The notes beneath the pieces are model-generated. The model did no database searches. It worked only from the letters and a program-made list of their open reading frames with translations, and was not told the DNA's origin. A stretch of DNA of 64,000 bases, taken from an uncultured Caproiciproducens sp. Its GTDB lineage: Bacteria > Bacillota > Clostridia > Oscillospirales > Acutalibacteraceae. Shown here piece after piece: positions 1-64,000 of this stretch (position 1 is the stretch's first letter; every line of letters starts with the position of its first letter). The position numbers and the translations under genes are program-made. The stretch covers positions 1,378,661 to 1,442,660 of the forward strand of contig NZ_OY761810.1 of assembly GCF_963664915.1 (NCBI RefSeq). Direction: 5' to 3'.

Positions 1-578
1 GGATCTTGACGGCTGATATTGCCGTTATTATGTTCACTATCAAAGAGGTACAGCGAAGCGTAAGTGTTTTCATCAACCTCCGTGCCGGCGGCAGCCGTGA
101 CAAGTAAGACTTTTCCATTTGCATCCGCGCTGAACTCCCGTGTGAAGTCACAGATGACGTCCGGAACATTGTTGATGATGCATTTGCCGGTGCTTAGATC
201 AAGACGCCCGATTTCCGCACAGTTGGCAGTACTTGGGGACATTCCGGCAAGGTACAGATAATTTCCGCAAAGAGAAGCCGCTTCATATACAAATTTTATG
301 GCGGTGGCCCCTCTGACGGAGCTGTAGTCCAAATTGCCGTTGCTGTCAAGAAGTGCAGCCAGCGTTGTCGTAGAGGAATTCGTGCTGATTAAAGCGAATC
401 CGCTTGCCGGTCTGTGAAAAAACTGCTGTTTTTCCGAATAATACAGGTTTGGGTCAATCGTGCCAATATCGGGATAATTTTCAGCGTAACAAGACAGGGC
501 TGCGAGCATTGGCATTAATACCGCAATGCACATGCATATAAAGCAAAGAATCAGACGTTTTGTGCGCTGATTTCTCAT
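1..578 (-). CDS. Secreted protein of unknown function, C-terminus beyond window
   Basis: An open frame runs leftward from an ATG at 578 to the window edge, about 192 codons without a stop. A purine-rich site (GAGGAGT) lies about 8 bases upstream. The N-terminus has basic residues (MRNQRTKR), then a hydrophobic stretch ending near Ala-Ala-Leu-Ser-Cys-Tyr-Ala, as in an export signal or a lipobox-like site. The exported part contains blocks such as GNYLYLAG and GRLDLSTGK, which look like beta-propeller or repeated-strand extracellular domains. No family was recognised. The window cuts off the C-terminus. Its own -10 box may be the TATAAT near 620; a stronger promoter lies further upstream beyond a terminator. 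Confidence 0.75.
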   Translation of the reverse strand, partial: MRNQRTKRLILCFICMCIAVLMPMLAALSCYAENYPDIGTIDPNLYYSEKQQFFHRPASGFALISTNSSTTTLAALLDSNGNLDYSSVRGATAIKFVYEAASLCGNYLYLAGMSPSTANCAEIGRLDLSTGKCIINNVPDVICDFTREFSADANGKVLLVTAAAGTEVDENTYASLYLFDSEHNNGNISRQD

Positions 579-685
579 TATTCTACACTCCTCGACATTA
601 TAATTTCATACCAGCATTATACAAAATATATAGGAGAGAAAGACATAATGTGAAATTAATTCAAGTCAAGAAAATGTTTCAGAAC

Positions 686-811
686 AAAATAAAACAAGAA
701 CCGGTATTACCGGTTCTTGTTTTTTGGGGAGGAGTTGTATTGAAAAGGTCGTGACAAATCCTTGCCACAGTCTTGTAATCAAATCAAATACGGTTTCATT
801 TCTCTTTCCGT
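686..811 (-). ncRNA. Candidate trans-acting small RNA with C-rich anti-Shine-Dalgarno loop
   Basis: A perfect consensus promoter on the minus strand (818-846) predicts a transcript starting near 811. The transcript reaches a strong intrinsic terminator at 694-720 about 115-125 nt later, with no reading frame between. Just 5' of the terminator stem is the unpaired stretch CTCCTCCCC, complementary to ribosome-binding sites. C-rich single-stranded motifs of this kind are typical of regulatory small RNAs in Firmicutes. The alternative is an attenuated leader for the secreted-protein gene starting at 578. The promoter and terminator are seen; the function is inferred. Confidence 0.5.
694..726 (-). 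terminator. Intrinsic terminator, possibly bidirectional
   Basis: Perfect 11-bp arms at 694-704 and 710-720 flank a 5-nt loop. T-rich runs follow on both strands: TTTTTT on plus, and TTTTATTTT on minus. On the minus strand it would end the candidate small RNA or attenuate the gene that starts at 578. Confidence 0.8.
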
Positions 812-817
812 GATTTC

Positions 818-846
818 ATTATAATACCCGTATTTCATAGTGTCAA
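818..846 (-). promoter_or_regulatory. Consensus sigma-A promoter, minus strand
   Basis: On the minus strand TTGACA (841-846) and TATAAT (818-823) are separated by exactly 17 bases, a perfect vegetative promoter. An overlapping inverted repeat, TTGACAA/TTGTCAA at about 852-869, supplies a second -35-like hexamer and could be an operator. Confidence 0.75.
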
Positions 847-993
847 TCATTTGACAATCGATTTGTCAACAATCTCTTTATTGTATAAAACGCAGTTTTT
901 TGTTGGTGAAATTTAGTTATTATTGACGATAAATTTTCGTGAATTATCAGATGTTCCAACTTGCAGATTTTTTTGAACGACGATTACGGCCTA

Positions 994-1612
994 TTACTGA
1001 ATGCCTGGGATTGTCGGCAGAGAATCAAAACAGGGCTGCAAATCCTCATCTGTCGGGATATAGTCCGTCATTTTATTCTCCAGATATGCCGTGTAAGCGG
1101 CCATGTCAAAATAGCCTGTTCCGGTTAATCCGAACAGGATGGTTTTTGCTTCGCCGGTTTCCCTGCATTTGATGGCTTCATCAATGGCACAGCGGATTGC
1201 GTGTGCGCTTTCGGGTGCAGAGAGGATCGTTTCCAGTTTGGCAAACTGCACGGCGGCGTCAAATACTTTGGTTTGTTCCGCAGAACGGGCTTCGTCGATA
1301 TAGCCGTCATGATACAGCTTGGAAATGATCGGTGACATCCCGTGGTAACGCAGCCCGCCCGCGTGATTAGGAGAGGGAATGAAGCCGCTGCCCAGTGTGT
1401 ACATCTTTGCAAGGGGGGTTACTTTGCCGGTGTCGCAGAAATCGTAGGCGTAGCGGCCGCGGGTAAGAGAAGGACAGGAGGCGGGCTCCACATATCCGGA
1501 TATTTGCCGAGGAGTTCCATGACTTTTTTGGATTCAAGGCCGATGATCGACTGATGCAGAAGCACCTGATTCAGTACAGAGCCCAGAACATAGCGGCAGT
1601 TGGGGGTCGTCG
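994..1612 (-). pseudogene. Remnant of TrpB2-type tryptophan synthase beta chain
   Basis: Reading leftward from about 1612, the residues [21 protein letters not shown] and ELLGKYPD match the middle of TrpB2-type PLP-dependent tryptophan synthase beta chains. The sequence then jumps, in another frame, to [17 protein letters not shown] and continues to the usual C-terminus at 994. The segment normally between YPD and EPA, with the glycine-rich phosphate-binding loop, is missing, as is the N-terminal half with the PLP lysine. The gene is therefore dead: one internal deletion at about 1490 plus an N-terminal truncation near 1612. No trp genes are nearby. Confidence 0.8.
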
Positions 1613-1737
1613 TCGCTTTTTCAAGTATTCATTTTAAAACTTGAAAAATCCGCCTGTATTGTATTTATGCGGGTATAATGATAAAATGATGGAACTAATA
1701 AGAGTAAACAAATCAATTCGATTTTACGGGGGAGAAT

Positions 1738-3105
1738 ATGGAAATTAAAAAAAATGATGTTATAGATTTGGACATAACGGGTTATGCCGCGGAGGGAAAC
1801 GGCGTTGGCCGTTATAAAGATATTGCCGTGTTTGTGCCGCTCGCGGCTGCGGGGGACAAGCTCCGTGTAAAAATACTGAAAACGGCAAAGACCTATGCCT
1901 TTGGCCGGATCGATAAAATAGTAACCGCGTCAAAAGATCGGGTACCTCTTGACTGCGCCCAGTTTGCCCAGTGCGGGGGCTGCGTATACCGGCACATTAG
2001 TTATCAGACGGAACTGAAAGCAAAGCAGCAGCGTGTGCGGGATGCCATTGAGCGCATCGGCGGCTTTCATGATATTGAATTAAAGCCGATTATAGGCGCG
2101 AAAGACCCCGATCATTACCGCAACAAGACGCAGCTTCCAATCGGACGCGGCCCGGGAAACGAAGTGCGAATGGGTTTTTTCGCGAGCCACAGCCACCGGA
2201 TTATACAATGTTCGGAATGTCTTTTGCAGCCCGATGAATTTACGGCGGCGATGAGCGCTTTTCAGGAGTGGGCCCGTCAGAGCGGCGAAGATATTTACGA
2301 CGAGGAAACCGGCAAGGGCAGGTTAAGGCATTTGTATCTGCGCCGCGCGGGTGCGACCGGCGAAGCGATGGTTTGTGTGGTCGTCAACGGAAACGGAGTA
2401 CACTTTGAGCAGGAACTGGTGGAAATTTTAAAGAAGAGCGTACCGGGCTTGAAGAGTGTGATCATCAATGTGAACAGGGAACAGACGAATGTGGTTCTCG
2501 GTAAAAAATGCCGCACCGTATGGGGCGAAAACTATATTGCAGATACCCTATGCGGGCTGAATTTTCACATATCCCCGATGTCTTTTTATCAGGTCAACCG
2601 CGAACAGGCGGAGCGGCTTTACACGATTGCGGGCGAATATGCCGGTCTGACCGGGAACGAAACCCTGCTTGACCTTTACTGCGGAACCGGTACAATCGGC
2701 CTTTCCATGGCAAAGGACGCCGCTCATGTGATCGGTGTGGAAATTGTTGAACAGGCGGTAGAGGATGCAAAAAAGAATGCGGAGCTGAATGAGATTACGA
2801 ATGCAGAATTTCTGTGCGCCGATGCAGCCAAGGCCGCGTCCATGCTGAAGAATCGCGGAGTCCGTCCCGACGTGGTTGTGCTTGACCCGCCGCGCAAAGG
2901 CTGCGACGCTTCATTAATTGACACAGTTGCCGATATGACCCCGCAGCGTATCGTCTATGTTTCCTGCGACCCGGCGACCCTTGCCCGTGACCTGAAGATT
3001 TTTTCACAAAAAGGTTATGCTCCGAAAACCATAACGCCAGTAGACATGTTTCCAAGAACCGCACATGTGGAGACGGTTGTATTGATGTCACGGGTAAAAG
3101 ACTGA
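1738..3105 (+). CDS. rlmCD: 23S rRNA (uracil-5-)-methyltransferase RlmCD/RumA family
   Basis: This 455-residue protein methylates C5 of conserved uridines in 23S rRNA using S-adenosylmethionine. It has an N-terminal TRAM RNA-binding domain (about residues 1-60), then cysteines at 73, 79 and 82 (CAQFAQCGGC) plus a later Cys (CSEC) for a 4Fe-4S cluster. The SAM-binding loop is LLDLYCGTGTIGL, followed by LDPPRKGC and the catalytic VSCDPATLARDL. Length is normal for the family. The ATG at 1738 follows a GGGGGAG ribosome-binding site. The last codons spell HVETVVLMSRVKD. Two later copies of a similar tail (12968 and 23056) indicate that this 3' end was the landing site for mobile elements. Confidence 0.95.
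   Translation: MEIKKNDVIDLDITGYAAEGNGVGRYKDIAVFVPLAAAGDKLRVKILKTAKTYAFGRIDKIVTASKDRVPLDCAQFAQCGGCVYRHISYQTELKAKQQRVRDAIERIGGFHDIELKPIIGAKDPDHYRNKTQLPIGRGPGNEVRMGFFASHSHRIIQCSECLLQPDEFTAAMSAFQEWARQSGEDIYDEETGKGRLRHLYLRRAGATGEAMVCVVVNGNGVHFEQELVEILKKSVPGLKSVIINVNREQTNVVLGKKCRTVWGENYIADTLCGLNFHISPMSFYQVNREQAERLYTIAGEYAGLTGNETLLDLYCGTGTIGLSMAKDAAHVIGVEIVEQAVEDAKKNAELNEITNAEFLCADAAKAASMLKNRGVRPDVVVLDPPRKGCDASLIDTVADMTPQRIVYVSCDPATLARDLKIFSQKGYAPKTITPVDMFPRTAHVETVVLMSRVKD
3067..3105 (+). other. Probable chromosomal attachment site (3' end of rlmCD)
   Basis: The final codons of rlmCD encode VETVVLMSR. The 160-bp repeats at 12968 and 23056 begin with codons for VETVILMTR at about 75% nucleotide identity, including a shared TGATG-N-CACG. 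The 3' end of rRNA uracil methyltransferase genes is a known insertion site for some serine-recombinase conjugative elements, so this is the likely left attachment site. The exact crossover cannot be fixed by eye. Confidence 0.55.
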
Positions 3106-3213
3106 ATGTATAGAAAACCCAGTAAATAAGCCATTTCTGTGGTTTTGCAATTTTCAAGCTGTACACTCAAAACGTGATTTTACCCGTGCATGGAAATCAG
3201 TCTATCGGTTTGG

Positions 3214-3345
3214 ATTCCGTTCACGAGATAACAGGATTGATAACGGGCTTTCACGAGAGTACAGGATAGATGTTTTGCGTTTTTGGGGCTTGGTGAGAGA
3301 ACAGGATAGATGTTTTTTGAGTTTTGGCGTGTGCACGGGAACAGG
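3214..3345 (+). repeat. Imperfect tandem repeats of about 40 bp
   Basis: The word ACAGGATAGATGTTTT recurs at 3261 and 3301, with weaker relatives starting at 3231 and 3341, giving a 30-40 bp period with G/T-rich spacers. A similar block, also preceded by TTCCGTTC, lies at 19945-20015. No reading frame spans it. It may be the subterminal repeats of a decayed element or a protein-binding array. Confidence 0.6.
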
Positions 3346-3386
3346 TCGGGATGTAAGCAGATTGAATGAGGTGAGAATTTTGCTAC

Positions 3387-3794
3387 ATGACTAAGGAAGA
3401 AAAACAAGAAATTTGTGATAATATTTTTAATTACATTACAAAGTAACTGTCCGAATGGTTGGATGATCATATTTTTGTAAAAATATCTATGGAGCAATTA
3501 GGAGAGTTATATTATATTCATACTTTAAATACTGTAGATAACGCTACCAAAGATTTGCTGAATACTGTAATAAGGACTATTTCTCCAAAGAATGTTGAAT
3601 GCAAAAGTCAGACAGTTTATTATTGTGCACTATGCTATATTATACATATTAAAAAGCTGCTTTCACAAAAGTTGATAGATGTTGAAAAAGAATATAACGA
3701 AATATTCGTACAGAAATACACTTTGCTTTTGACTAGGTTTCAGTCTGAGGGTAAATACAATACAAAGTCAATTACTTCAAGTAAAAGCAGATAG
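3387..3794 (+). pseudogene. Small unknown gene upstream of jetA, interrupted by a stop
   Basis: Reading from ATG 3387 gives MTKEEKQEICDNIFNYITK, then a TAA at 3444-3446. The same frame continues as LSEWLDDHIFVKISMEQ to a TAG at 3792-3794, 135 codons in all. The part after the stop can start at ATG 3459 (111 residues) but has no good ribosome-binding site. It is AT-rich, helical and charged, with no recognised domain. It touches the earliest possible jetA start, so it may be transcribed with the Wadjet genes. Either a nonsense mutation split the gene or the downstream start is used. Confidence 0.5.
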
Positions 3795-3877
3795 TGATGC
3801 GATACGGATTTAAGGTTTTAAGAAAAGTAATTTGCTCAGATCGTTGGATTAGACTGGCAAAGAAAAGAGATGATAAG

Positions 3878-5284
3878 ATGGCTGTTTTTGATGTGTTGCC
3901 CAGCAATTTTTTCTCGGTTTTGGTGTCAACAAATCGGGAGATATATGTAGAAGCTCTGCTGCTTTTGCATCAAATGTTTCAATTTGAACTAAACATCAAG
4001 GTGGATGATTATATTTCTGCTCTCATCTCCTTGCAGGAAGATAAAGATTTTACGCCTGAAGAAGATGATGAAGTTGCCGAAGGAAGTTTGACATTTAGCG
4101 GAAAAGCCAGACTGATACTCGGCCGTTTTATCAAAACCGGATGGGTGGAAAAAGAGTTTTTAGATGGCTCTTTTATTGAAATCATTACACCACAACCCTA
4201 CGCAATTCCAGTAATGAAGCTTCTAGGTGAATTAGGCAACGGAGGAGCACAAGAATATAACTCTCTTGTCTTTGCAACTTATTCCGCTCTAAAACAAGCC
4301 GAATCAGATCATACGGATCAGATGTATGAGGCTGTGCTATCTGCAAAAACAAATACGGAACAATTGCAATACCAGCTCCGTAGCCTTTACCACGGAATTC
4401 GCAGCTTCCTTAGGGGGATTGAAAGCCAAAGTGGTATAAATGATTTGCTTCAGAACCATTTTGAAAGCTACAAGAAAATGTCTGACCGAATTTATCACCC
4501 AATCAAAACCATGGATTCTATCCATCGGTATATGGTTCCGATTCAAAATCTCCTGATGGATGTTCTTGGCGACGCTGCTCTGATGCAAACCATGTGCGAT
4601 CGGGCCATGACCGTAAAAAAATATGAACATCCCGAGGAGGCACAGGGGGATATTGTTACGGCAATTAACTATGTGCTGGATGCCTATCAGTCAGTGGGTG
4701 GCATTATCACAGAAATCGACCGCAAACATAGTACCTACACCAAAAGCTCCATTGAGAAAATTCGATACCTGATGACAGCCGATCAAACCATTAAGGGAAA
4801 GCTGGCGCAGCTTCTGAAAGCCTATGCCGCAAGTGATGCAACGCAGCAGGAAACGATAAGCGCTATGATGGAACGGAATATCAATGTCAACCGTCAGGAG
4901 TTTTTTGACGGAAAATCCCTCTACCATAAAAGTGTCAGAAGCCGACGAATTGATACCATACCCTTGGAGGTGGGTTCCTCAGAGGAGCTGTCTAATGATT
5001 TGATGAGCGGCATGATGGAACAGATTAAAAACGGCTATCCGGTTTTCAGAGTCTGTGCTTATGTGGACAAACTATTTACACATGGAAACAGTGAAATTAC
5101 CAGTGAAAATATTACAATAGATGAAGATTCGGATTTCATATTACTACTGTTAGCCGTCTTGCGAGCCAACGATTCAGAGATAACCTATACAGTCGAACTT
5201 GCCGACGGAACAATGGAACGAAACGGCTATCGCATTCCGCACATGATAATCCGAAAAAAGGAGGAGTTGCACCATGTGGAGTGA
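3878..5284 (+). CDS. jetA: Wadjet defence protein JetA (DUF5716-type), kleisin subunit
   Basis: First gene of a four-gene Wadjet operon. JetA bridges the JetC SMC heads and carries JetB. The N-terminus FDVLPSNFFSVLVSTNREIY is characteristic of the JetA class formerly called DUF5716; I recall that class from type III Wadjet systems, which is less certain than the assignment to Wadjet. Start choice: the frame is open from GTG 3794, but family proteins begin at about MAVFDVLP, so ATG 3878 (468 residues) is preferred. The weak GA-rich site before it leaves some doubt. The middle region has long amphipathic helices. The stop lies 11 bases inside jetB, indicating coupled translation. Confidence 0.85.
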   Translation: MAVFDVLPSNFFSVLVSTNREIYVEALLLLHQMFQFELNIKVDDYISALISLQEDKDFTPEEDDEVAEGSLTFSGKARLILGRFIKTGWVEKEFLDGSFIEIITPQPYAIPVMKLLGELGNGGAQEYNSLVFATYSALKQAESDHTDQMYEAVLSAKTNTEQLQYQLRSLYHGIRSFLRGIESQSGINDLLQNHFESYKKMSDRIYHPIKTMDSIHRYMVPIQNLLMDVLGDAALMQTMCDRAMTVKKYEHPEEAQGDIVTAINYVLDAYQSVGGIITEIDRKHSTYTKSSIEKIRYLMTADQTIKGKLAQLLKAYAASDATQQETISAMMERNINVNRQEFFDGKSLYHKSVRSRRIDTIPLEVGSSEELSNDLMSGMMEQIKNGYPVFRVCAYVDKLFTHGNSEITSENITIDEDSDFILLLLAVLRANDSEITYTVELADGTMERNGYRIPHMIIRKKEELHHVE

Positions 5285-5915
5285 AGAATATGAAAAACTG
5301 TCTTCTTATGAAAAGGGCGAGTTTCGACGTCTGAGCAACTATCTCCTGTCCCATACCTATCTTGTCCGCTATGAGTATCAGAGCAGCCAGCAGATGACAA
5401 TGCCAAGCAGCGATTATACGATGGTTTCAAGGTTTTTTCCTGTGATGCAGGAGTACTTTTCTGTCTCAGGCTGGAAGCTAGAGAAAGAGGACAACTACGG
5501 TGTCATGTCCCTCATCAACATATATGACCATAATCGCCTGCGCGTGGACCGATTTACTACGCTGTTTCTTTATACTTGCCGTCTTATCTACGAGGAGCAT
5601 AGAGAGGAATCCGGGCAATTTTATACGGTGCGAACGGATACGCAAACCGTCGTGGAAAAGATGCGAATGCTGGGGCTTTTGGAAAAGGGAAAAACCAGCC
5701 AGAAAGAGCGCCTAGATGCTCAACGAACCTTGGTACACTATAATGTCTTACAAAAAATGGACAGTACGTGGAGCAACGAGGGAAATCAGCTTCTCATTTT
5801 ACCTTCTATCCTGTCAATGGTGTCCAATCGGGGAATCAACGATATGATGATAGAATTGGAAGAAATGAAAAACAACGGGGCACAGAATGATGACGAAACG
5901 GAGGAGTCTGTATGA
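5274..5915 (+). CDS. jetB: Wadjet defence protein JetB (DUF4194-type), kite subunit
   Basis: This 213-residue protein matches the JetB/DUF4194 family: small winged-helix kite subunits that bind the JetA kleisin, comparable to MukE. Visible family features include the N-terminal helix YEKLSSYEKGEFRRLSNYLL, a region around YFSVSGWKLE, and the segment VEKMRMLGLLEKGK. The ATG at 5274 follows a full AAAGGAGG site inside the end of jetA. The 3' end overlaps jetC by four bases (ATGA). Size and order fit Wadjet operons. Confidence 0.88.
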   Translation: MWSEEYEKLSSYEKGEFRRLSNYLLSHTYLVRYEYQSSQQMTMPSSDYTMVSRFFPVMQEYFSVSGWKLEKEDNYGVMSLINIYDHNRLRVDRFTTLFLYTCRLIYEEHREESGQFYTVRTDTQTVVEKMRMLGLLEKGKTSQKERLDAQRTLVHYNVLQKMDSTWSNEGNQLLILPSILSMVSNRGINDMMIELEEMKNNGAQNDDETEESV

Positions 5916-8900
5916 AAAAACTAACTAGGCTCCTTCTGATACATTGGCATTACTTTACCCATGAGACAGTATCCTTTGAGACACTGAACTTTCTCACTGG
6001 CAAAAATGCCTCCGGAAAGTCCACAATTATTGATGCGATGCAGCTTGTGCTCTTGGGAGATACCAGTGGTAGTTATTTCAATAAAGCTGCCAGCGGAAAA
6101 GGTAATCGTTCCTTAATGGGCTATCTCAAGGGCGAATTGGGGGATGATGAGGACTCCGGCTTTAAGTATTTGCGAAACGGTAGATTTACCAGCTATATCG
6201 CACTGGAGTTTTTCGACGATGAAAAGGACAGGTATTTTACCGGTGGCTGCTGCTTTGATGTGTATTCCGAGAACGATATGCAAAAGCTGTTTTTCTTGTA
6301 CGATGGCGGATTTCCACAAAACGAATTCGTGGAAAATAAAATTCCATGGGAGATTCGAAAGCTACGAGAATTTCTGAAGGAGAAATATTCGAACCATAAG
6401 ACTACCGATGTAGGGCGAGAATTTCGCACGGCATTATACGGCAAAATGGGCGGATTGCGTGATCGATTTGGCTCTTTACTGAAAAAAGCGGTTTCTTTTA
6501 ATCCCAACGTAGATATTCAGGATTTCATATCAGAGTTTGTCTGCGACACACAGCAAACGGTCGATGTCAGTCAAATGCAGGAAAACATTCGCAGCTATAA
6601 GCGATTAGAGGAAGAAGCGAATGTCCTACAAGATAAAATTGCACAATTAGAGAAAATAATGGCGGAACACACCGCTTTTTTGCATGCAAAACAGGATGAA
6701 CAGGTCTATGCTTATCTGATTGATCGTGCACAACATGATATGAAAGTAGCCGAACTGGAAAGAGCCCAGAAAAATGTGGAGGAACTGATCTCAAAACTTC
6801 GTGAGGCGGAATCAAACATTGCAGCTCAGAGCAGTCGCCTTTCCAAGATGCAGGATGAGTATAATCAGCTACACGCAAGACTGATTAACGATGAAGCGGA
6901 ACAAGCAATTAAGCTACTGGAATCTGAAATTGCTGCAAAAGAGGCTCAAATCAATGGCATTCTTGCAGCCTTCGAGAAATCAACTGCTCGGTTGTCACAA
7001 TATGCTTCAAACTGGAAGCGATGTGTGACCGGTATGGCAGAGAAGCTAATGTCTCTTGAAGCAGGTAGCCTGGTCGCAATGCTTGATTCACGGATTCATG
7101 ATATATGCGAGGAAAGCGCCAATTTTTTAGGGCAAGCGGAGTGTTTGGCAACTATTGATGATAAATCCATCCTTTCTGTTGGTGAAAACGGACTGCACGA
7201 ATTATCTTTACTTGTGCAGACACTCAGCGCCCATACAATCGAGCTAGGTTCACGTATTGTAGACGAGCAGCAACGGTTAGCTACATGGAGAAGCGCTTTG
7301 CAGCAAGAACAAAAATCCTTGGAAAGCGGAATTTATCAATTTCCGCGGGATGCTTTAGATTTAAAAGCCGCTATTGCGTCTCGACTTCGCACTCTTGCAA
7401 AGCAAGAGGTAAAGGTAATCATTGTCGCAGAAGCGGCAGAAATTGAAAATGATCGTTGGCGAAATGTCATTGAAGGCTATTTAAATACGCAGAAATATTA
7501 TATTATCGTTCCTGACCAATATTTCAAGGACGCATTGCGTGTTTTAGACGCGATGAAACGTGACCGAAAACTATATGGTACCGGCCTTGTTGATATCGAA
7601 AAACTGAGACGTAAAAACCCTTCTATTGACCCAGGGAGTCTTGCTGAGGAGATACAAACCACCAATTCGGATGTAAGAGTGTTTTTGAATTTCACTTTGG
7701 GCTGGGTACATAAATGCGAAACGGTGAATGAGTTGCGTCGTTTTAATACAGCAGTCACCGATGATGGAATGCTGTATCAAAACTATGTTGTCAGAGCTAT
7801 GAATCCAGAACGCTGGGCAAAACCTGCTATTGGACAGAGTGCAATTCATAGGCGACTTGATGCTGTAAAACTTGAGTTTACTACGCTCACCAATCAAATA
7901 TCTGCCTGCGCCATAGCAAAAGCCGGTATTGATTTGTGCAGTAAGATTTCCATTCCCGGAGAAAGCGATATCCAGCAGGCAGTGTCATTTGCAAGCGAAA
8001 AGCAAACTATTCCTGCCTTGGAGCAAGATCTTCTGAGATTGCGCACTAGTCGAGCAGCTATTGACACAAGTGCCATTGATGCACTTAAAAATCACCTTGT
8101 CCAATTGGATAGCAGCATTAAGAGTCTTGAAGCAGACTTGAGAACGCAGAATAAAGAACAGGGAATTTTGGAAGAGCGTCTACGGGTATACCAAGAGGAA
8201 ACCATTCCGAAACTGGAAGATGAAATTCAGATGTTTCTACAGCTCATCGCTCAAAAGTATGATTCCGAATGGGTTGAAAGCACAGGTGGATTACGTTATC
8301 AGCGTGAGCTTTCAACAAGACAGAGTGCGGAGGATATCTACAGAGCATTCCCGCGTGAACTTGCTCGCTCAACAAATACCAGAAATTCCTCATGGAGCAA
8401 TTTGGTTGAATTGCGTCAGGATTACAATCGTAAATACATCATGGGGTACGATACAAAGGCTGAGGCAAATGATGCTTATGATGATGCGTGGTTAGAACTC
8501 TCCGAAAATAAGCTGCCGGAGTATTTAGTCCGCATTGAGGATACGCGCAAAAAAGCATTCGAGCAATTTCGGGAGGATTTTTTGAGCCGTTTGGAAAACA
8601 ACATCAGGGATGCAGATACGCAGATCATTGGACTCAACGCGGCAATTAAGGGCAGCTTCTTTGGCGAGGAAAGCTTCCGTTTCAAAATCATTCCCAGACT
8701 AGAATATAAGCGTTATTATGACATGCTTGTCGATCCCATGAAAATGGAGGGCGGCTATAATCTTTTTTCAGAACAGTTTAATCTGAAATATAAGGATGAA
8801 ATTGCCGAGCTCTTTGCAATCATCACAAATGAGGATGGCGGTGGAAAATCGCAGGGAAAGAGCGATTATGACAAACGCGTTCAAATGTTCACTGACTTTA

Positions 8901-9307
8901 GAACATATCTCACCTTTGATTTGGAATCTGTGAATCGAGATGGCGAATCCCAGCGTCTGTCTAAAACAATGGGCAAAAAATCCGGTGGTGAAACACAGAC
9001 CCCGTTCTATGTTGCAGTACTGGCATCCTTCGCTCAGCTATACCGCACCGGACGAGATAAAACGCAAAACACGGCCCGTCTTATCATATTTGACGAAGCC
9101 TTTTCCAAGATGGACGGAGAGCGAATTATCCGTAGCGTACAGCTGTTGCGTCAGTTCCATTTTCAGGTCATTCTCTCGGCCCCTACCGAAAAAGTCGGTG
9201 ACATTGGCACCTTGGTAGACAGAAATCTCTGTGTGCTAAGAGAAGGGAAACATACCAGCGTCAAGGCGTTTGACCCCAGAAAATCGGAGTGGATTGAAAA
9301 TGAATGA
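5912..9307 (+). CDS. jetC: Wadjet defence protein JetC, SMC/MukB-like ATPase
   Basis: The 1131-residue SMC ATPase of the complex. Walker A (GKNASGKST) lies at residues 30-38, with long coiled coils between. The ABC signature SGGETQ is near residue 1024, and Walker B LIIFDEAFSKMD near 1057-1068. The middle hinge-like segment includes a block around VIIVAEAAEIENDRWRNVIE, where the SbcC/COG4913-type family has its hinge. JetABC is known to extrude DNA loops and detect closed circular DNA such as plasmids. All ATPase motifs are intact, so the gene looks functional. It overlaps jetD by eight bases. Confidence 0.95.
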   Translation: MKKLTRLLLIHWHYFTHETVSFETLNFLTGKNASGKSTIIDAMQLVLLGDTSGSYFNKAASGKGNRSLMGYLKGELGDDEDSGFKYLRNGRFTSYIALEFFDDEKDRYFTGGCCFDVYSENDMQKLFFLYDGGFPQNEFVENKIPWEIRKLREFLKEKYSNHKTTDVGREFRTALYGKMGGLRDRFGSLLKKAVSFNPNVDIQDFISEFVCDTQQTVDVSQMQENIRSYKRLEEEANVLQDKIAQLEKIMAEHTAFLHAKQDEQVYAYLIDRAQHDMKVAELERAQKNVEELISKLREAESNIAAQSSRLSKMQDEYNQLHARLINDEAEQAIKLLESEIAAKEAQINGILAAFEKSTARLSQYASNWKRCVTGMAEKLMSLEAGSLVAMLDSRIHDICEESANFLGQAECLATIDDKSILSVGENGLHELSLLVQTLSAHTIELGSRIVDEQQRLATWRSALQQEQKSLESGIYQFPRDALDLKAAIASRLRTLAKQEVKVIIVAEAAEIENDRWRNVIEGYLNTQKYYIIVPDQYFKDALRVLDAMKRDRKLYGTGLVDIEKLRRKNPSIDPGSLAEEIQTTNSDVRVFLNFTLGWVHKCETVNELRRFNTAVTDDGMLYQNYVVRAMNPERWAKPAIGQSAIHRRLDAVKLEFTTLTNQISACAIAKAGIDLCSKISIPGESDIQQAVSFASEKQTIPALEQDLLRLRTSRAAIDTSAIDALKNHLVQLDSSIKSLEADLRTQNKEQGILEERLRVYQEETIPKLEDEIQMFLQLIAQKYDSEWVESTGGLRYQRELSTRQSAEDIYRAFPRELARSTNTRNSSWSNLVELRQDYNRKYIMGYDTKAEANDAYDDAWLELSENKLPEYLVRIEDTRKKAFEQFREDFLSRLENNIRDADTQIIGLNAAIKGSFFGEESFRFKIIPRLEYKRYYDMLVDPMKMEGGYNLFSEQFNLKYKDEIAELFAIITNEDGGGKSQGKSDYDKRVQMFTDFRTYLTFDLESVNRDGESQRLSKTMGKKSGGETQTPFYVAVLASFAQLYRTGRDKTQNTARLIIFDEAFSKMDGERIIRSVQLLRQFHFQVILSAPTEKVGDIGTLVDRNLCVLREGKHTSVKAFDPRKSEWIENE

Positions 9308-10544
9308 TGAGATGGAGCGAAAACTTATCACGGTACTTCTGAACAAATATGAGCGCAGCAGCTTTTTTCGTTCGGGGGCAGTACCAACAAAGAGGATTCT
9401 GCTGAAGCTGTATGAGAACGGGAAATGCGAGTTCTCGGATTACAACATTGAAAACAGTGAGCAGCGAATCCGCGTCAATGAATGTGTACAGGCATTGGCG
9501 CAAAAAGGATTTATCCGTTTTGAATGGATGAAGGGCGAAGAAAATCATATCATGTCAAAAGTCTGGCTGAATATGGAGGACTTGCAAAATGTCTATTGTT
9601 TTGCACATAGGCAGCCTCAAAGTGATTATCTTTCTAACGTTGAAGCAGAGTTGGCGGAGTGTATGGAGTCCATTCGATTGCAATGGATAAAAGACTATTT
9701 GCAGGATACCTGTGGGTATATCCGGCAAAAGCGGAAACTCCATGTATTGGTTCCTGACAATGCGCAGGATCGGAAATCACTGCTACAAGCATTGCGGTAT
9801 ATAGATGCTAATAAGGACAACGAACTGCTGAAACGAGTGTTCTCTGTTCGCTGCTTTGGTGATAGTAAGCATTTCGAACGAGTTGTCGAGACGCGCTTGC
9901 TTCGCATTCTGAAAAAGTATTTGGACTGTGATGACCAAATAACAGATGAACAGCTATTGAATCAAATTGGTATCGTAAAATACCCAGAGCAATTCGAGTT
10001 CTGTGGGCCAATTTCTCTTAACTTTCCAGATGGAAAATATCTGGACTTCTCAAATCTAAGCGGCGGCAGCACAGTTTACGGACAAGACATTGCAGCGGCG
10101 CAAATTACTCTTTCAAAAGGAGTGCGCTGCATTTTATCCATTGAAAATAAAGCAAATTATTTTGATTACATCAGTAAACAACGCAAGCCTGATGAGATCG
10201 TTATCTATCACGGAGGACAATACAGTCCGTCTAAGCAAATATTTCTACATGCCGTTGCACACGCATCTGAACAGTTACCGTGGTATCATTGGGGCGATAT
10301 TGATTACGGAGGGTTCAGCATGCTCGCAAGGCTTCGCCGTGAAATTAACTCCAGCACACAGCCTTACCGAATGAATAAGCAGGAATTAATCACATTCGCG
10401 GCGTTTACAACACCCTTCTCGCCTGAGTATTCGCAAAAATTGCTTGAATTGACGGCAAGGACTGAGCTTAGAGACTGTTCGGAGTGTCTTGCCTATATGC
10501 TGGAACGCTGTATGCGGTTAGAACAGGAAGCGTTGTTGGAATAA
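9300..10544 (+). CDS. jetD: Wadjet defence protein JetD, Toprim-type nuclease
   Basis: The 414-residue nuclease that cuts DNA when JetABC stalls on a small circle. The C-terminal Toprim-like domain (DUF2220 region) keeps its acidic residues: Glu282 in LSIENKANY, and Asp333 and Asp335 in HWGDIDYGGFSML. The N-terminal third is a winged-helix-like arm (DUF3322 region). The start is placed at ATG 9300 (MNDEMERK), inside the jetC stop region after CGGAGTGG; an in-frame ATG at 9270 would force a longer overlap. All four Wadjet genes are intact. Confidence 0.92.
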   Translation: MNDEMERKLITVLLNKYERSSFFRSGAVPTKRILLKLYENGKCEFSDYNIENSEQRIRVNECVQALAQKGFIRFEWMKGEENHIMSKVWLNMEDLQNVYCFAHRQPQSDYLSNVEAELAECMESIRLQWIKDYLQDTCGYIRQKRKLHVLVPDNAQDRKSLLQALRYIDANKDNELLKRVFSVRCFGDSKHFERVVETRLLRILKKYLDCDDQITDEQLLNQIGIVKYPEQFEFCGPISLNFPDGKYLDFSNLSGGSTVYGQDIAAAQITLSKGVRCILSIENKANYFDYISKQRKPDEIVIYHGGQYSPSKQIFLHAVAHASEQLPWYHWGDIDYGGFSMLARLRREINSSTQPYRMNKQELITFAAFTTPFSPEYSQKLLELTARTELRDCSECLAYMLERCMRLEQEALLE

Positions 10545-10598
10545 TTGTCCAAAATGTTGCGTATACTTATACTATTCCAAAACAAAGGAGATATAAGT

Positions 10599-10805
10599 AT
10601 GCAAGAGGGACAAGCGGTAAATACGCTTTCGGCATTGCTTGGCAGTGACACATGGTCTAATGCCGCCTGCTGCGGATACGTGCTTTTAGCGTGTAAAAAT
10701 CTTGGGTACACCAAGCAAAAAAGTAGAAGCCTTCTCGAAGCCGTAAATGCGGCGTTCGAGAACTACACAATACAGCAAGCCGAAAAGGAATATTATGATA
10801 CGTAA
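10599..10805 (+). CDS. Small conserved conjugative-element protein of unknown function
   Basis: This 68-residue protein starts at ATG 10599 after AAAGGAG; an upstream in-frame ATG at 10545 lacks a site. The sequence GSDTWSNAACCGYVLLACKN followed by LGY resembles short proteins often carried by Tn1549-type conjugative elements in Clostridia. That resemblance is from memory and the function is unknown. A near-consensus leader lies between jetD and this gene, so it may be transcribed separately from Wadjet. Confidence 0.6.
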   Translation: MQEGQAVNTLSALLGSDTWSNAACCGYVLLACKNLGYTKQKSRSLLEAVNAAFENYTIQQAEKEYYDT

Positions 10806-10918
10806 TTTAGAAGTTGACGGCAAACAGACATAAGAACTTGTGTTGTTCCCAATTAGTCACACTTGATAAATTTAAAGCATAGGCATGTGGGAAAATTTTC
10901 TGCTTTACTCATAATAAA

Positions 10919-10965
10919 TAGCATGGCACCCTGCGTTCAAAAATACGTAGAGTGCCTTGCTTTAT
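10919..10965 (-). terminator. Terminator of the leftward recombinase remnant
   Basis: On the minus strand GCAAGGCACT and GGTGCCATGC pair (one internal mismatch) around a 20-nt loop, followed by TATTT. It sits just past the stop of the recombinase remnant at 10974. Confidence 0.6.
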
Positions 10966-10973
10966 ATTTGCTT

Positions 10974-11824
10974 TTATTCATCCACATCTACCGTCACGTC
11001 GGACTTGAATTCCACCGTGAATTTGTTATCGTAGATGGTGACTTTTTCAATCAGCCGCCGGACAAGCGGCTCGTCGTATTCCGTCAGGGCGGTAGACTGT
11101 TCTTGCAGGAAAGTGCCCATGTCGGCGATGCGCTTTTTCTGTTCGTCTCGCCCGGCACTTTCCATCTGAAGCTTCTGCTTATCCTCACGCAGGCGGTAAA
11201 TCTCCTCGACGACGTCCTCATAATCGCTTCGGGCACCGGTTCGCTTCAAAAGCTCCTCTTGCAGTTCTGCCAGCCGCTTGTCGACATCGGCAAGAGGCTG
11301 GCTTTTTTCGGATTCCAGAACGGCTTCGATGTTTTTTTGCAGGGTGGCGAGGAAGGTGTCCTTGTCACACCATGTTTGATTGATGGCGGTAACCAGCACA
11401 TGCTCAATCTGGCTTTCCGGCACGGTGCGGGTGTCGCAGAACAGCCCGGTGTTTTCAAGACGGCTGATGCACCGCCAGACGATGGACTTTTTGCCACGGT
11501 TGTACCAATGAATCCTGCGGTAAAACTCTCCGCAGCAGCCGCAGAAAACGATGTTTGATAGGCAGTGACTGCTGCTAAACACCCGGTTCTTTCCGTTTGG
11601 GCTTTTATGGATTAAACGCCGGCGCACCAGTTCTTCCTGCACCTGCATGAAAATCTCGCGTGGAATGATAGCTTCGTGACTGTTTTCCACGTAATACTGC
11701 GGCACAAGGCCGTTGTTCTTGACCCGCTGTTTTGTGAGGAAGTCTACGGTGTAGGTTTTCTGTAAAAGGGCGTCGCCGATGTATTTTTCATTCCGCAGGA
11801 TCGTGCTGATGTTGCCCCATATGG
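10974..11824 (-). pseudogene. Large serine recombinase, C-terminal part only
   Basis: The minus strand encodes WGNISTILRNEKYIGDALLQ through the recombinase and zinc-ribbon region (VFCGCCGEFYRRIHW ... CISRLENTGLFC), a coiled coil, and the C-terminal tail to 10974. These are the recombinase and zinc-beta-ribbon domains of large serine recombinases, which move Tn1549/Tn4451-type elements. The N-terminal catalytic domain with the nucleophilic serine is absent. The frame stops making sense at 11824, where an oppositely oriented recombinase begins. The protein cannot catalyse strand exchange. Confidence 0.85.
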
Positions 11825-13016
11825 CTACTGTCTAAAGGATAAGATGCTTTTTATTCAGGAAGAAGAAGCAGAGGTTATTCGCCTGATATATGATAAGTTT
11901 GCTAACACAAGCATGGGATATGGTGGTGTGGCACAATATCTCAACTTACAAGGTATTAAGAAAGTCCAAAGGCAAAACGGAACACTTAAAGAATGGAGTG
12001 GTCATTTTGTAAGGCTGATTTTGGACAATCCTGTTTACTTTGGAAAAATTGCTTTTGGTAGGAGGGCAAGAGAAAAAGTAAAAGGTACAAAAAATCAGTA
12101 CCGCCAAGCTTGGCAGGAAGAATACATTTTAGCTGATGGACAACATGATGCTATTATCGGCGAAGAATTATGGAATAAGGTTCATGAAAAAAGAATAGCA
12201 ACTGGAGTAAAGCAACCCTCAAAGATCGGCAAGGAACGTGCTCATTTATTAACAGGGATTTTAAAGTGCCCTGTTTGTGGTGGCCCGATGTATACCAATA
12301 AACATGCATGGACAAACAAAGATGGTACATATAAAGAAGTGTATTATTATGTATGCAGCCGTAATCGAGCGGTGCGTGGCAAAAGCTGTGAGTATAAAGC
12401 CATGTTAAAGAAAACAGAGATTGAACCTCTTGTAATTGAGGCCATCAAAGAATTAGTCAGCAATGAAACATTTGCAACGGAAGTCAAATCAAGAATAGGC
12501 ACTCAGATTGATACTACAACCATTGATAGAGAGATTAAAAATTATGAGGCTAAGCTACGAGAAGTAGATATAAATAAAGCTCGCTTAGAAAACGAGATTG
12601 ATACACTGCCCGAAGATACCCGCTTCCGAGATAGGAAATTGCATGACATGACTATTCGATTAGATGGTCTGTATGATATAATAATAGAGTTGGAAGAAAA
12701 AATTGAAGAGGCAAAATTAAAGCGCCGCTCAGTTGAAGCTAACGCTATTACGCTGGACAATGTCTATAAACTGATGATTAACTTTGAAAAAGTATATGAT
12801 AAAATCAGTGATGAAGAACGAAAAGCTCTTGTATCTTCTTTGATTAAAGAAATTCAGATATACACCCGTGATGAAGCGGAAGTTCCATTAAAGTCCATTT
12901 CCTTTAACTTCCCCGTGTATAAAGATGGGCAGGAAGTACAGGAACTTTTGTGGGACAAAGGTAATACCGTTGAAACTGTGATTCTGATGACACGTTGTGG
13001 TAAAAACGATAAATAG
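11823..13016 (+). pseudogene. Second large serine recombinase, N-terminally truncated
   Basis: From 11823 the plus strand reads GYCLKDKMLFIQEEEAEV, the conserved start of the recombinase domain. It continues through a zinc ribbon (CPVCGGPMY ... CSRNRAVRGKSC), a coiled coil and a C-terminal tail. The catalytic serine domain is missing; the left side is the head-to-head remnant at 10974-11824. An internal ATG at 11844 leaves a 390-residue frame. Its last residues, TVETVILMTRCGKNDK, resemble the C-terminus of RlmCD, so the frame seems to read through an attachment site. The codon use is more AT-rich than that of the left recombinase. Confidence 0.85.
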
Positions 13017-13127
13017 AACACTGAAACCACAATATGTTGTGGTTTTGGAGAAAAAAATGGGCAAAAATTAGGCTAAAAAATGCCCGATTTTTGCCCTGAT
13101 TTTTAGGGGAAAATATAGATGACATAG
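12968..13127 (+). repeat. 160-bp direct repeat, copy A (attachment-site-like)
   Basis: Equal in length to 23056-23215 and identical at about 152 of 160 positions. It begins with codons for VETVILMTRCGKNDK and a stop, then a hairpin with arms AAACCACAA/TTGTGGTTT, then an A/T-rich stretch ending GATGACATAG. The coding part resembles the 3' end of rlmCD (3067-3105). It is best read as an element end plus the restored methyltransferase tail. Confidence 0.8.
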
Positions 13128-13150
13128 GGTAATGTAATGATAACAGATTT

Positions 13151-14248
13151 TTGAAACATAATTGTGAGACCTATTCTTTAATTTGTCATCTAATCAATTT
13201 AATCAATGTAAAGTCTGGAACATATGAATGTATGAAAAATGGCAAATTTTCTAGAGAACATGCGCCACAAAGCTTTGAAAGTTTTAAGTCTTTTGAATTT
13301 ATTGAGTTTTACGAAGATTGTCTCTACTATGAAGAATTTTACTACGCACATAAGGATTTGCTTACACTATCATATACAATCATTAATTACCAAATACGTG
13401 CACATATAAACGCAATGTTTTTAATAGTTGTATTGCAAATACTAAAATCGTCCCGGTTCTTAAATAAAGAAGTCTCTATCATTGCAAAATCATTATATTA
13501 TGATTTGCATAGATTATTAAGAGATGCGCGTGTTATCAATGTTATGTATAATAATCATTACATTGATTTAGATATTCAAAGTGAACAACGTGGTCGTCAA
13601 AACGCCACTACAAGATTACAAATAATTTATGGATACGATAACTACGATATATATTGTTTAAGATTGGATACTGCACATAAGGGAATAAATTATTTTCATT
13701 TTAATAACATATCACCCAATAATGTGGAATATTATCTGATTACAGATTCTGAATACGAAGACATAATAAAGAAAAATCCAAAAGTTGAGTCATGTTTTAT
13801 TAATTTTAAACACTTATGGTTTGTTAAGGAAAATTATCAAAATGAAATTAAAAATATGGATTTAATTCAATTTCGCGAGTTGATGAAGTTGAAAAAACAT
13901 AAAGATGTTTTTAACGATGATGTTTTAGAAACAGATATAATTAGATTTTTTGAGAATATTTATAATTTGGTGTATCCTCAATTTGCTGAAGAAGTTGATT
14001 ATGATGGTAAGTTAGCAAAAAGGCTATTTCGGTTCGATAAGCTAATGTTTTATTCAAATATATACTTTATTGGTGCTTGTGCAGATGCAGACCCAGAGTC
14101 ACTTAATAAAGTATATGATTTTATAATTGAAAAAGCGCAAGCGTTCGAGTTAATTGGAATTGAGGATGCTAATTGGTTAAAAGCAGAAAAACCAATAAAT
14201 GTGATTGAACTTATAATTGATATATCAAAAGAAACGGCACTGAAATAA
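13151..14248 (+). CDS. Unknown AT-rich cargo gene
   Basis: A frame of up to 365 codons from TTG 13151, much more AT-rich than its neighbours. The start is uncertain; ATG 13232 is an alternative. The product is rich in Tyr, Phe, Ile and Asn. A hydrophobic helix occurs near residues 85-100 (INAMFLIVVLQILK), followed by KSLYYDLHRLLRDARV, and acidic C-terminal helices. I recognise no domain. It lies exactly between repeat copy A and the first two-hairpin leader, a slot holding different cargo at the second locus (23.2-24.2 kb). That position suggests an accessory, perhaps defence or toxin, function, which is inference only. Confidence 0.65.
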   Translation: MKHNCETYSLICHLINLINVKSGTYECMKNGKFSREHAPQSFESFKSFEFIEFYEDCLYYEEFYYAHKDLLTLSYTIINYQIRAHINAMFLIVVLQILKSSRFLNKEVSIIAKSLYYDLHRLLRDARVINVMYNNHYIDLDIQSEQRGRQNATTRLQIIYGYDNYDIYCLRLDTAHKGINYFHFNNISPNNVEYYLITDSEYEDIIKKNPKVESCFINFKHLWFVKENYQNEIKNMDLIQFRELMKLKKHKDVFNDDVLETDIIRFFENIYNLVYPQFAEEVDYDGKLAKRLFRFDKLMFYSNIYFIGACADADPESLNKVYDFIIEKAQAFELIGIEDANWLKAEKPINVIELIIDISKETALK

Positions 14249-14281
14249 ATTATATTTGACTTTTTGTTATCGCCACGGAAA

Positions 14282-14408
14282 CCCAGAGGCACTAATTATT
14301 GATGTCTCTGTTTTCATATAAAACCAAAAAAAACTTAATAAATGCCATCGGGTAAACAATCAAGAGGTTATGTTCTTCGTTACTGAAAAACATAGCCTCT
14401 TTTTTTGT
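14282..14408 (+). promoter_or_regulatory. Two-hairpin leader element, copy 1
   Basis: Hairpin P1 (CAGAGGCA 14284-14291 with TGTCTCTG 14303-14310) is followed by a conserved linker (AATGCCATCGGGTAAACAAT). Hairpin P2 has arms 14362-14374 and 14389-14401 and runs into a T-tract. It resembles an attenuator ahead of the gene starting at GTG 14444. Copies lie at 24223 and 28275. Confidence 0.75.
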
Positions 14409-14443
14409 TGTCCGATTTGCAGAAAAAGAAAGGACTGATTAAA

Positions 14444-15040
14444 GTGATTACAAGATTTATGAGAGATACACCTCTCGCCACTATAGAAATAGAAATGCAA
14501 CTTATTCCCGGCTTTACGCCTCGTGCCTACGGAACATTCCGAGGCCAGCAAAGATATGTGAATCCAAACCCAATTCAGTATGAAGAATTGCTTAGGCTGT
14601 TCCTCAAAGAGATAGAGTTACAGGCATTTGCTCTGCGAGTGCAAAGAATCATAGAGGTGAACCAAATGCTTTTTAGAAATGCAGAGCATAAAAAGAGATT
14701 TCAAAGTATCTGTAAAAGTGGTCTGTTTCCGAAGCTAGAAGAAAGCTACGGATATGCAGCCGCTATTTTTTTACTCTCTGCAGATGCGTTTGTTTGGAGT
14801 AAGACAAAAAGTTGTGTAGACAGCCAACTCATTCATTTTGAAGCTATTCGCATTCATGGTGTGGATTTAGATGGATATGCCATCTTTCATATGGCAAAGG
14901 AACTTTACTCTGGAAAAGAACACATTACTGTTTCTGAACTCAGTGATCCGGAGCTGATAAACGATAAGCTATTACGACTTATCGTCAATGCCTTTTTAGT
15001 GAGGAGATATGGAATCAATGTAATCAAAGGAGGGCGATAA
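14444..15040 (+). CDS. Conserved Tn1549-type element protein, unknown function
   Basis: A 198-residue protein beginning ITRFMRDTPLATIEIEMQLI. The GTG start at 14444 is set by comparison with the truncated homologue at 24395, which begins with ATG at the same place behind the same leader and AAAGAAAGGACTGA context. Proteins of this type accompany relaxase and conjugation genes in Tn1549-like elements of Clostridia. I recall no function. It is predicted soluble, mainly helical. It is 2 bases upstream of the next gene, so they form an operon. Confidence 0.75.
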   Translation: MITRFMRDTPLATIEIEMQLIPGFTPRAYGTFRGQQRYVNPNPIQYEELLRLFLKEIELQAFALRVQRIIEVNQMLFRNAEHKKRFQSICKSGLFPKLEESYGYAAAIFLLSADAFVWSKTKSCVDSQLIHFEAIRIHGVDLDGYAIFHMAKELYSGKEHITVSELSDPELINDKLLRLIVNAFLVRRYGINVIKGGR

Positions 15041-15042
15041 CA

Positions 15043-15558
15043 ATGGAAAAACAAGAACTGCAAACACTGCGGCTGTGGAGTCCCCTATTCCCAAAGATTT
15101 ATCGTAAAAACGAATGGGGTGATACCGAATATGAACCAGAGGATATGGATGCTACTGAAATAGTGGAATATCAAGAGGAAATCCTAGCTGCTATTGAACG
15201 AGTGAAACTCCAAAATGAAGGTGAGCGTGGTTTGGCTTTTTACCTCGATAATGATGTTCTAAAAGGAAAAGTGTACAGTATTAATCCCGCTGTTGAGGAA
15301 TGGGATGGCAAACTGTGGGGTGTTACAGAAGTACAGTCGCATGGCGAACTGACACAGGCTGAGCTTGACGAGGTTATTTCAGAACTGACAGGGCAGTTTT
15401 CAGACGGTTGGGGTGAGGGCTTCGAGCAGCGACCAATTGATACTCCCGATGGAGAGTTGTATCTTAGCTTTTGGGATTCGGGAAATGAATTTTATATTAA
15501 ACCAGAAGAACAATTGAAAAACCAACAGTCACAAGGCTTCGGTATGACAATGGGATAA
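15043..15558 (+). CDS. Conserved element-borne hypothetical protein
   Basis: This 171-residue acidic protein starts 2 bases after the previous stop with AGGAGGGCGATAAC as ribosome-binding site. It opens with LQTLRLWSPLFPKIYRKNEW and has a conserved-looking block VISELTGQFSDGWGEGFEQR, followed by LYLSFWDSGNEFYI. It looks like a domain found in Tn1549-type element proteins, but I cannot name a function. No signal peptide or membrane segment is visible. Confidence 0.75.
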   Translation: MEKQELQTLRLWSPLFPKIYRKNEWGDTEYEPEDMDATEIVEYQEEILAAIERVKLQNEGERGLAFYLDNDVLKGKVYSINPAVEEWDGKLWGVTEVQSHGELTQAELDEVISELTGQFSDGWGEGFEQRPIDTPDGELYLSFWDSGNEFYIKPEEQLKNQQSQGFGMTMG

Positions 15559-15570
15559 CATTTGTAAATA

Positions 15571-15592
15571 AAAAAACTTGGTATTATCCAAG
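15571..15592 (-). terminator. Terminator for the small leftward membrane-protein gene
   Basis: Arms AACTTGG/CCAAGTT enclose a short loop. On the minus strand the stem is followed by a seven-T run. It lies immediately after the stop at 15594, so it serves the leftward gene more than the rightward one. Confidence 0.65.
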
Positions 15593-15593
15593 T

Positions 15594-15812
15594 TCACAAA
15601 TCACAATGATGGTTAGTAATATGCTTTACCCGACCCCCGACACAGATTAATATATGGGTTGCAAAATTAATAAATGAACTAAATACCATATTACTAACAC
15701 CTCCTATTTTAAAGCAAACCAACAAGAATACAATAGATAAAAATACGGAGATTACTGTAGTTAATAAAGTCGTTTTTTGTTTAGCTGTGTCGGGTGCACC
15801 AGCATTTATCAT
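15594..15812 (-). CDS. Small membrane protein, unknown
   Basis: A 72-residue frame from ATG 15812: hydrophilic N-terminus (MINAGAPDTAKQKTT), a strong hydrophobic segment (LLTTVISVFLSIVFLLVCF), and a second hydrophobic stretch. A terminator directly after the stop argues that it is expressed, but no clear ribosome-binding site precedes it. It lies between an element gene pair and a recombinase remnant. No family was recognised. Confidence 0.4.
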   Translation of the reverse strand: MINAGAPDTAKQKTTLLTTVISVFLSIVFLLVCFKIGGVSNMVFSSFINFATHILICVGGRVKHITNHHCDL

Positions 15813-15883
15813 CGGGAATCGAGTAAAGCATACTACTTCATAACAATTATAACACAAAGTAATAAAAAGACAAGAAACTTGAC

Positions 15884-16753
15884 TATGCCCTTCTGCAAAA
15901 GACCTATACCGTGGACTTTCTTACAAAAAAACGAGTAAAGAATCAGGGCATTGTCCCACAGTATTACATACAGGATAATCATGAAGCTATTATTCCGAAA
16001 GAACTTTACTACCGGGTGCAGGAGGAAAAGTCCAGGAGGGCGAGCTTAAATAAATCCGCAGCTACCAGACGGGCAAAAAGGGAGAAAAGCAAGTACAGCT
16101 CCAAGTACGCCCTTTCCGATATAATGATCTGCAGGGAATGCGGACAGCCCTACCGCAGACAGGTCTGGTCGAAAAACAGTCAAAAAAGTGCCGTGTGGCG
16201 GTGCGAAAACCGACTGAAGAACGGGACAAAGCACTGTAAGAACTCCCCTACTCTCAAAGAAGAAGTTCTAAATGAAGCCGTCATGACCGCTATTAATAGC
16301 GTTGTCGAAAATCGGGGCAATTTTGTAGGCGCCTTCCGGGAGAATGTAGTTCAGGTCATTGGAAGCTACTCGACAAGGAATGTACCGACCGAATTTGACG
16401 ACCAGATCACAAAGCTTCAAGGTGATATGCTAGCTCTGATTGAGGAAAATGCAAAAAAAGGTTCGGCTACCGATGATTTTGACGAGCAGTATCAAAAAAT
16501 TGCTGAGCAGATCAAAGGACTTAAGCAAAATAAGTTAGATATTATAAAGGAACAAAAGCAGGCTGCGAATTTCCAGCAGAGAGTCAATGACATGGATACC
16601 TGCCTGAAGAAAACCACCTGTGTGGTGCGGGAGTTTGACAATGATCTGGTACGGCGGCTACTGCAAACTATCAAGGTTATCAATGAGGATATGATTGAAA
16701 TACAGTTCAAATCAGGAATTGTTATGAAACAGAGGGTTTCCTGCTATGACTGA
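15884..16753 (+). pseudogene. Third large serine recombinase, C-terminal part only
   Basis: Starting abruptly at YALLQKTYTVDFLTKKRV (15884), this frame encodes the recombinase domain, zinc ribbon (CRECGQPYRRQVW ... CENRLKNGTKHC), coiled coil and C-terminus. It is homologous to, but clearly diverged from, the leftward remnant at 10974-11824, and lies in the opposite orientation. No catalytic domain precedes it; 15858-15883 is noncoding. Like the other two it cannot excise anything. Confidence 0.85.
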
Positions 16754-16859
16754 CGGTGATGCGGCAGTAGCCAAAGGTTAATCAAGCAAGATATTATATG
16801 TGACGAATAAGGGCCAGCAGAAGCTGACTAGATCGTGGTTCCTGCTGAACATCATAACA

Positions 16860-16911
16860 CTGGTAAGAATAAAATCATCAGACGATGAGCTGAGAGTTTT
16901 ATTCTTACCAG
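16860..16911. repeat. 15-bp perfect inverted repeat
   Basis: Arms 16860-16874 (CTGGTAAGAATAAAA) and 16897-16911 are perfect complements separated by 22 bases. There is no downstream T-run on plus. It lies between the recombinase remnant and the fic promoter, and could be an element end, a recombinase-binding site or a terminator read from the right. Confidence 0.6.
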
Positions 16912-16957
16912 CAATTTAAATAACGGAATGATATAGCAAAATAGTCCGAGAAATGTC

Positions 16958-16987
16958 TTGCATATTATTCCGAATTGCGTGTATAAT
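16958..16987 (+). promoter_or_regulatory. Promoter of fic gene
   Basis: TTGCAT (16958-16963) and TATAAT (16982-16987) are 18 bases apart, with a GAGGAGG ribosome-binding site about 22 bases downstream. Confidence 0.6.
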
Positions 16988-17023
16988 AGAAATATCGGAA
17001 CAATATATGAGGAGGTGGCTCTT

Positions 17024-17938
17024 TTGGAATATATGAGTGTCCAAGAAACAGCACTTAGATGGGGGATCTCAGATCGTCGAGTTAGAGTACTATGTGATGA
17101 AAATAAAATTCCGGGGGTTATTCGCAAGGGTCGCTCATATCGGATTCCAGTAGACGCAATAAAGCCCGTAGATGGGCGAAAAAATAGACATAAACAGATA
17201 CCAAAACAGTTCGTATCACGCTTTTCCAGAATAGATGCTCTTAAGGATAAGTTGAATGACCATCGCCCGCTTACTCAAGGAGAGATTCAGCGTTTACGAG
17301 AAGAATTTCTTGTCGAATACACTTATAATTCTAATGCAATTGAAGGTAATACTCTTACATTGCAAGAAACGGCAATGGTATTGCAGGGAGTTACGATTGA
17401 TAAAAAGCCTCTAAAGGATCATTTGGAGGCAGTTGGACATCGTGATGCATTCTTATATGTACAAGACCTGATAACGAGCAATACGCCTTTTACCGAGTAT
17501 ATTATTAAGCAAATTCATACCTTGGTCTTAATGGATCGACCAGAAGATCGGGGTATTTATCGTCGCATACCAGTTCGCATCATGGGGGCTTTTCATAAAC
17601 CGCCAGAACCAGTATTGGTGCCAGAACTAATTGAAAAACTAATAGCGGAATTTCATTCTGCAAAAATGCATCCAATTGAGAGTGCCGCGTTGTTTCATTT
17701 GAAATTTGAAGGCATTCATCCTTTTGTGGATGGAAATGGACGGACGGGTCGCCTAATACTCAATTTATTTTTAATGCAGAATGGGTATCCACCAGTTAAT
17801 GTAAAATTTGTAGATCGCAAGCGATATTATGAGGCTTTTGATAGTTATTACCGTGATGGCTCATCTGTTGAAATGACAGAGATAATAGCTGAATATCTGG
17901 AAGAACGATCAAATATTATATGCCGAGGTAACGCATGA
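17024..17938 (+). CDS. Fic family protein with excisionase-like DNA-binding N-terminus
   Basis: Fic enzymes transfer AMP or related groups onto target proteins. The catalytic motif HPFVDGNGRTGR is complete. An inhibitory helix motif, SNAIEGN, precedes it, so activity is probably self-restrained. The first 50 residues (MSVQETALRWGISDRRVRVL) form a MerR/excisionase-type helix-turn-helix, suggesting DNA binding or autoregulation. The TTG start at 17024 is chosen because GGAGGT sits 7 bases upstream; ATG 17033 is possible. The stop overlaps the methyltransferase start by four bases, so this is a two-gene operon. Fic next to a modification enzyme is typical of defence islands. Confidence 0.85.
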   Translation: MEYMSVQETALRWGISDRRVRVLCDENKIPGVIRKGRSYRIPVDAIKPVDGRKNRHKQIPKQFVSRFSRIDALKDKLNDHRPLTQGEIQRLREEFLVEYTYNSNAIEGNTLTLQETAMVLQGVTIDKKPLKDHLEAVGHRDAFLYVQDLITSNTPFTEYIIKQIHTLVLMDRPEDRGIYRRIPVRIMGAFHKPPEPVLVPELIEKLIAEFHSAKMHPIESAALFHLKFEGIHPFVDGNGRTGRLILNLFLMQNGYPPVNVKFVDRKRYYEAFDSYYRDGSSVEMTEIIAEYLEERSNIICRGNA

Positions 17939-19370
17939 GTTCAATATTTGATAATGTAAGCAATAAAGATAAATGCCAAAAATTCACTCCCCTGGATATG
18001 GTTCAGAAAATGTTAGATTTGGCTGGGTATAAACGAATTTAATAGGAAAACGCGTTCTAGAAAACTCTTTTGGCTCAGGCAATATGTTAATTGAAGTAGT
18101 CAAACGATATATTGAAAGCTGCCTTAATCAAAATATGCTGCTTCAGGATATATCAAAAAATTTGGCTATTGATATTTATGGAATTGAACTTGACAATCAA
18201 CTATATAATAGTTGCCTAAAGCGACTGAATCAAATATCCGAGGAATATCATATCCCACCAGTTAATTGGCATTTGTATAATACAAATGCATTGACATGGG
18301 AGAGTGATGTAAAGTTTGATTTAGTAATTGGAAACCCACCTTATATCACCTATAAAGATATTGATTTGGATAGTAGAACACAGATAAAACAATCTTTTTC
18401 GTCTTGTGCAGCAGGGAAATTTGATTATTGCTACGCATTTATTGAATCAGGGATAAAGCTGCTGAGTGCTTCTGGAAAACTTGTGCAGCTTGTCCCCAGT
18501 AATATATATAAAAATGTATTTGCAGAAGAACTTAGAATGCTTCTAAACCCATATATTTCTGTCATCTTCGAATATCCTTCAAAAAACATCTTTGCTGGGG
18601 CATTAACATCTACTAGCATATTCTTATATGATAAATGTACGCAAGAAGAATATGTGCAATATCAAAACATAACAGAAAACAAAAAATTGCAGATACCTCG
18701 TACTTCTCTAAGCGGAAAGTGGATGTTTGCCAACATATCACCCAGAAAGAAAAAAGTCGTTAGATTTGGTGATGTATTCAACGCGTCTATAGTAGTTATT
18801 GCCACTGATCAAATAAAACACGATCATAAAAGGGCTCGAGATATGCATGCGTACATTTATCAAAATGGTGGGCCATATAAAGTGGAATTTATGGAAGCTT
18901 ACAACGGTAAATGTGCGTATTGTGGCGCGTCGATAAAAATATTACCTAAGTCAATGTTTGAAATTGACCACTTTATATATGAGAAAGCTCCGGTGTTTAA
19001 TGGGAGTAAAGCAGCTGCTGGATACATTGAAAATCTTGTGTTAGCCTGTCATTCATGTAATCATCAAAAAAGTTCTTTTATAATTGAAGATACTGATCGC
19101 CAATATCTCTATCCGGATACAGAGGGAATACAGAAAGCGTTTATAAGAGACGATCAGTATTACATAAAAATTTCCAAAGAGTGTAACGAGAACGGCGTTG
19201 TAAAAGATTTTTATAAACAGTTAAATCTCGGAGGAGAAATACATAGACTTGACTATTTACTGATGAATATGATTGGAATGAACAGTAAGATAGTAGACAA
19301 GCCAGAAGCAAGTCAAAAAATAGGACAAGCAATAGAAATGCTTCGCGCTAAAAGAAATATTATGGGATAG
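17935..19370 (+). pseudogene. Frameshifted N6-adenine DNA methyltransferase joined to HNH nuclease
   Basis: ATG 17935 encodes KFTPLDMVQKMLDLAGYK, then a stop at about 18040. One base out of frame the protein continues NLIGKRVLENSFGSGNMLIE (SAM motif), with DLVIGNPPYITY, the catalytic NPPY of N6-adenine methyltransferases. After RFGDVFNASIVVIAT the sequence changes to a different domain, KHDHKRARDMHAYIYQ, with an HNH motif: CAYCG, FEIDHFIY, LVLACHSCNHQKS. The target-recognition half of the methyltransferase is absent, suggesting a deletion that fused it to an adjacent HNH restriction gene. A natural fusion is possible. A one-base deletion near 18034 explains the frameshift. Confidence 0.8.
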
Positions 19371-19450
19371 AATGCCTCCACCAAGGCTGGACCACGCTTT
19401 GTGGTAATCCGAATTGACTTTAAAAAGAAATTTTTTCAGGAATATATCCT

Positions 19451-19489
19451 GATGCCAAGGGGGTACCAGCTTCAAGCGGCATCTTTTTT
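19451..19489 (+). terminator. Intrinsic terminator
   Basis: GATGCC (19451-19456) and GGCATC (19478-19483) pair around a G-rich loop and are followed by six T. It ends transcription from the methyltransferase/HNH gene. A related GGCATCTTTTTT block precedes repeat copy B at about 23031-23042. Confidence 0.6.
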
Positions 19490-19553
19490 GACCGTTCAAG
19501 GCATACAGAATGTATCTGTCTGCTTGAACATTCAGTCCAGGAGAAGATATAAC

Positions 19554-19847
19554 ATGAATCAGTTCTTTAAACAGGTATATGACATTGTAGAGCAGATACC
19601 TTATGGGATGGTGGTTTCATATGGTCAGATTGCGCACATGCTGGGACGGCCCCATGCGGCGCGAGAGGTTGGGTGGGCCATGAGATGCTGCCCCGATGGT
19701 TTGCCTTGGCAAAGGGTGGTCACGAAAGATGGTACGATTGCGGGCGGTATTTATGCGGATATGCGCAGAGACATTCTTGAAACCGAAGGGGTAATATTCT
19801 TGCCTGATGGCCGTGTCAATATGGATTTATGCCGTTGGTTCGGTTAG
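19554..19847 (+). CDS. Alkyltransferase-like protein (ATL), MGMT family
   Basis: A 97-residue protein from ATG 19554 (site AGGAGAAG). It matches the DNA-binding domain of O6-alkylguanine-DNA alkyltransferases: YGMVVSYGQIAHMLGRPHAAREVGWAM. At the active site, where repair enzymes have PCHR, this protein reads PWQR, with tryptophan replacing the acceptor cysteine. That defines ATL proteins, which flag alkylated bases for excision repair rather than repairing them. Base composition is closer to the chromosome than to the flanking AT-rich cargo, so it may be a host gene trapped between insertions. Confidence 0.85.
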   Translation: MNQFFKQVYDIVEQIPYGMVVSYGQIAHMLGRPHAAREVGWAMRCCPDGLPWQRVVTKDGTIAGGIYADMRRDILETEGVIFLPDGRVNMDLCRWFG

Positions 19848-19944
19848 GCATGGTGCAAAATCCATATTGGTAGCAAGATTTGGCGTCAAGATCTGACTGG
19901 GTTCAAGTGGTGTTTTTTGACCGTTCACAAATAAGTCCATAGGG

Positions 19945-20015
19945 GCAGATTCCGTTCGCGAGAGGATAGGATAGATGTTTTGGATTTTTGGGTAGTGTTG
20001 AGTATACAGGATAGG
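19945..20015 (+). repeat. Second block of 40-bp-type repeats
   Basis: TTCCGTTCGCGAGAGG, then ATAGGATAGATGTTTTGG, and another ACAGGATAG about 40 bases later, matching the block at 3214-3345. The two blocks bracket the segment containing Wadjet, the recombinase remnants, Fic and ATL. Confidence 0.55.
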
Positions 20016-20057
20016 CATTAAATAAAAATGTGAAATAAAAGTATCGGTGGTGACGTT

Positions 20058-21104
20058 ATGGAAGACAATGATAAAAAATTGAAGAAACCTTTACAAATAA
20101 GAAATAGCACGGCTGAATTTTTAATATTTACTTCACAAGCAAACGAGAACACAATCGAGGTTCGTGTTGAGGATGAAACAGTCTGGCTTACACAAAAATT
20201 AATTGCCGAGCTGTTTGGGGTAGATGTAAGAACAATAAACGATCACTTGAAAAACATCTATGCTGAAGGTGAATTAGAGGAAGAAGCAACTATCCGGAAA
20301 AACCGGATAGTTCAAAAAGAGGGAAACAGAGAAGTAGGCAGAGATGTTTTATTTTATAATCTTGATGCGATCATTTCCGTCGGTTACCGCGTGAATTCAT
20401 TAAGGGCAACACAGTTCAGACAATGGGCAACAGGAGTCCTACGGAATTTTTCAATTCGCGGATATGTGTTGGATAAAGAAAGATTAAAAAATGGTACTTT
20501 CTTAAATGAAGAATATTTCGATCATTTACTTGAAGAAATCAGAGAAATACGAGCCAGTGAAAGAAAGTTCTATCAAAAAATTGCTGACATTTATGCCACT
20601 GCTTTAGACTATAATCCACAAACAAAAATAACAAAGAATTTCTTTAAGACTGTTCAAAACAAGTTGCATTTTGCAATTCATGGCAATACTGCTGCAGAGG
20701 TTATCTACAATAGAGCCGATAGTACTAAGGAACATATGGGATTAACAAGTTGGGAAAATGCACCGCAAGGCAAAATTGTTAAAAGCGATGTTTCTATAGC
20801 AAAGAACTACCTCACAGAAAAAGAAATCAAATCTTTAGACAGGTTTGTGACAATGTACCTTGATTATGCAGAAAGCCAGGCAGAGAGAAATATCCCTATG
20901 ACGATGGAAGATTGGGCTAAGAGGCTGAATGCATTTCTACAATTTAACGAAAAGGATATATTGGAGAATGCAGGGAAAGTAACCGCGGCTATTGCAAAAG
21001 AATTTGCAGAAAGTGAATTTGAAAAATACCGTATTAATCAGGACAAACTTTTTCAATCAGATTTTGATAGATTGACTGACAGCATTAAGAACGAGGAAGA
21101 GTAA
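20058..21104 (+). CDS. RhuM family protein
   Basis: A 348-residue protein matching the RhuM family over its whole length: N-terminal EVRVEDETVWLTQKLIAELF, then GVDVRTINDHLKNIY, then NLDAIISVGYRVNSLRATQFR and QWATGVLRNFSIRGY. The N-terminal part resembles phage antirepressor/KilA-N-type helix-turn-helix domains; the C-terminal part is helical and Fic/Doc-associated in relatives. RhuM proteins are common mobile-element cargo with no settled biochemical role. The GTGGTGACGTT context before ATG 20058 is a modest ribosome-binding site. It stands alone between the repeat block and the hydrolase operon. Confidence 0.85.
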   Translation: MEDNDKKLKKPLQIRNSTAEFLIFTSQANENTIEVRVEDETVWLTQKLIAELFGVDVRTINDHLKNIYAEGELEEEATIRKNRIVQKEGNREVGRDVLFYNLDAIISVGYRVNSLRATQFRQWATGVLRNFSIRGYVLDKERLKNGTFLNEEYFDHLLEEIREIRASERKFYQKIADIYATALDYNPQTKITKNFFKTVQNKLHFAIHGNTAAEVIYNRADSTKEHMGLTSWENAPQGKIVKSDVSIAKNYLTEKEIKSLDRFVTMYLDYAESQAERNIPMTMEDWAKRLNAFLQFNEKDILENAGKVTAAIAKEFAESEFEKYRINQDKLFQSDFDRLTDSIKNEEE

Positions 21105-21336
21105 GTGTTTGACAATTGTGAATGTAAACTGCATCTGATATAATATAATAGAAGTCATTAAGCACATGCTGAAAGTGCATTTCAATGAAAAATCCCCAAA
21201 ATCACCCTGCCTCCAAGGGGCTACCAGCTCCATACGACATCATTATCACAGCCACAAGGCATACAGAGGTAATATGTCTACTGGAAAAATAGTGATATCC
21301 TTTTTACAATATTAAAGTGCTTATATTATGATGGAA

Positions 21337-22371
21337 TTACCATCTATCATTAATAATGCAGTCTTTGGAATCTATTCGTAATTCATCCGGATCAAGTATA
21401 AAGTTCATAACATATTTTCTGATTCGAGCCGCCGATTCTCGGTCTCCAACAAAGCCCCTAAACATTTTGTATGGTCTCAGAAGGTCGGGAAAATCGGTAA
21501 AAGTGAAATGTGAGGAATCTTTAATTTGAATCCATTTCCTTTTATTCGTTGAATTGCTTATAAGCTTATCTATTTTTTTGCAGTAATCCTGCCCGATAGC
21601 TTTTATCGAATCTGTGAAGTTTTCCTCATCAATCCATTCTTTTTTGAATAAATGATCCTGACTCAAGTGTAGCTGTCTGATATTGAGACCGCTCTGAATT
21701 GCAGGGTTCATTAATGTTCCGTCCAGATTGATGAGTTTGTTGAAATTGATACTGTCATAGCTGGCTATAAGATTTGCGGCTAACCCGCCGCCCAGAGAAT
21801 GACCTATCAGAATTACTTCTTTATTCAAAAATAAATCCGCAAATTCGTCTTTTAGTCTGGCCAAAACACACTTTAGTTCGTCATTTAATGCGGGAGCGAT
21901 TTTCGCTTCGGTTTCTGTTAGGAATGGGAGCATTTCTGCAGCTTTTTTAGGATAGGAAATGCTTTCTTTTTCATAGTCGATATGATAGGCGACCCGTATC
22001 AGATCGCAGTTATTTTGCAGTAACAGCCGCTGCAGGATCGAATTATCCTCAGATATACTGCCGGAACCATGTATATAGATTACGGTTCTAAGCCCGCCAA
22101 ATATGATCGTATCGGACTCAGCTCTTTCATAAGGCAGACGATATTTTTTCAGTGGCCGGAGCAGAAACGCAGGTACTGGCAGAAGTTGCTTAAAAGCCTT
22201 AAAATCGTGTAAATATGGATATTCGGCTTTGTAACTATCTTCAGCTGACCGAAATGTCAGATCTACTCTTTCTAAAAATTTGAAATCTGCAAGCGGCAGT
22301 CTCCTGTTCACTATCTTAAGTGCCGGATCTGCAGAAAAAGCATCTACGGTTTTTGTAAAAAGCAATCCCAT
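21337..22371 (-). CDS. Alpha/beta-hydrolase fold protein
   Basis: A 344-residue serine-hydrolase-like protein with nucleophile elbow GHSLGGG, an oxyanion-type segment VIYIHGSGSISEDNS, and a probable catalytic histidine in IKDSSHFTFTDFPDLL. There is no signal peptide. The start is ATG 22371, preceded by GGAGG at 7 bases; an earlier ATG at 22386 would overlap the regulator. The upstream gene's stop is 2 bases inside, so both are translated from one mRNA with the winged-helix regulator. The substrate is unknown; a small ester, lipid or drug is plausible. Confidence 0.7.
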   Translation of the reverse strand: MGLLFTKTVDAFSADPALKIVNRRLPLADFKFLERVDLTFRSAEDSYKAEYPYLHDFKAFKQLLPVPAFLLRPLKKYRLPYERAESDTIIFGGLRTVIYIHGSGSISEDNSILQRLLLQNNCDLIRVAYHIDYEKESISYPKKAAEMLPFLTETEAKIAPALNDELKCVLARLKDEFADLFLNKEVILIGHSLGGGLAANLIASYDSINFNKLINLDGTLMNPAIQSGLNIRQLHLSQDHLFKKEWIDEENFTDSIKAIGQDYCKKIDKLISNSTNKRKWIQIKDSSHFTFTDFPDLLRPYKMFRGFVGDRESAARIRKYVMNFILDPDELRIDSKDCIINDRW

Positions 22372-22372
22372 T

Positions 22373-22876
22373 TTATTTTCCTCCATCAGGGACTAAAAAG
22401 GTTGTCAGCTGATAACAATCCCCGTCACCTGCCATGTATTTCCTCAGAAGAGCTTCCGTTTCTTCGGTGAACTTATTTATTTCTTCTTTTTTAATATTTA
22501 TTATGGTTGTGCTAAATTTTGATAGCTGCAGATTATCCTGAGCCACTACTGGTGTGTGCTCCGCCAGTTTATGATGAACATAAGAAAAAAACACGGCATA
22601 GGCGGCAGTTAAATAGGCTTCAACAGACCCATCCTCAAGGCTCATTTTCTCCATCGAAAAATTCAGCCCATAAGTTGCTTCAATCGCTCCCTTGATTTTT
22701 CTTTCAGATACCTTTCTAATTAAAGATGCTTTTTCCAATATTTTAATACATCTGTACATGGCTGCTTGGGGGATATCCGGCAGCTTCTCCAGTAATTCTT
22801 TTACCGAGGCCTCCCTTTCGCCGAGGGCTGCGACAATGAGAAACCGATAAGGCTGCAATAAAGCTTTATAGTCCAT
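22373..22876 (-). CDS. Winged-helix transcriptional regulator (ArsR/PadR-like)
   Basis: A 167-residue protein from ATG 22876. The N-terminal winged helix (YKALLQPYRFLIVAAL, then ASVKELLEKLPDIPQAAMYR and CIKILEKASLIRKV) is ArsR/PadR-like; the C-terminal half may bind a ligand or dimerise. It is first in an operon with the alpha/beta-hydrolase. A 46-bp perfect palindrome lies 20 bases upstream of its start, positioned to be its own operator. Longer upstream frames run through noncoding repeat and are not used. Confidence 0.75.
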   Translation of the reverse strand: MDYKALLQPYRFLIVAALGEREASVKELLEKLPDIPQAAMYRCIKILEKASLIRKVSERKIKGAIEATYGLNFSMEKMSLEDGSVEAYLTAAYAVFFSYVHHKLAEHTPVVAQDNLQLSKFSTTIINIKKEEINKFTEETEALLRKYMAGDGDCYQLTTFLVPDGGK

Positions 22877-22895
22877 CTGAGACCTCAATTCTATA

Positions 22896-22941
22896 TTACA
22901 ATCTATACTATTATCAATATTGATAATAGTATAGATTGTAA
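22896..22941. promoter_or_regulatory. 46-bp perfect palindromic operator
   Basis: Two 23-base arms with no spacer are perfectly complementary around the centre at 22918/22919 (CAATATTG). It lies directly upstream of the regulator start at 22876 and probably overlaps that promoter. The perfection over 46 bp is unusual; it suggests cooperative binding of two dimers of the encoded regulator. Confidence 0.75.
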
Positions 22942-23055
22942 ATGTCCGTATGTCAATAGAGGCATACTCAAAGTTTAATAAGTTGAGGCTTCCCGCAATT
23001 AACAGCCGCCAAGGCCTCACTGCGCTCAACAGGCATCTTTTTTGTACACTCAAGG

Positions 23056-23215
23056 CGTTGAAACTGTGATTCTGATGACACGTTGTGGTAAAAACGATAA
23101 ATAAGCCACTCAAACCACAATATGTTGTGGTTTTGGAGCGAAAAATGGGCAAAAATTAGGCTAAAAAATGCCCTGTTTTTGCCCTGATTTTTAGGGGAAA
23201 ATATAGATGACATAG
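23056..23215 (+). repeat. 160-bp direct repeat, copy B (attachment-site-like)
   Basis: The mate of 12968-13127, with about eight mismatches and no gaps. It keeps the recombinase-like tail codons VETVILMTRCGKNDK, the stop and the AAACCACAA/TTGTGGTTT hairpin, but no recombinase body precedes it. Its left flank TGTACACTCAA also occurs at 3165, just beyond rlmCD, strengthening the link to the rlmCD site. Confidence 0.8.
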
Positions 23216-23397
23216 TAAAATTTATCTAAAATCGATGATTCTGAGTTTGAATTGCGAGAGTAAAATAGAGAATTTCTTCTCTGGTGATGCTGGAGACAAT
23301 TTATAAAATCTGCATATTTGGAGGATATGATATGGATACTGTAACTATATTAAAATACTTACAAAATATTTTTCTGTGAAAGGTGAAGCATTAAAAA

Positions 23398-23604
23398 ATG
23401 TTCCTCGTGTATAATGACAATCAGCATCCACAATCTGAATATCTTAAAAATAAAAGTTGGTATTTGGAATACTCTGTTACAGATGAACAAATACTTGATG
23501 AAGAATTTATTTTCTTTGCAACTGAGATTTTTGTTGCAATGCAACCATTTAATGCTTTTCTCAATCGTGCGTTAGAAAAGTTTGAGATGCCAAAGCGTTT
23601 ATAA
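23398..23604 (+). CDS. Small unknown protein, possibly a gene fragment
   Basis: A 68-residue AT-rich frame (MFLVYNDNQHPQSEYLKNKS) preceded by AAAGGTGAAG. About 65 bases upstream a strong GGAGGATATGATATG begins a 15-codon frame that ends at once, so the original gene may have started there and be frameshifted. No family was recognised. It lies in the cargo slot after repeat copy B. Confidence 0.4.
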   Translation: MFLVYNDNQHPQSEYLKNKSWYLEYSVTDEQILDEEFIFFATEIFVAMQPFNAFLNRALEKFEMPKRL

Positions 23605-23713
23605 GATTATGATAGATGAAATAATGGATTTTCAAGAGCTAATAAGAGAAAAGAAAAAGTTTTATTAATGATGGAGAAGAAATGTAGCTAATCTTGTGCA
23701 AAGGAGAGAATTT

Positions 23714-24196
23714 GTGGAACATATTACATTGGGAAAGACGAGGCAAACGGATATAACAATTATGATTTTTGCAGAAGGTACTGTGTTAAAACCAAAATCA
23801 TGGTTTAGCTTGTATAATCACAACAGTTATCAGCCAATTGGAAACTGTGTTGAAATAATAAAAGACTGGCAAGGGCAAGGAGCTAATATTGTATATTGCA
23901 CATCACGAAAAGCGAAACAAGCTGAAGATGTTGCAGCCTTGCTGAAAAAATACGGGCTTGTTGGTGCAGAGCTTTATTATCGCAGTAAAAGAGAAAAATA
24001 CAAAGATATTGTAGAAAGAATACAGCCTGACATATTGATTGAAGATGACTGTAAAAGTATTGGTGGAGCATGGCAGATGTGTATTACAAAAGTTTCTCCT
24101 AAAATAAAGGAAAATGTAGTATCAATTGTTATTGGAGAATTTAAGGGAATAGATGACTTGCCACGAAATGTAGTTACACTTACGCAAAGATTATGA
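23714..24196 (+). CDS. HAD-like fold protein, unknown substrate
   Basis: A 160-residue protein. GTG 23714 is chosen for the AAAGGAGAG upstream; ATG 23762 is an alternative. The sequence MIFAEGTVLKPKSW, then NIVYCTSRKAKQAEDVAALL, and PDILIEDDCKSIGG follows the layout of small HAD-superfamily phosphatases: motif I, the TSR of motif II, and the DD of motif III. Motif I has AEG where DxD or DxT is expected, so activity is doubtful. Similar stand-alone proteins occur in Clostridia. It occupies the same slot as the 13151 gene does at the other repeat. Confidence 0.65.
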   Translation: MEHITLGKTRQTDITIMIFAEGTVLKPKSWFSLYNHNSYQPIGNCVEIIKDWQGQGANIVYCTSRKAKQAEDVAALLKKYGLVGAELYYRSKREKYKDIVERIQPDILIEDDCKSIGGAWQMCITKVSPKIKENVVSIVIGEFKGIDDLPRNVVTLTQRL

Positions 24197-24222
24197 GTAT
24201 TCCCATTATTACATAAGGGTAA

Positions 24223-24358
24223 TCCAGAGGTACCTCGATGATAAATCTTGATACCTCTGTTTTCATATAAAACCAAAAATAACTTAATAAATGCCATCGG
24301 GTAAACAATCAAGAGGTTATGTTCTTCGTTACTGAAAAACATAGCCTCTTTTTTGTTG
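24223..24358 (+). promoter_or_regulatory. Two-hairpin leader element, copy 2
   Basis: P1 arms are CAGAGGTA (24225-24232) and TACCTCTG (24252-24259), changed from copy 1 but still paired. The linker and P2 (24311-24323 with 24338-24350) are identical to copy 1 and followed by T6. It precedes a truncated homologue of the gene at 14444. Confidence 0.75.
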
Positions 24359-24394
24359 CCTAAAAATGGTCAGAAAAAGAAAGGACTGAGAACA

Positions 24395-24529
24395 ATGCTT
24401 GCAAGATTTATGAGTGGAACGCCACTCTCAGTTATAGAAATGGAAATGCAACTGATCAAAGGCAGTTTTAACAAAACTAAAATAATACTTACGAAAAAAA
24501 AAACAAACCTATATAATATAAAAAGTTAA
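24395..24529 (+). pseudogene. Truncated copy of the Tn1549-type protein at 14444
   Basis: ATG 24395 encodes MLARFMSGTPLSVIEMEMQL, aligning with the first 20 residues of the intact gene at 14444. It then diverges into AT-rich sequence and stops at 24529. The leader is intact, so only the 5' end of this module survives. The break is close to the promoter of the MATE gene. Confidence 0.75.
24489..24517 (+). promoter_or_regulatory. Probable promoter for MATE gene
   Basis: TATAAT (24512-24517) lies 17 bases from a weak TTACGA (24489-24494). The transcript would have a leader of about 185 nt before the MATE start at 24709. Confidence 0.45.
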
Positions 24530-24627
24530 TGGTAGTGAAGTTGATGTTTGAAAACAGAAACTGCAATGAAAGTTTGTGGTTCTGCTTTTTGCGAGTAATG
24601 AGCCAAGCTGGATGTATGTATCCCTAA
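24529..24627 (+). CDS. Possible 32-residue leader peptide upstream of MATE
   Basis: ATG 24529 opens a 32-codon frame ending at 24627, within the MATE leader. The peptide is rich in Cys, Met, Phe and Trp (NESLWFCFLRVMSQAGCMYP). Short peptides before drug-resistance genes often mediate ribosome-stalling control. The same frame continues for 26 more codons after the stop, so a decayed gene is equally possible. No strong ribosome-binding site is seen. Confidence 0.3.
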   Translation: MVVKLMFENRNCNESLWFCFLRVMSQAGCMYP

Positions 24628-24708
24628 TTGGCAAATATCGCAGCAATTAAATCGGCGTCTTCTCGTTTGACCATTATAGAAAAAATTATAAGGCAGGAGA
24701 TAAATTAA

Positions 24709-26088
24709 ATGGATAGTAGTTTTAAAGCAAATCAATATTTAGCGGAGGAACCAATTAAAAAACTGATGTTGAAATTTTCCGTTCCATGCATCGTGTCATT
24801 ATTAGTATCATCATTGTATAACATCGTTGATCAGATTTTTGTTGGAAGAGGAGTGGGGTATTTAGGAAATGGTGCAACAAATGTTGTATTCCCTATTACA
24901 ATTATTGCACTTGCAATTGCCCTTCTAATTGGAGATGGTTGTGCGGCATATTTGAGTATATGTCAGGGTAAGAATGATAAGGAAGGTGCACATAAAAGCG
25001 TTGGAAATGCAGTTGTTATTTTAGTCGCAAGTGGAATTATACTGACATTATTCTTTATTGTGTTGAAAGATAAGATTTTGTGGGGATTTGGTGCCACAGA
25101 AAATAACATTGTTTACGCAACACAATATTTTGATTATATTGTAATTGGTATTCCTTTTTTCATGTTTGCAAATGGATTAAATTCCTTAATACGTGCAGAT
25201 GGAAGCCCAAAGTTTGCTATGATATCATCTTTTGTTGGATGTGTTATTAATTTGGTTTTGGATCCAATTGCTATTTTTGTGTTAAATATGGGAATGAAAG
25301 GTGCAGCATTAGCAACGATTGTAGGGCAGATTGTATCTGCATTTCTTGCGTTATATTATTTGTTCCACACGAATTCATTTCAGTTTAGAAAATCTAGTTT
25401 TCATCTAAGTGGGAAAATATTACAACGTATTATGCCCTTAGGAATAAGTAGCTTTTTAACACAATTATCTATTGTAATTCTTATGGGGGTTATGAATAAT
25501 ATATTAGTAAGCTATGGCACACAGTCTAAATACGGAGCAGATATTCCGTTAACCGTTGTAGGTATTGTAATGAAAATATTTCAAATTGTAATTGCGGTTG
25601 TAGTAGGAATTGCAGCAGGTTCTCAACCTATTGTGGGCTTCAATTATGGTGCTGGCTTAAATCATCGTGTAAAACAGATTTATATTATAATGATGAAAGC
25701 AGAAATAGGTGTAGGAGTAATTGCTACTATTTGTTTTGAGATTTTTCCACTTCAAATTATTAGCCTCTTTGGAAGTGAAAATGGGCTTTATAATGAATTT
25801 GCAGTAATAGCATTTCGCCTCTATTTATGCACGATTATTTTATGTTGTGTACAAAAAGCAACGAGTATATTCTTACAGGCACTTGGAAAGCCAGTATTGT
25901 CAATGGGGTTATCCTTGCTACGTGATTTTATATTAAGCGTACCACTTATAATAATTTTACCGAGGATTATGGGATTAGAAGGTGTATTATATTCAGCACC
26001 GATTGCGGATTTATTTTCAATCATTGCAGTAATTGTAATTATGACAGGGGTTTTGAAACATTTAAGTAGCAAGAAGATAGCACAATGA
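24709..26088 (+). CDS. MATE family multidrug/cation antiporter
   Basis: A 459-residue integral membrane protein with about 12 hydrophobic segments and the two pseudo-repeats of MATE exporters. Recognisable signatures are FSVPCIVSLLVSSLYNIVDQ, IFVGRGVGYLGNGATNVVFP and, in the second half, QPIVGFNYGAG. It would export drugs or other organic cations using a sodium or proton gradient. The site GGCAGGAGATAAATTAA precedes ATG 24709. Base composition is AT-rich, unlike the chromosome, which is consistent with recent acquisition. Confidence 0.9.
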   Translation: MDSSFKANQYLAEEPIKKLMLKFSVPCIVSLLVSSLYNIVDQIFVGRGVGYLGNGATNVVFPITIIALAIALLIGDGCAAYLSICQGKNDKEGAHKSVGNAVVILVASGIILTLFFIVLKDKILWGFGATENNIVYATQYFDYIVIGIPFFMFANGLNSLIRADGSPKFAMISSFVGCVINLVLDPIAIFVLNMGMKGAALATIVGQIVSAFLALYYLFHTNSFQFRKSSFHLSGKILQRIMPLGISSFLTQLSIVILMGVMNNILVSYGTQSKYGADIPLTVVGIVMKIFQIVIAVVVGIAAGSQPIVGFNYGAGLNHRVKQIYIIMMKAEIGVGVIATICFEIFPLQIISLFGSENGLYNEFAVIAFRLYLCTIILCCVQKATSIFLQALGKPVLSMGLSLLRDFILSVPLIIILPRIMGLEGVLYSAPIADLFSIIAVIVIMTGVLKHLSSKKIAQ

Positions 26089-26141
26089 CAAGAATAATAC
26101 AAATATAATCTGAGTAGTATTCACCGCGCGTGCTCTATAAT

Positions 26142-26327
26142 ATGAATGAAGAAAACAGTGGATACATAGAGAGCTTGGATGGAGCATCTGGAGCAATGAT
26201 GTTCATTTCGGCAACGCTCACTCCAGTTTTCTTTGCCATAGTGTATGTGGTACTTATTTTAATAAATTATGTAGTGCTTCCGACCTTGACGCGCCGAATC
26301 AAAGAAATGTTCAACTATGCTGGGTAA
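26142..26327 (+). CDS. Small membrane protein, probably a truncated Tad/Flp-region gene
   Basis: A 61-residue frame from ATG 26142 with one long hydrophobic segment (TPVFFAIVYVVLILINYVVL) and a basic C-terminus. There is no ribosome-binding site, and the sequence before it is AT-rich junk, so it may be the 3' end of a larger gene. It overlaps the prepilin-peptidase start by 11 bases, which suggests they were one operon. Confidence 0.4.
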   Translation: MNEENSGYIESLDGASGAMMFISATLTPVFFAIVYVVLILINYVVLPTLTRRIKEMFNYAG

Positions 26328-26757
26328 TGAGATCGCTTTACAGGCGGTCTTTTTTCTTGTTCTTTTGCTGACTGTATCTGTGATTGACCTAAGAACAAGA
26401 ACCATACCGGACACTATAAAGGCTTTGATTACCCTGACTGCGTTTTGTGTTTTTGAACCTTGGAATTTGCTGGGCATATTTGCTGCTTTGCCGTTTCTCC
26501 TTGCCGCTGTGTTTTGCGGCGGCATGGGAGGTGGCGATATTAAGCTGATGGCAGCCTGCGGTGTAGTGCTTGGATTACCCTATGGATTGTTTGCGGAAAT
26601 ACTGGGGCTGTTCATGATGCTTGGTTTTTACGCCACATACTGTTGCATACAAAAAATCCGCAAGGCTGAAATAATGAAATCCTTTCCTCTTGCTCCGTTT
26701 CTGTCAATCGGCTGTACTATCGCATATTTCATTAAACTTGAAGGACTAAGTCTATGA
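26317..26757 (+). CDS. A24-family prepilin peptidase (CpaA/TadV-like)
   Basis: A 146-residue membrane protein with the two catalytic aspartate motifs of type IV prepilin peptidases: VIDLRTRTIPD in the first cytoplasmic loop and GMGGGDIKLM (GxGD). Length fits the short CpaA/TadV peptidases without a methyltransferase domain. It would process pilins of a Tad/Flp pilus. No pilin, ATPase or secretin is nearby, so the system is a fragment. The next gene begins four bases before its stop, but is a chimera. Confidence 0.75.
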   Translation: MLGNEIALQAVFFLVLLLTVSVIDLRTRTIPDTIKALITLTAFCVFEPWNLLGIFAALPFLLAAVFCGGMGGGDIKLMAACGVVLGLPYGLFAEILGLFMMLGFYATYCCIQKIRKAEIMKSFPLAPFLSIGCTIAYFIKLEGLSL

Positions 26758-27053
26758 AAAAAATCAAGAAGAAAACCGTCATTGGAGCTGTGTGTCTGCT
26801 TGCTCCTTTGGCGGCAGGTATATACCTTGTTATTATTTTGAGAAAGAAAAGCTTGTTTTCATTTTCTACGAAGTATGTGTGTCCCGACAAGCAGATGGTA
26901 GGAGAAATTTTTAAGGTTGGTATCCCTGCAATGGTGTTTCAACTGCTGACAAGCGTTAGAATGGGAGTCGCCAATATTATGGTTCCCCGCATGACACTTA
27001 GTGATCGTAAGCATCGCATTCTCAGAAAGATGAGAAAAGTCATAGAAAATTAG
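26754..27053 (+). pseudogene. Chimera: CpaB-like N-terminus fused to a MATE fragment
   Basis: The first 22 residues (MKKIKKKTVIGAVCLLAPLA) look like the signal anchor of a CpaB/SAF-type pilus assembly protein and overlap the peptidase stop by four bases. From about residue 23, IYLVIILRKKSLFSFSTKYV and EIFKVGIPAMVFQLLTSVRM are typical of the middle of a MATE transporter. The sequence then turns into unrelated basic residues and stops. This is a deletion junction between a pilus operon and a MATE gene whose N-terminus lies at 27853. Confidence 0.7.
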
Positions 27054-27153
27054 AAGCAATCAGTTCAGTCCCTTCACTTTTTTTCTTAATAGAAGTGAGG
27101 GGATTGTTTATTAAACATATGTTGATTGCAAAATAAATTTGCTTTAAGAACAC

Positions 27154-27182
27154 TTGACAAATGTGTATAGCATCTATATCAT
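27154..27182 (+). promoter_or_regulatory. Promoter of marR-type gene
   Basis: TTGACA (27154-27159) and TATCAT (27177-27182) are 17 bases apart. The first ATG follows only 6 bases after the -10, so the mRNA is nearly leaderless or uses the ATG at 27192 or 27198. Confidence 0.65.
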
Positions 27183-27188
27183 ATTACT

Positions 27189-27671
27189 ATGATGAATATG
27201 AAATTTAAAAACAAAACCAAAATGAGCTATACTTTTTTACGTATAGTAGCGAAGATTTCTGAACTTGACAAGAAAATTCGGTATTATGGGACAGATCATC
27301 CTTTATACGAAGCTGAAATTCACATGATCAAATCCATCAATGAGAATGAAGGTATTCACGTGACGGGTTTGGCAGATATGCTGGGCGTGACGAAAGGCGC
27401 AGTTTCCCAGATAATTATGAAGCTTGAGCATAAGGGTATGATCAGCAAAGATACCGATCCACGTAATCTATCAAGGCTTGTGCTAAGATTGACTTCGAAG
27501 GGTGAAACGGCATATCTGCATCATGAAAAACTGCATCAGAAATATGAAGAGCTTTTTAATACCATACTCGAAAATGCAACAGAGGAAAACAAGGCGTTTC
27601 TGAAGAGCTTTCTCAACTCGCTTGACGAGAGAATTGACACTTTTGAAAAAGAAAAACATAGTGAATTTTGA
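27189..27671 (+). CDS. MarR family transcriptional regulator
   Basis: A 160-residue winged-helix regulator with the MarR core: EIHMIKSINENEGIHVTGLA, then DMLGVTKGAVSQIIMKLEHK, then the wing DTDPRNLSRLVLRLTSKGE. It probably represses an adjacent MATE pump in response to a drug or stress ligand. The MATE gene at 27853 follows, but is truncated, so the pair no longer works. The start is uncertain among ATG codons at 27189, 27192 and 27198 because no ribosome-binding site is visible. Confidence 0.85.
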   Translation: MMNMKFKNKTKMSYTFLRIVAKISELDKKIRYYGTDHPLYEAEIHMIKSINENEGIHVTGLADMLGVTKGAVSQIIMKLEHKGMISKDTDPRNLSRLVLRLTSKGETAYLHHEKLHQKYEELFNTILENATEENKAFLKSFLNSLDERIDTFEKEKHSEF

Positions 27672-27713
27672 CTATGAAAGGTCGATAATGATATGCTGGT
27701 ACTTACAAATTTT

Positions 27714-27748
27714 TACGCAAAGAGTATAGATGCTACACTCTTTGCGTA
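27714..27748. repeat. 12-bp perfect inverted repeat
   Basis: TACGCAAAGAGT (27714-27725) and ACTCTTTGCGTA (27737-27748) with an 11-base spacer lie between the marR-type gene and the truncated MATE gene. It could be a terminator without a T-run or an operator of the regulator. Confidence 0.55.
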
Positions 27749-27852
27749 CACTGATTTTGCGAAACCACCTTAACGAATAGTGAAGCAAATCAATCTAAGA
27801 TATATTTTTTTAAAATAAGCGTATAGAAGGTATACACAACATGTGAAAGGAT

Positions 27853-28218
27853 TTGATTAATATGAACTCAAATGACCAAAGAATTCAAATGATGCGGGAT
27901 GAAAAAATTCCCAAGGTACTGGTTAAAATGGGCGTGCCAGTCATGATAGGTATGCTGGTATCTGCGTTTTACAGTGTAGTTGATGCTTACTTCGTCGGCG
28001 GACTTGGAACCAGCCAGATGGGCGCTGTATCTATTGCATTTCCAATCGTTCAGGTTATAGTTGGACTTGGTATGACCTTCGGAAGCGGAGCGGCTTCTTA
28101 CATTGCTCGCCTTCTGGGCAAAGGGGATACTGACAAAGCGAACCGGACGGCATCAACAGCACTGCTTTCCAGCCTTTTTGTTATGCAAGAGTGGCCTATA
28201 CCACATTATTACATCTAA
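27853..28218 (+). pseudogene. N-terminal fragment of a MATE transporter
   Basis: Encodes the first ~110 residues of a MATE exporter: MRDEKIPKVLVKMGVPVMIG, then SAFYSVVDAYFVGGLGTSQM and FGSGAASYIARLLGKGDTDK. After SSLFVMQ it runs into foreign sequence and stops, about 57 bases before leader copy 3. ATG 27862 has GAAAGGATTTGATTAAT upstream. It and the MATE piece at 26820-27000 may derive from one gene that has been rearranged around the marR-type regulator. Confidence 0.8.
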
Positions 28219-28274
28219 AGGCTGATATAATGTTCATTGGGGAATGGTCGCCTTCTTGGACTAATGCGAACATA

Positions 28275-28408
28275 ACAGGCATCCGAAGCAAAATTTCGAT
28301 GCCTCTGTTTTCAAATAACACCAGAAACAACTTAATAAATGCCATCGGGTAAACAATCAAGAGGCTGTGTTCTTCGTTACTGAAAAACATAGCCGTTTTT
28401 TTGTTGCA
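28275..28408 (+). promoter_or_regulatory. Two-hairpin leader element, copy 3
   Basis: P1 here is AGGCATC/GATGCCT (28277-28283 with 28298-28304), a different sequence but the same structure. The linker CTTAATAAATGCCATCGGGT is conserved. P2 has two changes in its 5' arm (TTAT to CTGT) that keep pairing with the unchanged 3' arm. A seven-T run follows. No target gene remains: a leftward lipoprotein gene lies beyond it. Confidence 0.75.
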
Positions 28409-28442
28409 CAAAATCAGATAATCCCTGCGGATGTCCTCGTTC

Positions 28443-29063
28443 TTAATAGCGGCGGTATAGCTCAAATACGGTTGCCTCCAATACCAGGAGAAGTCTGTCA
28501 TTATTAACATCCAAAAAACTTACAGGTATCGCTAGTCCTGTGGAAGAATCAGAAACACTTAATACTTTTACTTCATCATTCATGTTTAAACTTGGCATAT
28601 CAATTTTATCTACTCTATAAAAAGAATCTGCATTATAATGGATCTCTTCAATATCATAGATTGGCTTATCCAGTTCAAATTGATAAGTCTTATAACCTTC
28701 AAACCCTTTTGATGAAAAGAAATCTTTATCAATTATAATTTGATTGCCAATAATTTTCTGCCCTGTTGGATATTCAGACGCATCATTATAAGAATCTGCA
28801 AACCCCAACAATTTTTTAACGGTCCAAGTTCCATAAAAAAACTTCTCAGTTTCACTATCCAAATCTTTCCTGCCTATAAAAGGTTCCGACGTATTACCTG
28901 GAATATCATTTTCTTCTTTCTTTGCATCCTCAGCTGTTGAAGTACTTTCTGCAATTGATGATTCGATTGCAGGTTCATTTTTTGATACGTATACATTACT
29001 ACACCCGGCCAACCAGGCAGACAATATAAATATTAACGAAAATACAACTACTTTTCCTCTCAT
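28443..29063 (-). CDS. Putative lipoprotein, unknown function
   Basis: A 206-residue protein from ATG 29063, with GGAGGG 5 bases upstream. The signal sequence ends in the lipobox LAGCS, so it should be lipid-anchored outside the membrane. A Ser/Thr/Glu-rich linker follows, then a globular domain with FFYGTWTVKKLLGFADS and NQIIIDKDFFSSKG. That domain resembles small extracellular domains seen in many clostridial hypotheticals. No enzymatic motif was recognised. It faces leader copy 3 tail to tail. Confidence 0.75.
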   Translation of the reverse strand: MRGKVVVFSLIFILSAWLAGCSNVYVSKNEPAIESSIAESTSTAEDAKKEENDIPGNTSEPFIGRKDLDSETEKFFYGTWTVKKLLGFADSYNDASEYPTGQKIIGNQIIIDKDFFSSKGFEGYKTYQFELDKPIYDIEEIHYNADSFYRVDKIDMPSLNMNDEVKVLSVSDSSTGLAIPVSFLDVNNDRLLLVLEATVFELYRRY

Positions 29064-29444
29064 GTTTTCCCTCCATATTAGTATAGTTTCACCAATGAAG
29101 TACTGAAATTTCGTTTGCCTCAATTGCCATAAAAAAGCTTCTAAAAAATTTGCATCCATGGCTTTTTATAACTGACTCCCATTGTTTTATCTCAAGCATG
29201 CAAAGGTCATTTTTACGATTACTTATTATACTACAAGAATTAGCAAAACTCCATATTATATTGATTGCACGGGTGGTCAGCACCAGTTCATATTCTGTAA
29301 TAGGCGATGGGCTGTTCCCCAGAAACACATCGTTTGAATTTGCTCTTTCCCACACTCTTAAAGACAAAGCAAGGCGGAACAAGCTCCAAAAGGCTAAATG
29401 TTTCGTGTATAAATACAAAAATTGTTAACTTTTATAAAAAATAC
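29064..29444. other. Unassigned stretch between lipoprotein and ROK operon
   Basis: About 380 bases with two weak overlapping frames (29150-29428 plus; 29089-29418 minus). Neither has a ribosome-binding site or recognisable domain. It probably contains the right-hand remnant of the mobile region. No repeat shared with the rest of the window was found. Confidence 0.4.
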
Positions 29445-29473
29445 TTGACATGATGATGTTCTTCGATTAATAT
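29445..29473 (+). promoter_or_regulatory. Promoter of the sugar operon
   Basis: TTGACA (29445-29450) and TAATAT (29468-29473) are 17 bases apart, 65 bases before the ROK gene. The AT-rich dyad-like ATTAATATATTAAC over the -10 could be an autoregulatory site. Confidence 0.65.
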
Positions 29474-29537
29474 ATTAACAGAGTAAATCAATTAACACCG
29501 TGTATACAATCTAAAGCGAGAAAAGGACGGCAAAAAA

Positions 29538-30764
29538 ATGACAGGTGCTATAGGCAAAAATAATAGTGATTTGATCGAAATGAATCGCTCTGCTGTTGTA
29601 AGAATATTACAGCAGCAGGAGGTGTGTTCCCGGGCGGACATTGCCAGGCAAACAGGTCTTACCCAGGCGGCTATTACAAAAATAGTAGCGTCGATGATGG
29701 AAATGGGCATTGTAGCCGAAGTGGGAATTATAACGGGCAGCGACAACCGCCGTTCAATAGGGCTTAGGCTGAACGCTGATAAGCATCAAATCATTGGGGT
29801 AAAGTTTGCAAGACAGATGTTCGCAGTAGGCGTGTTCGATATTTCAGGTAAAATATATACCCATACCGAAACAAAGTATCCATTTGACGAAGATCCCCGA
29901 AAGGTGCTTTTCGCTATGAAAAAGCAGATTCACGATATGCTGAATAAATATGAAAATGTAGTTTCCATTGGCCTTGCTGTTCCGGGACCTTACTTGAGGG
30001 ATGAAGGCCGCATTGCTGTAGTAACCCAAATGTCTGCTTGGCACACGATCAATTTTATTGAGGAATTCAAGGAAGAGTTTAATAAGCCTGTTTTTATAGA
30101 GCATGACGCAAACGCGGGCGCGTTGGCCGAATGGTTATTTGGAGGTCATCCCCAGCCGCTGCACACACTGGCATATTTTTTGGTAGGCGACGGCGTGGGT
30201 GCCGGTATTATTGAGCGTGGCCGCCTTTTTCTGGGTGTGCAGGGCACAGCATGTGAAACCGGGCATATTAGCGTGGATATCCACGGCCCGCGCTGTGAAT
30301 GCGGGAACTATGGCTGCCTGGAGATGTACTGTTCGGCTCCGGCCATATTGAAGAAAGTGCAGGAGCGTGTGCCGGAATGCCTTTCCAGCGACAATCCGCA
30401 AAGCAGTGACGCCTGCACCGCCGTTTTTGAAGCGGCTCGTGCCGGCAATCAAAAAGCGCTGGATGTGGTGCGGGAGACAGCGGAGTATATCGGTTACGGC
30501 TGTGTTACTCTGATAAACGCCTATAACCCCGACATTATTATCATTGGGGACGTCGTATCTCAGGGAGGGGATTTGCTGCTGCCTATTATTCAGGAAGTGG
30601 TCGGGCAGCGCGTTATTCCCGAACTGCACACCAGGGTTCGGATTAAAATATCTGACCTCAAGGTGGATCCCACCCTTTATGGCGCAGCCGCTACAGCAAC
30701 GGATAAGGTGTTACAACTGCCCAGTAAGTTTTCGGCGGCTGGCAAAAGGGGGCAAGAGAAATGA
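29538..30764 (+). CDS. ROK family transcriptional regulator (XylR/NagC-like)
   Basis: A 408-residue regulator: N-terminal helix-turn-helix RSAVVRILQQQEVCSRADIA and RQTGLTQAAITKIV, then an ROK sugar-kinase-like domain. The zinc motif CECGNYGCLEMYC and the glycine-rich VGDGVGAGIIERGRLFLG segment are present. ROK regulators usually repress sugar catabolic operons until a sugar or sugar phosphate binds. It is the first gene of an operon with a HAD phosphatase and a monosaccharide ABC transporter, overlapping the next gene by four bases, so it probably controls that operon. Confidence 0.88.
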   Translation: MTGAIGKNNSDLIEMNRSAVVRILQQQEVCSRADIARQTGLTQAAITKIVASMMEMGIVAEVGIITGSDNRRSIGLRLNADKHQIIGVKFARQMFAVGVFDISGKIYTHTETKYPFDEDPRKVLFAMKKQIHDMLNKYENVVSIGLAVPGPYLRDEGRIAVVTQMSAWHTINFIEEFKEEFNKPVFIEHDANAGALAEWLFGGHPQPLHTLAYFLVGDGVGAGIIERGRLFLGVQGTACETGHISVDIHGPRCECGNYGCLEMYCSAPAILKKVQERVPECLSSDNPQSSDACTAVFEAARAGNQKALDVVRETAEYIGYGCVTLINAYNPDIIIIGDVVSQGGDLLLPIIQEVVGQRVIPELHTRVRIKISDLKVDPTLYGAAATATDKVLQLPSKFSAAGKRGQEK

Positions 30765-31594
30765 TTGCTCCCGAAACAATCCAATATAAAATGGTCTTTT
30801 GCGATATTGACGGGACGCTCTTAGACTCAACAAACCGTATTTCTTCGGGTACCAGACAAAAAATACAGGAGCTCCATCGTATCGGGATCCCTTTTATACT
30901 TGTTTCGGCGCGTATGCCCTCGGGGATTTTTCCTCTGCAGCGCGAATTGGGAATAAAAGCACCCATTGTTTGCTACAGTGGCGCGCTGATCCTCAATGAA
31001 CAAGAGGAATCAATTAAAACTGTCGGTATCGACCGTGAAAAAGCGATTTTGATTGATGATTTCGTCAAAAGAGAATGGAAGCATGTTTGTTGCAGTGCCT
31101 ATTGTCACTATGACTGGATTTCAGGCAATATTCATGACAAATGGATCGTGCAGGAACAAAGCATCACGGCATCGGTGCCAAAAGAAGGCAAAATTTCTGA
31201 TTTTATTCCACAAAAAGGGCATATACATAAGCTTTTGTGTATGGGGGAAGCCGTGGCGATTACGGACCTGAACGATGCACTTAAAGAAAATTTCCACGGG
31301 CTTTCCGTTTACCGCTCCAAAGACACCTATCTTGAAATTATGGACGGAGCTGTCTCAAAATCCGGCGCGGTCAAGTATCTTTGCAAGGCCTATCAGATTC
31401 CCATCGAAGCTACCGTATCCTTCGGTGACAATTTCAACGACATGGATATGCTGCTCGCCACCGGTACCTGCTTTGCGATGGGAAATGCGCCGGCAGAGGT
31501 AAAAAAGCAGGTGCGAAATGTGACGGCAGACAATGACCACGAGGGTGTGCTCGCGGGACTTGAACAGCTGAAATTTGCAGAAAACCGCATATAA
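30761..31594 (+). CDS. Cof-type HAD hydrolase (probable sugar phosphatase)
   Basis: A 277-residue HAD-superfamily type IIB phosphatase. Motif I CDIDGTLLDS holds the catalytic aspartates, motif II is LVSARMPSG, and motif IV is VSFGDNFNDMDML. Cof-type enzymes dephosphorylate sugar phosphates and similar metabolites. Starts inside the ROK stop (ATGA overlap) and is followed by the transporter ATPase. In this context it may relieve sugar-phosphate stress or tune the inducer; the substrate cannot be read from sequence. Confidence 0.88.
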   Translation: MIAPETIQYKMVFCDIDGTLLDSTNRISSGTRQKIQELHRIGIPFILVSARMPSGIFPLQRELGIKAPIVCYSGALILNEQEESIKTVGIDREKAILIDDFVKREWKHVCCSAYCHYDWISGNIHDKWIVQEQSITASVPKEGKISDFIPQKGHIHKLLCMGEAVAITDLNDALKENFHGLSVYRSKDTYLEIMDGAVSKSGAVKYLCKAYQIPIEATVSFGDNFNDMDMLLATGTCFAMGNAPAEVKKQVRNVTADNDHEGVLAGLEQLKFAENRI

Positions 31595-31634
31595 ATTTTG
31601 CTTGCGAACATGCAAGCGTATGGGGAGTGTAGTT

Positions 31635-33212
31635 ATGGAACGTCCCTTAATCCTGCAGATGCAAGGTATTACTAAGCTCTTTCCGGGTGTGCGTGCGCTC
31701 GACGATGTGACACTGGAGATATGCCAAGGCGATATTCACGCAATTTGCGGAGAGAATGGCGCGGGAAAATCAACTTTAATGAATGTCCTTTCCGGTGTTT
31801 ATCCTCACGGCTCCTATGAAGGCAAGATTATCTACATGGGTAATGAAATTGCTTTCAAGGACATCAAAGAATCGGAGAGAACCGGAATCGCGATTATTCA
31901 CCAGGAGCTGACAATGATTCCGGAGCTGTCCATCACCGAAAACATTTTTTTGGGAAACGAGACAGTCAATCACGGGCTGATTGACTGGGACACCGAACGG
32001 CGCCGAACGGCCGAGCTGCTTGAGAGGGTAGGACTGACTGTCGATCCCGGCACCCTGATTAAACACCTGGGCGTAGGCCAGCAGCAGCTCGTAGAAATTG
32101 CAAAGGCGCTTTCCAAAAACGTCAGGCTGTTGATTCTGGATGAGCCAACCTCCGCGCTCAACGAGACCGACTCCGCGAATTTGCTCGATCTTATGCGAGG
32201 CTTAAAAAGCCGGGATATCACCTGCATCATGATTTCGCATAAGCTCAATGAGATCGCGGCGATAGCCGACGCTGTCACAGTAATCCGTGATGGTCGTACT
32301 GTCGAAACTTTCCACGTGGAAGCAGGACAAATTGATGAGGACCGTATTATCCGCGCTATGGTAGGGCGCTCCATCGAAAACCGCTACCCCGCCCACGAAT
32401 CGAATCCCGGCGAGGTGATCTTCGAAGTGTCCGACTGGCGTGTGGAAGATCCCGATATTCCGGGACGGCTGATCTGCAAGGATTCCAGTTTCTTTGTCAG
32501 AGCTGGAGAAATCGTAGGCTTCGCCGGACTTATGGGCGCGGGAAGAACGGAACTGATGAGGTCTGTCTTTGGGAGAAACTACGGGATCTACCTTGGTGGT
32601 TCTATCAAAATCAAGGGCAAGGAAATTCGTGTTGCTTCTGTTTCCTCCGCTATCCGTCAGGGTATCGCCTATGTACCGGAAGATCGTAAAAATCTGGGGC
32701 TCAATCTGATAGATACTATCCGTATTACTACTGTTTCGGCAAATCTAAAGGCAATACTGCGTGGCAGGCTCCTTGATTTGGATAAGGAATTTCAGGTTGC
32801 CGAACAGCAACGCTCCTCCCTAAACGTCAAAACGAACAGCGTTAACAGCGGCGTGTCCACCTTGTCCGGCGGGAACCAACAAAAGGTGGTTCTGGGCAAG
32901 TGGATGTTCACTGAGCCGGAAGTTCTGATTCTTGACGAGCCCACCCGCGGGATTGATGTTGGTGCCAAATATGAAATTTACCGCTTGATTCAGAAGCTTG
33001 CGGATCAGGGGAAAGCAGTGATTATCGTTTCCTCCGAGCTGCCCGAGCTGCTTGGCATATCGGATAGAATCTACACCGTTTTTGAAGGAAGCATAACCGG
33101 CGTGCTAAACCGCCAAGAGGCCGATCAGGAAAAACTCATGAGAATGATGACAAATACCTCTAAATTGGATTCGAACTCAGAAAGGACGGAGATGCTTTAT
33201 GAGATATCTTAA
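31635..33212 (+). CDS. Monosaccharide ABC transporter ATP-binding protein (GguA/MmsA type)
   Basis: A 525-residue duplicated ABC ATPase. The first domain has Walker A CGENGAGKSTLMN, signature LGVGQQQLVE and Walker B LLILDEPTSALNE. The second has a degenerate Walker A (GLMGAGRTEL) but intact STLSGGNQQKVVLGKW and LILDEPTRGIDVG, as usual in CUT2 sugar importers. The start is ATG 31635 after GGGGAGTG; the frame is open 60 bases earlier, into the HAD gene. It overlaps the permease by 14 bases. It energises uptake of a monosaccharide such as xylose, arabinose, galactose or glucose. Confidence 0.93.
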   Translation: MERPLILQMQGITKLFPGVRALDDVTLEICQGDIHAICGENGAGKSTLMNVLSGVYPHGSYEGKIIYMGNEIAFKDIKESERTGIAIIHQELTMIPELSITENIFLGNETVNHGLIDWDTERRRTAELLERVGLTVDPGTLIKHLGVGQQQLVEIAKALSKNVRLLILDEPTSALNETDSANLLDLMRGLKSRDITCIMISHKLNEIAAIADAVTVIRDGRTVETFHVEAGQIDEDRIIRAMVGRSIENRYPAHESNPGEVIFEVSDWRVEDPDIPGRLICKDSSFFVRAGEIVGFAGLMGAGRTELMRSVFGRNYGIYLGGSIKIKGKEIRVASVSSAIRQGIAYVPEDRKNLGLNLIDTIRITTVSANLKAILRGRLLDLDKEFQVAEQQRSSLNVKTNSVNSGVSTLSGGNQQKVVLGKWMFTEPEVLILDEPTRGIDVGAKYEIYRLIQKLADQGKAVIIVSSELPELLGISDRIYTVFEGSITGVLNRQEADQEKLMRMMTNTSKLDSNSERTEMLYEIS

Positions 33213-34446
33213 GAAAGTACTTGGCGGCGGACTGCGGCAGTACAGCATGGTGATTGCTTTAGTGGCACTTACCCTGATCTTTAATATTACTTCGGGAGGA
33301 AGGATGATTACCTCCTCCAACTTTCAGAACCTGATATCCGGTAATGCTTATGTGCTGGTACTGGCAATAGGAATGCTGATGGTGATTGTGATCGGGCAGA
33401 TTGATCTATCCGTCGGCTCGGTGGCCGGATTCTCCGGAATGGTGATGGCTCTTTCGGCACGGGATCTTGGATGGCCTTGGTGGCTCGCGGTGCTACTCAG
33501 CCTTGCAATCGGCGCTGCTGCCGGAGCGTGGCAAGGGTTCTGGCTCTCCAAGTTCGGCATTCCCGGCTTTATTACAACCTTGGGCGGCATGATGATTTTC
33601 CGCGGCGGCGTCATCTGGATTTCCAAGTCCATCTCGGTGCCGGCACCGACGGAACTCAAAGTGTTCGGCTCTGGGTATTTGCCCGAATGGGGCCCTGATT
33701 TTACTGGAATGAACAACTCGACGCTGCTGCTGGGCATCATTGCGATCGCCGCTTTCGCTTTTATGCAATTACGCCGGCGTAAACGTTCGGCAACTCTGAC
33801 CGGAAAAACAGAGGAGCTTTGGCCGGTGGTGGTTCGGATTATTTTGGTCGCTGTTGTCATTGGTTACATAACATGGATTTTCGGTACCGGGCGTCCCGGC
33901 ACATCGTTCCCCATACCGGGCCTGATTCTTGTGGTTTTGGTCATTATTTACAATACCATTACCCAGCGCACCAGATTTGGCCGCCATGTCTACGCTGTTG
34001 GAGGCAACAAAACATCGGCTGCACTGTCCGGTGTGAATGTTCAGAGAACTTATTTCCTCACTATGCTGAATATGTCCCTGCTTGCGGCTTTGGCCGGAAT
34101 CATGTTTGTGGGCCGGTCAACCGCGGCCGGTCCGTCGGACGGCACCGGATGGGAAATGGACGCCATTGCGTCGGTCTTTATTGGCGGCGCGGCTGTTTCG
34201 GGTGGTGTTGGAACCATTACTGCCACAATGGTCGGTGGACTGGTGATGGCTGTTCTCAACTCCGGGTTGATGCTCATGGGTGTTGGCGCTGACCGTACGC
34301 AGGTTATTAAGGGCTTTGTGCTGCTTGCTGCGGTTGCTTTCGATGTTTTCAACAAGCAGCAGGGCCACTCGTCCATCATAGGAAGACTGTTTCCCGCAAA
34401 GGAAGGCAAACCTCAGGAAGCTAACCCTGCCAGCAGCGATTATTGA
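33199..34446 (+). CDS. Monosaccharide ABC transporter permease (GguB/MmsB type)
   Basis: A 415-residue CUT2-family permease with about ten to twelve membrane segments. Recognisable segments are VIVIGQIDLSVGSVAGFSGM, FGIPGFITTLGGMMIFRGGV and FGRHVYAVGGNKTSAALSGV. A longer cytoplasmic loop (QLRRRKRSATLTGKTEE) in the middle matches the GguB/MmsB subgroup rather than short RbsC. It overlaps the ATPase gene and is followed 56 bases later by the binding protein, giving a complete importer. Confidence 0.93.
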   Translation: MRYLKKVLGGGLRQYSMVIALVALTLIFNITSGGRMITSSNFQNLISGNAYVLVLAIGMLMVIVIGQIDLSVGSVAGFSGMVMALSARDLGWPWWLAVLLSLAIGAAAGAWQGFWLSKFGIPGFITTLGGMMIFRGGVIWISKSISVPAPTELKVFGSGYLPEWGPDFTGMNNSTLLLGIIAIAAFAFMQLRRRKRSATLTGKTEELWPVVVRIILVAVVIGYITWIFGTGRPGTSFPIPGLILVVLVIIYNTITQRTRFGRHVYAVGGNKTSAALSGVNVQRTYFLTMLNMSLLAALAGIMFVGRSTAAGPSDGTGWEMDAIASVFIGGAAVSGGVGTITATMVGGLVMAVLNSGLMLMGVGADRTQVIKGFVLLAAVAFDVFNKQQGHSSIIGRLFPAKEGKPQEANPASSDY

Positions 34447-34502
34447 AAGACTGATGGCCGGGTCTTGCATATTAGTCGAAGGACTTAAAACAGGAGGTTA
34501 AT

Positions 34503-35642
34503 ATGAAAAAGAAGAAGTGTTTATCTCGGATTCTTGTAGCATCACTCATCATGTCAATGGTACTGACCGGCTGCGGCGGAGCACGGCAAGCCGAAAGCTC
34601 TGCCGCCCCTGCGGCTGAATCGGCTGTATCGGTTGCTTCAGCCCCCGCTGCTTCAGGCGGCGCCGGATTTGCCGCGGATTCCTCTATTGGTGTTGCACTG
34701 CCTTGGCTTGGCACCCAGAATTGGAAAGAAGCCGATGAAATGTTCAGAGCCCAGTTGGCAGCGGCTGGTTTTAAGGCAATCGTTCAGCACGCGGACAACA
34801 AGGTTCCTCAGCAGCAGCAGCAGATCGAGTCTATGATTCAGAACGGCGCCAAAGTAATCGTCGTTGGTCCTGTCGACGGTTCACAGCTCGGTGCGGTTCT
34901 GGAAGAAGCGAAGGCAGCCAATATCACTGTTATCGGTTATGACCGTCTCATTGAGAACACCACCGGTATTGACGGCGTGGTGCAGTTTGGCAGCGTAAAG
35001 ACCGGTGAACTGCAGGGTCAGGCTCTGCTTGACGGACTGGCCGCCAAGAAGGGAAAGGGCCCTTACAACATCGAGCTGTTCGGCGGCGGACCTGCCGACC
35101 CCAATGCTCCAAACTTCTTTAAGGGCGCCATGACAGTGCTCCAGCCAAAGATTGACGACGGTACGCTGGTTGTCGTATCCGGCCAGACCGATTTCACCCA
35201 GTGCGCCACTATGGACTGGGATAACTCCAAGGCTCAGGCCCGTATGGACTCCCTCCTCTCCGGCTTCTACTCGAATAAAGAGATCGACGGCGCGCTCTCC
35301 CCCAACGACGGAATCGCCCGCGCGATTATTACCGCATCTGAGCAGGCCGGCCAGAAGATCCCCGTTGTTTCGGGCCTTGACGCCGAGAACGAGTCTGTTG
35401 AATGGATTTGGTCGGGCAAACAGTATTCTACCGTAGCCAAACCGACAGACCTTCTGGTAGGCAAAACGATCGAGATCATCAAGTCACTGCAGGCAGGCAA
35501 AGGTATGCCAGAACCCACCACAAAAGTTAACAATGGCAAAACGGACGTCGGCGTCTATGAGCTTGCTCCGCTCGTTGTCACCAAGGAAAATGCAAAAGAG
35601 GTATTCAAAAATGATTCCGGCCGCTTGGCGCTCTTGAAATAG
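34503..35642 (+). CDS. Monosaccharide-binding lipoprotein (ChvE type)
   Basis: A 379-residue solute-binding protein. The signal peptide ends with the lipobox LTGCG, followed by an Ala/Ser-rich linker. The mature part has ChvE/XylF-type blocks: IGVALPWLGTQNWKEADEMF, DNKVPQQQQQIESMI, VIGYDRLIENT and GLDAENESVEWI. ChvE-like proteins bind several aldoses, so the exact sugar is open. ATG 34503 follows ACAGGAGGTTAAT. A strong 13-bp hairpin 89 bases after the stop (35731) likely stabilises or ends the mRNA. Confidence 0.93.
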   Translation: MKKKKCLSRILVASLIMSMVLTGCGGARQAESSAAPAAESAVSVASAPAASGGAGFAADSSIGVALPWLGTQNWKEADEMFRAQLAAAGFKAIVQHADNKVPQQQQQIESMIQNGAKVIVVGPVDGSQLGAVLEEAKAANITVIGYDRLIENTTGIDGVVQFGSVKTGELQGQALLDGLAAKKGKGPYNIELFGGGPADPNAPNFFKGAMTVLQPKIDDGTLVVVSGQTDFTQCATMDWDNSKAQARMDSLLSGFYSNKEIDGALSPNDGIARAIITASEQAGQKIPVVSGLDAENESVEWIWSGKQYSTVAKPTDLLVGKTIEIIKSLQAGKGMPEPTTKVNNGKTDVGVYELAPLVVTKENAKEVFKNDSGRLALLK

Positions 35643-35730
35643 GAAATCCGAAGAAGCTGTATGCGTAAGGAAGAAATGCCGCCAGGATGGTCCATCAAGC
35701 TATGAATACAGGTTCTAAGCTCATGTAAGG

Positions 35731-35759
35731 GGACGGCAAAGGATATTCCTTTGCCGTCC
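35731..35759 (+). terminator. Hairpin after the binding-protein gene
   Basis: Perfect 13-bp arms (GGACGGCAAAGGA at 35731-35743 with 35747-35759) around a 3-nt loop. There is no T-run, so it may be an mRNA 3'-end stabiliser as much as a terminator. Confidence 0.6.
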
Positions 35760-35801
35760 GATTTGCAGATGAGAAAATTTTTGCTGAATTGAGCATTCAT
35801 A

Positions 35802-35966
35802 TGAAATTGCGGCTGGTGTCAGATGACATTGCTTTGGACGCAGCGGGTGAACTGCTTGAGAAAATTTCGGACAATGTTAAACATTATTGCAACCGGCACT
35901 TCTTTTGTGATAGAATAGATAAAAGGTTTAATTGCGGATTTGTATTCATGAAGATCGGCGGATAAT
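35802..35966 (+). CDS. Weak 54-codon frame in the pfkB upstream region
   Basis: ATG 35802 opens a 54-residue frame (MKLRLVSDDIALDAAGELLE...). It has no ribosome-binding site or known domain, and it overlaps the probable pfkB promoter at 35887-35916. It is probably a remnant rather than an active gene. Confidence 0.2.
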
Positions 35967-36111
35967 TCACCGCCTATGAAAACGGGTTCTAAGCTGGGTG
36001 GTTAATGATGCGCTAATCATGGCGTTAATGGGAAAGCCGAGGTACACCAGCGACGAAGTGTTCACACGCCACGCAAATAGTGAGTATAAATTTTTTTTCG
36101 GGAGTGATTGA
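35887..36111 (+). promoter_or_regulatory. pfkB promoter and structured leader
   Basis: TTGCAA (35887-35892) and TAGAAT (35911-35916) are 18 bases apart. The predicted leader of about 190 nt contains a hairpin (GGCGG/CCGCC near 35954-35971) and the phrase GGTTCTAAGCT. That phrase also occurs in the 3' region of the transporter operon (35711), in similar CTATGAA-N-AC context. No known riboswitch class was recognised. Confidence 0.45.
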
Positions 36112-37077
36112 ATGTTCGATATAGTCGCGTTGGGTGAGCTGTTGATTGATTTTACATACCACGGCAGAAGCGAAAATGGGATGCGCCTGTTTGAGCAAAA
36201 CCCTGGCGGAGCGCCCGCAAACGTGCTCTGCGTCGCCTCAAACTTAGGCTTAAGCACTTCGTTTATCGGCAAGGTGGGCAAGGATATGCACGGAGATTAT
36301 CTGCGCAGGGTGCTTGAAGAAAAGGGCGTCGACACCGGCGGGCTGATCAGCGCGGAGGATGTGTTTACGACGCTTGCGTTTGTTGAGCTATCTGAAACGG
36401 GCGAGCGCAAATTCTCGTTTGCACGCAGGCCCGGTGCGGACACCTGCCTTTCAGCGTGCGAGGTTAAGCGCGAGTTGGCAGAGGGGTGCAGAATTTTCCA
36501 CTTCGGCTCCCTTTCACTGACCGATGAGCCTTCGCGCTCTGCGACAATAGAAGCGGTTAAAGTCGCAAAAAAAGCTGGAGCCATCATCTCCTACGACCCG
36601 AATTATCGTGCGCCGCTCTGGAAAAGTGAGGATGAAGCCGCCGGGATGATGCAAAGCGTCCTTCATTTTGCAGACATTGTAAAAATCAGCGACGAGGAAG
36701 TCGGTCTGATAACAGGCGAATCTTCTCCCGAGGCCGCCGCCGGGTATCTTATTCAAAAAGGGATCTCCTGTGTGGTGGTTACGCTTGGAAGCGACGGCGC
36801 CTATGCCGCGGTGAAAGGGGAATCCGCGCTTGTTTCCGTTCCCGATGTTCCGGTGGTTGACACCACAGGCGCAGGGGACGCTTTCTGGGGCGGTTTCCTC
36901 TATAAGCTGGCTGTGAGCGGGCTTCGCCCCAATGAGCTTGGCGAAGCACAACTCCGGGACTTTACTGAGTTTTCCAACGCGGTTGCCTCGCTGTGCGTTC
37001 AAAAGCGCGGAGGGATACCGGCGATGCCCACAATAAACATGGTCCGGGATTTTCTTGCTCAATTAACTGCCAAGTAA
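36112..37077 (+). CDS. PfkB family carbohydrate kinase (fructokinase-like)
   Basis: A 321-residue ribokinase-fold sugar kinase with GELLIDFT at the N-terminus, the first PfkB signature GGAPANVLCVASNLG, and the second signature DTTGAGDAFWGGFLY containing the catalytic aspartate. The spacing and the NPGGAPANV form are typical of fructokinases. It probably phosphorylates the sugar imported by the upstream ABC system or a product of it. It has its own promoter and leader. GGGAGTGATTGA precedes ATG 36112. Confidence 0.9.
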   Translation: MFDIVALGELLIDFTYHGRSENGMRLFEQNPGGAPANVLCVASNLGLSTSFIGKVGKDMHGDYLRRVLEEKGVDTGGLISAEDVFTTLAFVELSETGERKFSFARRPGADTCLSACEVKRELAEGCRIFHFGSLSLTDEPSRSATIEAVKVAKKAGAIISYDPNYRAPLWKSEDEAAGMMQSVLHFADIVKISDEEVGLITGESSPEAAAGYLIQKGISCVVVTLGSDGAYAAVKGESALVSVPDVPVVDTTGAGDAFWGGFLYKLAVSGLRPNELGEAQLRDFTEFSNAVASLCVQKRGGIPAMPTINMVRDFLAQLTAK

Positions 37078-37227
37078 GGTCAGCAAGGAATGACGGCTGG
37101 GATATCCTTTATTTAAAATCATATATTCTGTATAGAACGGGTATGTTTTTTGTAAACACCAAAAAATGTATCCGCTTTTCTGTCTTCTGTGCTATAATTT
37201 CAGTATGATGATTCGGAGGCATTCAGT

Positions 37228-37992
37228 ATGTATAAAGTAATTATTATTGATGACGAAGATATTATTGTGGAAGATCTTAAAAAGGTGGTCAATTGGGCGA
37301 AATATGACTGCGAGGTAGTCGCCACCGCATCGGAAGCGGAATCCGGTGCACAAGCGATTCGGGAAAACAATCCGGATATTCTATTTACAGATATCAAAAT
37401 GCCTAATATGGATGGGCCCACCATACTGACCGGATTGAAAAGTGAGTTTCCCAACATGCAGATTACCGTACTCACGGATTACCGCAACGTTGAATATGCA
37501 ACGCAGGCAATTCATATCGGCGTAACGCGATTTTTGCTTAAGCCTTCTAAAATGGACGAGCTGGAGGAATCACTTCAGACCATGACGGAAAATTTGAGAA
37601 GGCAGCATAAAGGGATACCGGAATCAAAAGAGAAGCCGGCGGAAGAATTACAGGAGACAAACACGGCAAACAACTTTATCGTAAGGGGAGCTTTAGACTA
37701 CATAGAACTTCATTATGCAGATAAACTAACGCTTACGGAACTCGCGGAAAAAGCATATGTGAGCCAGTGGTATCTCAGCAAGCTGCTAAACAAATATACG
37801 AATAGGAGTTTCTGGGACCTGCTGAACCAAACTCGAATTAAGAAAGCGGAAGAGCTGCTGCAGAACCCTTCTTTGAAGATTTATGAAATTTCAGATTTGC
37901 TGGGATTCAATGATGTCAATCATTTTTCACGAGTCTTTAAAAAGATTAAGCAAATGTCACCCAACGAATACCGCAAAGTTATCAATAAATAA
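37228..37992 (+). CDS. Orphan response regulator with AraC-type output domain
   Basis: A 254-residue YesN-type regulator. The N-terminal receiver domain has the acidic pair IIDDED, phospho-acceptor aspartate in LFTDIKMPNMDG and the lysine in FLLKPSK. The C-terminus has two AraC helix-turn-helices (LTLTELAEKAYVSQWYLSKL and IYEISDLLGFNDVNHFSRVF). Relatives usually pair with a membrane histidine kinase controlling sugar uptake, but no kinase is adjacent. The position usually held by SGY has TDY, a mild departure. A TATAAT at 37193 may be its promoter. Confidence 0.88.
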   Translation: MYKVIIIDDEDIIVEDLKKVVNWAKYDCEVVATASEAESGAQAIRENNPDILFTDIKMPNMDGPTILTGLKSEFPNMQITVLTDYRNVEYATQAIHIGVTRFLLKPSKMDELEESLQTMTENLRRQHKGIPESKEKPAEELQETNTANNFIVRGALDYIELHYADKLTLTELAEKAYVSQWYLSKLLNKYTNRSFWDLLNQTRIKKAEELLQNPSLKIYEISDLLGFNDVNHFSRVFKKIKQMSPNEYRKVINK

Positions 37993-38126
37993 AGATATGA
38001 CGGCAGTTCTTCACAAATAAGGATGATTAGATTGGTATATAAATAATTTAACGCCAACTTCAAATGAAATTATTTTTACTGTTTAAGGCAGAATCGGTCG
38101 CGCTTTTTGGAAAAAACAAACATAAA

Positions 38127-38684
38127 ATGGAAATGAGTGGACATCCCGTGAAAAAAATAATATTAAAAAACGGAAAAGAACTTATCATAAGAAAAGCGGC
38201 TGAAGAAGATGCTGAACAGATGGTACAGTTTAGAACGCATATAAGCCGAGAGTCGGATTTTCTTTCGTTCGGAGAGGACGAGATAGAAATAACCGCTGAA
38301 AAAGAGCGGAGTATCATTCAGTGTGAAAACACAAAAGATAATTCCATTATCATAATAGCATTAATTAATGAGGAGATTGCAGGTTTCATCAGTTTTAAGG
38401 GCGGCGATCGAATCAGGAAAAGACACGCGGGAAAAATGGGCGTGTCCGTGAGAAAGCAGTTTTGGGGATTGGGAATCGGAAATATTCTTCTCAAATCCCT
38501 TATAGAATGGGCCATAGGCACACGGATAATTAAAAAAATCGATTTATTAACGCGTGCCGATAATGAAAAAGCAATAAAATTATATGAAAAATATGGTTTC
38601 AGAAAAGAGGGCATCCTAACAAGAGATTTATGCATAAAGGGGAAATTTTACGATTCCCTCAGTATGGGCCTTCAAATCGATTAA
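38127..38684 (+). CDS. GNAT family N-acetyltransferase
   Basis: About 185 residues of GNAT fold: ELIIRKAAEEDAEQMVQF, the acetyl-CoA loop VRKQFWGLGIGNILLKSL (RxxGxG/A), and the C-terminal TRADNEKAIKLYEKYGFRKE. It is close to the RimI/SpeG-like subgroup; the substrate is unknown. The start is uncertain: the frame is open from 38064, ATG 38127 and GTG 38148 are all possible, and no site is convincing. It stands alone. Confidence 0.8.
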   Translation: MEMSGHPVKKIILKNGKELIIRKAAEEDAEQMVQFRTHISRESDFLSFGEDEIEITAEKERSIIQCENTKDNSIIIIALINEEIAGFISFKGGDRIRKRHAGKMGVSVRKQFWGLGIGNILLKSLIEWAIGTRIIKKIDLLTRADNEKAIKLYEKYGFRKEGILTRDLCIKGKFYDSLSMGLQID

Positions 38685-38755
38685 TCTTCCTGCAAATCAG
38701 TCGCGCAGCTGGGACACAAAACAGATGTCAAATAAGGTGAAAAGGTGTGGATTCT

Positions 38756-38881
38756 ATGTCGTTTAAAAATCCGGACAAGTTAAAAAAGAAGAAGCAAATC
38801 GTCAAAAAAGTTACCCTTCAACCTAAAAAGTCACCGAATCAGTCTCAGCACCGAAATCCAAAAACAAGAAAGATGAAGTGA
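38756..38881 (+). CDS. Small lysine-rich basic protein
   Basis: A 41-residue frame from ATG 38756 with AAAGGTGTGG upstream. It encodes MSFKNPDKLKKKKQIVKKVT and continues very basic to the end. Nothing but low-complexity basic sequence is visible. It could bind nucleic acid, possibly as a spore or ribosome-associated peptide; this is a guess. Confidence 0.4.
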   Translation: MSFKNPDKLKKKKQIVKKVTLQPKKSPNQSQHRNPKTRKMK

Positions 38882-39058
38882 GATTGTTCGGTATTCATAA
38901 ATTCTTCTTTATTCTGATTTAACAAAACAAATTCCGATAATTTATTGTTAAAAATATTTTGATATAATAAATTGGGGATTTATAGGACAGAATAACTTGT
39001 GAAAGTCTATTACAACAAGGCTTTCAAATAACAAACTTAAAGAGGAGATATAAGAATT

Positions 39059-39301
39059 ATGAATACAGACAATAAAGATTTACAAGACGCAAAAAAAGCA
39101 AACCAACAATCAAAGCAAGGAAGCACCTCCTTTGGGTCAACGAGTTCTGACAGTCAGGATCTTCAGGAAGCTAAACAGTTAAATTCACAGTCCGCTTCCA
39201 GCACAGGATCAGGTTCCTATAATCCGAATGGATCTGGAACAAGCGCTGAAGAAGAAGCGAAAAAGCTGAATCAACAATCAAAGCAGAACAAGGGCAAATA
39301 A
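39059..39301 (+). CDS. Gamma-type small acid-soluble spore protein-like
   Basis: An 80-residue hydrophilic protein with three related segments: LQDAKKANQQSKQ, LQEAKQLNSQSAS and EEEAKKLNQQSKQ, separated by Ser/Gly/Asn linkers. This repeat style and composition (rich in Gln, Asn, Ser, Lys; no Cys or Trp) match gamma-type spore proteins (SspE), amino-acid reserves degraded on germination. AGAGGAGATATAAGAATT precedes the start and a terminator follows. Its identification as a spore protein is by composition and repeats only. Confidence 0.6.
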   Translation: MNTDNKDLQDAKKANQQSKQGSTSFGSTSSDSQDLQEAKQLNSQSASSTGSGSYNPNGSGTSAEEEAKKLNQQSKQNKGK

Positions 39302-39324
39302 TTTTTTTATAATCCTTTGAGAAG

Positions 39325-39366
39325 TCATGCAAGGCCACCTTTTGACGACCTTACATGACTTTTTTG
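39325..39366 (+). terminator. Intrinsic terminator
   Basis: AAGTCATG and CATGACTT pair, with an inner AAGG/CCTT, followed by TTTTTT. It ends the spore-protein-like gene. Confidence 0.75.
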
Positions 39367-39488
39367 ATTTATTTGCAGTACAGATCAAAAGCACAACATA
39401 AAGTAATATGCAAATAAGTTGATATCATAGGATAAAAGGAGTAATATTAATTCAAACAAAATTAATTTATATGGGGAGAATGTATAAT

Positions 39489-41543
39489 ATGATCGGTATA
39501 ATTGTGTCGGTTGTTATTGCTATTTTGGTACTTTATTTGTTGATCTTTCAAATCTTGGGACTACGAGTTATCAACTCGGACGAAGTTGCCGTTATTGAAA
39601 AATGGTGGAGCATGAAGGGATCACTAAAGGATTCCATTATCGCGCTGCACGGAGAGGCCGGTTATTCGCCTGATCTGCTGCGCGGAGGTATGCATTTCAA
39701 ATCCGCTTTAATGTATAAAATACATAAGTACCCGCTTATTACAATCCCGCAGGGGCAAATTGCGTACATTTTTGCGCGCGACGGTATGCCTTTGGCTCCG
39801 ACTCAGACTTTGGGAAAAGTTGTGCCCGACGCGAATAACTTTCAGGACGTTTACGGCTTTTTGCAGAATGGCGGACAAAGAGGTCCGCAAAGAGGAATTT
39901 TAAGAGAAGGTACCTACGCGATCAATTTGGCACAGTTTATTGTCATTACGCCGAATGATCTTAAGGCTATTTTTAATGGCTCCAAGCGGGAACGTTCCGA
40001 ACTCATCAGTATGCAGCAGACACTGGCGGCGCGAGACGCGTTCAGCCCCGTTGTCATCATGGGCAGCAGCAACGAAGCAAGCGATGTGATGGGAATCGTA
40101 ACGGTGCACGACGGCCTGCCCCTTGAACAGGGTGAAATTATTGCGCCCAGCGTCGGTGAAGTGCACGCAAGTTTTCAGGACCCGGAAAAGTTTTTGGAAG
40201 CCGGCGGCAGACGCGGCAAGCAGATTCAGGTTTTAACCGACGGTACCTATTATATCAACCGCCTTTTCGCCACCGTGGAATACAGGCCGAAAACCGTTGT
40301 CCCGATTGGCTTTGTCGGGGTTGTGGTGTCTTTCTTTGGAAATGAAGGCGTTGACACCACAGGTGTTGATTACAAGCACGGCGAGTTGGTCGGGGCCGGC
40401 TGCAAGGGCGTTCTTGAAAAGCCCCTGATGCCGGGTAAATATGCCTTTAACACGGATGCAGGGAAGGTTGTTTTAGTTCCCACTACCAACATTATTTTAA
40501 AATGGAACAAGTGCGAAATAGGCGATCATAAATATGATGAAAACCTCACAGAGGTCGATATTATCACAAAAGATGCATTTGAGCCGTCTCTGCCTTTATC
40601 CGTCGTTATGCACATCGATTACAAACAGGCCCCATGGGTTATCCAGCGGTTCGGCGATATCAATATGCTGGTCAATCAGTCTCTGGATCCGTTGGTCAGC
40701 GCATACTTTAAGGATGTCGCACAGACAAAAACACTGATAGAGCTGATTCAGGAGCGCAGCGAAATCCGCGAAAGAGCGGTCACGGAGATGCGGGAGAAAT
40801 TCCAGAAGTACAATTTGCAGCTTGAAGAAGTGCTGATCGGCACGCCGAAAACATCTGCTTCAGATGTGCAGATCGAAAATATTCTGACCCAGCTGCGCGA
40901 AAGACAGATTGCGGAGGAGAAAAAGGTTACTTACCAGAAGCAGCAGTCCGCAGCTGAAAGCGAAAAATCTCTGCGCGAGGCGCAGGCCACGGCGGAACAG
41001 CAAAGCTTCCTCACAAAATCCAAGATTCAGATTGAGATTGAGGGCAACAGCGGTGCTGCTCTTGCGAGCAAGGCGGAACAGGAAGCCAATCAGATTATCG
41101 CGCTTGCCAAAGCGAATTCAGCCAAGATCAGACTGGAAGGCGAGGCGCAGGCCTCTATGGAAACCAATGTCGGTTTAGCAAAGGCACAGGCCATTGACGC
41201 GCAAGTCAAGGCTTACGGCGGTGCAGAGTATCGTGTGATTCAGGAAGTTGCTGATAAACTGACGGATGCCATTAAAAACTCCAAGGTTGATATTGTGCCA
41301 AAGACGGTGGTCAATATGGGCGGCGGTCAGGACAGCGGCAACAGTAATAACAGCACTGTCATGGATACGTTATTAAAATTCATTACATTGGATAAGCTGG
41401 GCGTTTCACTCCAGCACATTTCGGAACCGTCCACCACGGCGCAGGCAATTGAGGCGGTAGCCGGTGCAGCCGATTTGGCAAAAGACAATTCAGTGCAGGA
41501 CAGCGCGGAAAAGGAAAATGAGGAAAAACCGGCACAGAAATAA
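39489..41543 (+). CDS. SPFH/Band-7 (flotillin-like) membrane protein
   Basis: An N-terminal membrane anchor (IGIIVSVVIAILVLYLLIF) is followed by an SPFH domain that spans roughly residues 20-420 and is extended by inserted segments. Then comes a long Ala/Glu/Gln-rich coiled coil (residues ~450-590) with flotillin-type repeats. The C-terminus is disordered and charged (EKENEEKPAQK). Flotillin-like proteins organise membrane microdomains. At 684 residues it is larger than typical flotillins. ATG 39489 is chosen for GGGGAGA about 10 bases upstream; ATG 39480 and 39471 are in frame. Confidence 0.85.
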   Translation: MIGIIVSVVIAILVLYLLIFQILGLRVINSDEVAVIEKWWSMKGSLKDSIIALHGEAGYSPDLLRGGMHFKSALMYKIHKYPLITIPQGQIAYIFARDGMPLAPTQTLGKVVPDANNFQDVYGFLQNGGQRGPQRGILREGTYAINLAQFIVITPNDLKAIFNGSKRERSELISMQQTLAARDAFSPVVIMGSSNEASDVMGIVTVHDGLPLEQGEIIAPSVGEVHASFQDPEKFLEAGGRRGKQIQVLTDGTYYINRLFATVEYRPKTVVPIGFVGVVVSFFGNEGVDTTGVDYKHGELVGAGCKGVLEKPLMPGKYAFNTDAGKVVLVPTTNIILKWNKCEIGDHKYDENLTEVDIITKDAFEPSLPLSVVMHIDYKQAPWVIQRFGDINMLVNQSLDPLVSAYFKDVAQTKTLIELIQERSEIRERAVTEMREKFQKYNLQLEEVLIGTPKTSASDVQIENILTQLRERQIAEEKKVTYQKQQSAAESEKSLREAQATAEQQSFLTKSKIQIEIEGNSGAALASKAEQEANQIIALAKANSAKIRLEGEAQASMETNVGLAKAQAIDAQVKAYGGAEYRVIQEVADKLTDAIKNSKVDIVPKTVVNMGGGQDSGNSNNSTVMDTLLKFITLDKLGVSLQHISEPSTTAQAIEAVAGAADLAKDNSVQDSAEKENEEKPAQK

Positions 41544-41561
41544 AATTAAAACGATACCCTT

Positions 41562-41597
41562 AAGGCGGATTTCGCGAAAGCGGAATCCGCCTTTTTA
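41562..41597 (+). terminator. Intrinsic terminator
   Basis: AAGGCGGATT (41562-41571) and AATCCGCCTT (41584-41593) form a strong stem, followed by a T-run. It ends the SPFH gene. Confidence 0.85.
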
Positions 41598-41741
41598 TGA
41601 GGATATTAAATACCGTGATGCGGGTGCATAACGGCAATCATTTTTCAAAGAATAAAATTTGTGCAATATCAGACTGGAAATATCATTCTTTAAACCGATA
41701 TTATATATATGAAACGCAATATTGCAGCCGGATTTTCACTA

Positions 41742-41899
41742 CAAAATGCGGATTTTTTCTTAATTTTCACGGAATAACGGGTGTGACCGCAATTGTCCTC
41801 ATGCTCATTCATGCTGTGTGGGCAGCCGTGGTACTGATAAAAAACAATACGGCGGCGAGAGAGAGTGATAGCCGGCATGACAAAATAAATGACCGTTAA
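41742..41899 (+). pseudogene. C-terminal fragment of an HsmA-family membrane protein
   Basis: The residues FLNFHGITGVTAIVLMLIHA, followed by VWAAVVLIKNN, match the conserved core of the HsmA/TIGR03987 family of small four-helix membrane proteins. The first half of the gene is replaced by noncoding sequence, and the last helix is also missing. The surrounding 100-codon frame from 41597 is therefore not a functional gene. Confidence 0.65.
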
Positions 41900-41932
41900 C
41901 AGTCTTGAAATCAGAAATTGTGAGGGGTAGAA

Positions 41933-42406
41933 GTGAGAAGAAAAGACAGGGAAGTAACCGATTATCATGAAATAATGGCGATTGTGGAACGGTGTGATGT
42001 CTGCAAATTAGCGATGGTCGATCATGATTTTCCTTATATTGTGCCTATGAATTTCGGATACAGTACGGACGACGGCTTACTGACATTGTATTTTCATGGT
42101 GCGAATGAAGGGAAAAAGATTAATATTTTAAAAGAGAATCCAAAGGTCTGTTTTGAAATGGATTGCGGGCATCAAATGATTATCGGTGAAACCGATTGTT
42201 CCTACTCCATGGACTATGAAAGCGTCATTGGAAATGGAATGGTGGAATTCATCACGAGTATTGATGATAAAAAATTTGCTCTGGCTCATATCATAAAAAA
42301 ATATTCGAAAAAGGCCGGGTTTTTCTTTGATGAAAAGTTACTGGACCGCATAACTATATTTAAAATTGTCTCGCGTGATTTTGTGGGCAAAAGACACAGC
42401 AGTTAA
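41933..42406 (+). CDS. Pyridoxamine 5'-phosphate oxidase-like FMN-binding protein
   Basis: A 157-residue split-barrel flavoprotein of the NimA-like subgroup: RRKDREVTDYHEIMAIVERC at the N-terminus, LAMVDHDFPYIVPMNFGYST, and FHGANEGKKINILKENPKVC. The last segment contains the His and Lys that contact FMN in relatives. Members include nitroimidazole reductases and heme- or F420-linked proteins; the exact substrate is unknown. The GTG start at 41933 follows GTGAGGGGTAGAA. Confidence 0.82.
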   Translation: MRRKDREVTDYHEIMAIVERCDVCKLAMVDHDFPYIVPMNFGYSTDDGLLTLYFHGANEGKKINILKENPKVCFEMDCGHQMIIGETDCSYSMDYESVIGNGMVEFITSIDDKKFALAHIIKKYSKKAGFFFDEKLLDRITIFKIVSRDFVGKRHSS

Positions 42407-42522
42407 TTTACATAATAAATATAGTTTAATCGGAAATATATTTATTGCTTATTTCTATAGACACGGCGCAATCAGTAGTGTATACTAACAAATAAAATTT
42501 GTCCGTTTCTGCTTATGATCAG

Positions 42523-42558
42523 GCACACTTTGAATCCGTTTCAAGGTGTGCTTCTTTT
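42523..42558 (+). promoter_or_regulatory. Attenuator-like hairpin in pyrB leader
   Basis: GCACAC (42523-42528) and GTGTGC (42546-42551), with inner TTGA/TCAA pairing, are followed by TTCTTTTAG, 40 bases before pyrB. It lies downstream of a plausible promoter (TATACT at 42481). It may attenuate pyrBI expression or end an upstream transcript. No canonical PyrR-binding loop was recognised. Confidence 0.5.
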
Positions 42559-42594
42559 AGGGAGATCGGATAAATTGAAGGCATGGAGGTAATT

Positions 42595-43515
42595 ATGAGA
42601 AATTTGATTGACCCGCTCGATTTGTCCGTTACTGAAATTGATCGGCTTTTAGATTTGGCAGACAGAATCGCAGAAAACCCAAAAGAATATTCACAGGTCT
42701 GTGCAGGAAAAAAATTAGCGACTTTGTTTTACGAGCCTAGTACACGAACCCGTTTAAGCTTTGAATCTGCAATGCTTAATATGGGCGGCAGTGTATTAGG
42801 CTTTTCTTCTGCAAACAGCAGTTCCGCTTCCAAGGGTGAGAGTGTAGCCGACACCATCCGGACGGTTTCCTGTTATGCGGATATTTGTGCAATGCGCCAT
42901 CCCAAGGAAGGAGCTCCGTTAAGAGCTTCCAAATATTCCAGAATACCGGTCATTAACGCCGGAGACGGAGGACATCAGCATCCCACACAGACCTTGACAG
43001 ATTTAATGACGATTCGGGCAAAAAAACATAGATTGAATCATTTAACAATTGGACTGTGCGGCGATTTAAAATTTGGCCGTACGGTTCATTCTTTAATTAA
43101 GGCGCTTTCAAGATATGAGGATATCCATTTTATCCTGATTTCTCCCGAAGAACTGAAAGTACCGGATTACATTATTGAAAATGTCCTGAAAGCAAAGAAT
43201 ATTCCTTTTCGGGAAGTCGAAAATATTGAGGATGTTATTTCACAGCTCGATATCCTTTATATGACAAGGGTGCAGAAAGAACGTTTTTTCAATGAGGAAG
43301 ATTATATCCGCTTAAAGGACAGTTACATTCTGACCATGGCGAAAATGCAGAATGCGAAACCGAATATGGCGATCCTGCATCCGCTGCCGCGTGTAAATGA
43401 AATTGCTTTGGAAGTGGATAATGACCCGAGGGCGGCGTATTTCGATCAGGTTCAAAACGGCGTATATGTAAGAATGGCACTGATGATGACGCTTTTGGAG
43501 GTAGAACATGCTTAA
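42595..43515 (+). CDS. pyrB: Aspartate carbamoyltransferase, catalytic subunit
   Basis: 306 residues; joins carbamoyl phosphate and aspartate in pyrimidine synthesis. The carbamoyl-phosphate loop [20 protein letters not shown] and the [12 protein letters not shown] motif are intact, and [15 protein letters not shown] near the C-terminus fits ATCase. ATG 42595 sits 7 bases after GGAGG; an upstream in-frame ATG at 42583 overlaps that site. It overlaps pyrI by eight bases. Confidence 0.97.
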
Positions 43516-43933
43516 TATCGACAGTTTGGAAAAAGGGATTGTTCTTGACCACATTCGTGCCGGCAGCAGCATGAAAATTTACGATTTGCTGCATCTTGCA
43601 AATCTGGACTGCTGCGTTGCGGTTATCAAAAATGCAAAAAGCAATAAATTCGGGAAAAAAGATATCATTAAAATCGATGGCGCGGTAGATATTGATTTGG
43701 ACATTCTGGGTTTCATCGACCATAATATCACCATCAATATTATTGATGACGGAAAAATTATCGAAAAGAAACAGCTTGTGCTTCCCAAAATTATTAAAAA
43801 CGTGATTAAATGCAAGAATCCACGCTGTATTACCAGCGTAGAGGAAGAAATTGACCATGTTTTTCAGCGCAGTGATGATAACTCGCATCATTACCGGTGC
43901 ATTTACTGTGAACAGGAATATCAGGATAAATAA
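43508..43933 (+). CDS. pyrI: Aspartate carbamoyltransferase, regulatory subunit
   Basis: 141 residues. The N-terminal allosteric nucleotide-binding domain ([20 protein letters not shown]) is followed by the zinc domain with four cysteines (CKNPRCITS ... CIYCEQEY). It forms a complex with PyrB that responds to CTP and ATP. Its presence shows allosterically regulated ATCase, unlike Bacillus but common in Clostridia. Translationally coupled to pyrB. Confidence 0.95.
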
Positions 43934-43944
43934 TCAGCCAGTGA

Positions 43945-43990
43945 AAAAACCTCTATTACAGGATTTAGCCCTGCAACAGAGGTTTTCTTA
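43945..43990. terminator. Convergent terminator between pyrI and luxR-type gene
   Basis: AAAACCTCT and AGAGGTTTT arms (43946-43954, 43978-43986) enclose a 23-nt loop, with A- and T-runs on the two sides. It can serve both converging genes. Confidence 0.75.
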
Positions 43991-44752
43991 TTTTTCACAA
44001 ACAACCCGAACCAGCTGCGACCGGTTTGAGACGTTGAGCTTCTCAAAAATATGTGCAACATGTTTCTTTGTCGTATTATCTGAAATAAACAGCTTTTCGC
44101 TGATTTCGCTGTTGTGCATTCCCAGATTCAACAGCTGAAGAATCTCGTATTCCCGCTGCGTCAGCCTGTATTTGGTCACCATATCGCTTTGCGGCGACGT
44201 GGAGGCCTTGTAACTGATGCCGTTGGGAAAAATCTGGCGAAAACGTCTGCAAAGATGGTCGTTTAAAATGCTGCAGACTTCCAGGTCATGATCTGAAAAA
44301 TCACCGGCATTTTTGCTTCTCATGAAAGTTACCGAACCAAAAAGAGTGCCGCTTTCCACAATGCTTGAGCCGCCGCAGTAAAAAACATCCATCGGTTTAA
44401 GCCATTCATTGCAGAACAATGATTTTTCACGCAGTTCTTGCGGCAGCAGGTCTGTATCCCGGTAGACAATGGGTGCGTTTTGAGAAAGTGCCCACACGGC
44501 GTAATCCAGCGATTCAAAATGGTGGTAGTAGTCGTCCAGATTTGCGTCAGACATATCCACCGTGATGGGATCGAAGAAAATGTGATTGTCGCCTTTGCTG
44601 TCGCCGAGGTCAAAAAAAGCTTTTTGATAAGGAACAAGCTTTCTGATTCGCTCCAGAAAATCCCCCCGCAGCGCAACCAGATTATTGCAGCTGTAAATAT
44701 TGGCAATCATATGGTTAATTTGACACCATTCATCATGTGTTAATTCGGCCAT
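43988..44752 (-). CDS. LuxR family transcriptional regulator
   Basis: A 254-residue regulator with a C-terminal LuxR helix-turn-helix (LTQREYEILQLLNLGMHNSE, then ISEKLFISDNTTKKHVAHIF). The N-terminal 180 residues look like a GAF/PAS-type sensor (YCGGSSIVESGTLFGSVTFM). It has no receiver aspartates. It is divergent from the agmatine operon, with a 19-bp perfect hairpin between them, so it probably controls that operon. AguR-type LuxR regulators of agmatine genes are known, but are membrane proteins; this one is soluble. Confidence 0.85.
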   Translation of the reverse strand: MAELTHDEWCQINHMIANIYSCNNLVALRGDFLERIRKLVPYQKAFFDLGDSKGDNHIFFDPITVDMSDANLDDYYHHFESLDYAVWALSQNAPIVYRDTDLLPQELREKSLFCNEWLKPMDVFYCGGSSIVESGTLFGSVTFMRSKNAGDFSDHDLEVCSILNDHLCRRFRQIFPNGISYKASTSPQSDMVTKYRLTQREYEILQLLNLGMHNSEISEKLFISDNTTKKHVAHIFEKLNVSNRSQLVRVVCEK

Positions 44753-44927
44753 AACTCCAGTTCATCCCTTTCTGAAGCATTTTGAACATAATAACCCTTT
44801 ATATAATATTCGAATACGTAAGTCATGTCAAGTCAAATATATATTGGTGTGCCATTTTGTATAGTATGGTTATATTTATCATGGAAAGTATCTATTCTGC
44901 ATATTTTTGATCGTAATATTTCGCTGC

Positions 44928-44969
44928 TTTTCAAATAATATCACCCGTTTGGGTGATATTATTTGAAAA
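44928..44969. promoter_or_regulatory. 19-bp perfect inverted repeat in divergent intergenic region
   Basis: Arms 44928-44946 and 44951-44969 are perfectly complementary around the loop GTTT, with TCACCC/GGGTGA at the tip. It lies midway between the luxR-type gene (start 44752) and the carbamoyltransferase (45102). No T-run follows, so a regulator-binding site or mRNA structure is more likely than a terminator. Confidence 0.65.
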
Positions 44970-45101
44970 AGGGTAATTTTTATTGTGTTATACCACTGAG
45001 TAATTGTGGATTTCATGAAAGAGCCTTTATAATAGTAGCACACGATAAAAGAGCGAATTCTCTTTTGCGTATTGTAAAAACACAATTGGAGGAATTTGAC
45101 C

Positions 45102-45882
45102 ATGGCGAGAATCAAAAACTTTGTTGACACCACGGACTTTTCAAAAGAAGAATTAATGGATATTCTTCTTTTGGGCCTGAAACTGAAAAAATGCATAAAG
45201 GCCGGATATTATCCGCCCCTGTTGAAAAACAAAACGCTGGGCATGATTTTTGAGCAGTCTTCCACAAGAACAAGGGTTTCTTTTGAAACGGCAATGGAGC
45301 AGCTGGGCGGCAGGCAAAAAGCTTGAGGACTGCAAGGTGGTATTTGTAGGCGACGCGACGCAGGTCTGCGCTTCTCTCTGTTTCCTGTGCACCAAGCTGG
45401 GTATGAAATTCGTGCAGTTTGGGCCAAAGGGCTTCCAGCTCAGAGAAAACCATATTGCTATTGCAAAAGCGAACTGCAAAGTTTCGGGCGGCAGCTTTGC
45501 CATCTCAGAAAATGCTAAAGAAGCTTTGAAAGACGCGGACTTCATCTACACTGACGTTTGGTACGGTTTGTACGAAGCGGAGCTTTCCGAAGAAGAAAGA
45601 CTGAAAGCGTTCATGCCGAAGTATCAAGTAAATAAAGAGCTGATGGCGCTTGCAAGCCCTAACGCAAAATTCATGCACTGTCTGCCTGCGACCAGAGGCG
45701 AAGAAGTAACCAATGAGGTAATCGATTCCGACGCTTCCATCGTGTTTGACGAAGCGGAAAACAGACTGACCGCCATGAGGGCGCTGCTCGTATACTTCCT
45801 GAACACGCAGCCGGTCAATGAATACAAAGCCGCCGCCGCGAAAACGGAGCTGGAAGAATTTTTGGCTGAAAGAATTCTGTAA
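45102..45882 (+). pseudogene. ptcA: Putrescine carbamoyltransferase with internal deletion
   Basis: The frame from ATG 45102 (GGAGG upstream) encodes the N-terminus with the carbamoyl-phosphate motif [20 protein letters not shown], then stops after GGRQKA. In the next frame, from about 45313, [20 protein letters not shown] continues to the normal C-terminus with [18 protein letters not shown]. About 70-80 residues, including the HPTQ region, are missing at the junction near 45312. The enzyme converts carbamoylputrescine to putrescine and carbamoyl phosphate. As written it cannot work. Confidence 0.85.
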
Positions 45883-45961
45883 GCAATGCACGGCTGGCGG
45901 AGCCGTAAAGATACAGACACATCATTTGGTAGAACATTAAAAAACATAGGGGTGATTTTTT

Positions 45962-47246
45962 ATGGCAAAGAAAAAGTTCAAATTGTTTGACGCCACATTC
46001 CTTCTGCCCTACGGCATGATCGCATCGGAATTAGGGACTACTTATGACGGACGAAGGCGGCCTTTACGATTGGGTGCGCAGAGCTTTTGGCGAAAAATGG
46101 GGCTCAAGGGTCGCATGGTATTATTGGGTGAACTTTCCGCTCTGGATGGCTTCACTGGCAGTCATGTTCCCTTCCACAATCAACTTTATCACCGGTTCTG
46201 AAATGGGCGTTCTGCCCAGCATTTTGATTGAACTGGCGTTTATCTGGATTATTGTACTGCTGAGCTTTACACGTGTCAGCGACAGCAAATGGATACTGAA
46301 CCTGTCCGCGTTCATTAAAGTATTCATCGCCGTTGCGCTGGGCGGTCTGGGAATCTATGTTGCGGTGACCCGCGGCGCGGCAAACGAGTACACGGTTCAG
46401 TCCATGCTCCCTTCGCTGGATCTGAACAGCCTTTCTTACATTTCGGTCATCCTTTTCAACTTTATGGGTTTTGAAGTCATAACCTCTTTCGCATCCGATA
46501 TGGAAAATCCGAAAAAATAGATTCCCCAGGCGATTATTGCGGGCGGCATCGCCATCGCAGTGATTTACATTTTTTCATCCTTCGGAATCGGCGTTGCCCT
46601 TCCTGCGGATAAAATCAGCACATCCAGCGGCTTAATGGACAGCTTCCAGCTGCTCATCGGACAGGGCGGAGGAATTTTCCTCACCATCGTTGCCATTCTG
46701 TTCCTGATTACCCTGTTCGGCAACATGGTATCGTGGTCCTACGGCGTAAATTATGTGGCCGATTACGCGGCGAAAAACGGCAGCCTGCCGAAAGTTTTCG
46801 CCCGTGAAAGCGCAAAGACGGGGATGCCGACCGGCGCAGCCATCATGAACGGCATTGTGACGAGCGTTCTGGTGGTCGTCGCGCCGTTCCTGCCGAGTCA
46901 GGACTTGTTCTGGAGCTTTTTCGCCCTGAACGTGATCACTCTGTTAATGTCCTATATTCCCATGTTCCCGGCTTTCCTGAAATTGAGGAAGATCGACCCG
47001 GACAGGGAAAGGCCGTTCAAGGTATCCGGCGGCGCCGCCAAACTTCGGTTTATGGTCATCGCGCCAATGGTTCTGCTTATCGTCTCCATCATTTTGTCCT
47101 GTGTGCCGCTGAACACTTCGGCGGATGAACTTTCAGCAAAAGGCCCGCTTGCCATTGGCACTCTGATTGCCATTATCATCGGCGAAATCATCTGCCGCAG
47201 GTCCTCAAAGCCGAATGAATCAGCCCAGGTTCAGAATATAAAATAA
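45962..47246 (+). pseudogene. aguD: Agmatine/putrescine antiporter, broken
   Basis: APC-family antiporter exchanging agmatine for putrescine. Three lesions are visible. First, after MAKKKFKLFDATFLLPYG some 30-40 N-terminal residues (first helix) are missing. Second, an extra G near 46047 shifts the frame before EGGLYDWVRRAFGEKWGSRV. Third, an in-frame TAG at 46518 follows DMENPKK, where the frame otherwise continues IPQAIIAGGIAIAVIYIF to the normal end at 47246. The rest of the sequence is well conserved, so decay is recent or some lesions are sequencing errors. Confidence 0.85.
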
Positions 47247-47275
47247 TCATCAATGTCTGAAAGGAATCTTATCAT

Positions 47276-48391
47276 ATGAAAACAGTTCATCAGGATCACT
47301 CCACGCCGAAAAAAGATGGATACAGAATGCCCGGCGAATTTGAAAACCATACGGGCACCTGGATGCTGTGGCCGGAACGCACGGACAACTGGCGCAACGG
47401 CGCAAAACCCGCACAGCAGGTTTTCAGCGATGTGGCAAAAGCAATTGCCCGGTTTGAGCCGGTGACCATGTGCGTCAATCCGGGTCAATATGAAAACGCC
47501 AAAGCAATACTTGCGGACTGCGATGCAATCCGCGTGGTTGAAATGACCAGCAACGATTCATGGATTCGCGACTGCGGCCCGACTTTTGTCGTCAACGACA
47601 AGGGAGGCGTCAGGGCGGTTGACTGGGACTTTAACGCATGGGGCGGTTTATATGACGGTCTGTATTTCCCATGGGATCAGGACGCGCTGGTCGCTTCAAA
47701 GGTTTGTGAAATGGAAAGAGTCATCCGCTACAAGCCGGAACAGTTTGTTCTAGAGGGCGGTTCCATTCATGTTGACGGCGAAGGTACGGTGATCGTTACG
47801 GAATCCTGTCTGCTCAGCCCCGGAAGAAACCCCGATCTGACACAAGAGCAGATTGAGGAAAACCTGCGCGAATATTTGAATGTCGAAAAAGTTGTCTGGG
47901 TAAAAGAAGGCATTGACCCGGATGAGACCAACGGGCATATTGACGATGTGGCGTGCTATGTCCGCCCGGGCGTGGTGGCCTGCATCTGGACGGAAGATAA
48001 AAACGATCCGTTCTACCAAATTGCCCATGAATCTTATGATTTTCTGTCCAACACGGTGGACGCAAAAGGAAGAAAACTAAAGGTCTGCAAGCTCGACCTG
48101 CCGAAAAATCCGGTTCGCATTACGCTGGAGGAATCCAAAGGCGTTGATGTTGTTGAGGGAACCCTGCCAAGAGAAGAGGGAGACCTTTGCCCCGGTTCCT
48201 ATATGAATTTCCTTATTGTCAACGGCGGCGTCATTGTTCCGCAGTACGGGGATGAAAACGATGCGCTTGCTCTGCGCCAAATTCAGGAAATGTTCCCCGA
48301 CCGCAAGGTTGTCGGCGTACTGACCCGCGAAGTGGTACTTGGCGGCGGAAACATTCACTGCATTACCCAGCAGCAGCCGAGCGGAAAATAA
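47276..48391 (+). CDS. aguA: Agmatine deiminase
   Basis: 371 residues; hydrolyses agmatine to N-carbamoylputrescine and ammonia. Guanidino-modifying fold signatures are intact: MPGEFENHTGTWMLWPERTD near the N-terminus, NDSWIRDCGPTFVV, ETNGHIDDVACYV, and the catalytic cysteine in GGGNIHCITQQQP at the C-terminus. It is the only undamaged gene in its operon, so its product could still deiminate agmatine but the pathway cannot continue to ATP as encoded here. A strong terminator follows at 48420. Confidence 0.95.
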   Translation: MKTVHQDHSTPKKDGYRMPGEFENHTGTWMLWPERTDNWRNGAKPAQQVFSDVAKAIARFEPVTMCVNPGQYENAKAILADCDAIRVVEMTSNDSWIRDCGPTFVVNDKGGVRAVDWDFNAWGGLYDGLYFPWDQDALVASKVCEMERVIRYKPEQFVLEGGSIHVDGEGTVIVTESCLLSPGRNPDLTQEQIEENLREYLNVEKVVWVKEGIDPDETNGHIDDVACYVRPGVVACIWTEDKNDPFYQIAHESYDFLSNTVDAKGRKLKVCKLDLPKNPVRITLEESKGVDVVEGTLPREEGDLCPGSYMNFLIVNGGVIVPQYGDENDALALRQIQEMFPDRKVVGVLTREVVLGGGNIHCITQQQPSGK

Positions 48392-48419
48392 AACACACAT
48401 AGTCAACCCCTTTAGGTAA

Positions 48420-48456
48420 GCGGGGATGCATTCTTTTTCTATGCATCCCCGCTTCC
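48420..48456 (+). terminator. Hairpin/terminator after aguA
   Basis: GCGGGGATGCA (48420-48430) and TGCATCCCCGC (48442-48452) form a perfect 11-bp stem around a T-rich loop. Confidence 0.7.
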
Positions 48457-48518
48457 ATATTTCGTGCGTTTCCTGTGCATTTGCAACCGCGCAGACCTTT
48501 GCCCATTAAGGGGGACCA

Positions 48519-49325
48519 TTGAGGCGTCTGCTCCGGCTGCGAAGATGGGGAATTCACAGTTCTTTTGGTGGGGAGTTTTAATTCTGGCGTTTTTTCTGCC
48601 CTACGGACTGATTTCAGCGGAACTGGGCACCGCCTATCAGGGACAGGGCGGCATTTATGAATGGGTAAAAAAAGCGTACGGAACACGGTGGGGGTCACGG
48701 GTGGCCTGCTATTACTGGCTGAACTTTCCGGTTTGGGTGAGCTCGATTGTTCTGCTGTTTACCGACATTCTGTCTTCCGTCTTACACTCGAAAATCGGCA
48801 CCGGCGGGCTGCTGGCAATTCAGCTGCTGATCATTTTACCTTCCAGTCCTTTCTGCCGTCGTTTGATTCACAGGGCTTGTCCTACGTAATCGTCATCCTG
48901 TTTGATTTAATGGGGTTTGAAGTCATTACGACCTATACGGATGATATGGAAAAGCCGGATACACAGCTTCCCCGCGCCATCAAACTGGGTGGAATATTTA
49001 TTGTTTTCTTTTACATTTTGGCGGCCTTCGGCATCAGCGTCGCCATTCCGGTGGACAAGCTGAGTGCTTCCACAGGGGTAATTGAAAGTTTTCGCATTCT
49101 GCTTCATCGGACGGATGGAATACTGATCAGTCTGATTGCCGTGATGTTTTTATACGCTTTGTTTGCAAATCTGATTTCGTGGTCATTGGGCGTAAACTAT
49201 GTGCTCAAATCCGCCGCGCAGGACAGATGTCTGCCTAAAATGCTGGCGGTGGAAACCAGAAAAAACTCGATGCCTCTCGGAGCGGCTGTCGCAAACGGCA
49301 TGATCTCCAGCACAATTGTACTTCG
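48519..49325 (+). pseudogene. Second agmatine-type antiporter remnant
   Basis: From about 48519 the plus strand encodes EASAPAAKMGNSQFFWWGVL and AELGTAYQGQGGIYEWVKKA, homologous to the aguD remnant but clearly diverged. At about 48845 the frame shifts with loss of some 60 residues to FQSFLPSFDSQGLSYVIVIL, then DLMGFEVITTYTDDMEKPDT. It continues to MPLGAAVANGMISSTI and ends abruptly at 49325 in carbamate kinase sequence. The start codon and first 20-25 residues are also missing. At least three deletions are present. Confidence 0.8.
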
Positions 49326-49621
49326 CGTCCGCTGAGCTGGCAGACGCGGTAGGAGCGCAATATTTGTTTATCCTCACCGCAGTGGACAAGGTGGCGGTCA
49401 ACTGGGGCAAAGAGAATCAGCAGAATCTGGACGAGATTTCTGTGGAACAGGCCGAAGCGTATTGTGAAGAAGGCCAGTTCGCCGCGGGGAGCATGCTGCC
49501 GAAGGTGCAGGCAGCCATACGTTTTGTCAAATCCGGTAAAGACCGCAGAGCGGTGATCGCTTCTCTTGAAAAGGCGCCGCTTGCCATGCGGGGACTCAGC
49601 GGAACGGTGATACACGCATAA
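49326..49621 (+). pseudogene. aguC: Carbamate kinase, C-terminal fragment
   Basis: FASAELADAVGAQYLFILTA, then VDKVAVNWGKENQQNLDEIS and GSMLPKVQAAIRFVKSGKDR, is the last third of carbamate kinase, which makes ATP from carbamoyl phosphate. The N-terminal two thirds, with the catalytic lysines, are deleted; the upstream sequence is antiporter. The C-terminus is intact to GLSGTVIHA. The deletion therefore fused antiporter and kinase genes of the agmatine operon. Confidence 0.85.
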
Positions 49622-49691
49622 TTTTTATAAAAGATCTTTAAAAATAAGAGCAGTTGTTTTATAATGAATTCAAATAAAAGAGGTGTCAAAT

Positions 49692-50048
49692 ATGAAGTAT
49701 GAGTGGATTGAGGAATATTGCCTGTCCAAACGGGGAGCGGACAAAGATTATAAAGTGGAATGGGAAGCGACCCGCTACATGATTCGAGGGAAAATGTTTG
49801 CCATGCAGGGCGGAGATAAAGAAGGAAAAGCAATTATTACCATGAAGCTTGAGCCGATGTTTGGCGCCATGCTGAGAAATCAGTATAAGGATATTGTACC
49901 GGGATACTACATGAATAAAGAGCATTGGAATTCCCTGTACCTTGACGGTGAAGTCCCGGATGAAATTTTAAAAGAAATGCTGAATCAGGCATATCAACTC
50001 GTACTTGATTCATTCAGTAAAAAAATGAAAGCGGAAATTATTGGATAA
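49692..50048 (+). CDS. MmcQ/YjbR family protein
   Basis: A 118-residue protein with the DUF419/YjbR double-wing DNA-binding-like fold: YKVEWEATRYMIRGKMFAMQ, IITMKLEPMFGAML, and VPGYYMNKEHWNSLYLDGEV. Family members are small conserved proteins with no proven activity. ATG 49692 follows AGAGGTG; GTG 49683 is in frame. It is separate from the agmatine genes and has its own terminator at 50057. Confidence 0.85.
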   Translation: MKYEWIEEYCLSKRGADKDYKVEWEATRYMIRGKMFAMQGGDKEGKAIITMKLEPMFGAMLRNQYKDIVPGYYMNKEHWNSLYLDGEVPDEILKEMLNQAYQLVLDSFSKKMKAEIIG

Positions 50049-50056
50049 ATATTACC

Positions 50057-50093
50057 GCAGGGTCAAAGGCATTTGCTTTTGGCCCTGCTTTTT
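50057..50093 (+). terminator. Intrinsic terminator
   Basis: GCAGGG(T)CAAA and TTTTGGCCCTGC pair around a short loop, followed by TTTTTATT. It ends the MmcQ-like gene. Confidence 0.75.
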
Positions 50094-50277
50094 ATTGCAA
50101 GGTAATTCGGTAAATAACCTTGTTAAATAAATCATGGAGCTTAGTATTTCACATTTAATTTTTCTTTTGCCTTCCAATGTTTACTCCCCGCTCTGACAAT
50201 GCTATCCTCATACAAGGCCGAGAAATGCATAACATAAATTGATAGGAACATTTGACGGCAAGTAAGGAGAAATCAGA

Positions 50278-51666
50278 ATGGATACAAGAGTGGAAAGTGA
50301 TTCGATCGGCAGCATGGAGATTCCTATAGATGCGTATTATGGTGTTCAGACTTTAAGGGCGAAACAAAATTTTCATATAACCGGATTAAGAATGAACGAT
50401 CAATTTATAAACAGTCTGGCCGAAATAAAAAAAGCGGCGGCAGTTACCAACCGCGATGCGGGAAATCTGGACAAAGCAATTGCGAATGCAATTGTTGCTG
50501 CCTGTGATGAAATCCTGAAAGGAAAATGGCACGACCAGTTTATTGTCGACCCGATTCAAGGCGGCGCGGGCACGTCGGCAAATATGAATGCGAACGAGGT
50601 TATTGCGAATCGTGCAATTGAATTGCTCCAAGGCGTAAAGGGAAATTACTTGCTCGTTCATCCGAATGACCATGTAAATATGTCGCAGTCTACAAATGAT
50701 GTGTTCCCCACAGCGGGGAAACTGACGGTGCTGACGCTGCTGCCGAAAATCCTTGCACAGCTGATCAGGCTGAAGGATGCACTAAGCTGTAAAGGGGTTG
50801 AGTTTGACAACATTTTAAAAATGGGCCGTACTCAGCTTCAGGATGCGGTTCCCATCCGGCTGGGCCAGTCGTTCCACGCATATGCGTCGGTTGTGAACCG
50901 GGACATCAAACGGCTTAATAAAGTCGAATGTGAAATGCGCGCGGTCAACATGGGCGGTACGGCAGTGGGCACCGCTATCAATGTAAGTCCCGCGTATCTC
51001 AGAAGCATTACGGAAAATATCCGCAAACTAAGCGGAATTAAGGTTGAACAGGCGGATGACTTGATCGACGCCACACAGAATCTGGACGGGTTTGTCGCAG
51101 TCTCCGGCGCCTTGAAAACCTGTGCGGTCAATCTTTCCAAAATGGCAAACGACCTGCGTCTTCTTTCCAGCGGGCCAAAGGCGGGAATTGCGGAGATTAA
51201 TCTGCCGGCAAAGCAGAATGGCTCCTCCATTATGCCGGGGAAAGTGAATCCTGTCATCCCCGAAGTCGTTTCGCAGGTGGCATTTAACATTGTTGGAAAC
51301 GATCTGGCAATCACTATGGCGGCTGAAGCGGGACAAATGGAGCTGAACGCATTTGAGCCTGTTCTGTTCTATAACCTTTTTGAGTCGCTCACTACTTTAG
51401 AGAACGCGGTAAAAACATTTGTCGACAACTGTATTTCGGGAATCACCGCGAACGAAAGCCGCTGCAGGGAATTGTTGGGACAAAGCGTAGGCATCGCAAC
51501 GGCCCTTTGCCCTTACATCGGTTATAAAAAATCTTCTGAAATCGCAAAGCAGGCTTTGCGAACCGGGAGGCAGGTGGAAGAAATCGCACTTGAAAACGGG
51601 TTGCTTACGAAGCAGCGTCTTGACAGCATTCTTAATCCGAATACGATGACGCAGCCAAGAATGTAA
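50278..51666 (+). CDS. aspA: Aspartate ammonia-lyase (aspartase)
   Basis: 462 residues; reversibly deaminates aspartate to fumarate. It has the fumarase/aspartase superfamily signature GSSIMPGKVNP, the earlier TNDVFPT segment and KMGRTQLQDAVPIRLGQ. The catalytic serine lies in the GSS loop. The N-terminus VESDSIGSMEIPIDAYYGVQ is typical of aspartase rather than fumarase. GTAAGGAGAAATCAGA precedes ATG 50278. It stands alone. Confidence 0.93.
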   Translation: MDTRVESDSIGSMEIPIDAYYGVQTLRAKQNFHITGLRMNDQFINSLAEIKKAAAVTNRDAGNLDKAIANAIVAACDEILKGKWHDQFIVDPIQGGAGTSANMNANEVIANRAIELLQGVKGNYLLVHPNDHVNMSQSTNDVFPTAGKLTVLTLLPKILAQLIRLKDALSCKGVEFDNILKMGRTQLQDAVPIRLGQSFHAYASVVNRDIKRLNKVECEMRAVNMGGTAVGTAINVSPAYLRSITENIRKLSGIKVEQADDLIDATQNLDGFVAVSGALKTCAVNLSKMANDLRLLSSGPKAGIAEINLPAKQNGSSIMPGKVNPVIPEVVSQVAFNIVGNDLAITMAAEAGQMELNAFEPVLFYNLFESLTTLENAVKTFVDNCISGITANESRCRELLGQSVGIATALCPYIGYKKSSEIAKQALRTGRQVEEIALENGLLTKQRLDSILNPNTMTQPRM

Positions 51667-51803
51667 AGGGAGAAGCCATGCCACACCTTTCAGGCTAAAT
51701 TTAATGTTCAGAACAGCCGGAAAAGGTTGACGTGTTATCTGCTGTGGGTTACAATTATAATTAAGAAAAAATAATTGTAACAAAAACTATGAGGATGGAT
51801 GAT

Positions 51804-52550
51804 ATGAAGGATTACATTTTGGAGGGCTGTGTTGATTCGGTGGAATCAGCTGTCGCCGCCCAGGCGGGCGGCGCGAACCGTTTGGAACTATGCGGCAATC
51901 TGGTAATCGGCGGAACTACGCCCGATATCAATTTGTTTCTTGCGGTGCGCGAAAAAGTTTCTATTAAAATCAATGTGCTGATACGGCCCCGCTTCGGCGA
52001 TTTTTGCTACACCGAAGAAGAATTCGGCATTGTCAAAAAAGATGTTGAAATGTTCAGAAAGCACGGTGCGGACGGAGTGGTCATCGGGGTGCTGAAAGAA
52101 GACGGAAACCTTGATGTTTTAAGGATGAAAGAACTGATGGAGGCCGCCGGAGGCATGAGCGTCACGCTGCACCGCGCCTTTGACGTCTGCAGGGACCCGT
52201 TCCAGACTTTGAAAGACGCAGAAAACCTGCACATTCAGACAATATTGACCTCCGGCCAGAAGAACAGCTGTTATGAGGGCCGGGAACTGATCGGTCAGCT
52301 TGTGGCAAAGACTGCGGGCAAGGTTGATATTTTGGTCGGCAGCGGAGTGAACAGCGCGATGATAGAGGAGCTGGCCGCCGCGACAAAAGCAAAGTCGTTT
52401 CATCTGTCGGGCAAGGTGAATGCCGAAAGTGCGATGACCTATCGAAAAGAGGATGTCAGCATGGGTTTGCCGCTGATGAGTGAATATAAAATTTACCGCA
52501 CAGACGCGAGTGAAATTGCAAAGGTGCGAGACGTTTTGCAGCGCTTGTAG
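51804..52550 (+). CDS. cutC: CutC family protein (copper homeostasis)
   Basis: A 248-residue TIM-barrel protein: LEGCVDSVESAVAAQAGGAN, RLELCGNLVIGGTTPD, KINVLIRPRFGDFCYTEEE and TLHRAFDVC are all CutC signatures. CutC was named from copper-sensitive E. coli mutants, though its direct role in copper handling is disputed. ATG 51804 is preferred because GAGGATGG lies about 9 bases upstream; ATG 51789 has no site. The next gene starts 48 bases later. Confidence 0.88.
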   Translation: MKDYILEGCVDSVESAVAAQAGGANRLELCGNLVIGGTTPDINLFLAVREKVSIKINVLIRPRFGDFCYTEEEFGIVKKDVEMFRKHGADGVVIGVLKEDGNLDVLRMKELMEAAGGMSVTLHRAFDVCRDPFQTLKDAENLHIQTILTSGQKNSCYEGRELIGQLVAKTAGKVDILVGSGVNSAMIEELAAATKAKSFHLSGKVNAESAMTYRKEDVSMGLPLMSEYKIYRTDASEIAKVRDVLQRL

Positions 52551-52598
52551 GGTTGGCAGCGCGTTCTTATTAACGGTTTGCATGGGGGAAGACAGGGA

Positions 52599-53048
52599 AT
52601 GTTGGATAAAATTGACAGAAAACTCATTATGCTTTTGCAGTCCAATGCAAGAATATCGGTTAAACGGCTGGCGCAGGAGGTCTTTCTGTCCGCACCGGCA
52701 GTGTCAGCCCGTTTGGAACGCCTGGAAAAGCTGGGCGTCATTACCGATTACTCCGCCACGGTTGATTACGTAAAGCTGGGTTATCATATTCTTGCGTTTA
52801 TCAATTTGGAGGTAGCACCAAGCGAAAAAGTCGTATTTTATCCATTTATTCAAAAATGTCCCAATGTCATCGAGTGCAATTGTATTACAGGAAATTATTC
52901 CATGTTGATAAAAGTTGCGTTTCCAAGTACCATTGAACTGGATACATTCGTCGGACAGCTCCAGGAATTTGGGCATACACAAACGCAAATTGTATTCTCC
53001 ACCCCCGTTCCGCAAAGGGGGATTACACCGGCGAACCCCATTGAATAG
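52599..53048 (+). CDS. Lrp/AsnC family transcriptional regulator
   Basis: 149 residues. The N-terminal helix-turn-helix (LDKIDRKLIMLLQSNARISV, KRLAQEVFLSAPAVSARLER, LEKLGVITDYSA) is followed by the RAM ligand-binding domain (ILAFINLEVAPSEKVVFYPF, CITGNYSMLIKVAFPSTIEL). It probably senses an amino acid, with octameric assembly. ATG 52599 follows GGGGGAAGACAGGGA; an upstream ATG at 52578 is less likely. Its targets are unknown, although aspA is close. Confidence 0.9.
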   Translation: MLDKIDRKLIMLLQSNARISVKRLAQEVFLSAPAVSARLERLEKLGVITDYSATVDYVKLGYHILAFINLEVAPSEKVVFYPFIQKCPNVIECNCITGNYSMLIKVAFPSTIELDTFVGQLQEFGHTQTQIVFSTPVPQRGITPANPIE

Positions 53049-53096
53049 ATCATTTTTTGTAAGAATTCTGAATATAAATACGGTAGTAAGTGAGCA

Positions 53097-53166
53097 TATC
53101 GTCAGCTTTTAAAATGGGTGAACAACACGGCATTTTAAAGGTCACCGATATGCTTTTTATATCACA
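53097..53166 (+). terminator. Long terminator hairpin
   Basis: GCATATCG pairs with CGATATGC, and inside it CTTTTAAAATG pairs with CATTTTAAAG, followed by TTTTTATAT. It ends the Lrp gene. A 67-codon frame over it is not a gene. The rest of 53049-53370 shows only a possible promoter. Confidence 0.75.
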
Positions 53167-53370
53167 CCGAGCGTCATGTGTGAACGGAAGACGGCACAGA
53201 AAGATCAATAAGGCTGTGACTATGATAAAAGAAAATACAGCATATTATGAAAAGCTTTTGATTTATAATGACGTAGATGGTATAATTAAATAGTAACTGC
53301 AAAATCAACAGGGTTCAGGTGCCGTAAAGGGCGTATGATATATGAATATGGGAAAGATGGGGATTTATAG

Positions 53371-53853
53371 ATGGTATTGAGATTTTTAACATACAATTAT
53401 TTAATAGCGGTTGGAATTGTTTCGTGGATGGCCGCACAGCTGATCAAGTCGATGATTTTCATTTGCAGGAACAAAAGAATCGATTTTAAAACGCTGTCCG
53501 GCTCCGGAGGAATGCCGAGCGCCCATTCTGCGCTTGTTTGTTCGGTCGCTGTCGGCACAGCCCACGAATACGGTTTTGCATCCCCATACTTTTCGCTTGC
53601 TTTTACCCTTGCTGTGATTGTCATGTATGACGCCATGGGCGTGCGGCGTGCAGCAGGGCAGCAGGCGAAAGCCATCAATGCCATTGAAGAATATTTAAAG
53701 GACAATAAATCCGGGCTGCCGGATGAGGGGAAATATTTAAAAGATACTGTTTCCGGGCTGAATGAATCGCTCGGACATTCTCCTGCCGAAGTTTTCGCCG
53801 GAGTGGTGCTGGGCGTTTGTATTGCCATTATTTCTATCATTTGGTTTCGCTGA
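53371..53853 (+). CDS. Divergent PAP2 family membrane protein
   Basis: 160 residues, four to five hydrophobic segments. SGSGGMPSAHSALVCSVAVG and VMYDAMGVRRAAGQQAKAIN, followed by LGHSPAEVFAGVVLG, match the DUF212/divergent PAP2 family. The phosphatase motifs SGGMPSAHS and GHSPAEV are recognisable, so a lipid phosphate phosphatase role is plausible. GGGGATTTATAG precedes ATG 53371. Confidence 0.88.
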   Translation: MVLRFLTYNYLIAVGIVSWMAAQLIKSMIFICRNKRIDFKTLSGSGGMPSAHSALVCSVAVGTAHEYGFASPYFSLAFTLAVIVMYDAMGVRRAAGQQAKAINAIEEYLKDNKSGLPDEGKYLKDTVSGLNESLGHSPAEVFAGVVLGVCIAIISIIWFR

Positions 53854-53911
53854 TGATCCGTCACTGTTCTTGGTGCGGCGGGCAGGGACTGTAAAATAAG
53901 AGGGTGCTGTA

Positions 53912-54991
53912 TTGAATCAAAATTCTGGGATTACCAGAAAAAATCGGAATATGAACATTGAACTTCTGCGTATTATTTTAATGCTGATGATTGTTACCCT
54001 GCATTATCTTGGCCACGGGGGACTGCTGGAGTCGGTTCCGGCCGGCGGAAAAAGATATATTTTTGTTTGGACTCTGGAAACATTCTCCTACATAGGCGTG
54101 AACGGATTTGTTCTGATCAGCGGCTATTACCTTGCCGGCTCCAGCTTTAAGATGAAAAAACTGATTGCTCTGATCTTGCAGATCGTGTTTACTTCGGCAG
54201 TCATTTATTTATTATTTGTCGGAATGGGTTTGGCACCCTTCGCCAAAAGACATCTGTTTGGCGCTTTTTTCCCCATCTTAACAGGAAAGTACTGGTTTGT
54301 AACCAGTTATATCGGATTATACTGTCTTTTTCCGTTTCTTAATATCATTATAAAGTCTACCACAAAGCAGCAGATGCGGATATTGATTTTTTTACTGAGT
54401 GCGATGTTCTGTTCGTGGAACGCTTTTTTCCCCGTTTTGACCATCATGAATACCGACGGCGGCTACAATGTGGTATGGCTTGTCTGTCTGTATTTTTTTG
54501 CTGCATATCTGCGGCTGTATTGGGATTATCATATTAATAAGTACTTTTATCTGGCGGGAACTGTCCTTTGCTGCGTGTTTGTCACATGGAAAAAATGCAT
54601 GGGAAACAGCGCTTTTTTGTCCTATGTTTCCGTGCCGATCACAGTAGCTTCCATCTTGCTGTTCCTTTTCTTCAGAGAGGTTACCATTAAAAATTCTATA
54701 GCGAATAAAGTGATCTGCTTTGTTTCCTCGCTTACATTCGGCGTCTATCTAATCAGTGACAACGTGTGGGTGCGCAGTGTCCTTTATACCAAAATACTGC
54801 ATACGAACCTCTATTTTGAAACGGCGGAGATCGTTTATATCATTCCGGCTTCCATTCTGGCAATCTTTATTGGAAGCATGCTGTTGGAGCAGGTCAGAAA
54901 ACTGATTTTCCAACCTTTTATTAACAGTGAGGTCTTTCAAAGACTGTGCGATAAGATTTCGGGCTTAAAATTTTTGCAGGGTTACGCATAG
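53912..54991 (+). CDS. Acyltransferase family 3 membrane protein
   Basis: 359 residues with about ten hydrophobic segments. The N-terminal NMNIELLRIILMLMIVTLHY, with the conserved Arg and His pair, is diagnostic of Acyl_transf_3 (OafA/WecH-type) enzymes, which O-acetylate cell-surface polysaccharide or peptidoglycan. TTG 53912 follows AGAGGGTGCTG; ATG 53954 (MNIELLR) is an alternative. Substrate unknown. Confidence 0.85.
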   Translation: MNQNSGITRKNRNMNIELLRIILMLMIVTLHYLGHGGLLESVPAGGKRYIFVWTLETFSYIGVNGFVLISGYYLAGSSFKMKKLIALILQIVFTSAVIYLLFVGMGLAPFAKRHLFGAFFPILTGKYWFVTSYIGLYCLFPFLNIIIKSTTKQQMRILIFLLSAMFCSWNAFFPVLTIMNTDGGYNVVWLVCLYFFAAYLRLYWDYHINKYFYLAGTVLCCVFVTWKKCMGNSAFLSYVSVPITVASILLFLFFREVTIKNSIANKVICFVSSLTFGVYLISDNVWVRSVLYTKILHTNLYFETAEIVYIIPASILAIFIGSMLLEQVRKLIFQPFINSEVFQRLCDKISGLKFLQGYA

Positions 54992-55139
54992 GATTCGGCC
55001 GATCATGCGGCCTAAGCAATTCAAATTCAGCAGCGCCTTTCCCCGCGTGAAAATGTGAGGAAGAAATGTACATACTGCCTAAAAGTAGCATAGTATAAAG
55101 CGGAGAACGTTCTTTATAAACTTATGTTAGGTGGATTTT

Positions 55140-55619
55140 ATGTATAATTTTCAATGCAGTGATCCTTATTCGGGTGGTTCCTCTTACAAAGAAAAAAGAC
55201 AGGTAACTTTAAACGCATCAAGCGGCGGAGTCGGCCCATTGCCGATTATTACCACATTGTTTGCCGAACCGCTTAACGTGGTGTCCACCACCATTGACAC
55301 AAACGGTATGGGCAGTACAAACAATCTGCTCCATTTCAGCAGCATCATCAATTTACCTTTAGGGGTTTCCGTTACACTGAATTTCCAGATCCTTCGTTCC
55401 TCCAGAGATGGGGCCGTGGGCGTAGGCGCGACGTATACTTTCTCAACGCTTGTAGATATTTTGGAAGCAGAGTCCTTCAGCTTCCAGTTCCTGGACGAAG
55501 AGGTGGAACCGGGATTCTACACCTATTCCGTTCAGCTGTCAACCAATTCCATTATTGATATTACACCGGGCGCTTCTGTGAATAACGCGGTGCTCAGCGT
55601 TCTGGCGGTAGCGGATTAA
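55140..55619 (+). CDS. Exposed beta-rich protein, DUF4489-like
   Basis: A 159-residue protein from ATG 55140 (AGGTGGATTTT upstream). It has no signal peptide. After a Cys-containing N-terminus (MYNFQCSDPYSGGSSYKEKR) it is Thr/Ser/Val-rich with alternating strands, such as LLHFSSIINLPLGVSVTLNF and EPGFYTYSVQLSTNSIIDI. It resembles clostridial spore-surface or DUF4489-type proteins; the family name is from memory. Likely a structural surface protein. It stands alone. Confidence 0.6.
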   Translation: MYNFQCSDPYSGGSSYKEKRQVTLNASSGGVGPLPIITTLFAEPLNVVSTTIDTNGMGSTNNLLHFSSIINLPLGVSVTLNFQILRSSRDGAVGVGATYTFSTLVDILEAESFSFQFLDEEVEPGFYTYSVQLSTNSIIDITPGASVNNAVLSVLAVAD

Positions 55620-55752
55620 CTTTCAGCTGTTAAAGCATGATTCGGTTTCGCACAAAACGGTGCGTGGCGGTCGGGCAGACCAGTTATGTACGGGTGCTTC
55701 CGGGGACGTATCGCGGCGGAAAGTAAGGTTAAGGGAAAATACTAAACAGTGA

Positions 55753-55798
55753 AACAGCCACCCTTTAAACAAATGTTTATTGGGTGACTGTCTTTTTA
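55753..55798 (+). terminator. Intrinsic terminator
   Basis: ACAGCCACCC and GGGTGACTGT pair around a 20-nt A/T-rich loop, followed by CTTTTTATT. It lies 134 bases after the preceding stop. The rest of 55620-55957 holds nothing else I recognise. Confidence 0.7.
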
Positions 55799-55957
55799 TT
55801 GCTCGGGAGAGAAAAGGAAATTGAAAATGTTGATGATAAAAGCATTTGACAGAAGTGTGAAATAGTGTAAAATGTAACTTAAGTAATATGGATAAGTAAC
55901 GTCGATCATATGCTTGGTACTACTCGTTTCATTAATCGGTAAGAAAGGATGTAACAG

Positions 55958-57139
55958 ATGAAAAGTTTTACCTTCTATTCTCCTACGGAAGTAATATTCG
56001 GCAAAGACACCGAGCTGCAGGTTGCCGATGAAATCAAGAAGCACGGCGGCACGCGTGTCCTTGCCGTTTACGGTGGAGGCAGTGTGTTGAAAAGCGGCCT
56101 GCTGAAAAGGGTTGAACAGTCGCTTGAAAAAGGCGGTCTTCCGTTCATTTCCGTTGGTGGAGTCAGCCCCAACCCCCGCCTGTCTTTTGCAAGGGACTCG
56201 GTGGAAAAAGCGAAGGAATTCGGTGCTGATTTTATTCTGGCTATCGGCGGCGGCAGTGTAATTGACACGGCTAAGGCAATTGCGCACGGCGCGGCAAATC
56301 CGGAAACGGATATTTGGCTTTTCTGGACCAAAAAAGCAATTCTTGAAAAAAGCAGTCCTGTGGGTGTGGTTCTTACCATTTCAGCTTCGGGAAGTGAAAC
56401 CAGCGATTCGGCAGTGATTACAAATGAAGAAACGAAGGAGAAGAGGGGGCTGAATACGCCGTTTAACCGCCCGCGATTCGCTGTTATGAATCCGGAGCTG
56501 ACCTATACGCTCCCGCCTTTTCAGCTTTCCTGTGGTATCGTAGATATCATGATGCATACGCTGGACCGTTATTTTACGCTTACGGAAGGAAATGAACTCA
56601 CGGACGAGTTTGCGGAATCCCTTCTGCGTGTGGTGATTAAAAACGGAACCGCCGCAAAGAAAAATCCCCATGATTACGATGCAATGAGCGAATTGATGTG
56701 GTGCGGCAGCATTTCACATAATGGCCTGACCGGCCTTGGCGCGGTGATCGATTTTGCCCCTCATCAGCTTGGGCATGAACTGAGCGGTAAATTCGATGTG
56801 GCGCATGGAGCAAGCCTTTCCGCCATATGGGGCTCATGGGCCAGATACTGCTATGCGACAAAACCGGAGCGTTTTGTCCGCTTTGCCGATAAAGTCTGGG
56901 GAATTCAGAAAGACAGCGATGAAGAAGCCGCAAATGCGGCGATTGACAGAACAGTTGCCTATTTTGCATCTCTCGGCATGCCCACCTGCTTTACGGAGCT
57001 TGGAATCGGCGTGCAAAGCGACGAGGTTCTGAACCAGATGGCGGAGAGCTGCATGTTCTTTGGCAAACGGAAAATCGGCGGGTTCAGGGTTCTGGACCAT
57101 GACGATGTTTTCAAGATTTACAAAATGGCAAATCACTAA
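55958..57139 (+). CDS. Iron-containing alcohol dehydrogenase (butanol dehydrogenase type)
   Basis: 393 residues. The NAD(P)-binding region has GGGSVIDTAKAIAHGA; the metal site has the Asp and three His of the family in CGIVDIMMHTLDRYF, HQLGHELSGKFDVAHGASLS. FTFYSPTEVIFGKDTELQVA at the N-terminus places it with BdhA/YqhD-type alcohol dehydrogenases, which reduce aldehydes such as butyraldehyde during fermentation. GAAAGGATGTAACAG precedes ATG 55958. It may share a transcript with the transketolase genes 50 bases downstream. Confidence 0.92.
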   Translation: MKSFTFYSPTEVIFGKDTELQVADEIKKHGGTRVLAVYGGGSVLKSGLLKRVEQSLEKGGLPFISVGGVSPNPRLSFARDSVEKAKEFGADFILAIGGGSVIDTAKAIAHGAANPETDIWLFWTKKAILEKSSPVGVVLTISASGSETSDSAVITNEETKEKRGLNTPFNRPRFAVMNPELTYTLPPFQLSCGIVDIMMHTLDRYFTLTEGNELTDEFAESLLRVVIKNGTAAKKNPHDYDAMSELMWCGSISHNGLTGLGAVIDFAPHQLGHELSGKFDVAHGASLSAIWGSWARYCYATKPERFVRFADKVWGIQKDSDEEAANAAIDRTVAYFASLGMPTCFTELGIGVQSDEVLNQMAESCMFFGKRKIGGFRVLDHDDVFKIYKMANH

Positions 57140-57189
57140 GCTTTGCCATACCAGCAACCGGTAAAACACCCAAGAGGAGGAATTTATAT

Positions 57190-58035
57190 ATGAATCAAAC
57201 AGAAAAGAAAGAACTGCAAAAACTGGCATGCAAGGTAAGAATGGGAGCAATAGAGGGCGTGTACTGCGCGAAGTCGGGGCATCCGGGCGGAAGCCTTTCA
57301 GCCGCCGACCTTTTTACCTATCTGTATTTCAAAGAAATGAATGTGGACCCGAAAAACCCGAAGGATGAAAACAGGGACCGGTTTGTGCTTTCAAAGGGTC
57401 ACTGTGCCCCCGGCCTCTATGCGGCTCTGGCATTAAAAGGGTATTTCCCGATGGATGAAATGAAAAAACTGCGCCATATTGGCGCAATGCTTCAGGGACA
57501 TCCGGATATGAAGGGCACCCCAGGCGTCGACATGAGCACCGGCTCGCTCGGGCAGGGCGTTTCCGCAGCATGCGGAATGGCCATAGCGGCAAAACTGGAT
57601 CAGAAAGACTACCGTGTTTACACCATACTCGGTGACGGAGAAATTGAAGAGGGCCAGGTATGGGAGGCCGCGATGTTTGCGGCGCACCACAAGCTGGACA
57701 ATCTCTGCTTTATTATAGACAATAACGGACTTCAGATAGACGGGCCTGTGGCGGAAGTCGGCGGGCCGGAACCGATTGATGAGAAATTCCACTCCTTTGG
57801 CTTTGATGTTCAGGTGATTGACGGACATAATTTTGATGAGATGGAAGACGCGTTCAATCACGCGAAGACCGTGAAAGGTCAGCCGAGCGTGATTATCGCA
57901 AAAACAATCAAGGGCAAAGACGTTTCCTATATGGAAAATCAGGTGGGCTGGCACGGTTCTGCTCCGAACGCAGAGCAGTATGAAACGGCAATGCAGGACC
58001 TGAACAGGGTACTGTCCGGATTGGAGGCGGAATAA
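57190..58035 (+). CDS. Transketolase, N-terminal subunit
   Basis: 281 residues carrying the thiamine-diphosphate-binding half: GHPGGSLSAADLFTYLYF, DRFVLSKGHCAPGLYAAL, TGSLGQGVSAACGMAIAAKL, and GDGEIEEGQVWEAAMFAAHH followed by NLCFIIDNNGLQIDG. The split arrangement (N and C halves as separate genes) is common in Clostridia. Together they move two-carbon units between sugar phosphates in the pentose phosphate pathway. AGAGGAGGAATTTATAT precedes ATG 57190. The stop is directly followed by the next start. Confidence 0.95.
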   Translation: MNQTEKKELQKLACKVRMGAIEGVYCAKSGHPGGSLSAADLFTYLYFKEMNVDPKNPKDENRDRFVLSKGHCAPGLYAALALKGYFPMDEMKKLRHIGAMLQGHPDMKGTPGVDMSTGSLGQGVSAACGMAIAAKLDQKDYRVYTILGDGEIEEGQVWEAAMFAAHHKLDNLCFIIDNNGLQIDGPVAEVGGPEPIDEKFHSFGFDVQVIDGHNFDEMEDAFNHAKTVKGQPSVIIAKTIKGKDVSYMENQVGWHGSAPNAEQYETAMQDLNRVLSGLEAE

Positions 58036-58980
58036 ATGGCTGAAATGGTAAAAAAAGCAACAAGAGAAAGCTACGGCGAAGCATTGGCGGAGCTGTCTGA
58101 AAAATATCCGCAGGTGGTTGTTCTGGATGCCGACCTCGCGGCGGCGACAAAAACAGGCGTGTTTAAAAAAGTTTGCCCCGAACGTTTTATCGACTGCGGC
58201 ATTGCGGAGTGCAACATGGTGGGCGTGGCCGCCGGCCTTGCAGCCTGCGGGAAAATCCCGTTTGCCACTTCCTTTGCCATGTTTTCAACGGGCCGCGCCT
58301 ACGAACAGGTGCGTAATTCCGTCGGATATCCGAAGCTGAACGTAAAGATTGTCGGTTCGCACGCGGGCATTTCCGTCGGCGAGGACGGTGCGACACACCA
58401 GTGCAACGAGGATCTTGCTTTGATGAGAACCATTCCCGGCATGGTCGTGCTGAATCCATCCGATCATTATGAAATGAAAGCTGCCGTCAAAGCGGCGATA
58501 GAGCACAACGGCCCGGTCTATCTCCGGCTTGGAAGACTGGCTGTAAACAGCTTTAACAATTCTGATGACTATAAGTTTGAGCTTGGAAAGGGCATCACCC
58601 TGCGCGACGGTAAGGACATTACCATGGTCGCAACGGGTCTGATGGTTTCCCGTGCGCTGGAAGCCGTGAAAACGCTCGCAGAGCAGGGGATTGACGCAAG
58701 ACTGATCAATATCCATACCATTAAGCCGATTGACCGCGAGCTGATTGTGAAAGCTGCAAAGGAAACCGGTAAAATCATCACTGTCGAGGAACACAATGTG
58801 ATCGGCGGCCTGGGCGATGCGGTGTGTGGCGCGCTGTGCGAAGAGTACCCGGTTCCGGTTATCAAAATCGGCGTAAACGATGTTTACGGCCATTCCGGTC
58901 CGGCGGTTGATCTGCTGGATGAGTTCGGCCTCAATGCTTCCCATATTGTTGAAGTGACAAAGAAAGCGCTTAAGAAATAA
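58036..58980 (+). CDS. Transketolase, C-terminal subunit
   Basis: 314 residues. The pyrimidine-binding domain includes VVLDADLAAATKTGVFKKV, DCGIAECNMVGVAAGLAACG, and VGSHAGISVGEDGATHQCNE; the C-terminal domain has LINIHTIKPIDRELIVKAAK. The glutamate in the IAECNM segment is the conserved ThDP-activating residue. It begins at the base after the N-subunit stop (TAAATGG), so the two are translated in step. A very strong hairpin follows at 59000. Confidence 0.95.
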   Translation: MAEMVKKATRESYGEALAELSEKYPQVVVLDADLAAATKTGVFKKVCPERFIDCGIAECNMVGVAAGLAACGKIPFATSFAMFSTGRAYEQVRNSVGYPKLNVKIVGSHAGISVGEDGATHQCNEDLALMRTIPGMVVLNPSDHYEMKAAVKAAIEHNGPVYLRLGRLAVNSFNNSDDYKFELGKGITLRDGKDITMVATGLMVSRALEAVKTLAEQGIDARLINIHTIKPIDRELIVKAAKETGKIITVEEHNVIGGLGDAVCGALCEEYPVPVIKIGVNDVYGHSGPAVDLLDEFGLNASHIVEVTKKALKK

Positions 58981-58999
58981 AGCACAGAATGATCTGTAA

Positions 59000-59038
59000 G
59001 AGCAAAGGGCGGCCGGAAATTCCGGCCGCCCTTTGCTC
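59000..59038 (+). terminator. Strong 19-bp hairpin after transketolase
   Basis: Arms 59000-59018 and 59020-59038 are perfectly complementary, including GGGCGGCCGG. A weak T-rich stretch follows. It serves as terminator or 3' stabiliser. Confidence 0.75.
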
Positions 59039-59118
59039 ATATTGTTTGAGGAATGAAAATATGATAGAATAAAGCTTGAATCCAAAGAGAAAACTGAGTC
59101 TGTCAAAGGGTGTTGTGA

Positions 59119-59883
59119 ATGAATTATGATGATCTGATTACTCTATCCACCGATGTGGGATGTCTTCTGCTTGCAAACGGCGCGGAAATTTACCGTGTTG
59201 AAGAGTCCATGCACCGCATTTTTCATGCTTACGGGGTGAGTACGGGCGAGATTTTCGCTATTCCTACCTGCATTAATGTGACGATCACCACACCTGCGGG
59301 GAAACCGGTTACCCTCATCAGGCGCATCCCAGTGCGCGGTACAAACCTTGACAAAGTCGAAAGAGGGAATGACCTCTGCCGCCGCATCTGCCGTGACCGG
59401 CCCGATTTTAAAGCGGTGCGCCGCGAACTGGACCAGATTGAACACCGCCCGGTTTATGGGCTGGGGTTTCAAATTCTGGCGTTTGCAATGGTTGCTTTTT
59501 CTTTTACGCTGTTTTACGGCGGGGATTTTACCGACGCGTTCTGCGCCATGTTCTGCGGTGCCGCGATTAAAATTGTGTGCCACAATATGAACCGGTTCCA
59601 TGCCAACCCTTTTTTTGTCAATATTATTGCCAGCTTCGCAGCCGCGGCGCTTGCAATGGTTGCGGCCCAGTTTAATTTCGCCCTTGATACCGATAAAATT
59701 ATTATCGGGGCGCTGATGAACCTTGTTCCCGGGATCGCTATCACCAGCTTTATGCGGGACATCATCGCCGGCGATTTGATGGCGGGTCTGATCCGCTTTA
59801 CAGAAAGCATGCTTGTCGCAACAGCAATTGCAATCGGAGCGGGTATTGCGCTGACGGTGACGCGCATGATCTGGGGAGTGTGA
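59119..59883 (+). CDS. Threonine/serine exporter, N-terminal component (ThrE family)
   Basis: 254 residues. The cytoplasmic front part (LSTDVGCLLLANGAEIYRVE, FAIPTCINVTITTPAGKPVT) and five hydrophobic segments, including NLVPGIAITSFMRDIIAGDL, match the ThrE/DUF1212 family. In many Firmicutes the exporter is two proteins; the second half is the next gene. Starts after GGGTGTTGTGA. Confidence 0.85.
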   Translation: MNYDDLITLSTDVGCLLLANGAEIYRVEESMHRIFHAYGVSTGEIFAIPTCINVTITTPAGKPVTLIRRIPVRGTNLDKVERGNDLCRRICRDRPDFKAVRRELDQIEHRPVYGLGFQILAFAMVAFSFTLFYGGDFTDAFCAMFCGAAIKIVCHNMNRFHANPFFVNIIASFAAAALAMVAAQFNFALDTDKIIIGALMNLVPGIAITSFMRDIIAGDLMAGLIRFTESMLVATAIAIGAGIALTVTRMIWGV

Positions 59884-59887
59884 GAAT

Positions 59888-60328
59888 ATGAATTTTATAC
59901 CCTGTCTCTGGGCTTTCTGCGCATGCGTGCCTTTTGGGGCCGTGATGAACCTGCATGGCAGAACCCTGATCTATGCATCGCTCGGAGGAGCAGTCGGCTG
60001 GCTGTTCTATTTGTTGAGCAGCCCTGTGCAGAACGACATCATGCAGTATTTTTTTGCTACCATCGCTATTTCGGTTTATGCGGAAGTAATGGCAAGAGTA
60101 TTTAAAATGCCGGTCACCGGCTTTTTGCTCGTCGCAATGCTGCCCATGGTGCCCGGCGGCGGCATTTATTATACTATGGAATACTGCGTAATCGGCAATA
60201 ACTCGATGTTTATTGAAACCGGCCTGCACACATTGGGTATTGCCGGCGCGCTCGCGATGGGTACCCTGCTGGTCTCGTCCATTGTCCGGCTCTGGACCAT
60301 TATCAGCGCGGAAAGAAAGAAAATATAA
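59888..60328 (+). CDS. Threonine/serine exporter, C-terminal component
   Basis: 146 residues with four to five hydrophobic segments. FGAVMNLHGRTLIYASLGGA and VPGGGIYYTMEYCVIGNNSM match the ThrE_2/DUF3815 family, the partner of the preceding protein. Only four bases separate the genes. Together they export threonine, serine or similar metabolites. Confidence 0.88.
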   Translation: MNFIPCLWAFCACVPFGAVMNLHGRTLIYASLGGAVGWLFYLLSSPVQNDIMQYFFATIAISVYAEVMARVFKMPVTGFLLVAMLPMVPGGGIYYTMEYCVIGNNSMFIETGLHTLGIAGALAMGTLLVSSIVRLWTIISAERKKI

Positions 60329-60332
60329 AGCA

Positions 60333-60380
60333 AGCAGGCACAGCGGAGGTTCTTTTATCATCCTCGTTGGCCTGCTTTTT
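60333..60380 (+). terminator. Intrinsic terminator
   Basis: AAGCAGGC and GCCTGCTT arms enclose CAGCGGAGG ... CCTCGTTG, which also pair, followed by TTTTTATT. It ends the ThrE pair and faces the leftward GNAT gene. Confidence 0.8.
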
Positions 60381-60394
60381 TTATTTTTATTCTT

Positions 60395-61261
60395 TTAAAC
60401 GGGGAGCATTAGAAGATCATAATCAAACTGTGTTTTTATCTGAAACCCGCTTGTGATATACAGATGATACGCGATGCCGTTGCTGCTGCTGACTTCCAGC
60501 GAGATTTCTCCGCTTTCATGCATCAGCTGTTCAAGCAATCGATTCAACATTTCACGGCCGTATCCTTTCCCCTGATAGGCGGGCGATATTCCGACCCCGA
60601 AAATAGAGACGTTTCCGCCTTCCATATTGGCATTGCACAGGCCGATTCTTTCGCTTCCCAAAAGGGCGGAGTAAGCTTTGATTGTGGGAGAATTAACCGA
60701 CTTTGTGACAATGGAAACGGATTCGCCGTAATCGTTGCCGAACAGTTGGGAATCCAGTGCCGCCACATCCGGTATGTCCTCCGATTCGGAAAGCTTCAGA
60801 GTAAGCGCGCCTCCGCATTTTTGATATCCTGCGCGGTCAAAGGTCAATAAGTACTCCGAATATGCATAATTAGCATGAACAGCTTCCAGTACACGTTTCG
60901 CATCCGTGCAGGAAGGCTCATGAACAAACAGAATTTTATAAATTTTGTATTTTTTAAGTTCTTCCGCCGCTTTCATGAAAAGGAGAGTAAAATATCCTCT
61001 TTCTCGGCATTCGGGGAGGGTATAGGCCGAGACCTCCGCTTCTTCCGCCAGAGGAATGAAAAGCGATAAAAAAGCGATCAGCCGATCTTCTTCGTACAAT
61101 AAATAAAAACAGTCAATTTTTTGGTCAAAGTTAATTTCGTTGGACAGGAATACCAAGCGTTTCAGCCCGTCATATTCCTGACAGATTTTTTCCAAATCGC
61201 GAATTTGGTTTGTCTGTTCTGCATTTAATTTGTTTCTCTGTATTATATTAATTTCTATCAC
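60395..61261 (-). CDS. GNAT family N-acetyltransferase (two-domain)
   Basis: 288 residues, with two GNAT-like halves. The C-terminal half has the acetyl-CoA site GISPAYQGKGYGREMLNRLL (QxxGxG/A) and EVSSSNGIAYHLYITSGFQI. The N-terminal half (ISAYTLPECRERGYFTLLFM) is probably the degenerate domain. It starts just 7 bases after the polyphosphate phosphotransferase stop, on the same strand, so they form an operon. Substrate unknown. Confidence 0.85.
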   Translation of the reverse strand: MIEINIIQRNKLNAEQTNQIRDLEKICQEYDGLKRLVFLSNEINFDQKIDCFYLLYEEDRLIAFLSLFIPLAEEAEVSAYTLPECRERGYFTLLFMKAAEELKKYKIYKILFVHEPSCTDAKRVLEAVHANYAYSEYLLTFDRAGYQKCGGALTLKLSESEDIPDVAALDSQLFGNDYGESVSIVTKSVNSPTIKAYSALLGSERIGLCNANMEGGNVSIFGVGISPAYQGKGYGREMLNRLLEQLMHESGEISLEVSSSNGIAYHLYITSGFQIKTQFDYDLLMLPV

Positions 61262-61267
61262 ACCTTG

Positions 61268-62779
61268 TTATTTTAATGATGATTTTTTGAGCCGGTCATG
61301 AATTGCGTGGGTAATTACCTCAAGTGTCTGGATGCGCCCATATTTTTTATCCTGTGATTCAATAATGTGCCACGGTGCGAATTCCGTGGAGGTATATTGA
61401 AGCATGTCGTTGACGGCGATTTCATACTGATTCCATTTTGCCCGGTTGCGCCAGTCCTCTTCCGTGATTTTCCACTGCTTGGACGGTGTATTCTGCCGCT
61501 CCTCAAATCGTTTCAGCTGTTCATCCTTGTCAATATGCAACCAGAATTTGATAACGACCGCGCCCCAGTCATGTAATTGATGTTCGAATTCGTTAATTTC
61601 GCGGTATGCACGCCGCCAGTCCTCTTCAGAGCAGAAGCCTTCTATGCGTTCCACCATGACACGGCCGTACCAGGAGCGGTCAAAGACCGCGATATGCCCG
61701 TCCCTCGGCAGATGGCGCCAGAAACGCCAGAGATAGTGACGCGCGGATTCCTCCCTGCTCGGTGCCGCTACCGGAACAACCTCGTACCCGCGCGGGTCGA
61801 GCGCCTCCGCGACACGGCGGATGTTTCCGCCCTTTCCGGCGGCGTCCCAGCCCTCGTAGACGATGACAACGGGAATCTTTTTACGGTACAGTTTCCCGTG
61901 CAGCACACTCAGTTCGCTTTGGAGTTCGTCCAGACGGTGCCTGTACTTTTTTTCGCCAAGCGTTTTGTCAAGCTTCATTTCATTCAACTTTGGCATTGGC
62001 ACAAAAGGAAAATCACCCGGCTCAATGACCGAACTGCCCGCGGCGGCGGAAGGCTCTTGTTTTCCGCGCGGCTGCAGCGCAGCATGGATACAGTCTACCA
62101 CAACCGTGCGGTAAACTTCAAGTTCCGCGGCGTTTTTGTCCATACCCGAAATCACGTGCCACGGCGCGTTGCCGGTGGAGGTGTATTGGAGCATTTCATC
62201 GAACGCGCGGTAATATTGATCATATTGACGGTTGCGTTTCCAGTCGGTTTCTGTTACGCGCCATTGCGTATTTTTGGAGCTTTCCAACTCTTCAAACCGC
62301 TTTTTTTGTTCCTTTTTGCTGATGTGCAGGAAGAACTTTATAATCAGATATCCGTTGTCGGTCAGCTGACGTTCAAAGGTCTTAATATCGTCCATGCGGC
62401 GATAGTTTTCACTCTCGTCAACATTGTCTTCCAGCCTTGCGACCGAAACCTCCTGATACCAGCTCCGGTCTAGTACGGAAATAACGCCCTGTTCAGGGAT
62501 GTTCAGCCAGTGCCTCCATAAAAGCGGTTCCCTTTTCTCCAGCTCCGTCGGCGCAACAATGGAGGAAACCTTGAATCCGCGCGGGTCAAAGTTCAAAATC
62601 AGGCTGGAAATCAGGCTGCCTTTTCCCGCCGCGCCCCAGCCCTCGAAAAGGATGATCACGGGCAGTTTGTTTTGTTTAACTGTTTGCGGAAGAGCGGCAA
62701 GCGCGGCTTTCAGCTCTTTTGACTGCTGTTTCCACTCTTCTTTGGATATTTCTGTTTTCAGATCTGTTTTTTCGAGCAT
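61268..62779 (-). CDS. pap: Polyphosphate:AMP phosphotransferase (class II PPK2)
   Basis: A 503-residue tandem duplication of the PPK2 domain. Each half has a Walker A (EGWGAAGKGSLISSL; EGWDAAGKGGNIRRV) and a Walker B-like motif (VLDRSWYQEV; VFDRSWYGRV). Two-domain PPK2 enzymes transfer phosphate from polyphosphate to AMP, giving ADP. ATG 62779 follows GGAGGTG at 6 bases; an upstream ATG at 62800 is less likely. The first domain is probably the less active one, as in relatives. Confidence 0.92.
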   Translation of the reverse strand: MLEKTDLKTEISKEEWKQQSKELKAALAALPQTVKQNKLPVIILFEGWGAAGKGSLISSLILNFDPRGFKVSSIVAPTELEKREPLLWRHWLNIPEQGVISVLDRSWYQEVSVARLEDNVDESENYRRMDDIKTFERQLTDNGYLIIKFFLHISKKEQKKRFEELESSKNTQWRVTETDWKRNRQYDQYYRAFDEMLQYTSTGNAPWHVISGMDKNAAELEVYRTVVVDCIHAALQPRGKQEPSAAAGSSVIEPGDFPFVPMPKLNEMKLDKTLGEKKYRHRLDELQSELSVLHGKLYRKKIPVVIVYEGWDAAGKGGNIRRVAEALDPRGYEVVPVAAPSREESARHYLWRFWRHLPRDGHIAVFDRSWYGRVMVERIEGFCSEEDWRRAYREINEFEHQLHDWGAVVIKFWLHIDKDEQLKRFEERQNTPSKQWKITEEDWRNRAKWNQYEIAVNDMLQYTSTEFAPWHIIESQDKKYGRIQTLEVITHAIHDRLKKSSLK

Positions 62780-63004
62780 AGGAACACCTCCAGCTTTCAT
62801 ATCTGATTATATACTAAAATTCAGCAGAAACAAATATAACTTTGACGAAAATACCAATAAACACATTCTGCTAAAGTGCGCAGTTGGACTTCACTATTGA
62901 TTGCTTATGTGATATAATTAAACGAATATTATGGATTGCCGTAGCAATGGCACAGTACGCGCCGGTGGCAATGAAACCGGCGTAACATGGGAGCGGATTG
63001 TAAA

Positions 63005-63520
63005 ATGATTATCCTCGGAATTGACCCGGGTTATGCCATCGTGGGCTATGGAGTAATCCGTGCGGAACACGGACGGTTCCAGCCGTTGGAACATGGCGCG
63101 GTTGTCACAAAAGCGGGCGACGATTTTAACCGCCGGCTGGAGATCATTTATGACTCGCTGGCAAAAGTGATCGCTCACTGGAAGCCCGACGCCATATCCA
63201 TAGAAAAGTTGTATTTTCAGAACAATCAGAAAACAGCAATCGGTGTGGCCGAAGCCAGAGGAGTCATTCTTCTTGCAGCGCAAAAAGCAAAAATCGAGAT
63301 TTTTGAATATACGCCGCTGCAGGTTAAAATGGCGGTTACCGGCTATGGGCAGGCGATGAAACCGCAGGTAATGGAAATGACAAGACGGCTGCTCTGCCTG
63401 AAAGAGGTGCCGAAGCCGGACGATGCCGCGGATGCGCTCGCCATGGCGATCTGCCACGGGCAGGCTGCCGGCTCCGTTTTTCGTCAGCGTCTGCTGCACC
63501 GATCGGACTGTATAAAATAA
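63005..63520 (+). CDS. ruvC: Holliday junction resolvase RuvC
   Basis: 171 residues; the endonuclease that cuts Holliday junctions in recombination repair. Acidic active-site residues are present: GIDPGYAIVGYG, SIEKLYFQNNQKT, and DDAADALAMAICH. ATG 63005 (MIILGID) follows GGGAGCGG; an earlier ATG at 62987 is not needed. ruvA follows 21 bases after its stop, the standard ruvCA order of Clostridia. Confidence 0.97.
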   Translation: MIILGIDPGYAIVGYGVIRAEHGRFQPLEHGAVVTKAGDDFNRRLEIIYDSLAKVIAHWKPDAISIEKLYFQNNQKTAIGVAEARGVILLAAQKAKIEIFEYTPLQVKMAVTGYGQAMKPQVMEMTRRLLCLKEVPKPDDAADALAMAICHGQAAGSVFRQRLLHRSDCIK

Positions 63521-63541
63521 AGGAAAAGCAGGAGCGAAAAA

Positions 63542-64000
63542 ATGTTCTACAGTTTAAAGGGAAGTTTAATTCATATGGAACCGGGACTTGCGGTGGTGGA
63601 ATGTGGCGGGGTCGGCTTTAAATGCCTGACGACGCTCAGCACACAGCGTACGCTTCCCCAGATTGGGGAGCAGGTCACGCTGTACACGCATCTGAATGTG
63701 CGGGAGGACGCGCTGGATCTGTTCGGGTTTGCAACTCAGGGGGAGCTCAACTGCTTTAAAATGCTCACGGGAGTCAGCGGCGTCGGCCCGAAGGTCGGCC
63801 TTGCGATTCTCTCCGAGCTGGCGCCGGAGCAGGTAGCCATGGCGGTTGCGACCGGCGACAGCAAAACCCTCACCCGCGCAAGCGGAGTGGGCGCCAAGCT
63901 CGCGCAGCGCATCACGCTGGAACTGAAAGACAAGGTAAAAGGGATGCAGACAAGCGCAACGGGCTTCGCCCCCGCCGGAATTGTTTCGGCTTCGACGAAT
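63542..64000 (+). CDS. ruvA: Holliday junction DNA helicase subunit RuvA (3' end beyond window)
   Basis: 153 codons to the window edge. FYSLKGSLIHMEPGLAVVEC and GVGFKCLTTLST form the OB-fold domain I. LTGVSGVGPKVGLAILSELA and ASGVGAKLAQRITLELKDKV contain the two helix-hairpin-helix motifs of domain II. The flexible linker starts near the end; domain III is not in the window. GCAGGAGCGAAAA precedes ATG 63542. Confidence 0.95.
   Translation, partial: MFYSLKGSLIHMEPGLAVVECGGVGFKCLTTLSTQRTLPQIGEQVTLYTHLNVREDALDLFGFATQGELNCFKMLTGVSGVGPKVGLAILSELAPEQVAMAVATGDSKTLTRASGVGAKLAQRITLELKDKVKGMQTSATGFAPAGIVSASTN

Follow-up and report, generated by a model that had tools for sequence, protein, structure and literature searches.

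The window analysed here is a stretch of 64,000 nucleotides from an uncultured Caproiciproducens sp. It carries rlmCD (1738-3105, + strand), a gene of the 23S rRNA uracil methyltransferase family. The gene ends in HVETVVLMSRVKD (3064-3105, +) and is followed by a 3' flank with short AGATGT-type repeats (3106-3352, +). Both the tail and the flank are of the native type, and the flank is collinear with genome G002, at 83%, as far as position 3352. Several serine recombinase sequences lie downstream. A C-terminal fragment of the r1 type occupies 10974-11705 on the - strand, and positions 10975-11815 share 80% identity with the r1 gene of G002. A truncated recombinase of the recA type (11844-13016, +) follows about 9 kb behind rlmCD, and its 3' end is an rlmCD-like tail, TVETVILMTRCGKNDK, as the initial annotation had recognized. 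This end, TVETVILM, belongs to the xVETV tail type. A Pfam scan of the ORF detects Recombinase and Zn-ribbon domains and no Resolvase domain, and the integrase is hence incomplete relative to the intact three-domain type. A recC-type C-terminal fragment is located at 15911-16753 (+), and the ORF at 15043-15558 (+) has relatives in loci of the same kind in G335, G337, G483 and G625. The right boundary of the island is bracketed only.

The tail of the truncated recombinase begins copy A (12968-13136, +) of a direct repeat whose copy B lies at 23056-23224 (+). The repeat noted earlier is real: the copies align without gaps over 169 nt at 93% identity, reaching 95% over 160 nt. Both begin with an rlmCD-like tail, and copy B reads GVETVILMTRCGKNDK, with the tail (G)VETVILMTRCGKNDK closed by a stop, and has no recombinase. 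When the rlmCD end was aligned jointly with copies A and B, its tail stayed unaligned. A second module is common to both copies (14293-14405 and 24242-24354, 96%). It forms part of a shared left-end module at 14293-14505 (+; repeats D2 and D4), which includes the start of ORF 14405-15040, and of a truncated second copy at 24242-24456 (+; 24242-24354 plus 24371-24456). Within its own genome the 169-nt repeat matches only at copies A and B. With a 201-nt query, a further and weaker match appears near 92.9 kb (70% over 109 nt); this third fragment is itself the C-terminal end of a recombinase together with a tail (84% over 250 nt). An 11-base flank, TGTACACTCAA, does occur both after rlmCD and before copy B, at 3160-3170 rather than at 3165 and at 23043-23053; the match is best explained as coincidence.

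Two further displaced tails were overlooked initially: tail C, HTECICLLEHSVQEKI with its stop (19502-19552, +), and tail D, HTEVICLLEK with its stop (21260-21292, +). A common right end (RE) of about 50 bp stands directly before each of them and before copy B. The RE at 19445-19501 (+) scores 67.8 bits with the RE model R1 (model match 19445-19513). The RE at 21204-21259 (+) is a variant type with 49.5 bits (21204-21271), and the RE at 23001-23055 (+) scores 47.0 bits (23001-23063) and lacks the CA core at its junction. An alkyltransferase-like gene with an MGMT DNA-binding domain (19554-19847, +) had been considered as part of a possible rlmCD neighbourhood; the gene is there, as cargo between RE junctions. 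It is followed by decayed RE-like sequence (19880-20014, +; RE near 19925) that is tail-less and runs into a remnant of the native rlmCD flank, positions 19955-20014 being 80% identical to 3250-3309. Further cargo is a RhuM-family gene (20058-21104, +; PADLOC PDC-S05). A tail search over 16 region sets (407 kb) gave 22 matches, many of them ends of rlmCD-family genes, and one single-base shuffle used as control gave 3.

Similar right ends recur across genomes. At the threshold used, R1 matches are present in 38 of 391 genomes of the class, including the genome studied here. The RE pattern occurs as 20 stretches in 84,980 named genomes, 19 of which run into an H(V/T)E tail, and gives 0 matches in viral contigs. 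Outside the window, 49 of 60 distinct R1 matches continue as x-x-E and 11 do not; 41 of the 49 also have at least three hydrophobic residues at positions 5-8. The RE is conserved across genera, and the tails adjoining it vary. Where an RE shares a contig with a detected rlmCD-family gene, it lies downstream of the nearest one and is co-oriented with it in 32 of 36 cases, at distances of up to 338 kb; the four misfits are G472 at 1091204, two REs in G514, and one in G650. Another 56 of 92 REs are on contigs without a detected rlmCD gene. Arrays contain up to seven displaced tails, and some units measure about 1 kb and carry a single ORF flanked by two junctions. The locus p_G001 has a displaced tail without an RE. 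The RE core at up to three mismatches is found in 4 of 300 family genomes (its own, G006 and G109 among them), and the G006 match was discarded as it looks like an ordinary terminator.

Copies A and B are the left ends of elements (LE-alpha: tail, GTGGT/ACCAC boxes and AGATGACAT). They are element DNA and not host rlmCD DNA, and the repeat is also present in other genera of Clostridia. In G335 the 170-bp LE-alpha once forms the 3' end of the live rlmCD. Derivation from a lost second rlmCD paralogue was dropped once LE-alpha had turned up in other genera and behind REs. The left ends contain ACCAC/GTGGT inverted repeats. As a tentative hairpin, the pairing of the tail with ACCAC reaches 95.9% paired cells, attained in 1 of 500 shuffles; its covariation score exceeds 499 of 500 shuffles, with a two-sided change in one of seven pairs (3 of 14 sequences). 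Pairing of ACCAC with the second GTGGT is no better than in shuffles. This inverted repeat, together with the repeat that stands behind a second rlmCD paralogue in G006, would suit a regulatory element or terminator that belongs to rlmCD paralogues and was duplicated, with no tie to mobility. Rfam, however, gives no match in window 3000-26000, and LE-alpha also stands behind REs away from a whole rlmCD and directly behind a recombinase. We regard a purely regulatory origin as the least probable of the readings weighed here.

The RE junctions share a precise centre. Among 102 centres tried over 70 chosen junctions, the best dyad is centred within the His codon, between its C and its A, with a score of 4.01; the runner-up reaches 2.86, against a mean of 0.03 (sd 1.1). 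The His codon is mostly kept at RE junctions and mostly replaced by integrase ends of the xVETV type. Codon periodicity is absent from the RE columns (1.14, 1.11 and 1.32 bits on average in the three phases), which are also unlike the 3' ends of window-type integrases, and only 1 of the 70 junctions shows at least 40 open codons upstream in the tail's frame. That the RE forms the 3' coding end of a gene is disfavoured. In the tail frame, 64 of the 70 junctions nevertheless have 17 or more open codons in the RE, versus 32 and 51 in the other frames, and a coding past is therefore conceivable. The RE as a folded, attC-like site of the integron type was rejected, with 0 consensus pairs in an alignment of 32 REs.

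Homologues of the window recombinase are present in 13 other genomes. In nine of them, at least one copy follows an rlmCD-family gene in the same orientation, 8-46 kb away; G083 has the two genes abutting in opposite orientation, and three genomes have them on different contigs. The 3' end is tail-like in 10 of 15 homologue loci. In eight chosen genomes, 43 of 55 r1-type recombinases are located downstream of an rlmCD gene and no more than 350 kb from it, where 6.3 are expected by position. Of 37 RE genomes, 11 contain no r1-type recombinase at E <= 1e-60. In seven of eight loci, chosen because recombinases had been seen near REs, a pair or triplet of recombinases of a different type stands before an RE. 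A 16-kb unit of G335 was withdrawn as a clean autonomous element, since one of its 'recombinases' is a mere C-terminal remnant inside another ORF. One could suppose that single serine integrases of rumA-type ICEs, with the att site in their own 3' end, made all the insertions, and that RE units are internally deleted descendants that lost the integrase. Copy A, where such an integrase end is joined to LE-alpha, the sharing of LE-alpha between copy A and RE-type junctions, the homologues behind rlmCD-family genes in many genomes, and the scarcity of detected serine recombinases (7 of 46 units) all fit this idea. The lack of codon periodicity in the RE (despite a mostly open tail frame), the different fate of the His codon, and the other-type pairs and triplets in that selected set of loci argue against it, and we consider it unlikely.

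Tail replacement is visible in relatives. The rlmCD of Caproiciproducens faecalis (G003) ends in HVETVVLMTKCGLDE, of the same tail family as copies A and B, and a native-type tail beginning HVETVVLMSRVKE is displaced 968 bp further, behind an RE. G664 and G698, from two genera of one family, share 11,103 bp at 99.06% identity, a segment that carries a serine recombinase pair. The left border of the shared stretch does not coincide with a tail. Cargo might also be shuffled with no site-specific step, by homologous recombination or gene conversion among rlmCD-like tails: the similarity and repetition of the tails would permit homologous exchange, and copies A and B share about 170 bp at 93%. Such exchange accounts poorly for a dyad centred on one dinucleotide, for the G664/G698 identity that stops within 8 bases of an RE junction with different tails behind it, and for an RE conserved across genera next to variable tails. 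It is very improbable as the main process.

The region is very probably a stack, now decayed, of mobile elements and small cassettes that large serine recombinases put into the rlmCD 3' end, and serial, SCC-like insertion with tail swapping is the best reading of the sequence. The initial proposal, in which related elements entered the 3' end of the methyltransferase gene repeatedly, each with its own tail variant, and then decayed, gains support from G003 and from the recombinase homologues behind rlmCD. The tail replacement in relatives, the displaced tails behind a common RE, their co-orientation and the near-identical two-genus segment ending near a junction can all be read directly from the DNA. 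Each unit would begin with a left end, the source of a new tail from His onwards (HVETVVLM... or HTECICLLE...), and close with a right end. To insert, an RE-type unit would cut rlmCD within the His codon, at its CA, the likely crossover; the single-integrase type, with a 3' end that mimics the tail, would cut a few bases further on. The incoming tail would thus re-complete the gene and push the older tail downstream behind an RE, and repetition would leave RE-tail junctions in series, with the newest unit presumably nearest rlmCD. The recombinase pairs and triplets near several REs may catalyse RE-type insertions, and most units may be mobilized in trans or together with a neighbour in cis. 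In the window, copy A would be a junction of a single integrase with LE-alpha, and C, D and B would be RE-tail junctions, with much else decayed.

Some observations count against this explanation: the native-type end and flank of the window's own rlmCD, the few units with a recombinase, the RE genomes lacking an r1-type recombinase, the four misfitting REs, and those on contigs without a detected rlmCD gene. To these are added the RE open in the tail frame, REs without x-x-E, the absent CA core at copy B, the tail-less RE near 19925, the p_G001 tail, the off-tail left border of the 99% segment, and the G335 remnant.

rlmCD has apparently been a landing place for serial insertions, each bringing replacement last codons and cargo, with like arrays in other Clostridia. 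A broader and more tentative possibility is that Clostridia possess an integron-like gene-capture platform run by serine recombinases. Its cassettes of one to few genes would have a common RE of about 50 bp and interchangeable left ends and would form arrays in islands as large as about 340 kb. These left ends would donate a working C-terminus to the rRNA methyltransferase, and the host enzyme would therefore stay functional. Cassette genes would mostly be oriented as the target gene. The units carry what we take to be defence-type, DNA-repair and transport genes, and resistance-like genes in one two-genus segment; they would therefore offer a route of gene spread in anaerobes if the reading is right. 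The tail swap would also provide a natural record of insertion order and a natural set of RlmCD C-terminal variants.

Known systems share parts of this arrangement. In SCC elements, tandem cassettes and cassettes without a recombinase occur, as do tandem units with common ends here, where 39 of 46 have no detected serine recombinase. Cassette chromosome elements of Staphylococcus and Enterococcus likewise combine the 3' region of a methyltransferase gene, a large serine recombinase pair and attachment sites of about 50 bp, but their target is rlmH (PMC6222049), whereas here it is rlmCD and a new protein tail is supplied. The recombinases here are distant relatives of CcrA, CcrB and CcrC, far below the NCBIfam cut-offs; for the G003 pair the best match is SCCmet_CcrB, at 137-142 bits against a cut-off of 900. 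Streptococcal ICEs that target rumA carry a single serine integrase and exchange the 3' ends of rumA and integrase reciprocally (Ambroset 2016, PMC4701971), in keeping with the earlier suggestion that some serine-recombinase conjugative elements use rum/rlmCD genes. The target gene family and the single large integrase, like the window's truncated recombinase, are alike. Homologues of that recombinase stand on the same contig within 46 kb of an rlmCD-family gene in 10 of 13 genomes, one in opposite orientation, and the window copy, with its xVETV end, is itself not intact. In those ICEs the integrase lies at the element end; here most units have no detected integrase, and there is a common RE and co-oriented arrays. 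Tail swapping at rumA is already published, and the RE-bounded, mostly recombinase-less cassette arrays look like a novel form of it. The one-ORF units of about 1 kb, with ends that resemble att sites and no integrase of their own, also match cis-mobilizable elements. The ssrA islands of Dehalococcoides stand in tandem behind one gene, 16 with CcrB-like integration modules and 15 without that are proposed to be cis-mobilizable, and grew by accretion (PMC3146451). Tandem units and accretion are common to both, but there the target is the tmRNA gene, and 20 bp of its 3' end recur as a direct repeat, whereas here, in many genera of Clostridia, the exchanged part is a protein tail and the junctions correspond to rlmCD-type tails. 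The Dehalobacter rumA island, 100-400 kb long, is similarly variable and recombinase-rich at the rumA 3' end, and its inner elements could reportedly not be delimited (PMC11578063). The RE and left ends might delimit them, and if the reading is true, RE and tail signatures would delimit mobile units one by one in large islands behind rlmCD/rumA.

Five tails of rlmCD type, each comprising the replaceable 3' codons of rlmCD, mostly from a His codon onward (HVE or HTE types), lie on the plus strand of the window. They are the tail of rlmCD itself (gene at 1738-3105) at 3064, tail A at 12966, tail C (HTECICLLEHSVQEKI) at 19502, tail D (HTEVICLLEK) at 21260 and tail B at 23054. They were located by scanning 16 region sets (407 kb) on both strands, which returned 22 matches versus 3 in one single-base shuffle; a minus-strand match in G007 looks like chance, and many of the 22 are the ends of rlmCD-family genes themselves. 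The repeat pair reported in the initial annotation is real: copies A and B (12968-13136 and 23056-23224) agree over 169 nt at 93% identity without gaps, and no other match exists in the 3.13-Mb host genome. As had also been described, a truncated serine recombinase (ORF 11844-13016, with Recombinase and zinc-ribbon domains) ends in copy A, and none accompanies copy B.

A common sequence of about 50 bp, the right end (RE), stands in front of tails C, D and B and also of the tail displaced in G003, a relative from the same genus; its consensus is approximately CCgCCAAGG....ACCAG........GgCATCtTTtTTG.....TCAAGG|CA. The 11-base flank TGTACACTCAA does occur both before copy B (23043-23053) and after rlmCD (3160-3170), as first noted, but the match is better read as coincidence, because one copy is part of an RE variant (TTTTTTGTACACTCAAGG, also in loci L158, L161 and L181) and the other lies within the native rlmCD flank, where G002 has TGTACACTCAG. 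A 23-nt RE core, with up to 3 mismatches, is found once in the host genome and in 4 of 300 family genomes, the host included; G109 is another of the four, and the G006 match looks like an ordinary terminator. A 21-position pattern retrieved 20 stretches from 84,980 named genomes, where by our own estimate, not computed by a tool, chance would give about 4, and none from viral contigs. All 20 come from genomes assigned here to Clostridia in the wide sense. The residues that follow are H(V/T)E in 19 and HVG in one, and the E lay outside the search pattern. A model built from 32 right ends (A2, R1) detected REs in 38 of 391 class genomes, the host included, and in 29 of 223 genera (E <= 1e-4). 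R1 gave 73 matches in 50 sources; 3 of these fall in the window and 10 repeat a place already covered by an overlapping locus, which left 60 for testing. In 49 of the 60, x-x-E follows the RE, and in 41 of the 49 it is joined by three or more hydrophobic residues at positions 5-8 (residue 5 lies partly within the model, residues 6-8 outside). Of 45 H-x-E sequences after an RE, 37 passed the hydrophobic and length test; across these loci as a whole, where real tails are counted in, 116 of 564 H-x-E sites passed it.

Outside the host, 92 REs were found in 37 genomes, 35 of them with a detected rlmCD-family gene. Thirty-six REs share a contig with such a gene, and 32 have the same orientation as the nearest one and follow it downstream at a distance of 2.5 to 338 kb; the four that do not fit are in G472 (1091204), G514 (two) and G650. 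Inspection by eye of the first 11 named genomes gave 19 sites whose contig also carries an rlmCD-family gene; 17 are co-oriented with one and at most 150 kb downstream of it, and both misfits (G334 175822, G339 727790) have 3 mismatches. Seven displaced tails are found within about 45 kb behind rlmCD in Ruminiclostridium cellobioparum (G329), and five within 20 kb, about 66 kb behind a partial rlmCD match, in Anaerocolumna sedimenticola (G336). The 46 units between junctions, whose borders include some weak REs without a tail, measure 374 bp to 24 kb (median 5.1 kb). Seventeen have at most two ORFs of at least 100 aa, seven contain a detected serine recombinase, and 206 ORFs run with rlmCD and 43 against it. 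One-gene units presumably encode proteins such as a PhzF-type enzyme, an acetyltransferase or a lipoprotein. Decayed junctions may be hidden inside units; the window unit 19502-21259 has one.

The rlmCD tail is of native type in G001, G002, G005 and G006. In G003, rlmCD ends with HVETVVLMTKCGLDE and is followed by a gene, which we take to be lipoprotein-like, and then by an RE and a displaced native-type tail 968 bp on. In G007, from the same genus, the gene ends with HTEAVCLLEHEKSIDK, and the displaced tail HTECCTLLCHADNK follows after 978 bp; the gene of G010 ends with HTECCCLLERMSGVENKGV. At L043 (G008) and L066 (G083), the rlmCD tail leads into a recombinase 3' end read on its antisense strand, a pattern that reverse insertion of an element would produce. 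Several same-genus relatives have a second rlmCD-type paralogue, for which the host genome gave no strong match. At L037 (p_G001), a displaced tail, HVETCVLMSRAKE, lies at position 3912, 234 bp behind the tail of this paralogue, with no RE in front.

Dyad symmetry was scored at 102 centres over 70 junctions, picked because their AAGG|CA-type end is regular and free of indels. The top centre falls within the His codon, between C and A, at a score of 4.01 (runner-up 2.86; mean 0.03, sd 1.1); its arms are TCAA/TTGA-like and GCATC/GATG-like. Large serine recombinases use a non-palindromic dinucleotide core centred in an inverted repeat, and a non-palindromic CA core would account for the common direction of the displaced tails. 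At the integrase-type junction of copy A the His codon is replaced (ACC GTT GAA), so the crossover there should sit slightly further in. Tail families are common to different genera. Copies A and B belong to the left-end type LE-alpha. An alignment of 14 such sequences from several genera shows about 170 bp of conservation, and the 12 sequences from other genera are 62-69% identical to copy B. LE-alpha includes a GTGGT box within the tail, an ACCAC box, a second GTGGT box and a terminal AGATGACAT; evidence for an inverted repeat in it is mixed. Kept out of the alignment were G336_18423 and the rlmCD end of G003, which resemble copy B chiefly in the tail (46% and 51% identity), and G006, which lies at a contig end and matches at 82% over 128 nt. 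Short AGATGT/AGATGTCA repeats, which resemble AGATGACAT, lie 3' of native-type tails in the window (3250-3349, 19955-20014) and in the rlmCD or recombinase flanks of G002, G003, G006 and G116. Elsewhere in the host genome (contig 1, about 92,889-93,136; L051), a decayed recombinase end is joined to LE-alpha-like sequence, and the 15 kb inspected showed no obvious rlmCD-like ORF.

With a G003 query at E <= 1e-60, 26 of the 37 RE genomes yielded recombinases of the r1 type. In 8 genomes of 1-5 contigs that have both an r1-type recombinase and an RE, 43 of 55 such recombinases lie at most 350 kb downstream of an rlmCD gene, with 6.3 expected by position, and 38 of the 43 are co-oriented with it; the downstream share is 17/18 in G364 and 0/8 in G514 and G519. 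A recombinase pair or triplet precedes the RE by 7-21 kb on the same strand at 7 of 8 loci, all chosen for recombinases seen near REs. At the eighth, in G524, the stretch covered holds recombinases, some broken, and ends ahead of its REs. Among curated families, CcrB scores highest for the G003 pair, with 137-142 bits where the cut-off is 900. The strongest evidence for mobility comes from G664 and G698, two genera of one family, which have 11,103 bp in common at 99.06% identity. Within this segment a short ORF separates the two recombinases of a pair. The segment stops at an RE, at most 8 bases from the CA junction, behind which tails and flanks differ; its left border is not at a tail. It also holds (L204/L205) genes that we assume to resemble those for aminoglycoside-modifying enzymes. 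At L136 (G335), one ORF, presumably S-layer-homology-like (5851-7221 of the oriented locus), continues into a recombinase C-terminus.

The recombinase of copy A is of the published rumA type. Homologues occur in 14 of 200 family genomes, the host included (E <= 1e-30). A tail-like end is found at the recombinase 3' end at 10 of 15 homologue loci (L068, L069, L073-L080), and none was seen at L067 and L070-L072; in L066 the tail belongs to the abutting rlmCD. In nine of the 13 other genomes, one homologue or more shares contig and strand with an rlmCD-family gene and lies 8-46 kb downstream of it, if the second paralogue is included (G165, G028). In G083 the recombinase and the rlmCD-family gene adjoin each other with opposite orientations, and G180, G208 and G218 have them on separate contigs. 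A closer homologue (73%), on the opposite strand, is also present in G127.

We propose that C, D and B are RE|tail junctions left by successive units, whose cargo would have been ATL, RhuM and a hydrolase/regulator pair. Copy A would mark where the end of a single-integrase element meets an LE-alpha element, and the two LE-alpha units, with a second common module at 14293 and 24242, appear to be close relatives. The RE near 19925 no longer has a tail; behind it lies a remnant of the rlmCD flank. The native-type tail on the window rlmCD implies either that the newest units were lost or that recombination brought the native tail back. In G001, about 22 kb separate rlmCD from a stretch, presumably pyrB-like, that is collinear with the window from 42476; because collinearity resumes there, the variable stretch in the window can span no more than about 39 kb. 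Sugar-transporter, kinase and regulator stretches at 30-38 kb match G008 and G010 at 66-92% DNA identity, elsewhere behind rlmCD, and may be cargo too. A Wadjet operon (JetA1-D1 models; 3794-10541) lies immediately 3' of the rlmCD flank, and with Fic (16958), methylase-HNH (18084) and RhuM/PDC-S05 (20058) genes it looks like a defence island.

The literature search, which reached few subscription papers, yielded no description of the RE, the left-end families or cassette arrays behind rlmCD. PMC4701971 presents rumA as a target with tail exchange, in which streptococcal ICEs exchange the 3' parts of rumA and integrase reciprocally; use of rum/rlmCD genes by some serine-recombinase conjugative elements had been pointed out in the initial annotation. 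Two further papers describe a rumA hotspot with nested recombinases (PMC11578063) and Listeria prophages between rlmCD and fosX (PMC8386393). Arrangements known at other genes are the tandem islands behind ssrA, about half of them without an integration module (PMC3146451), and the cassette chromosomes in rlmH (PMC6222049).
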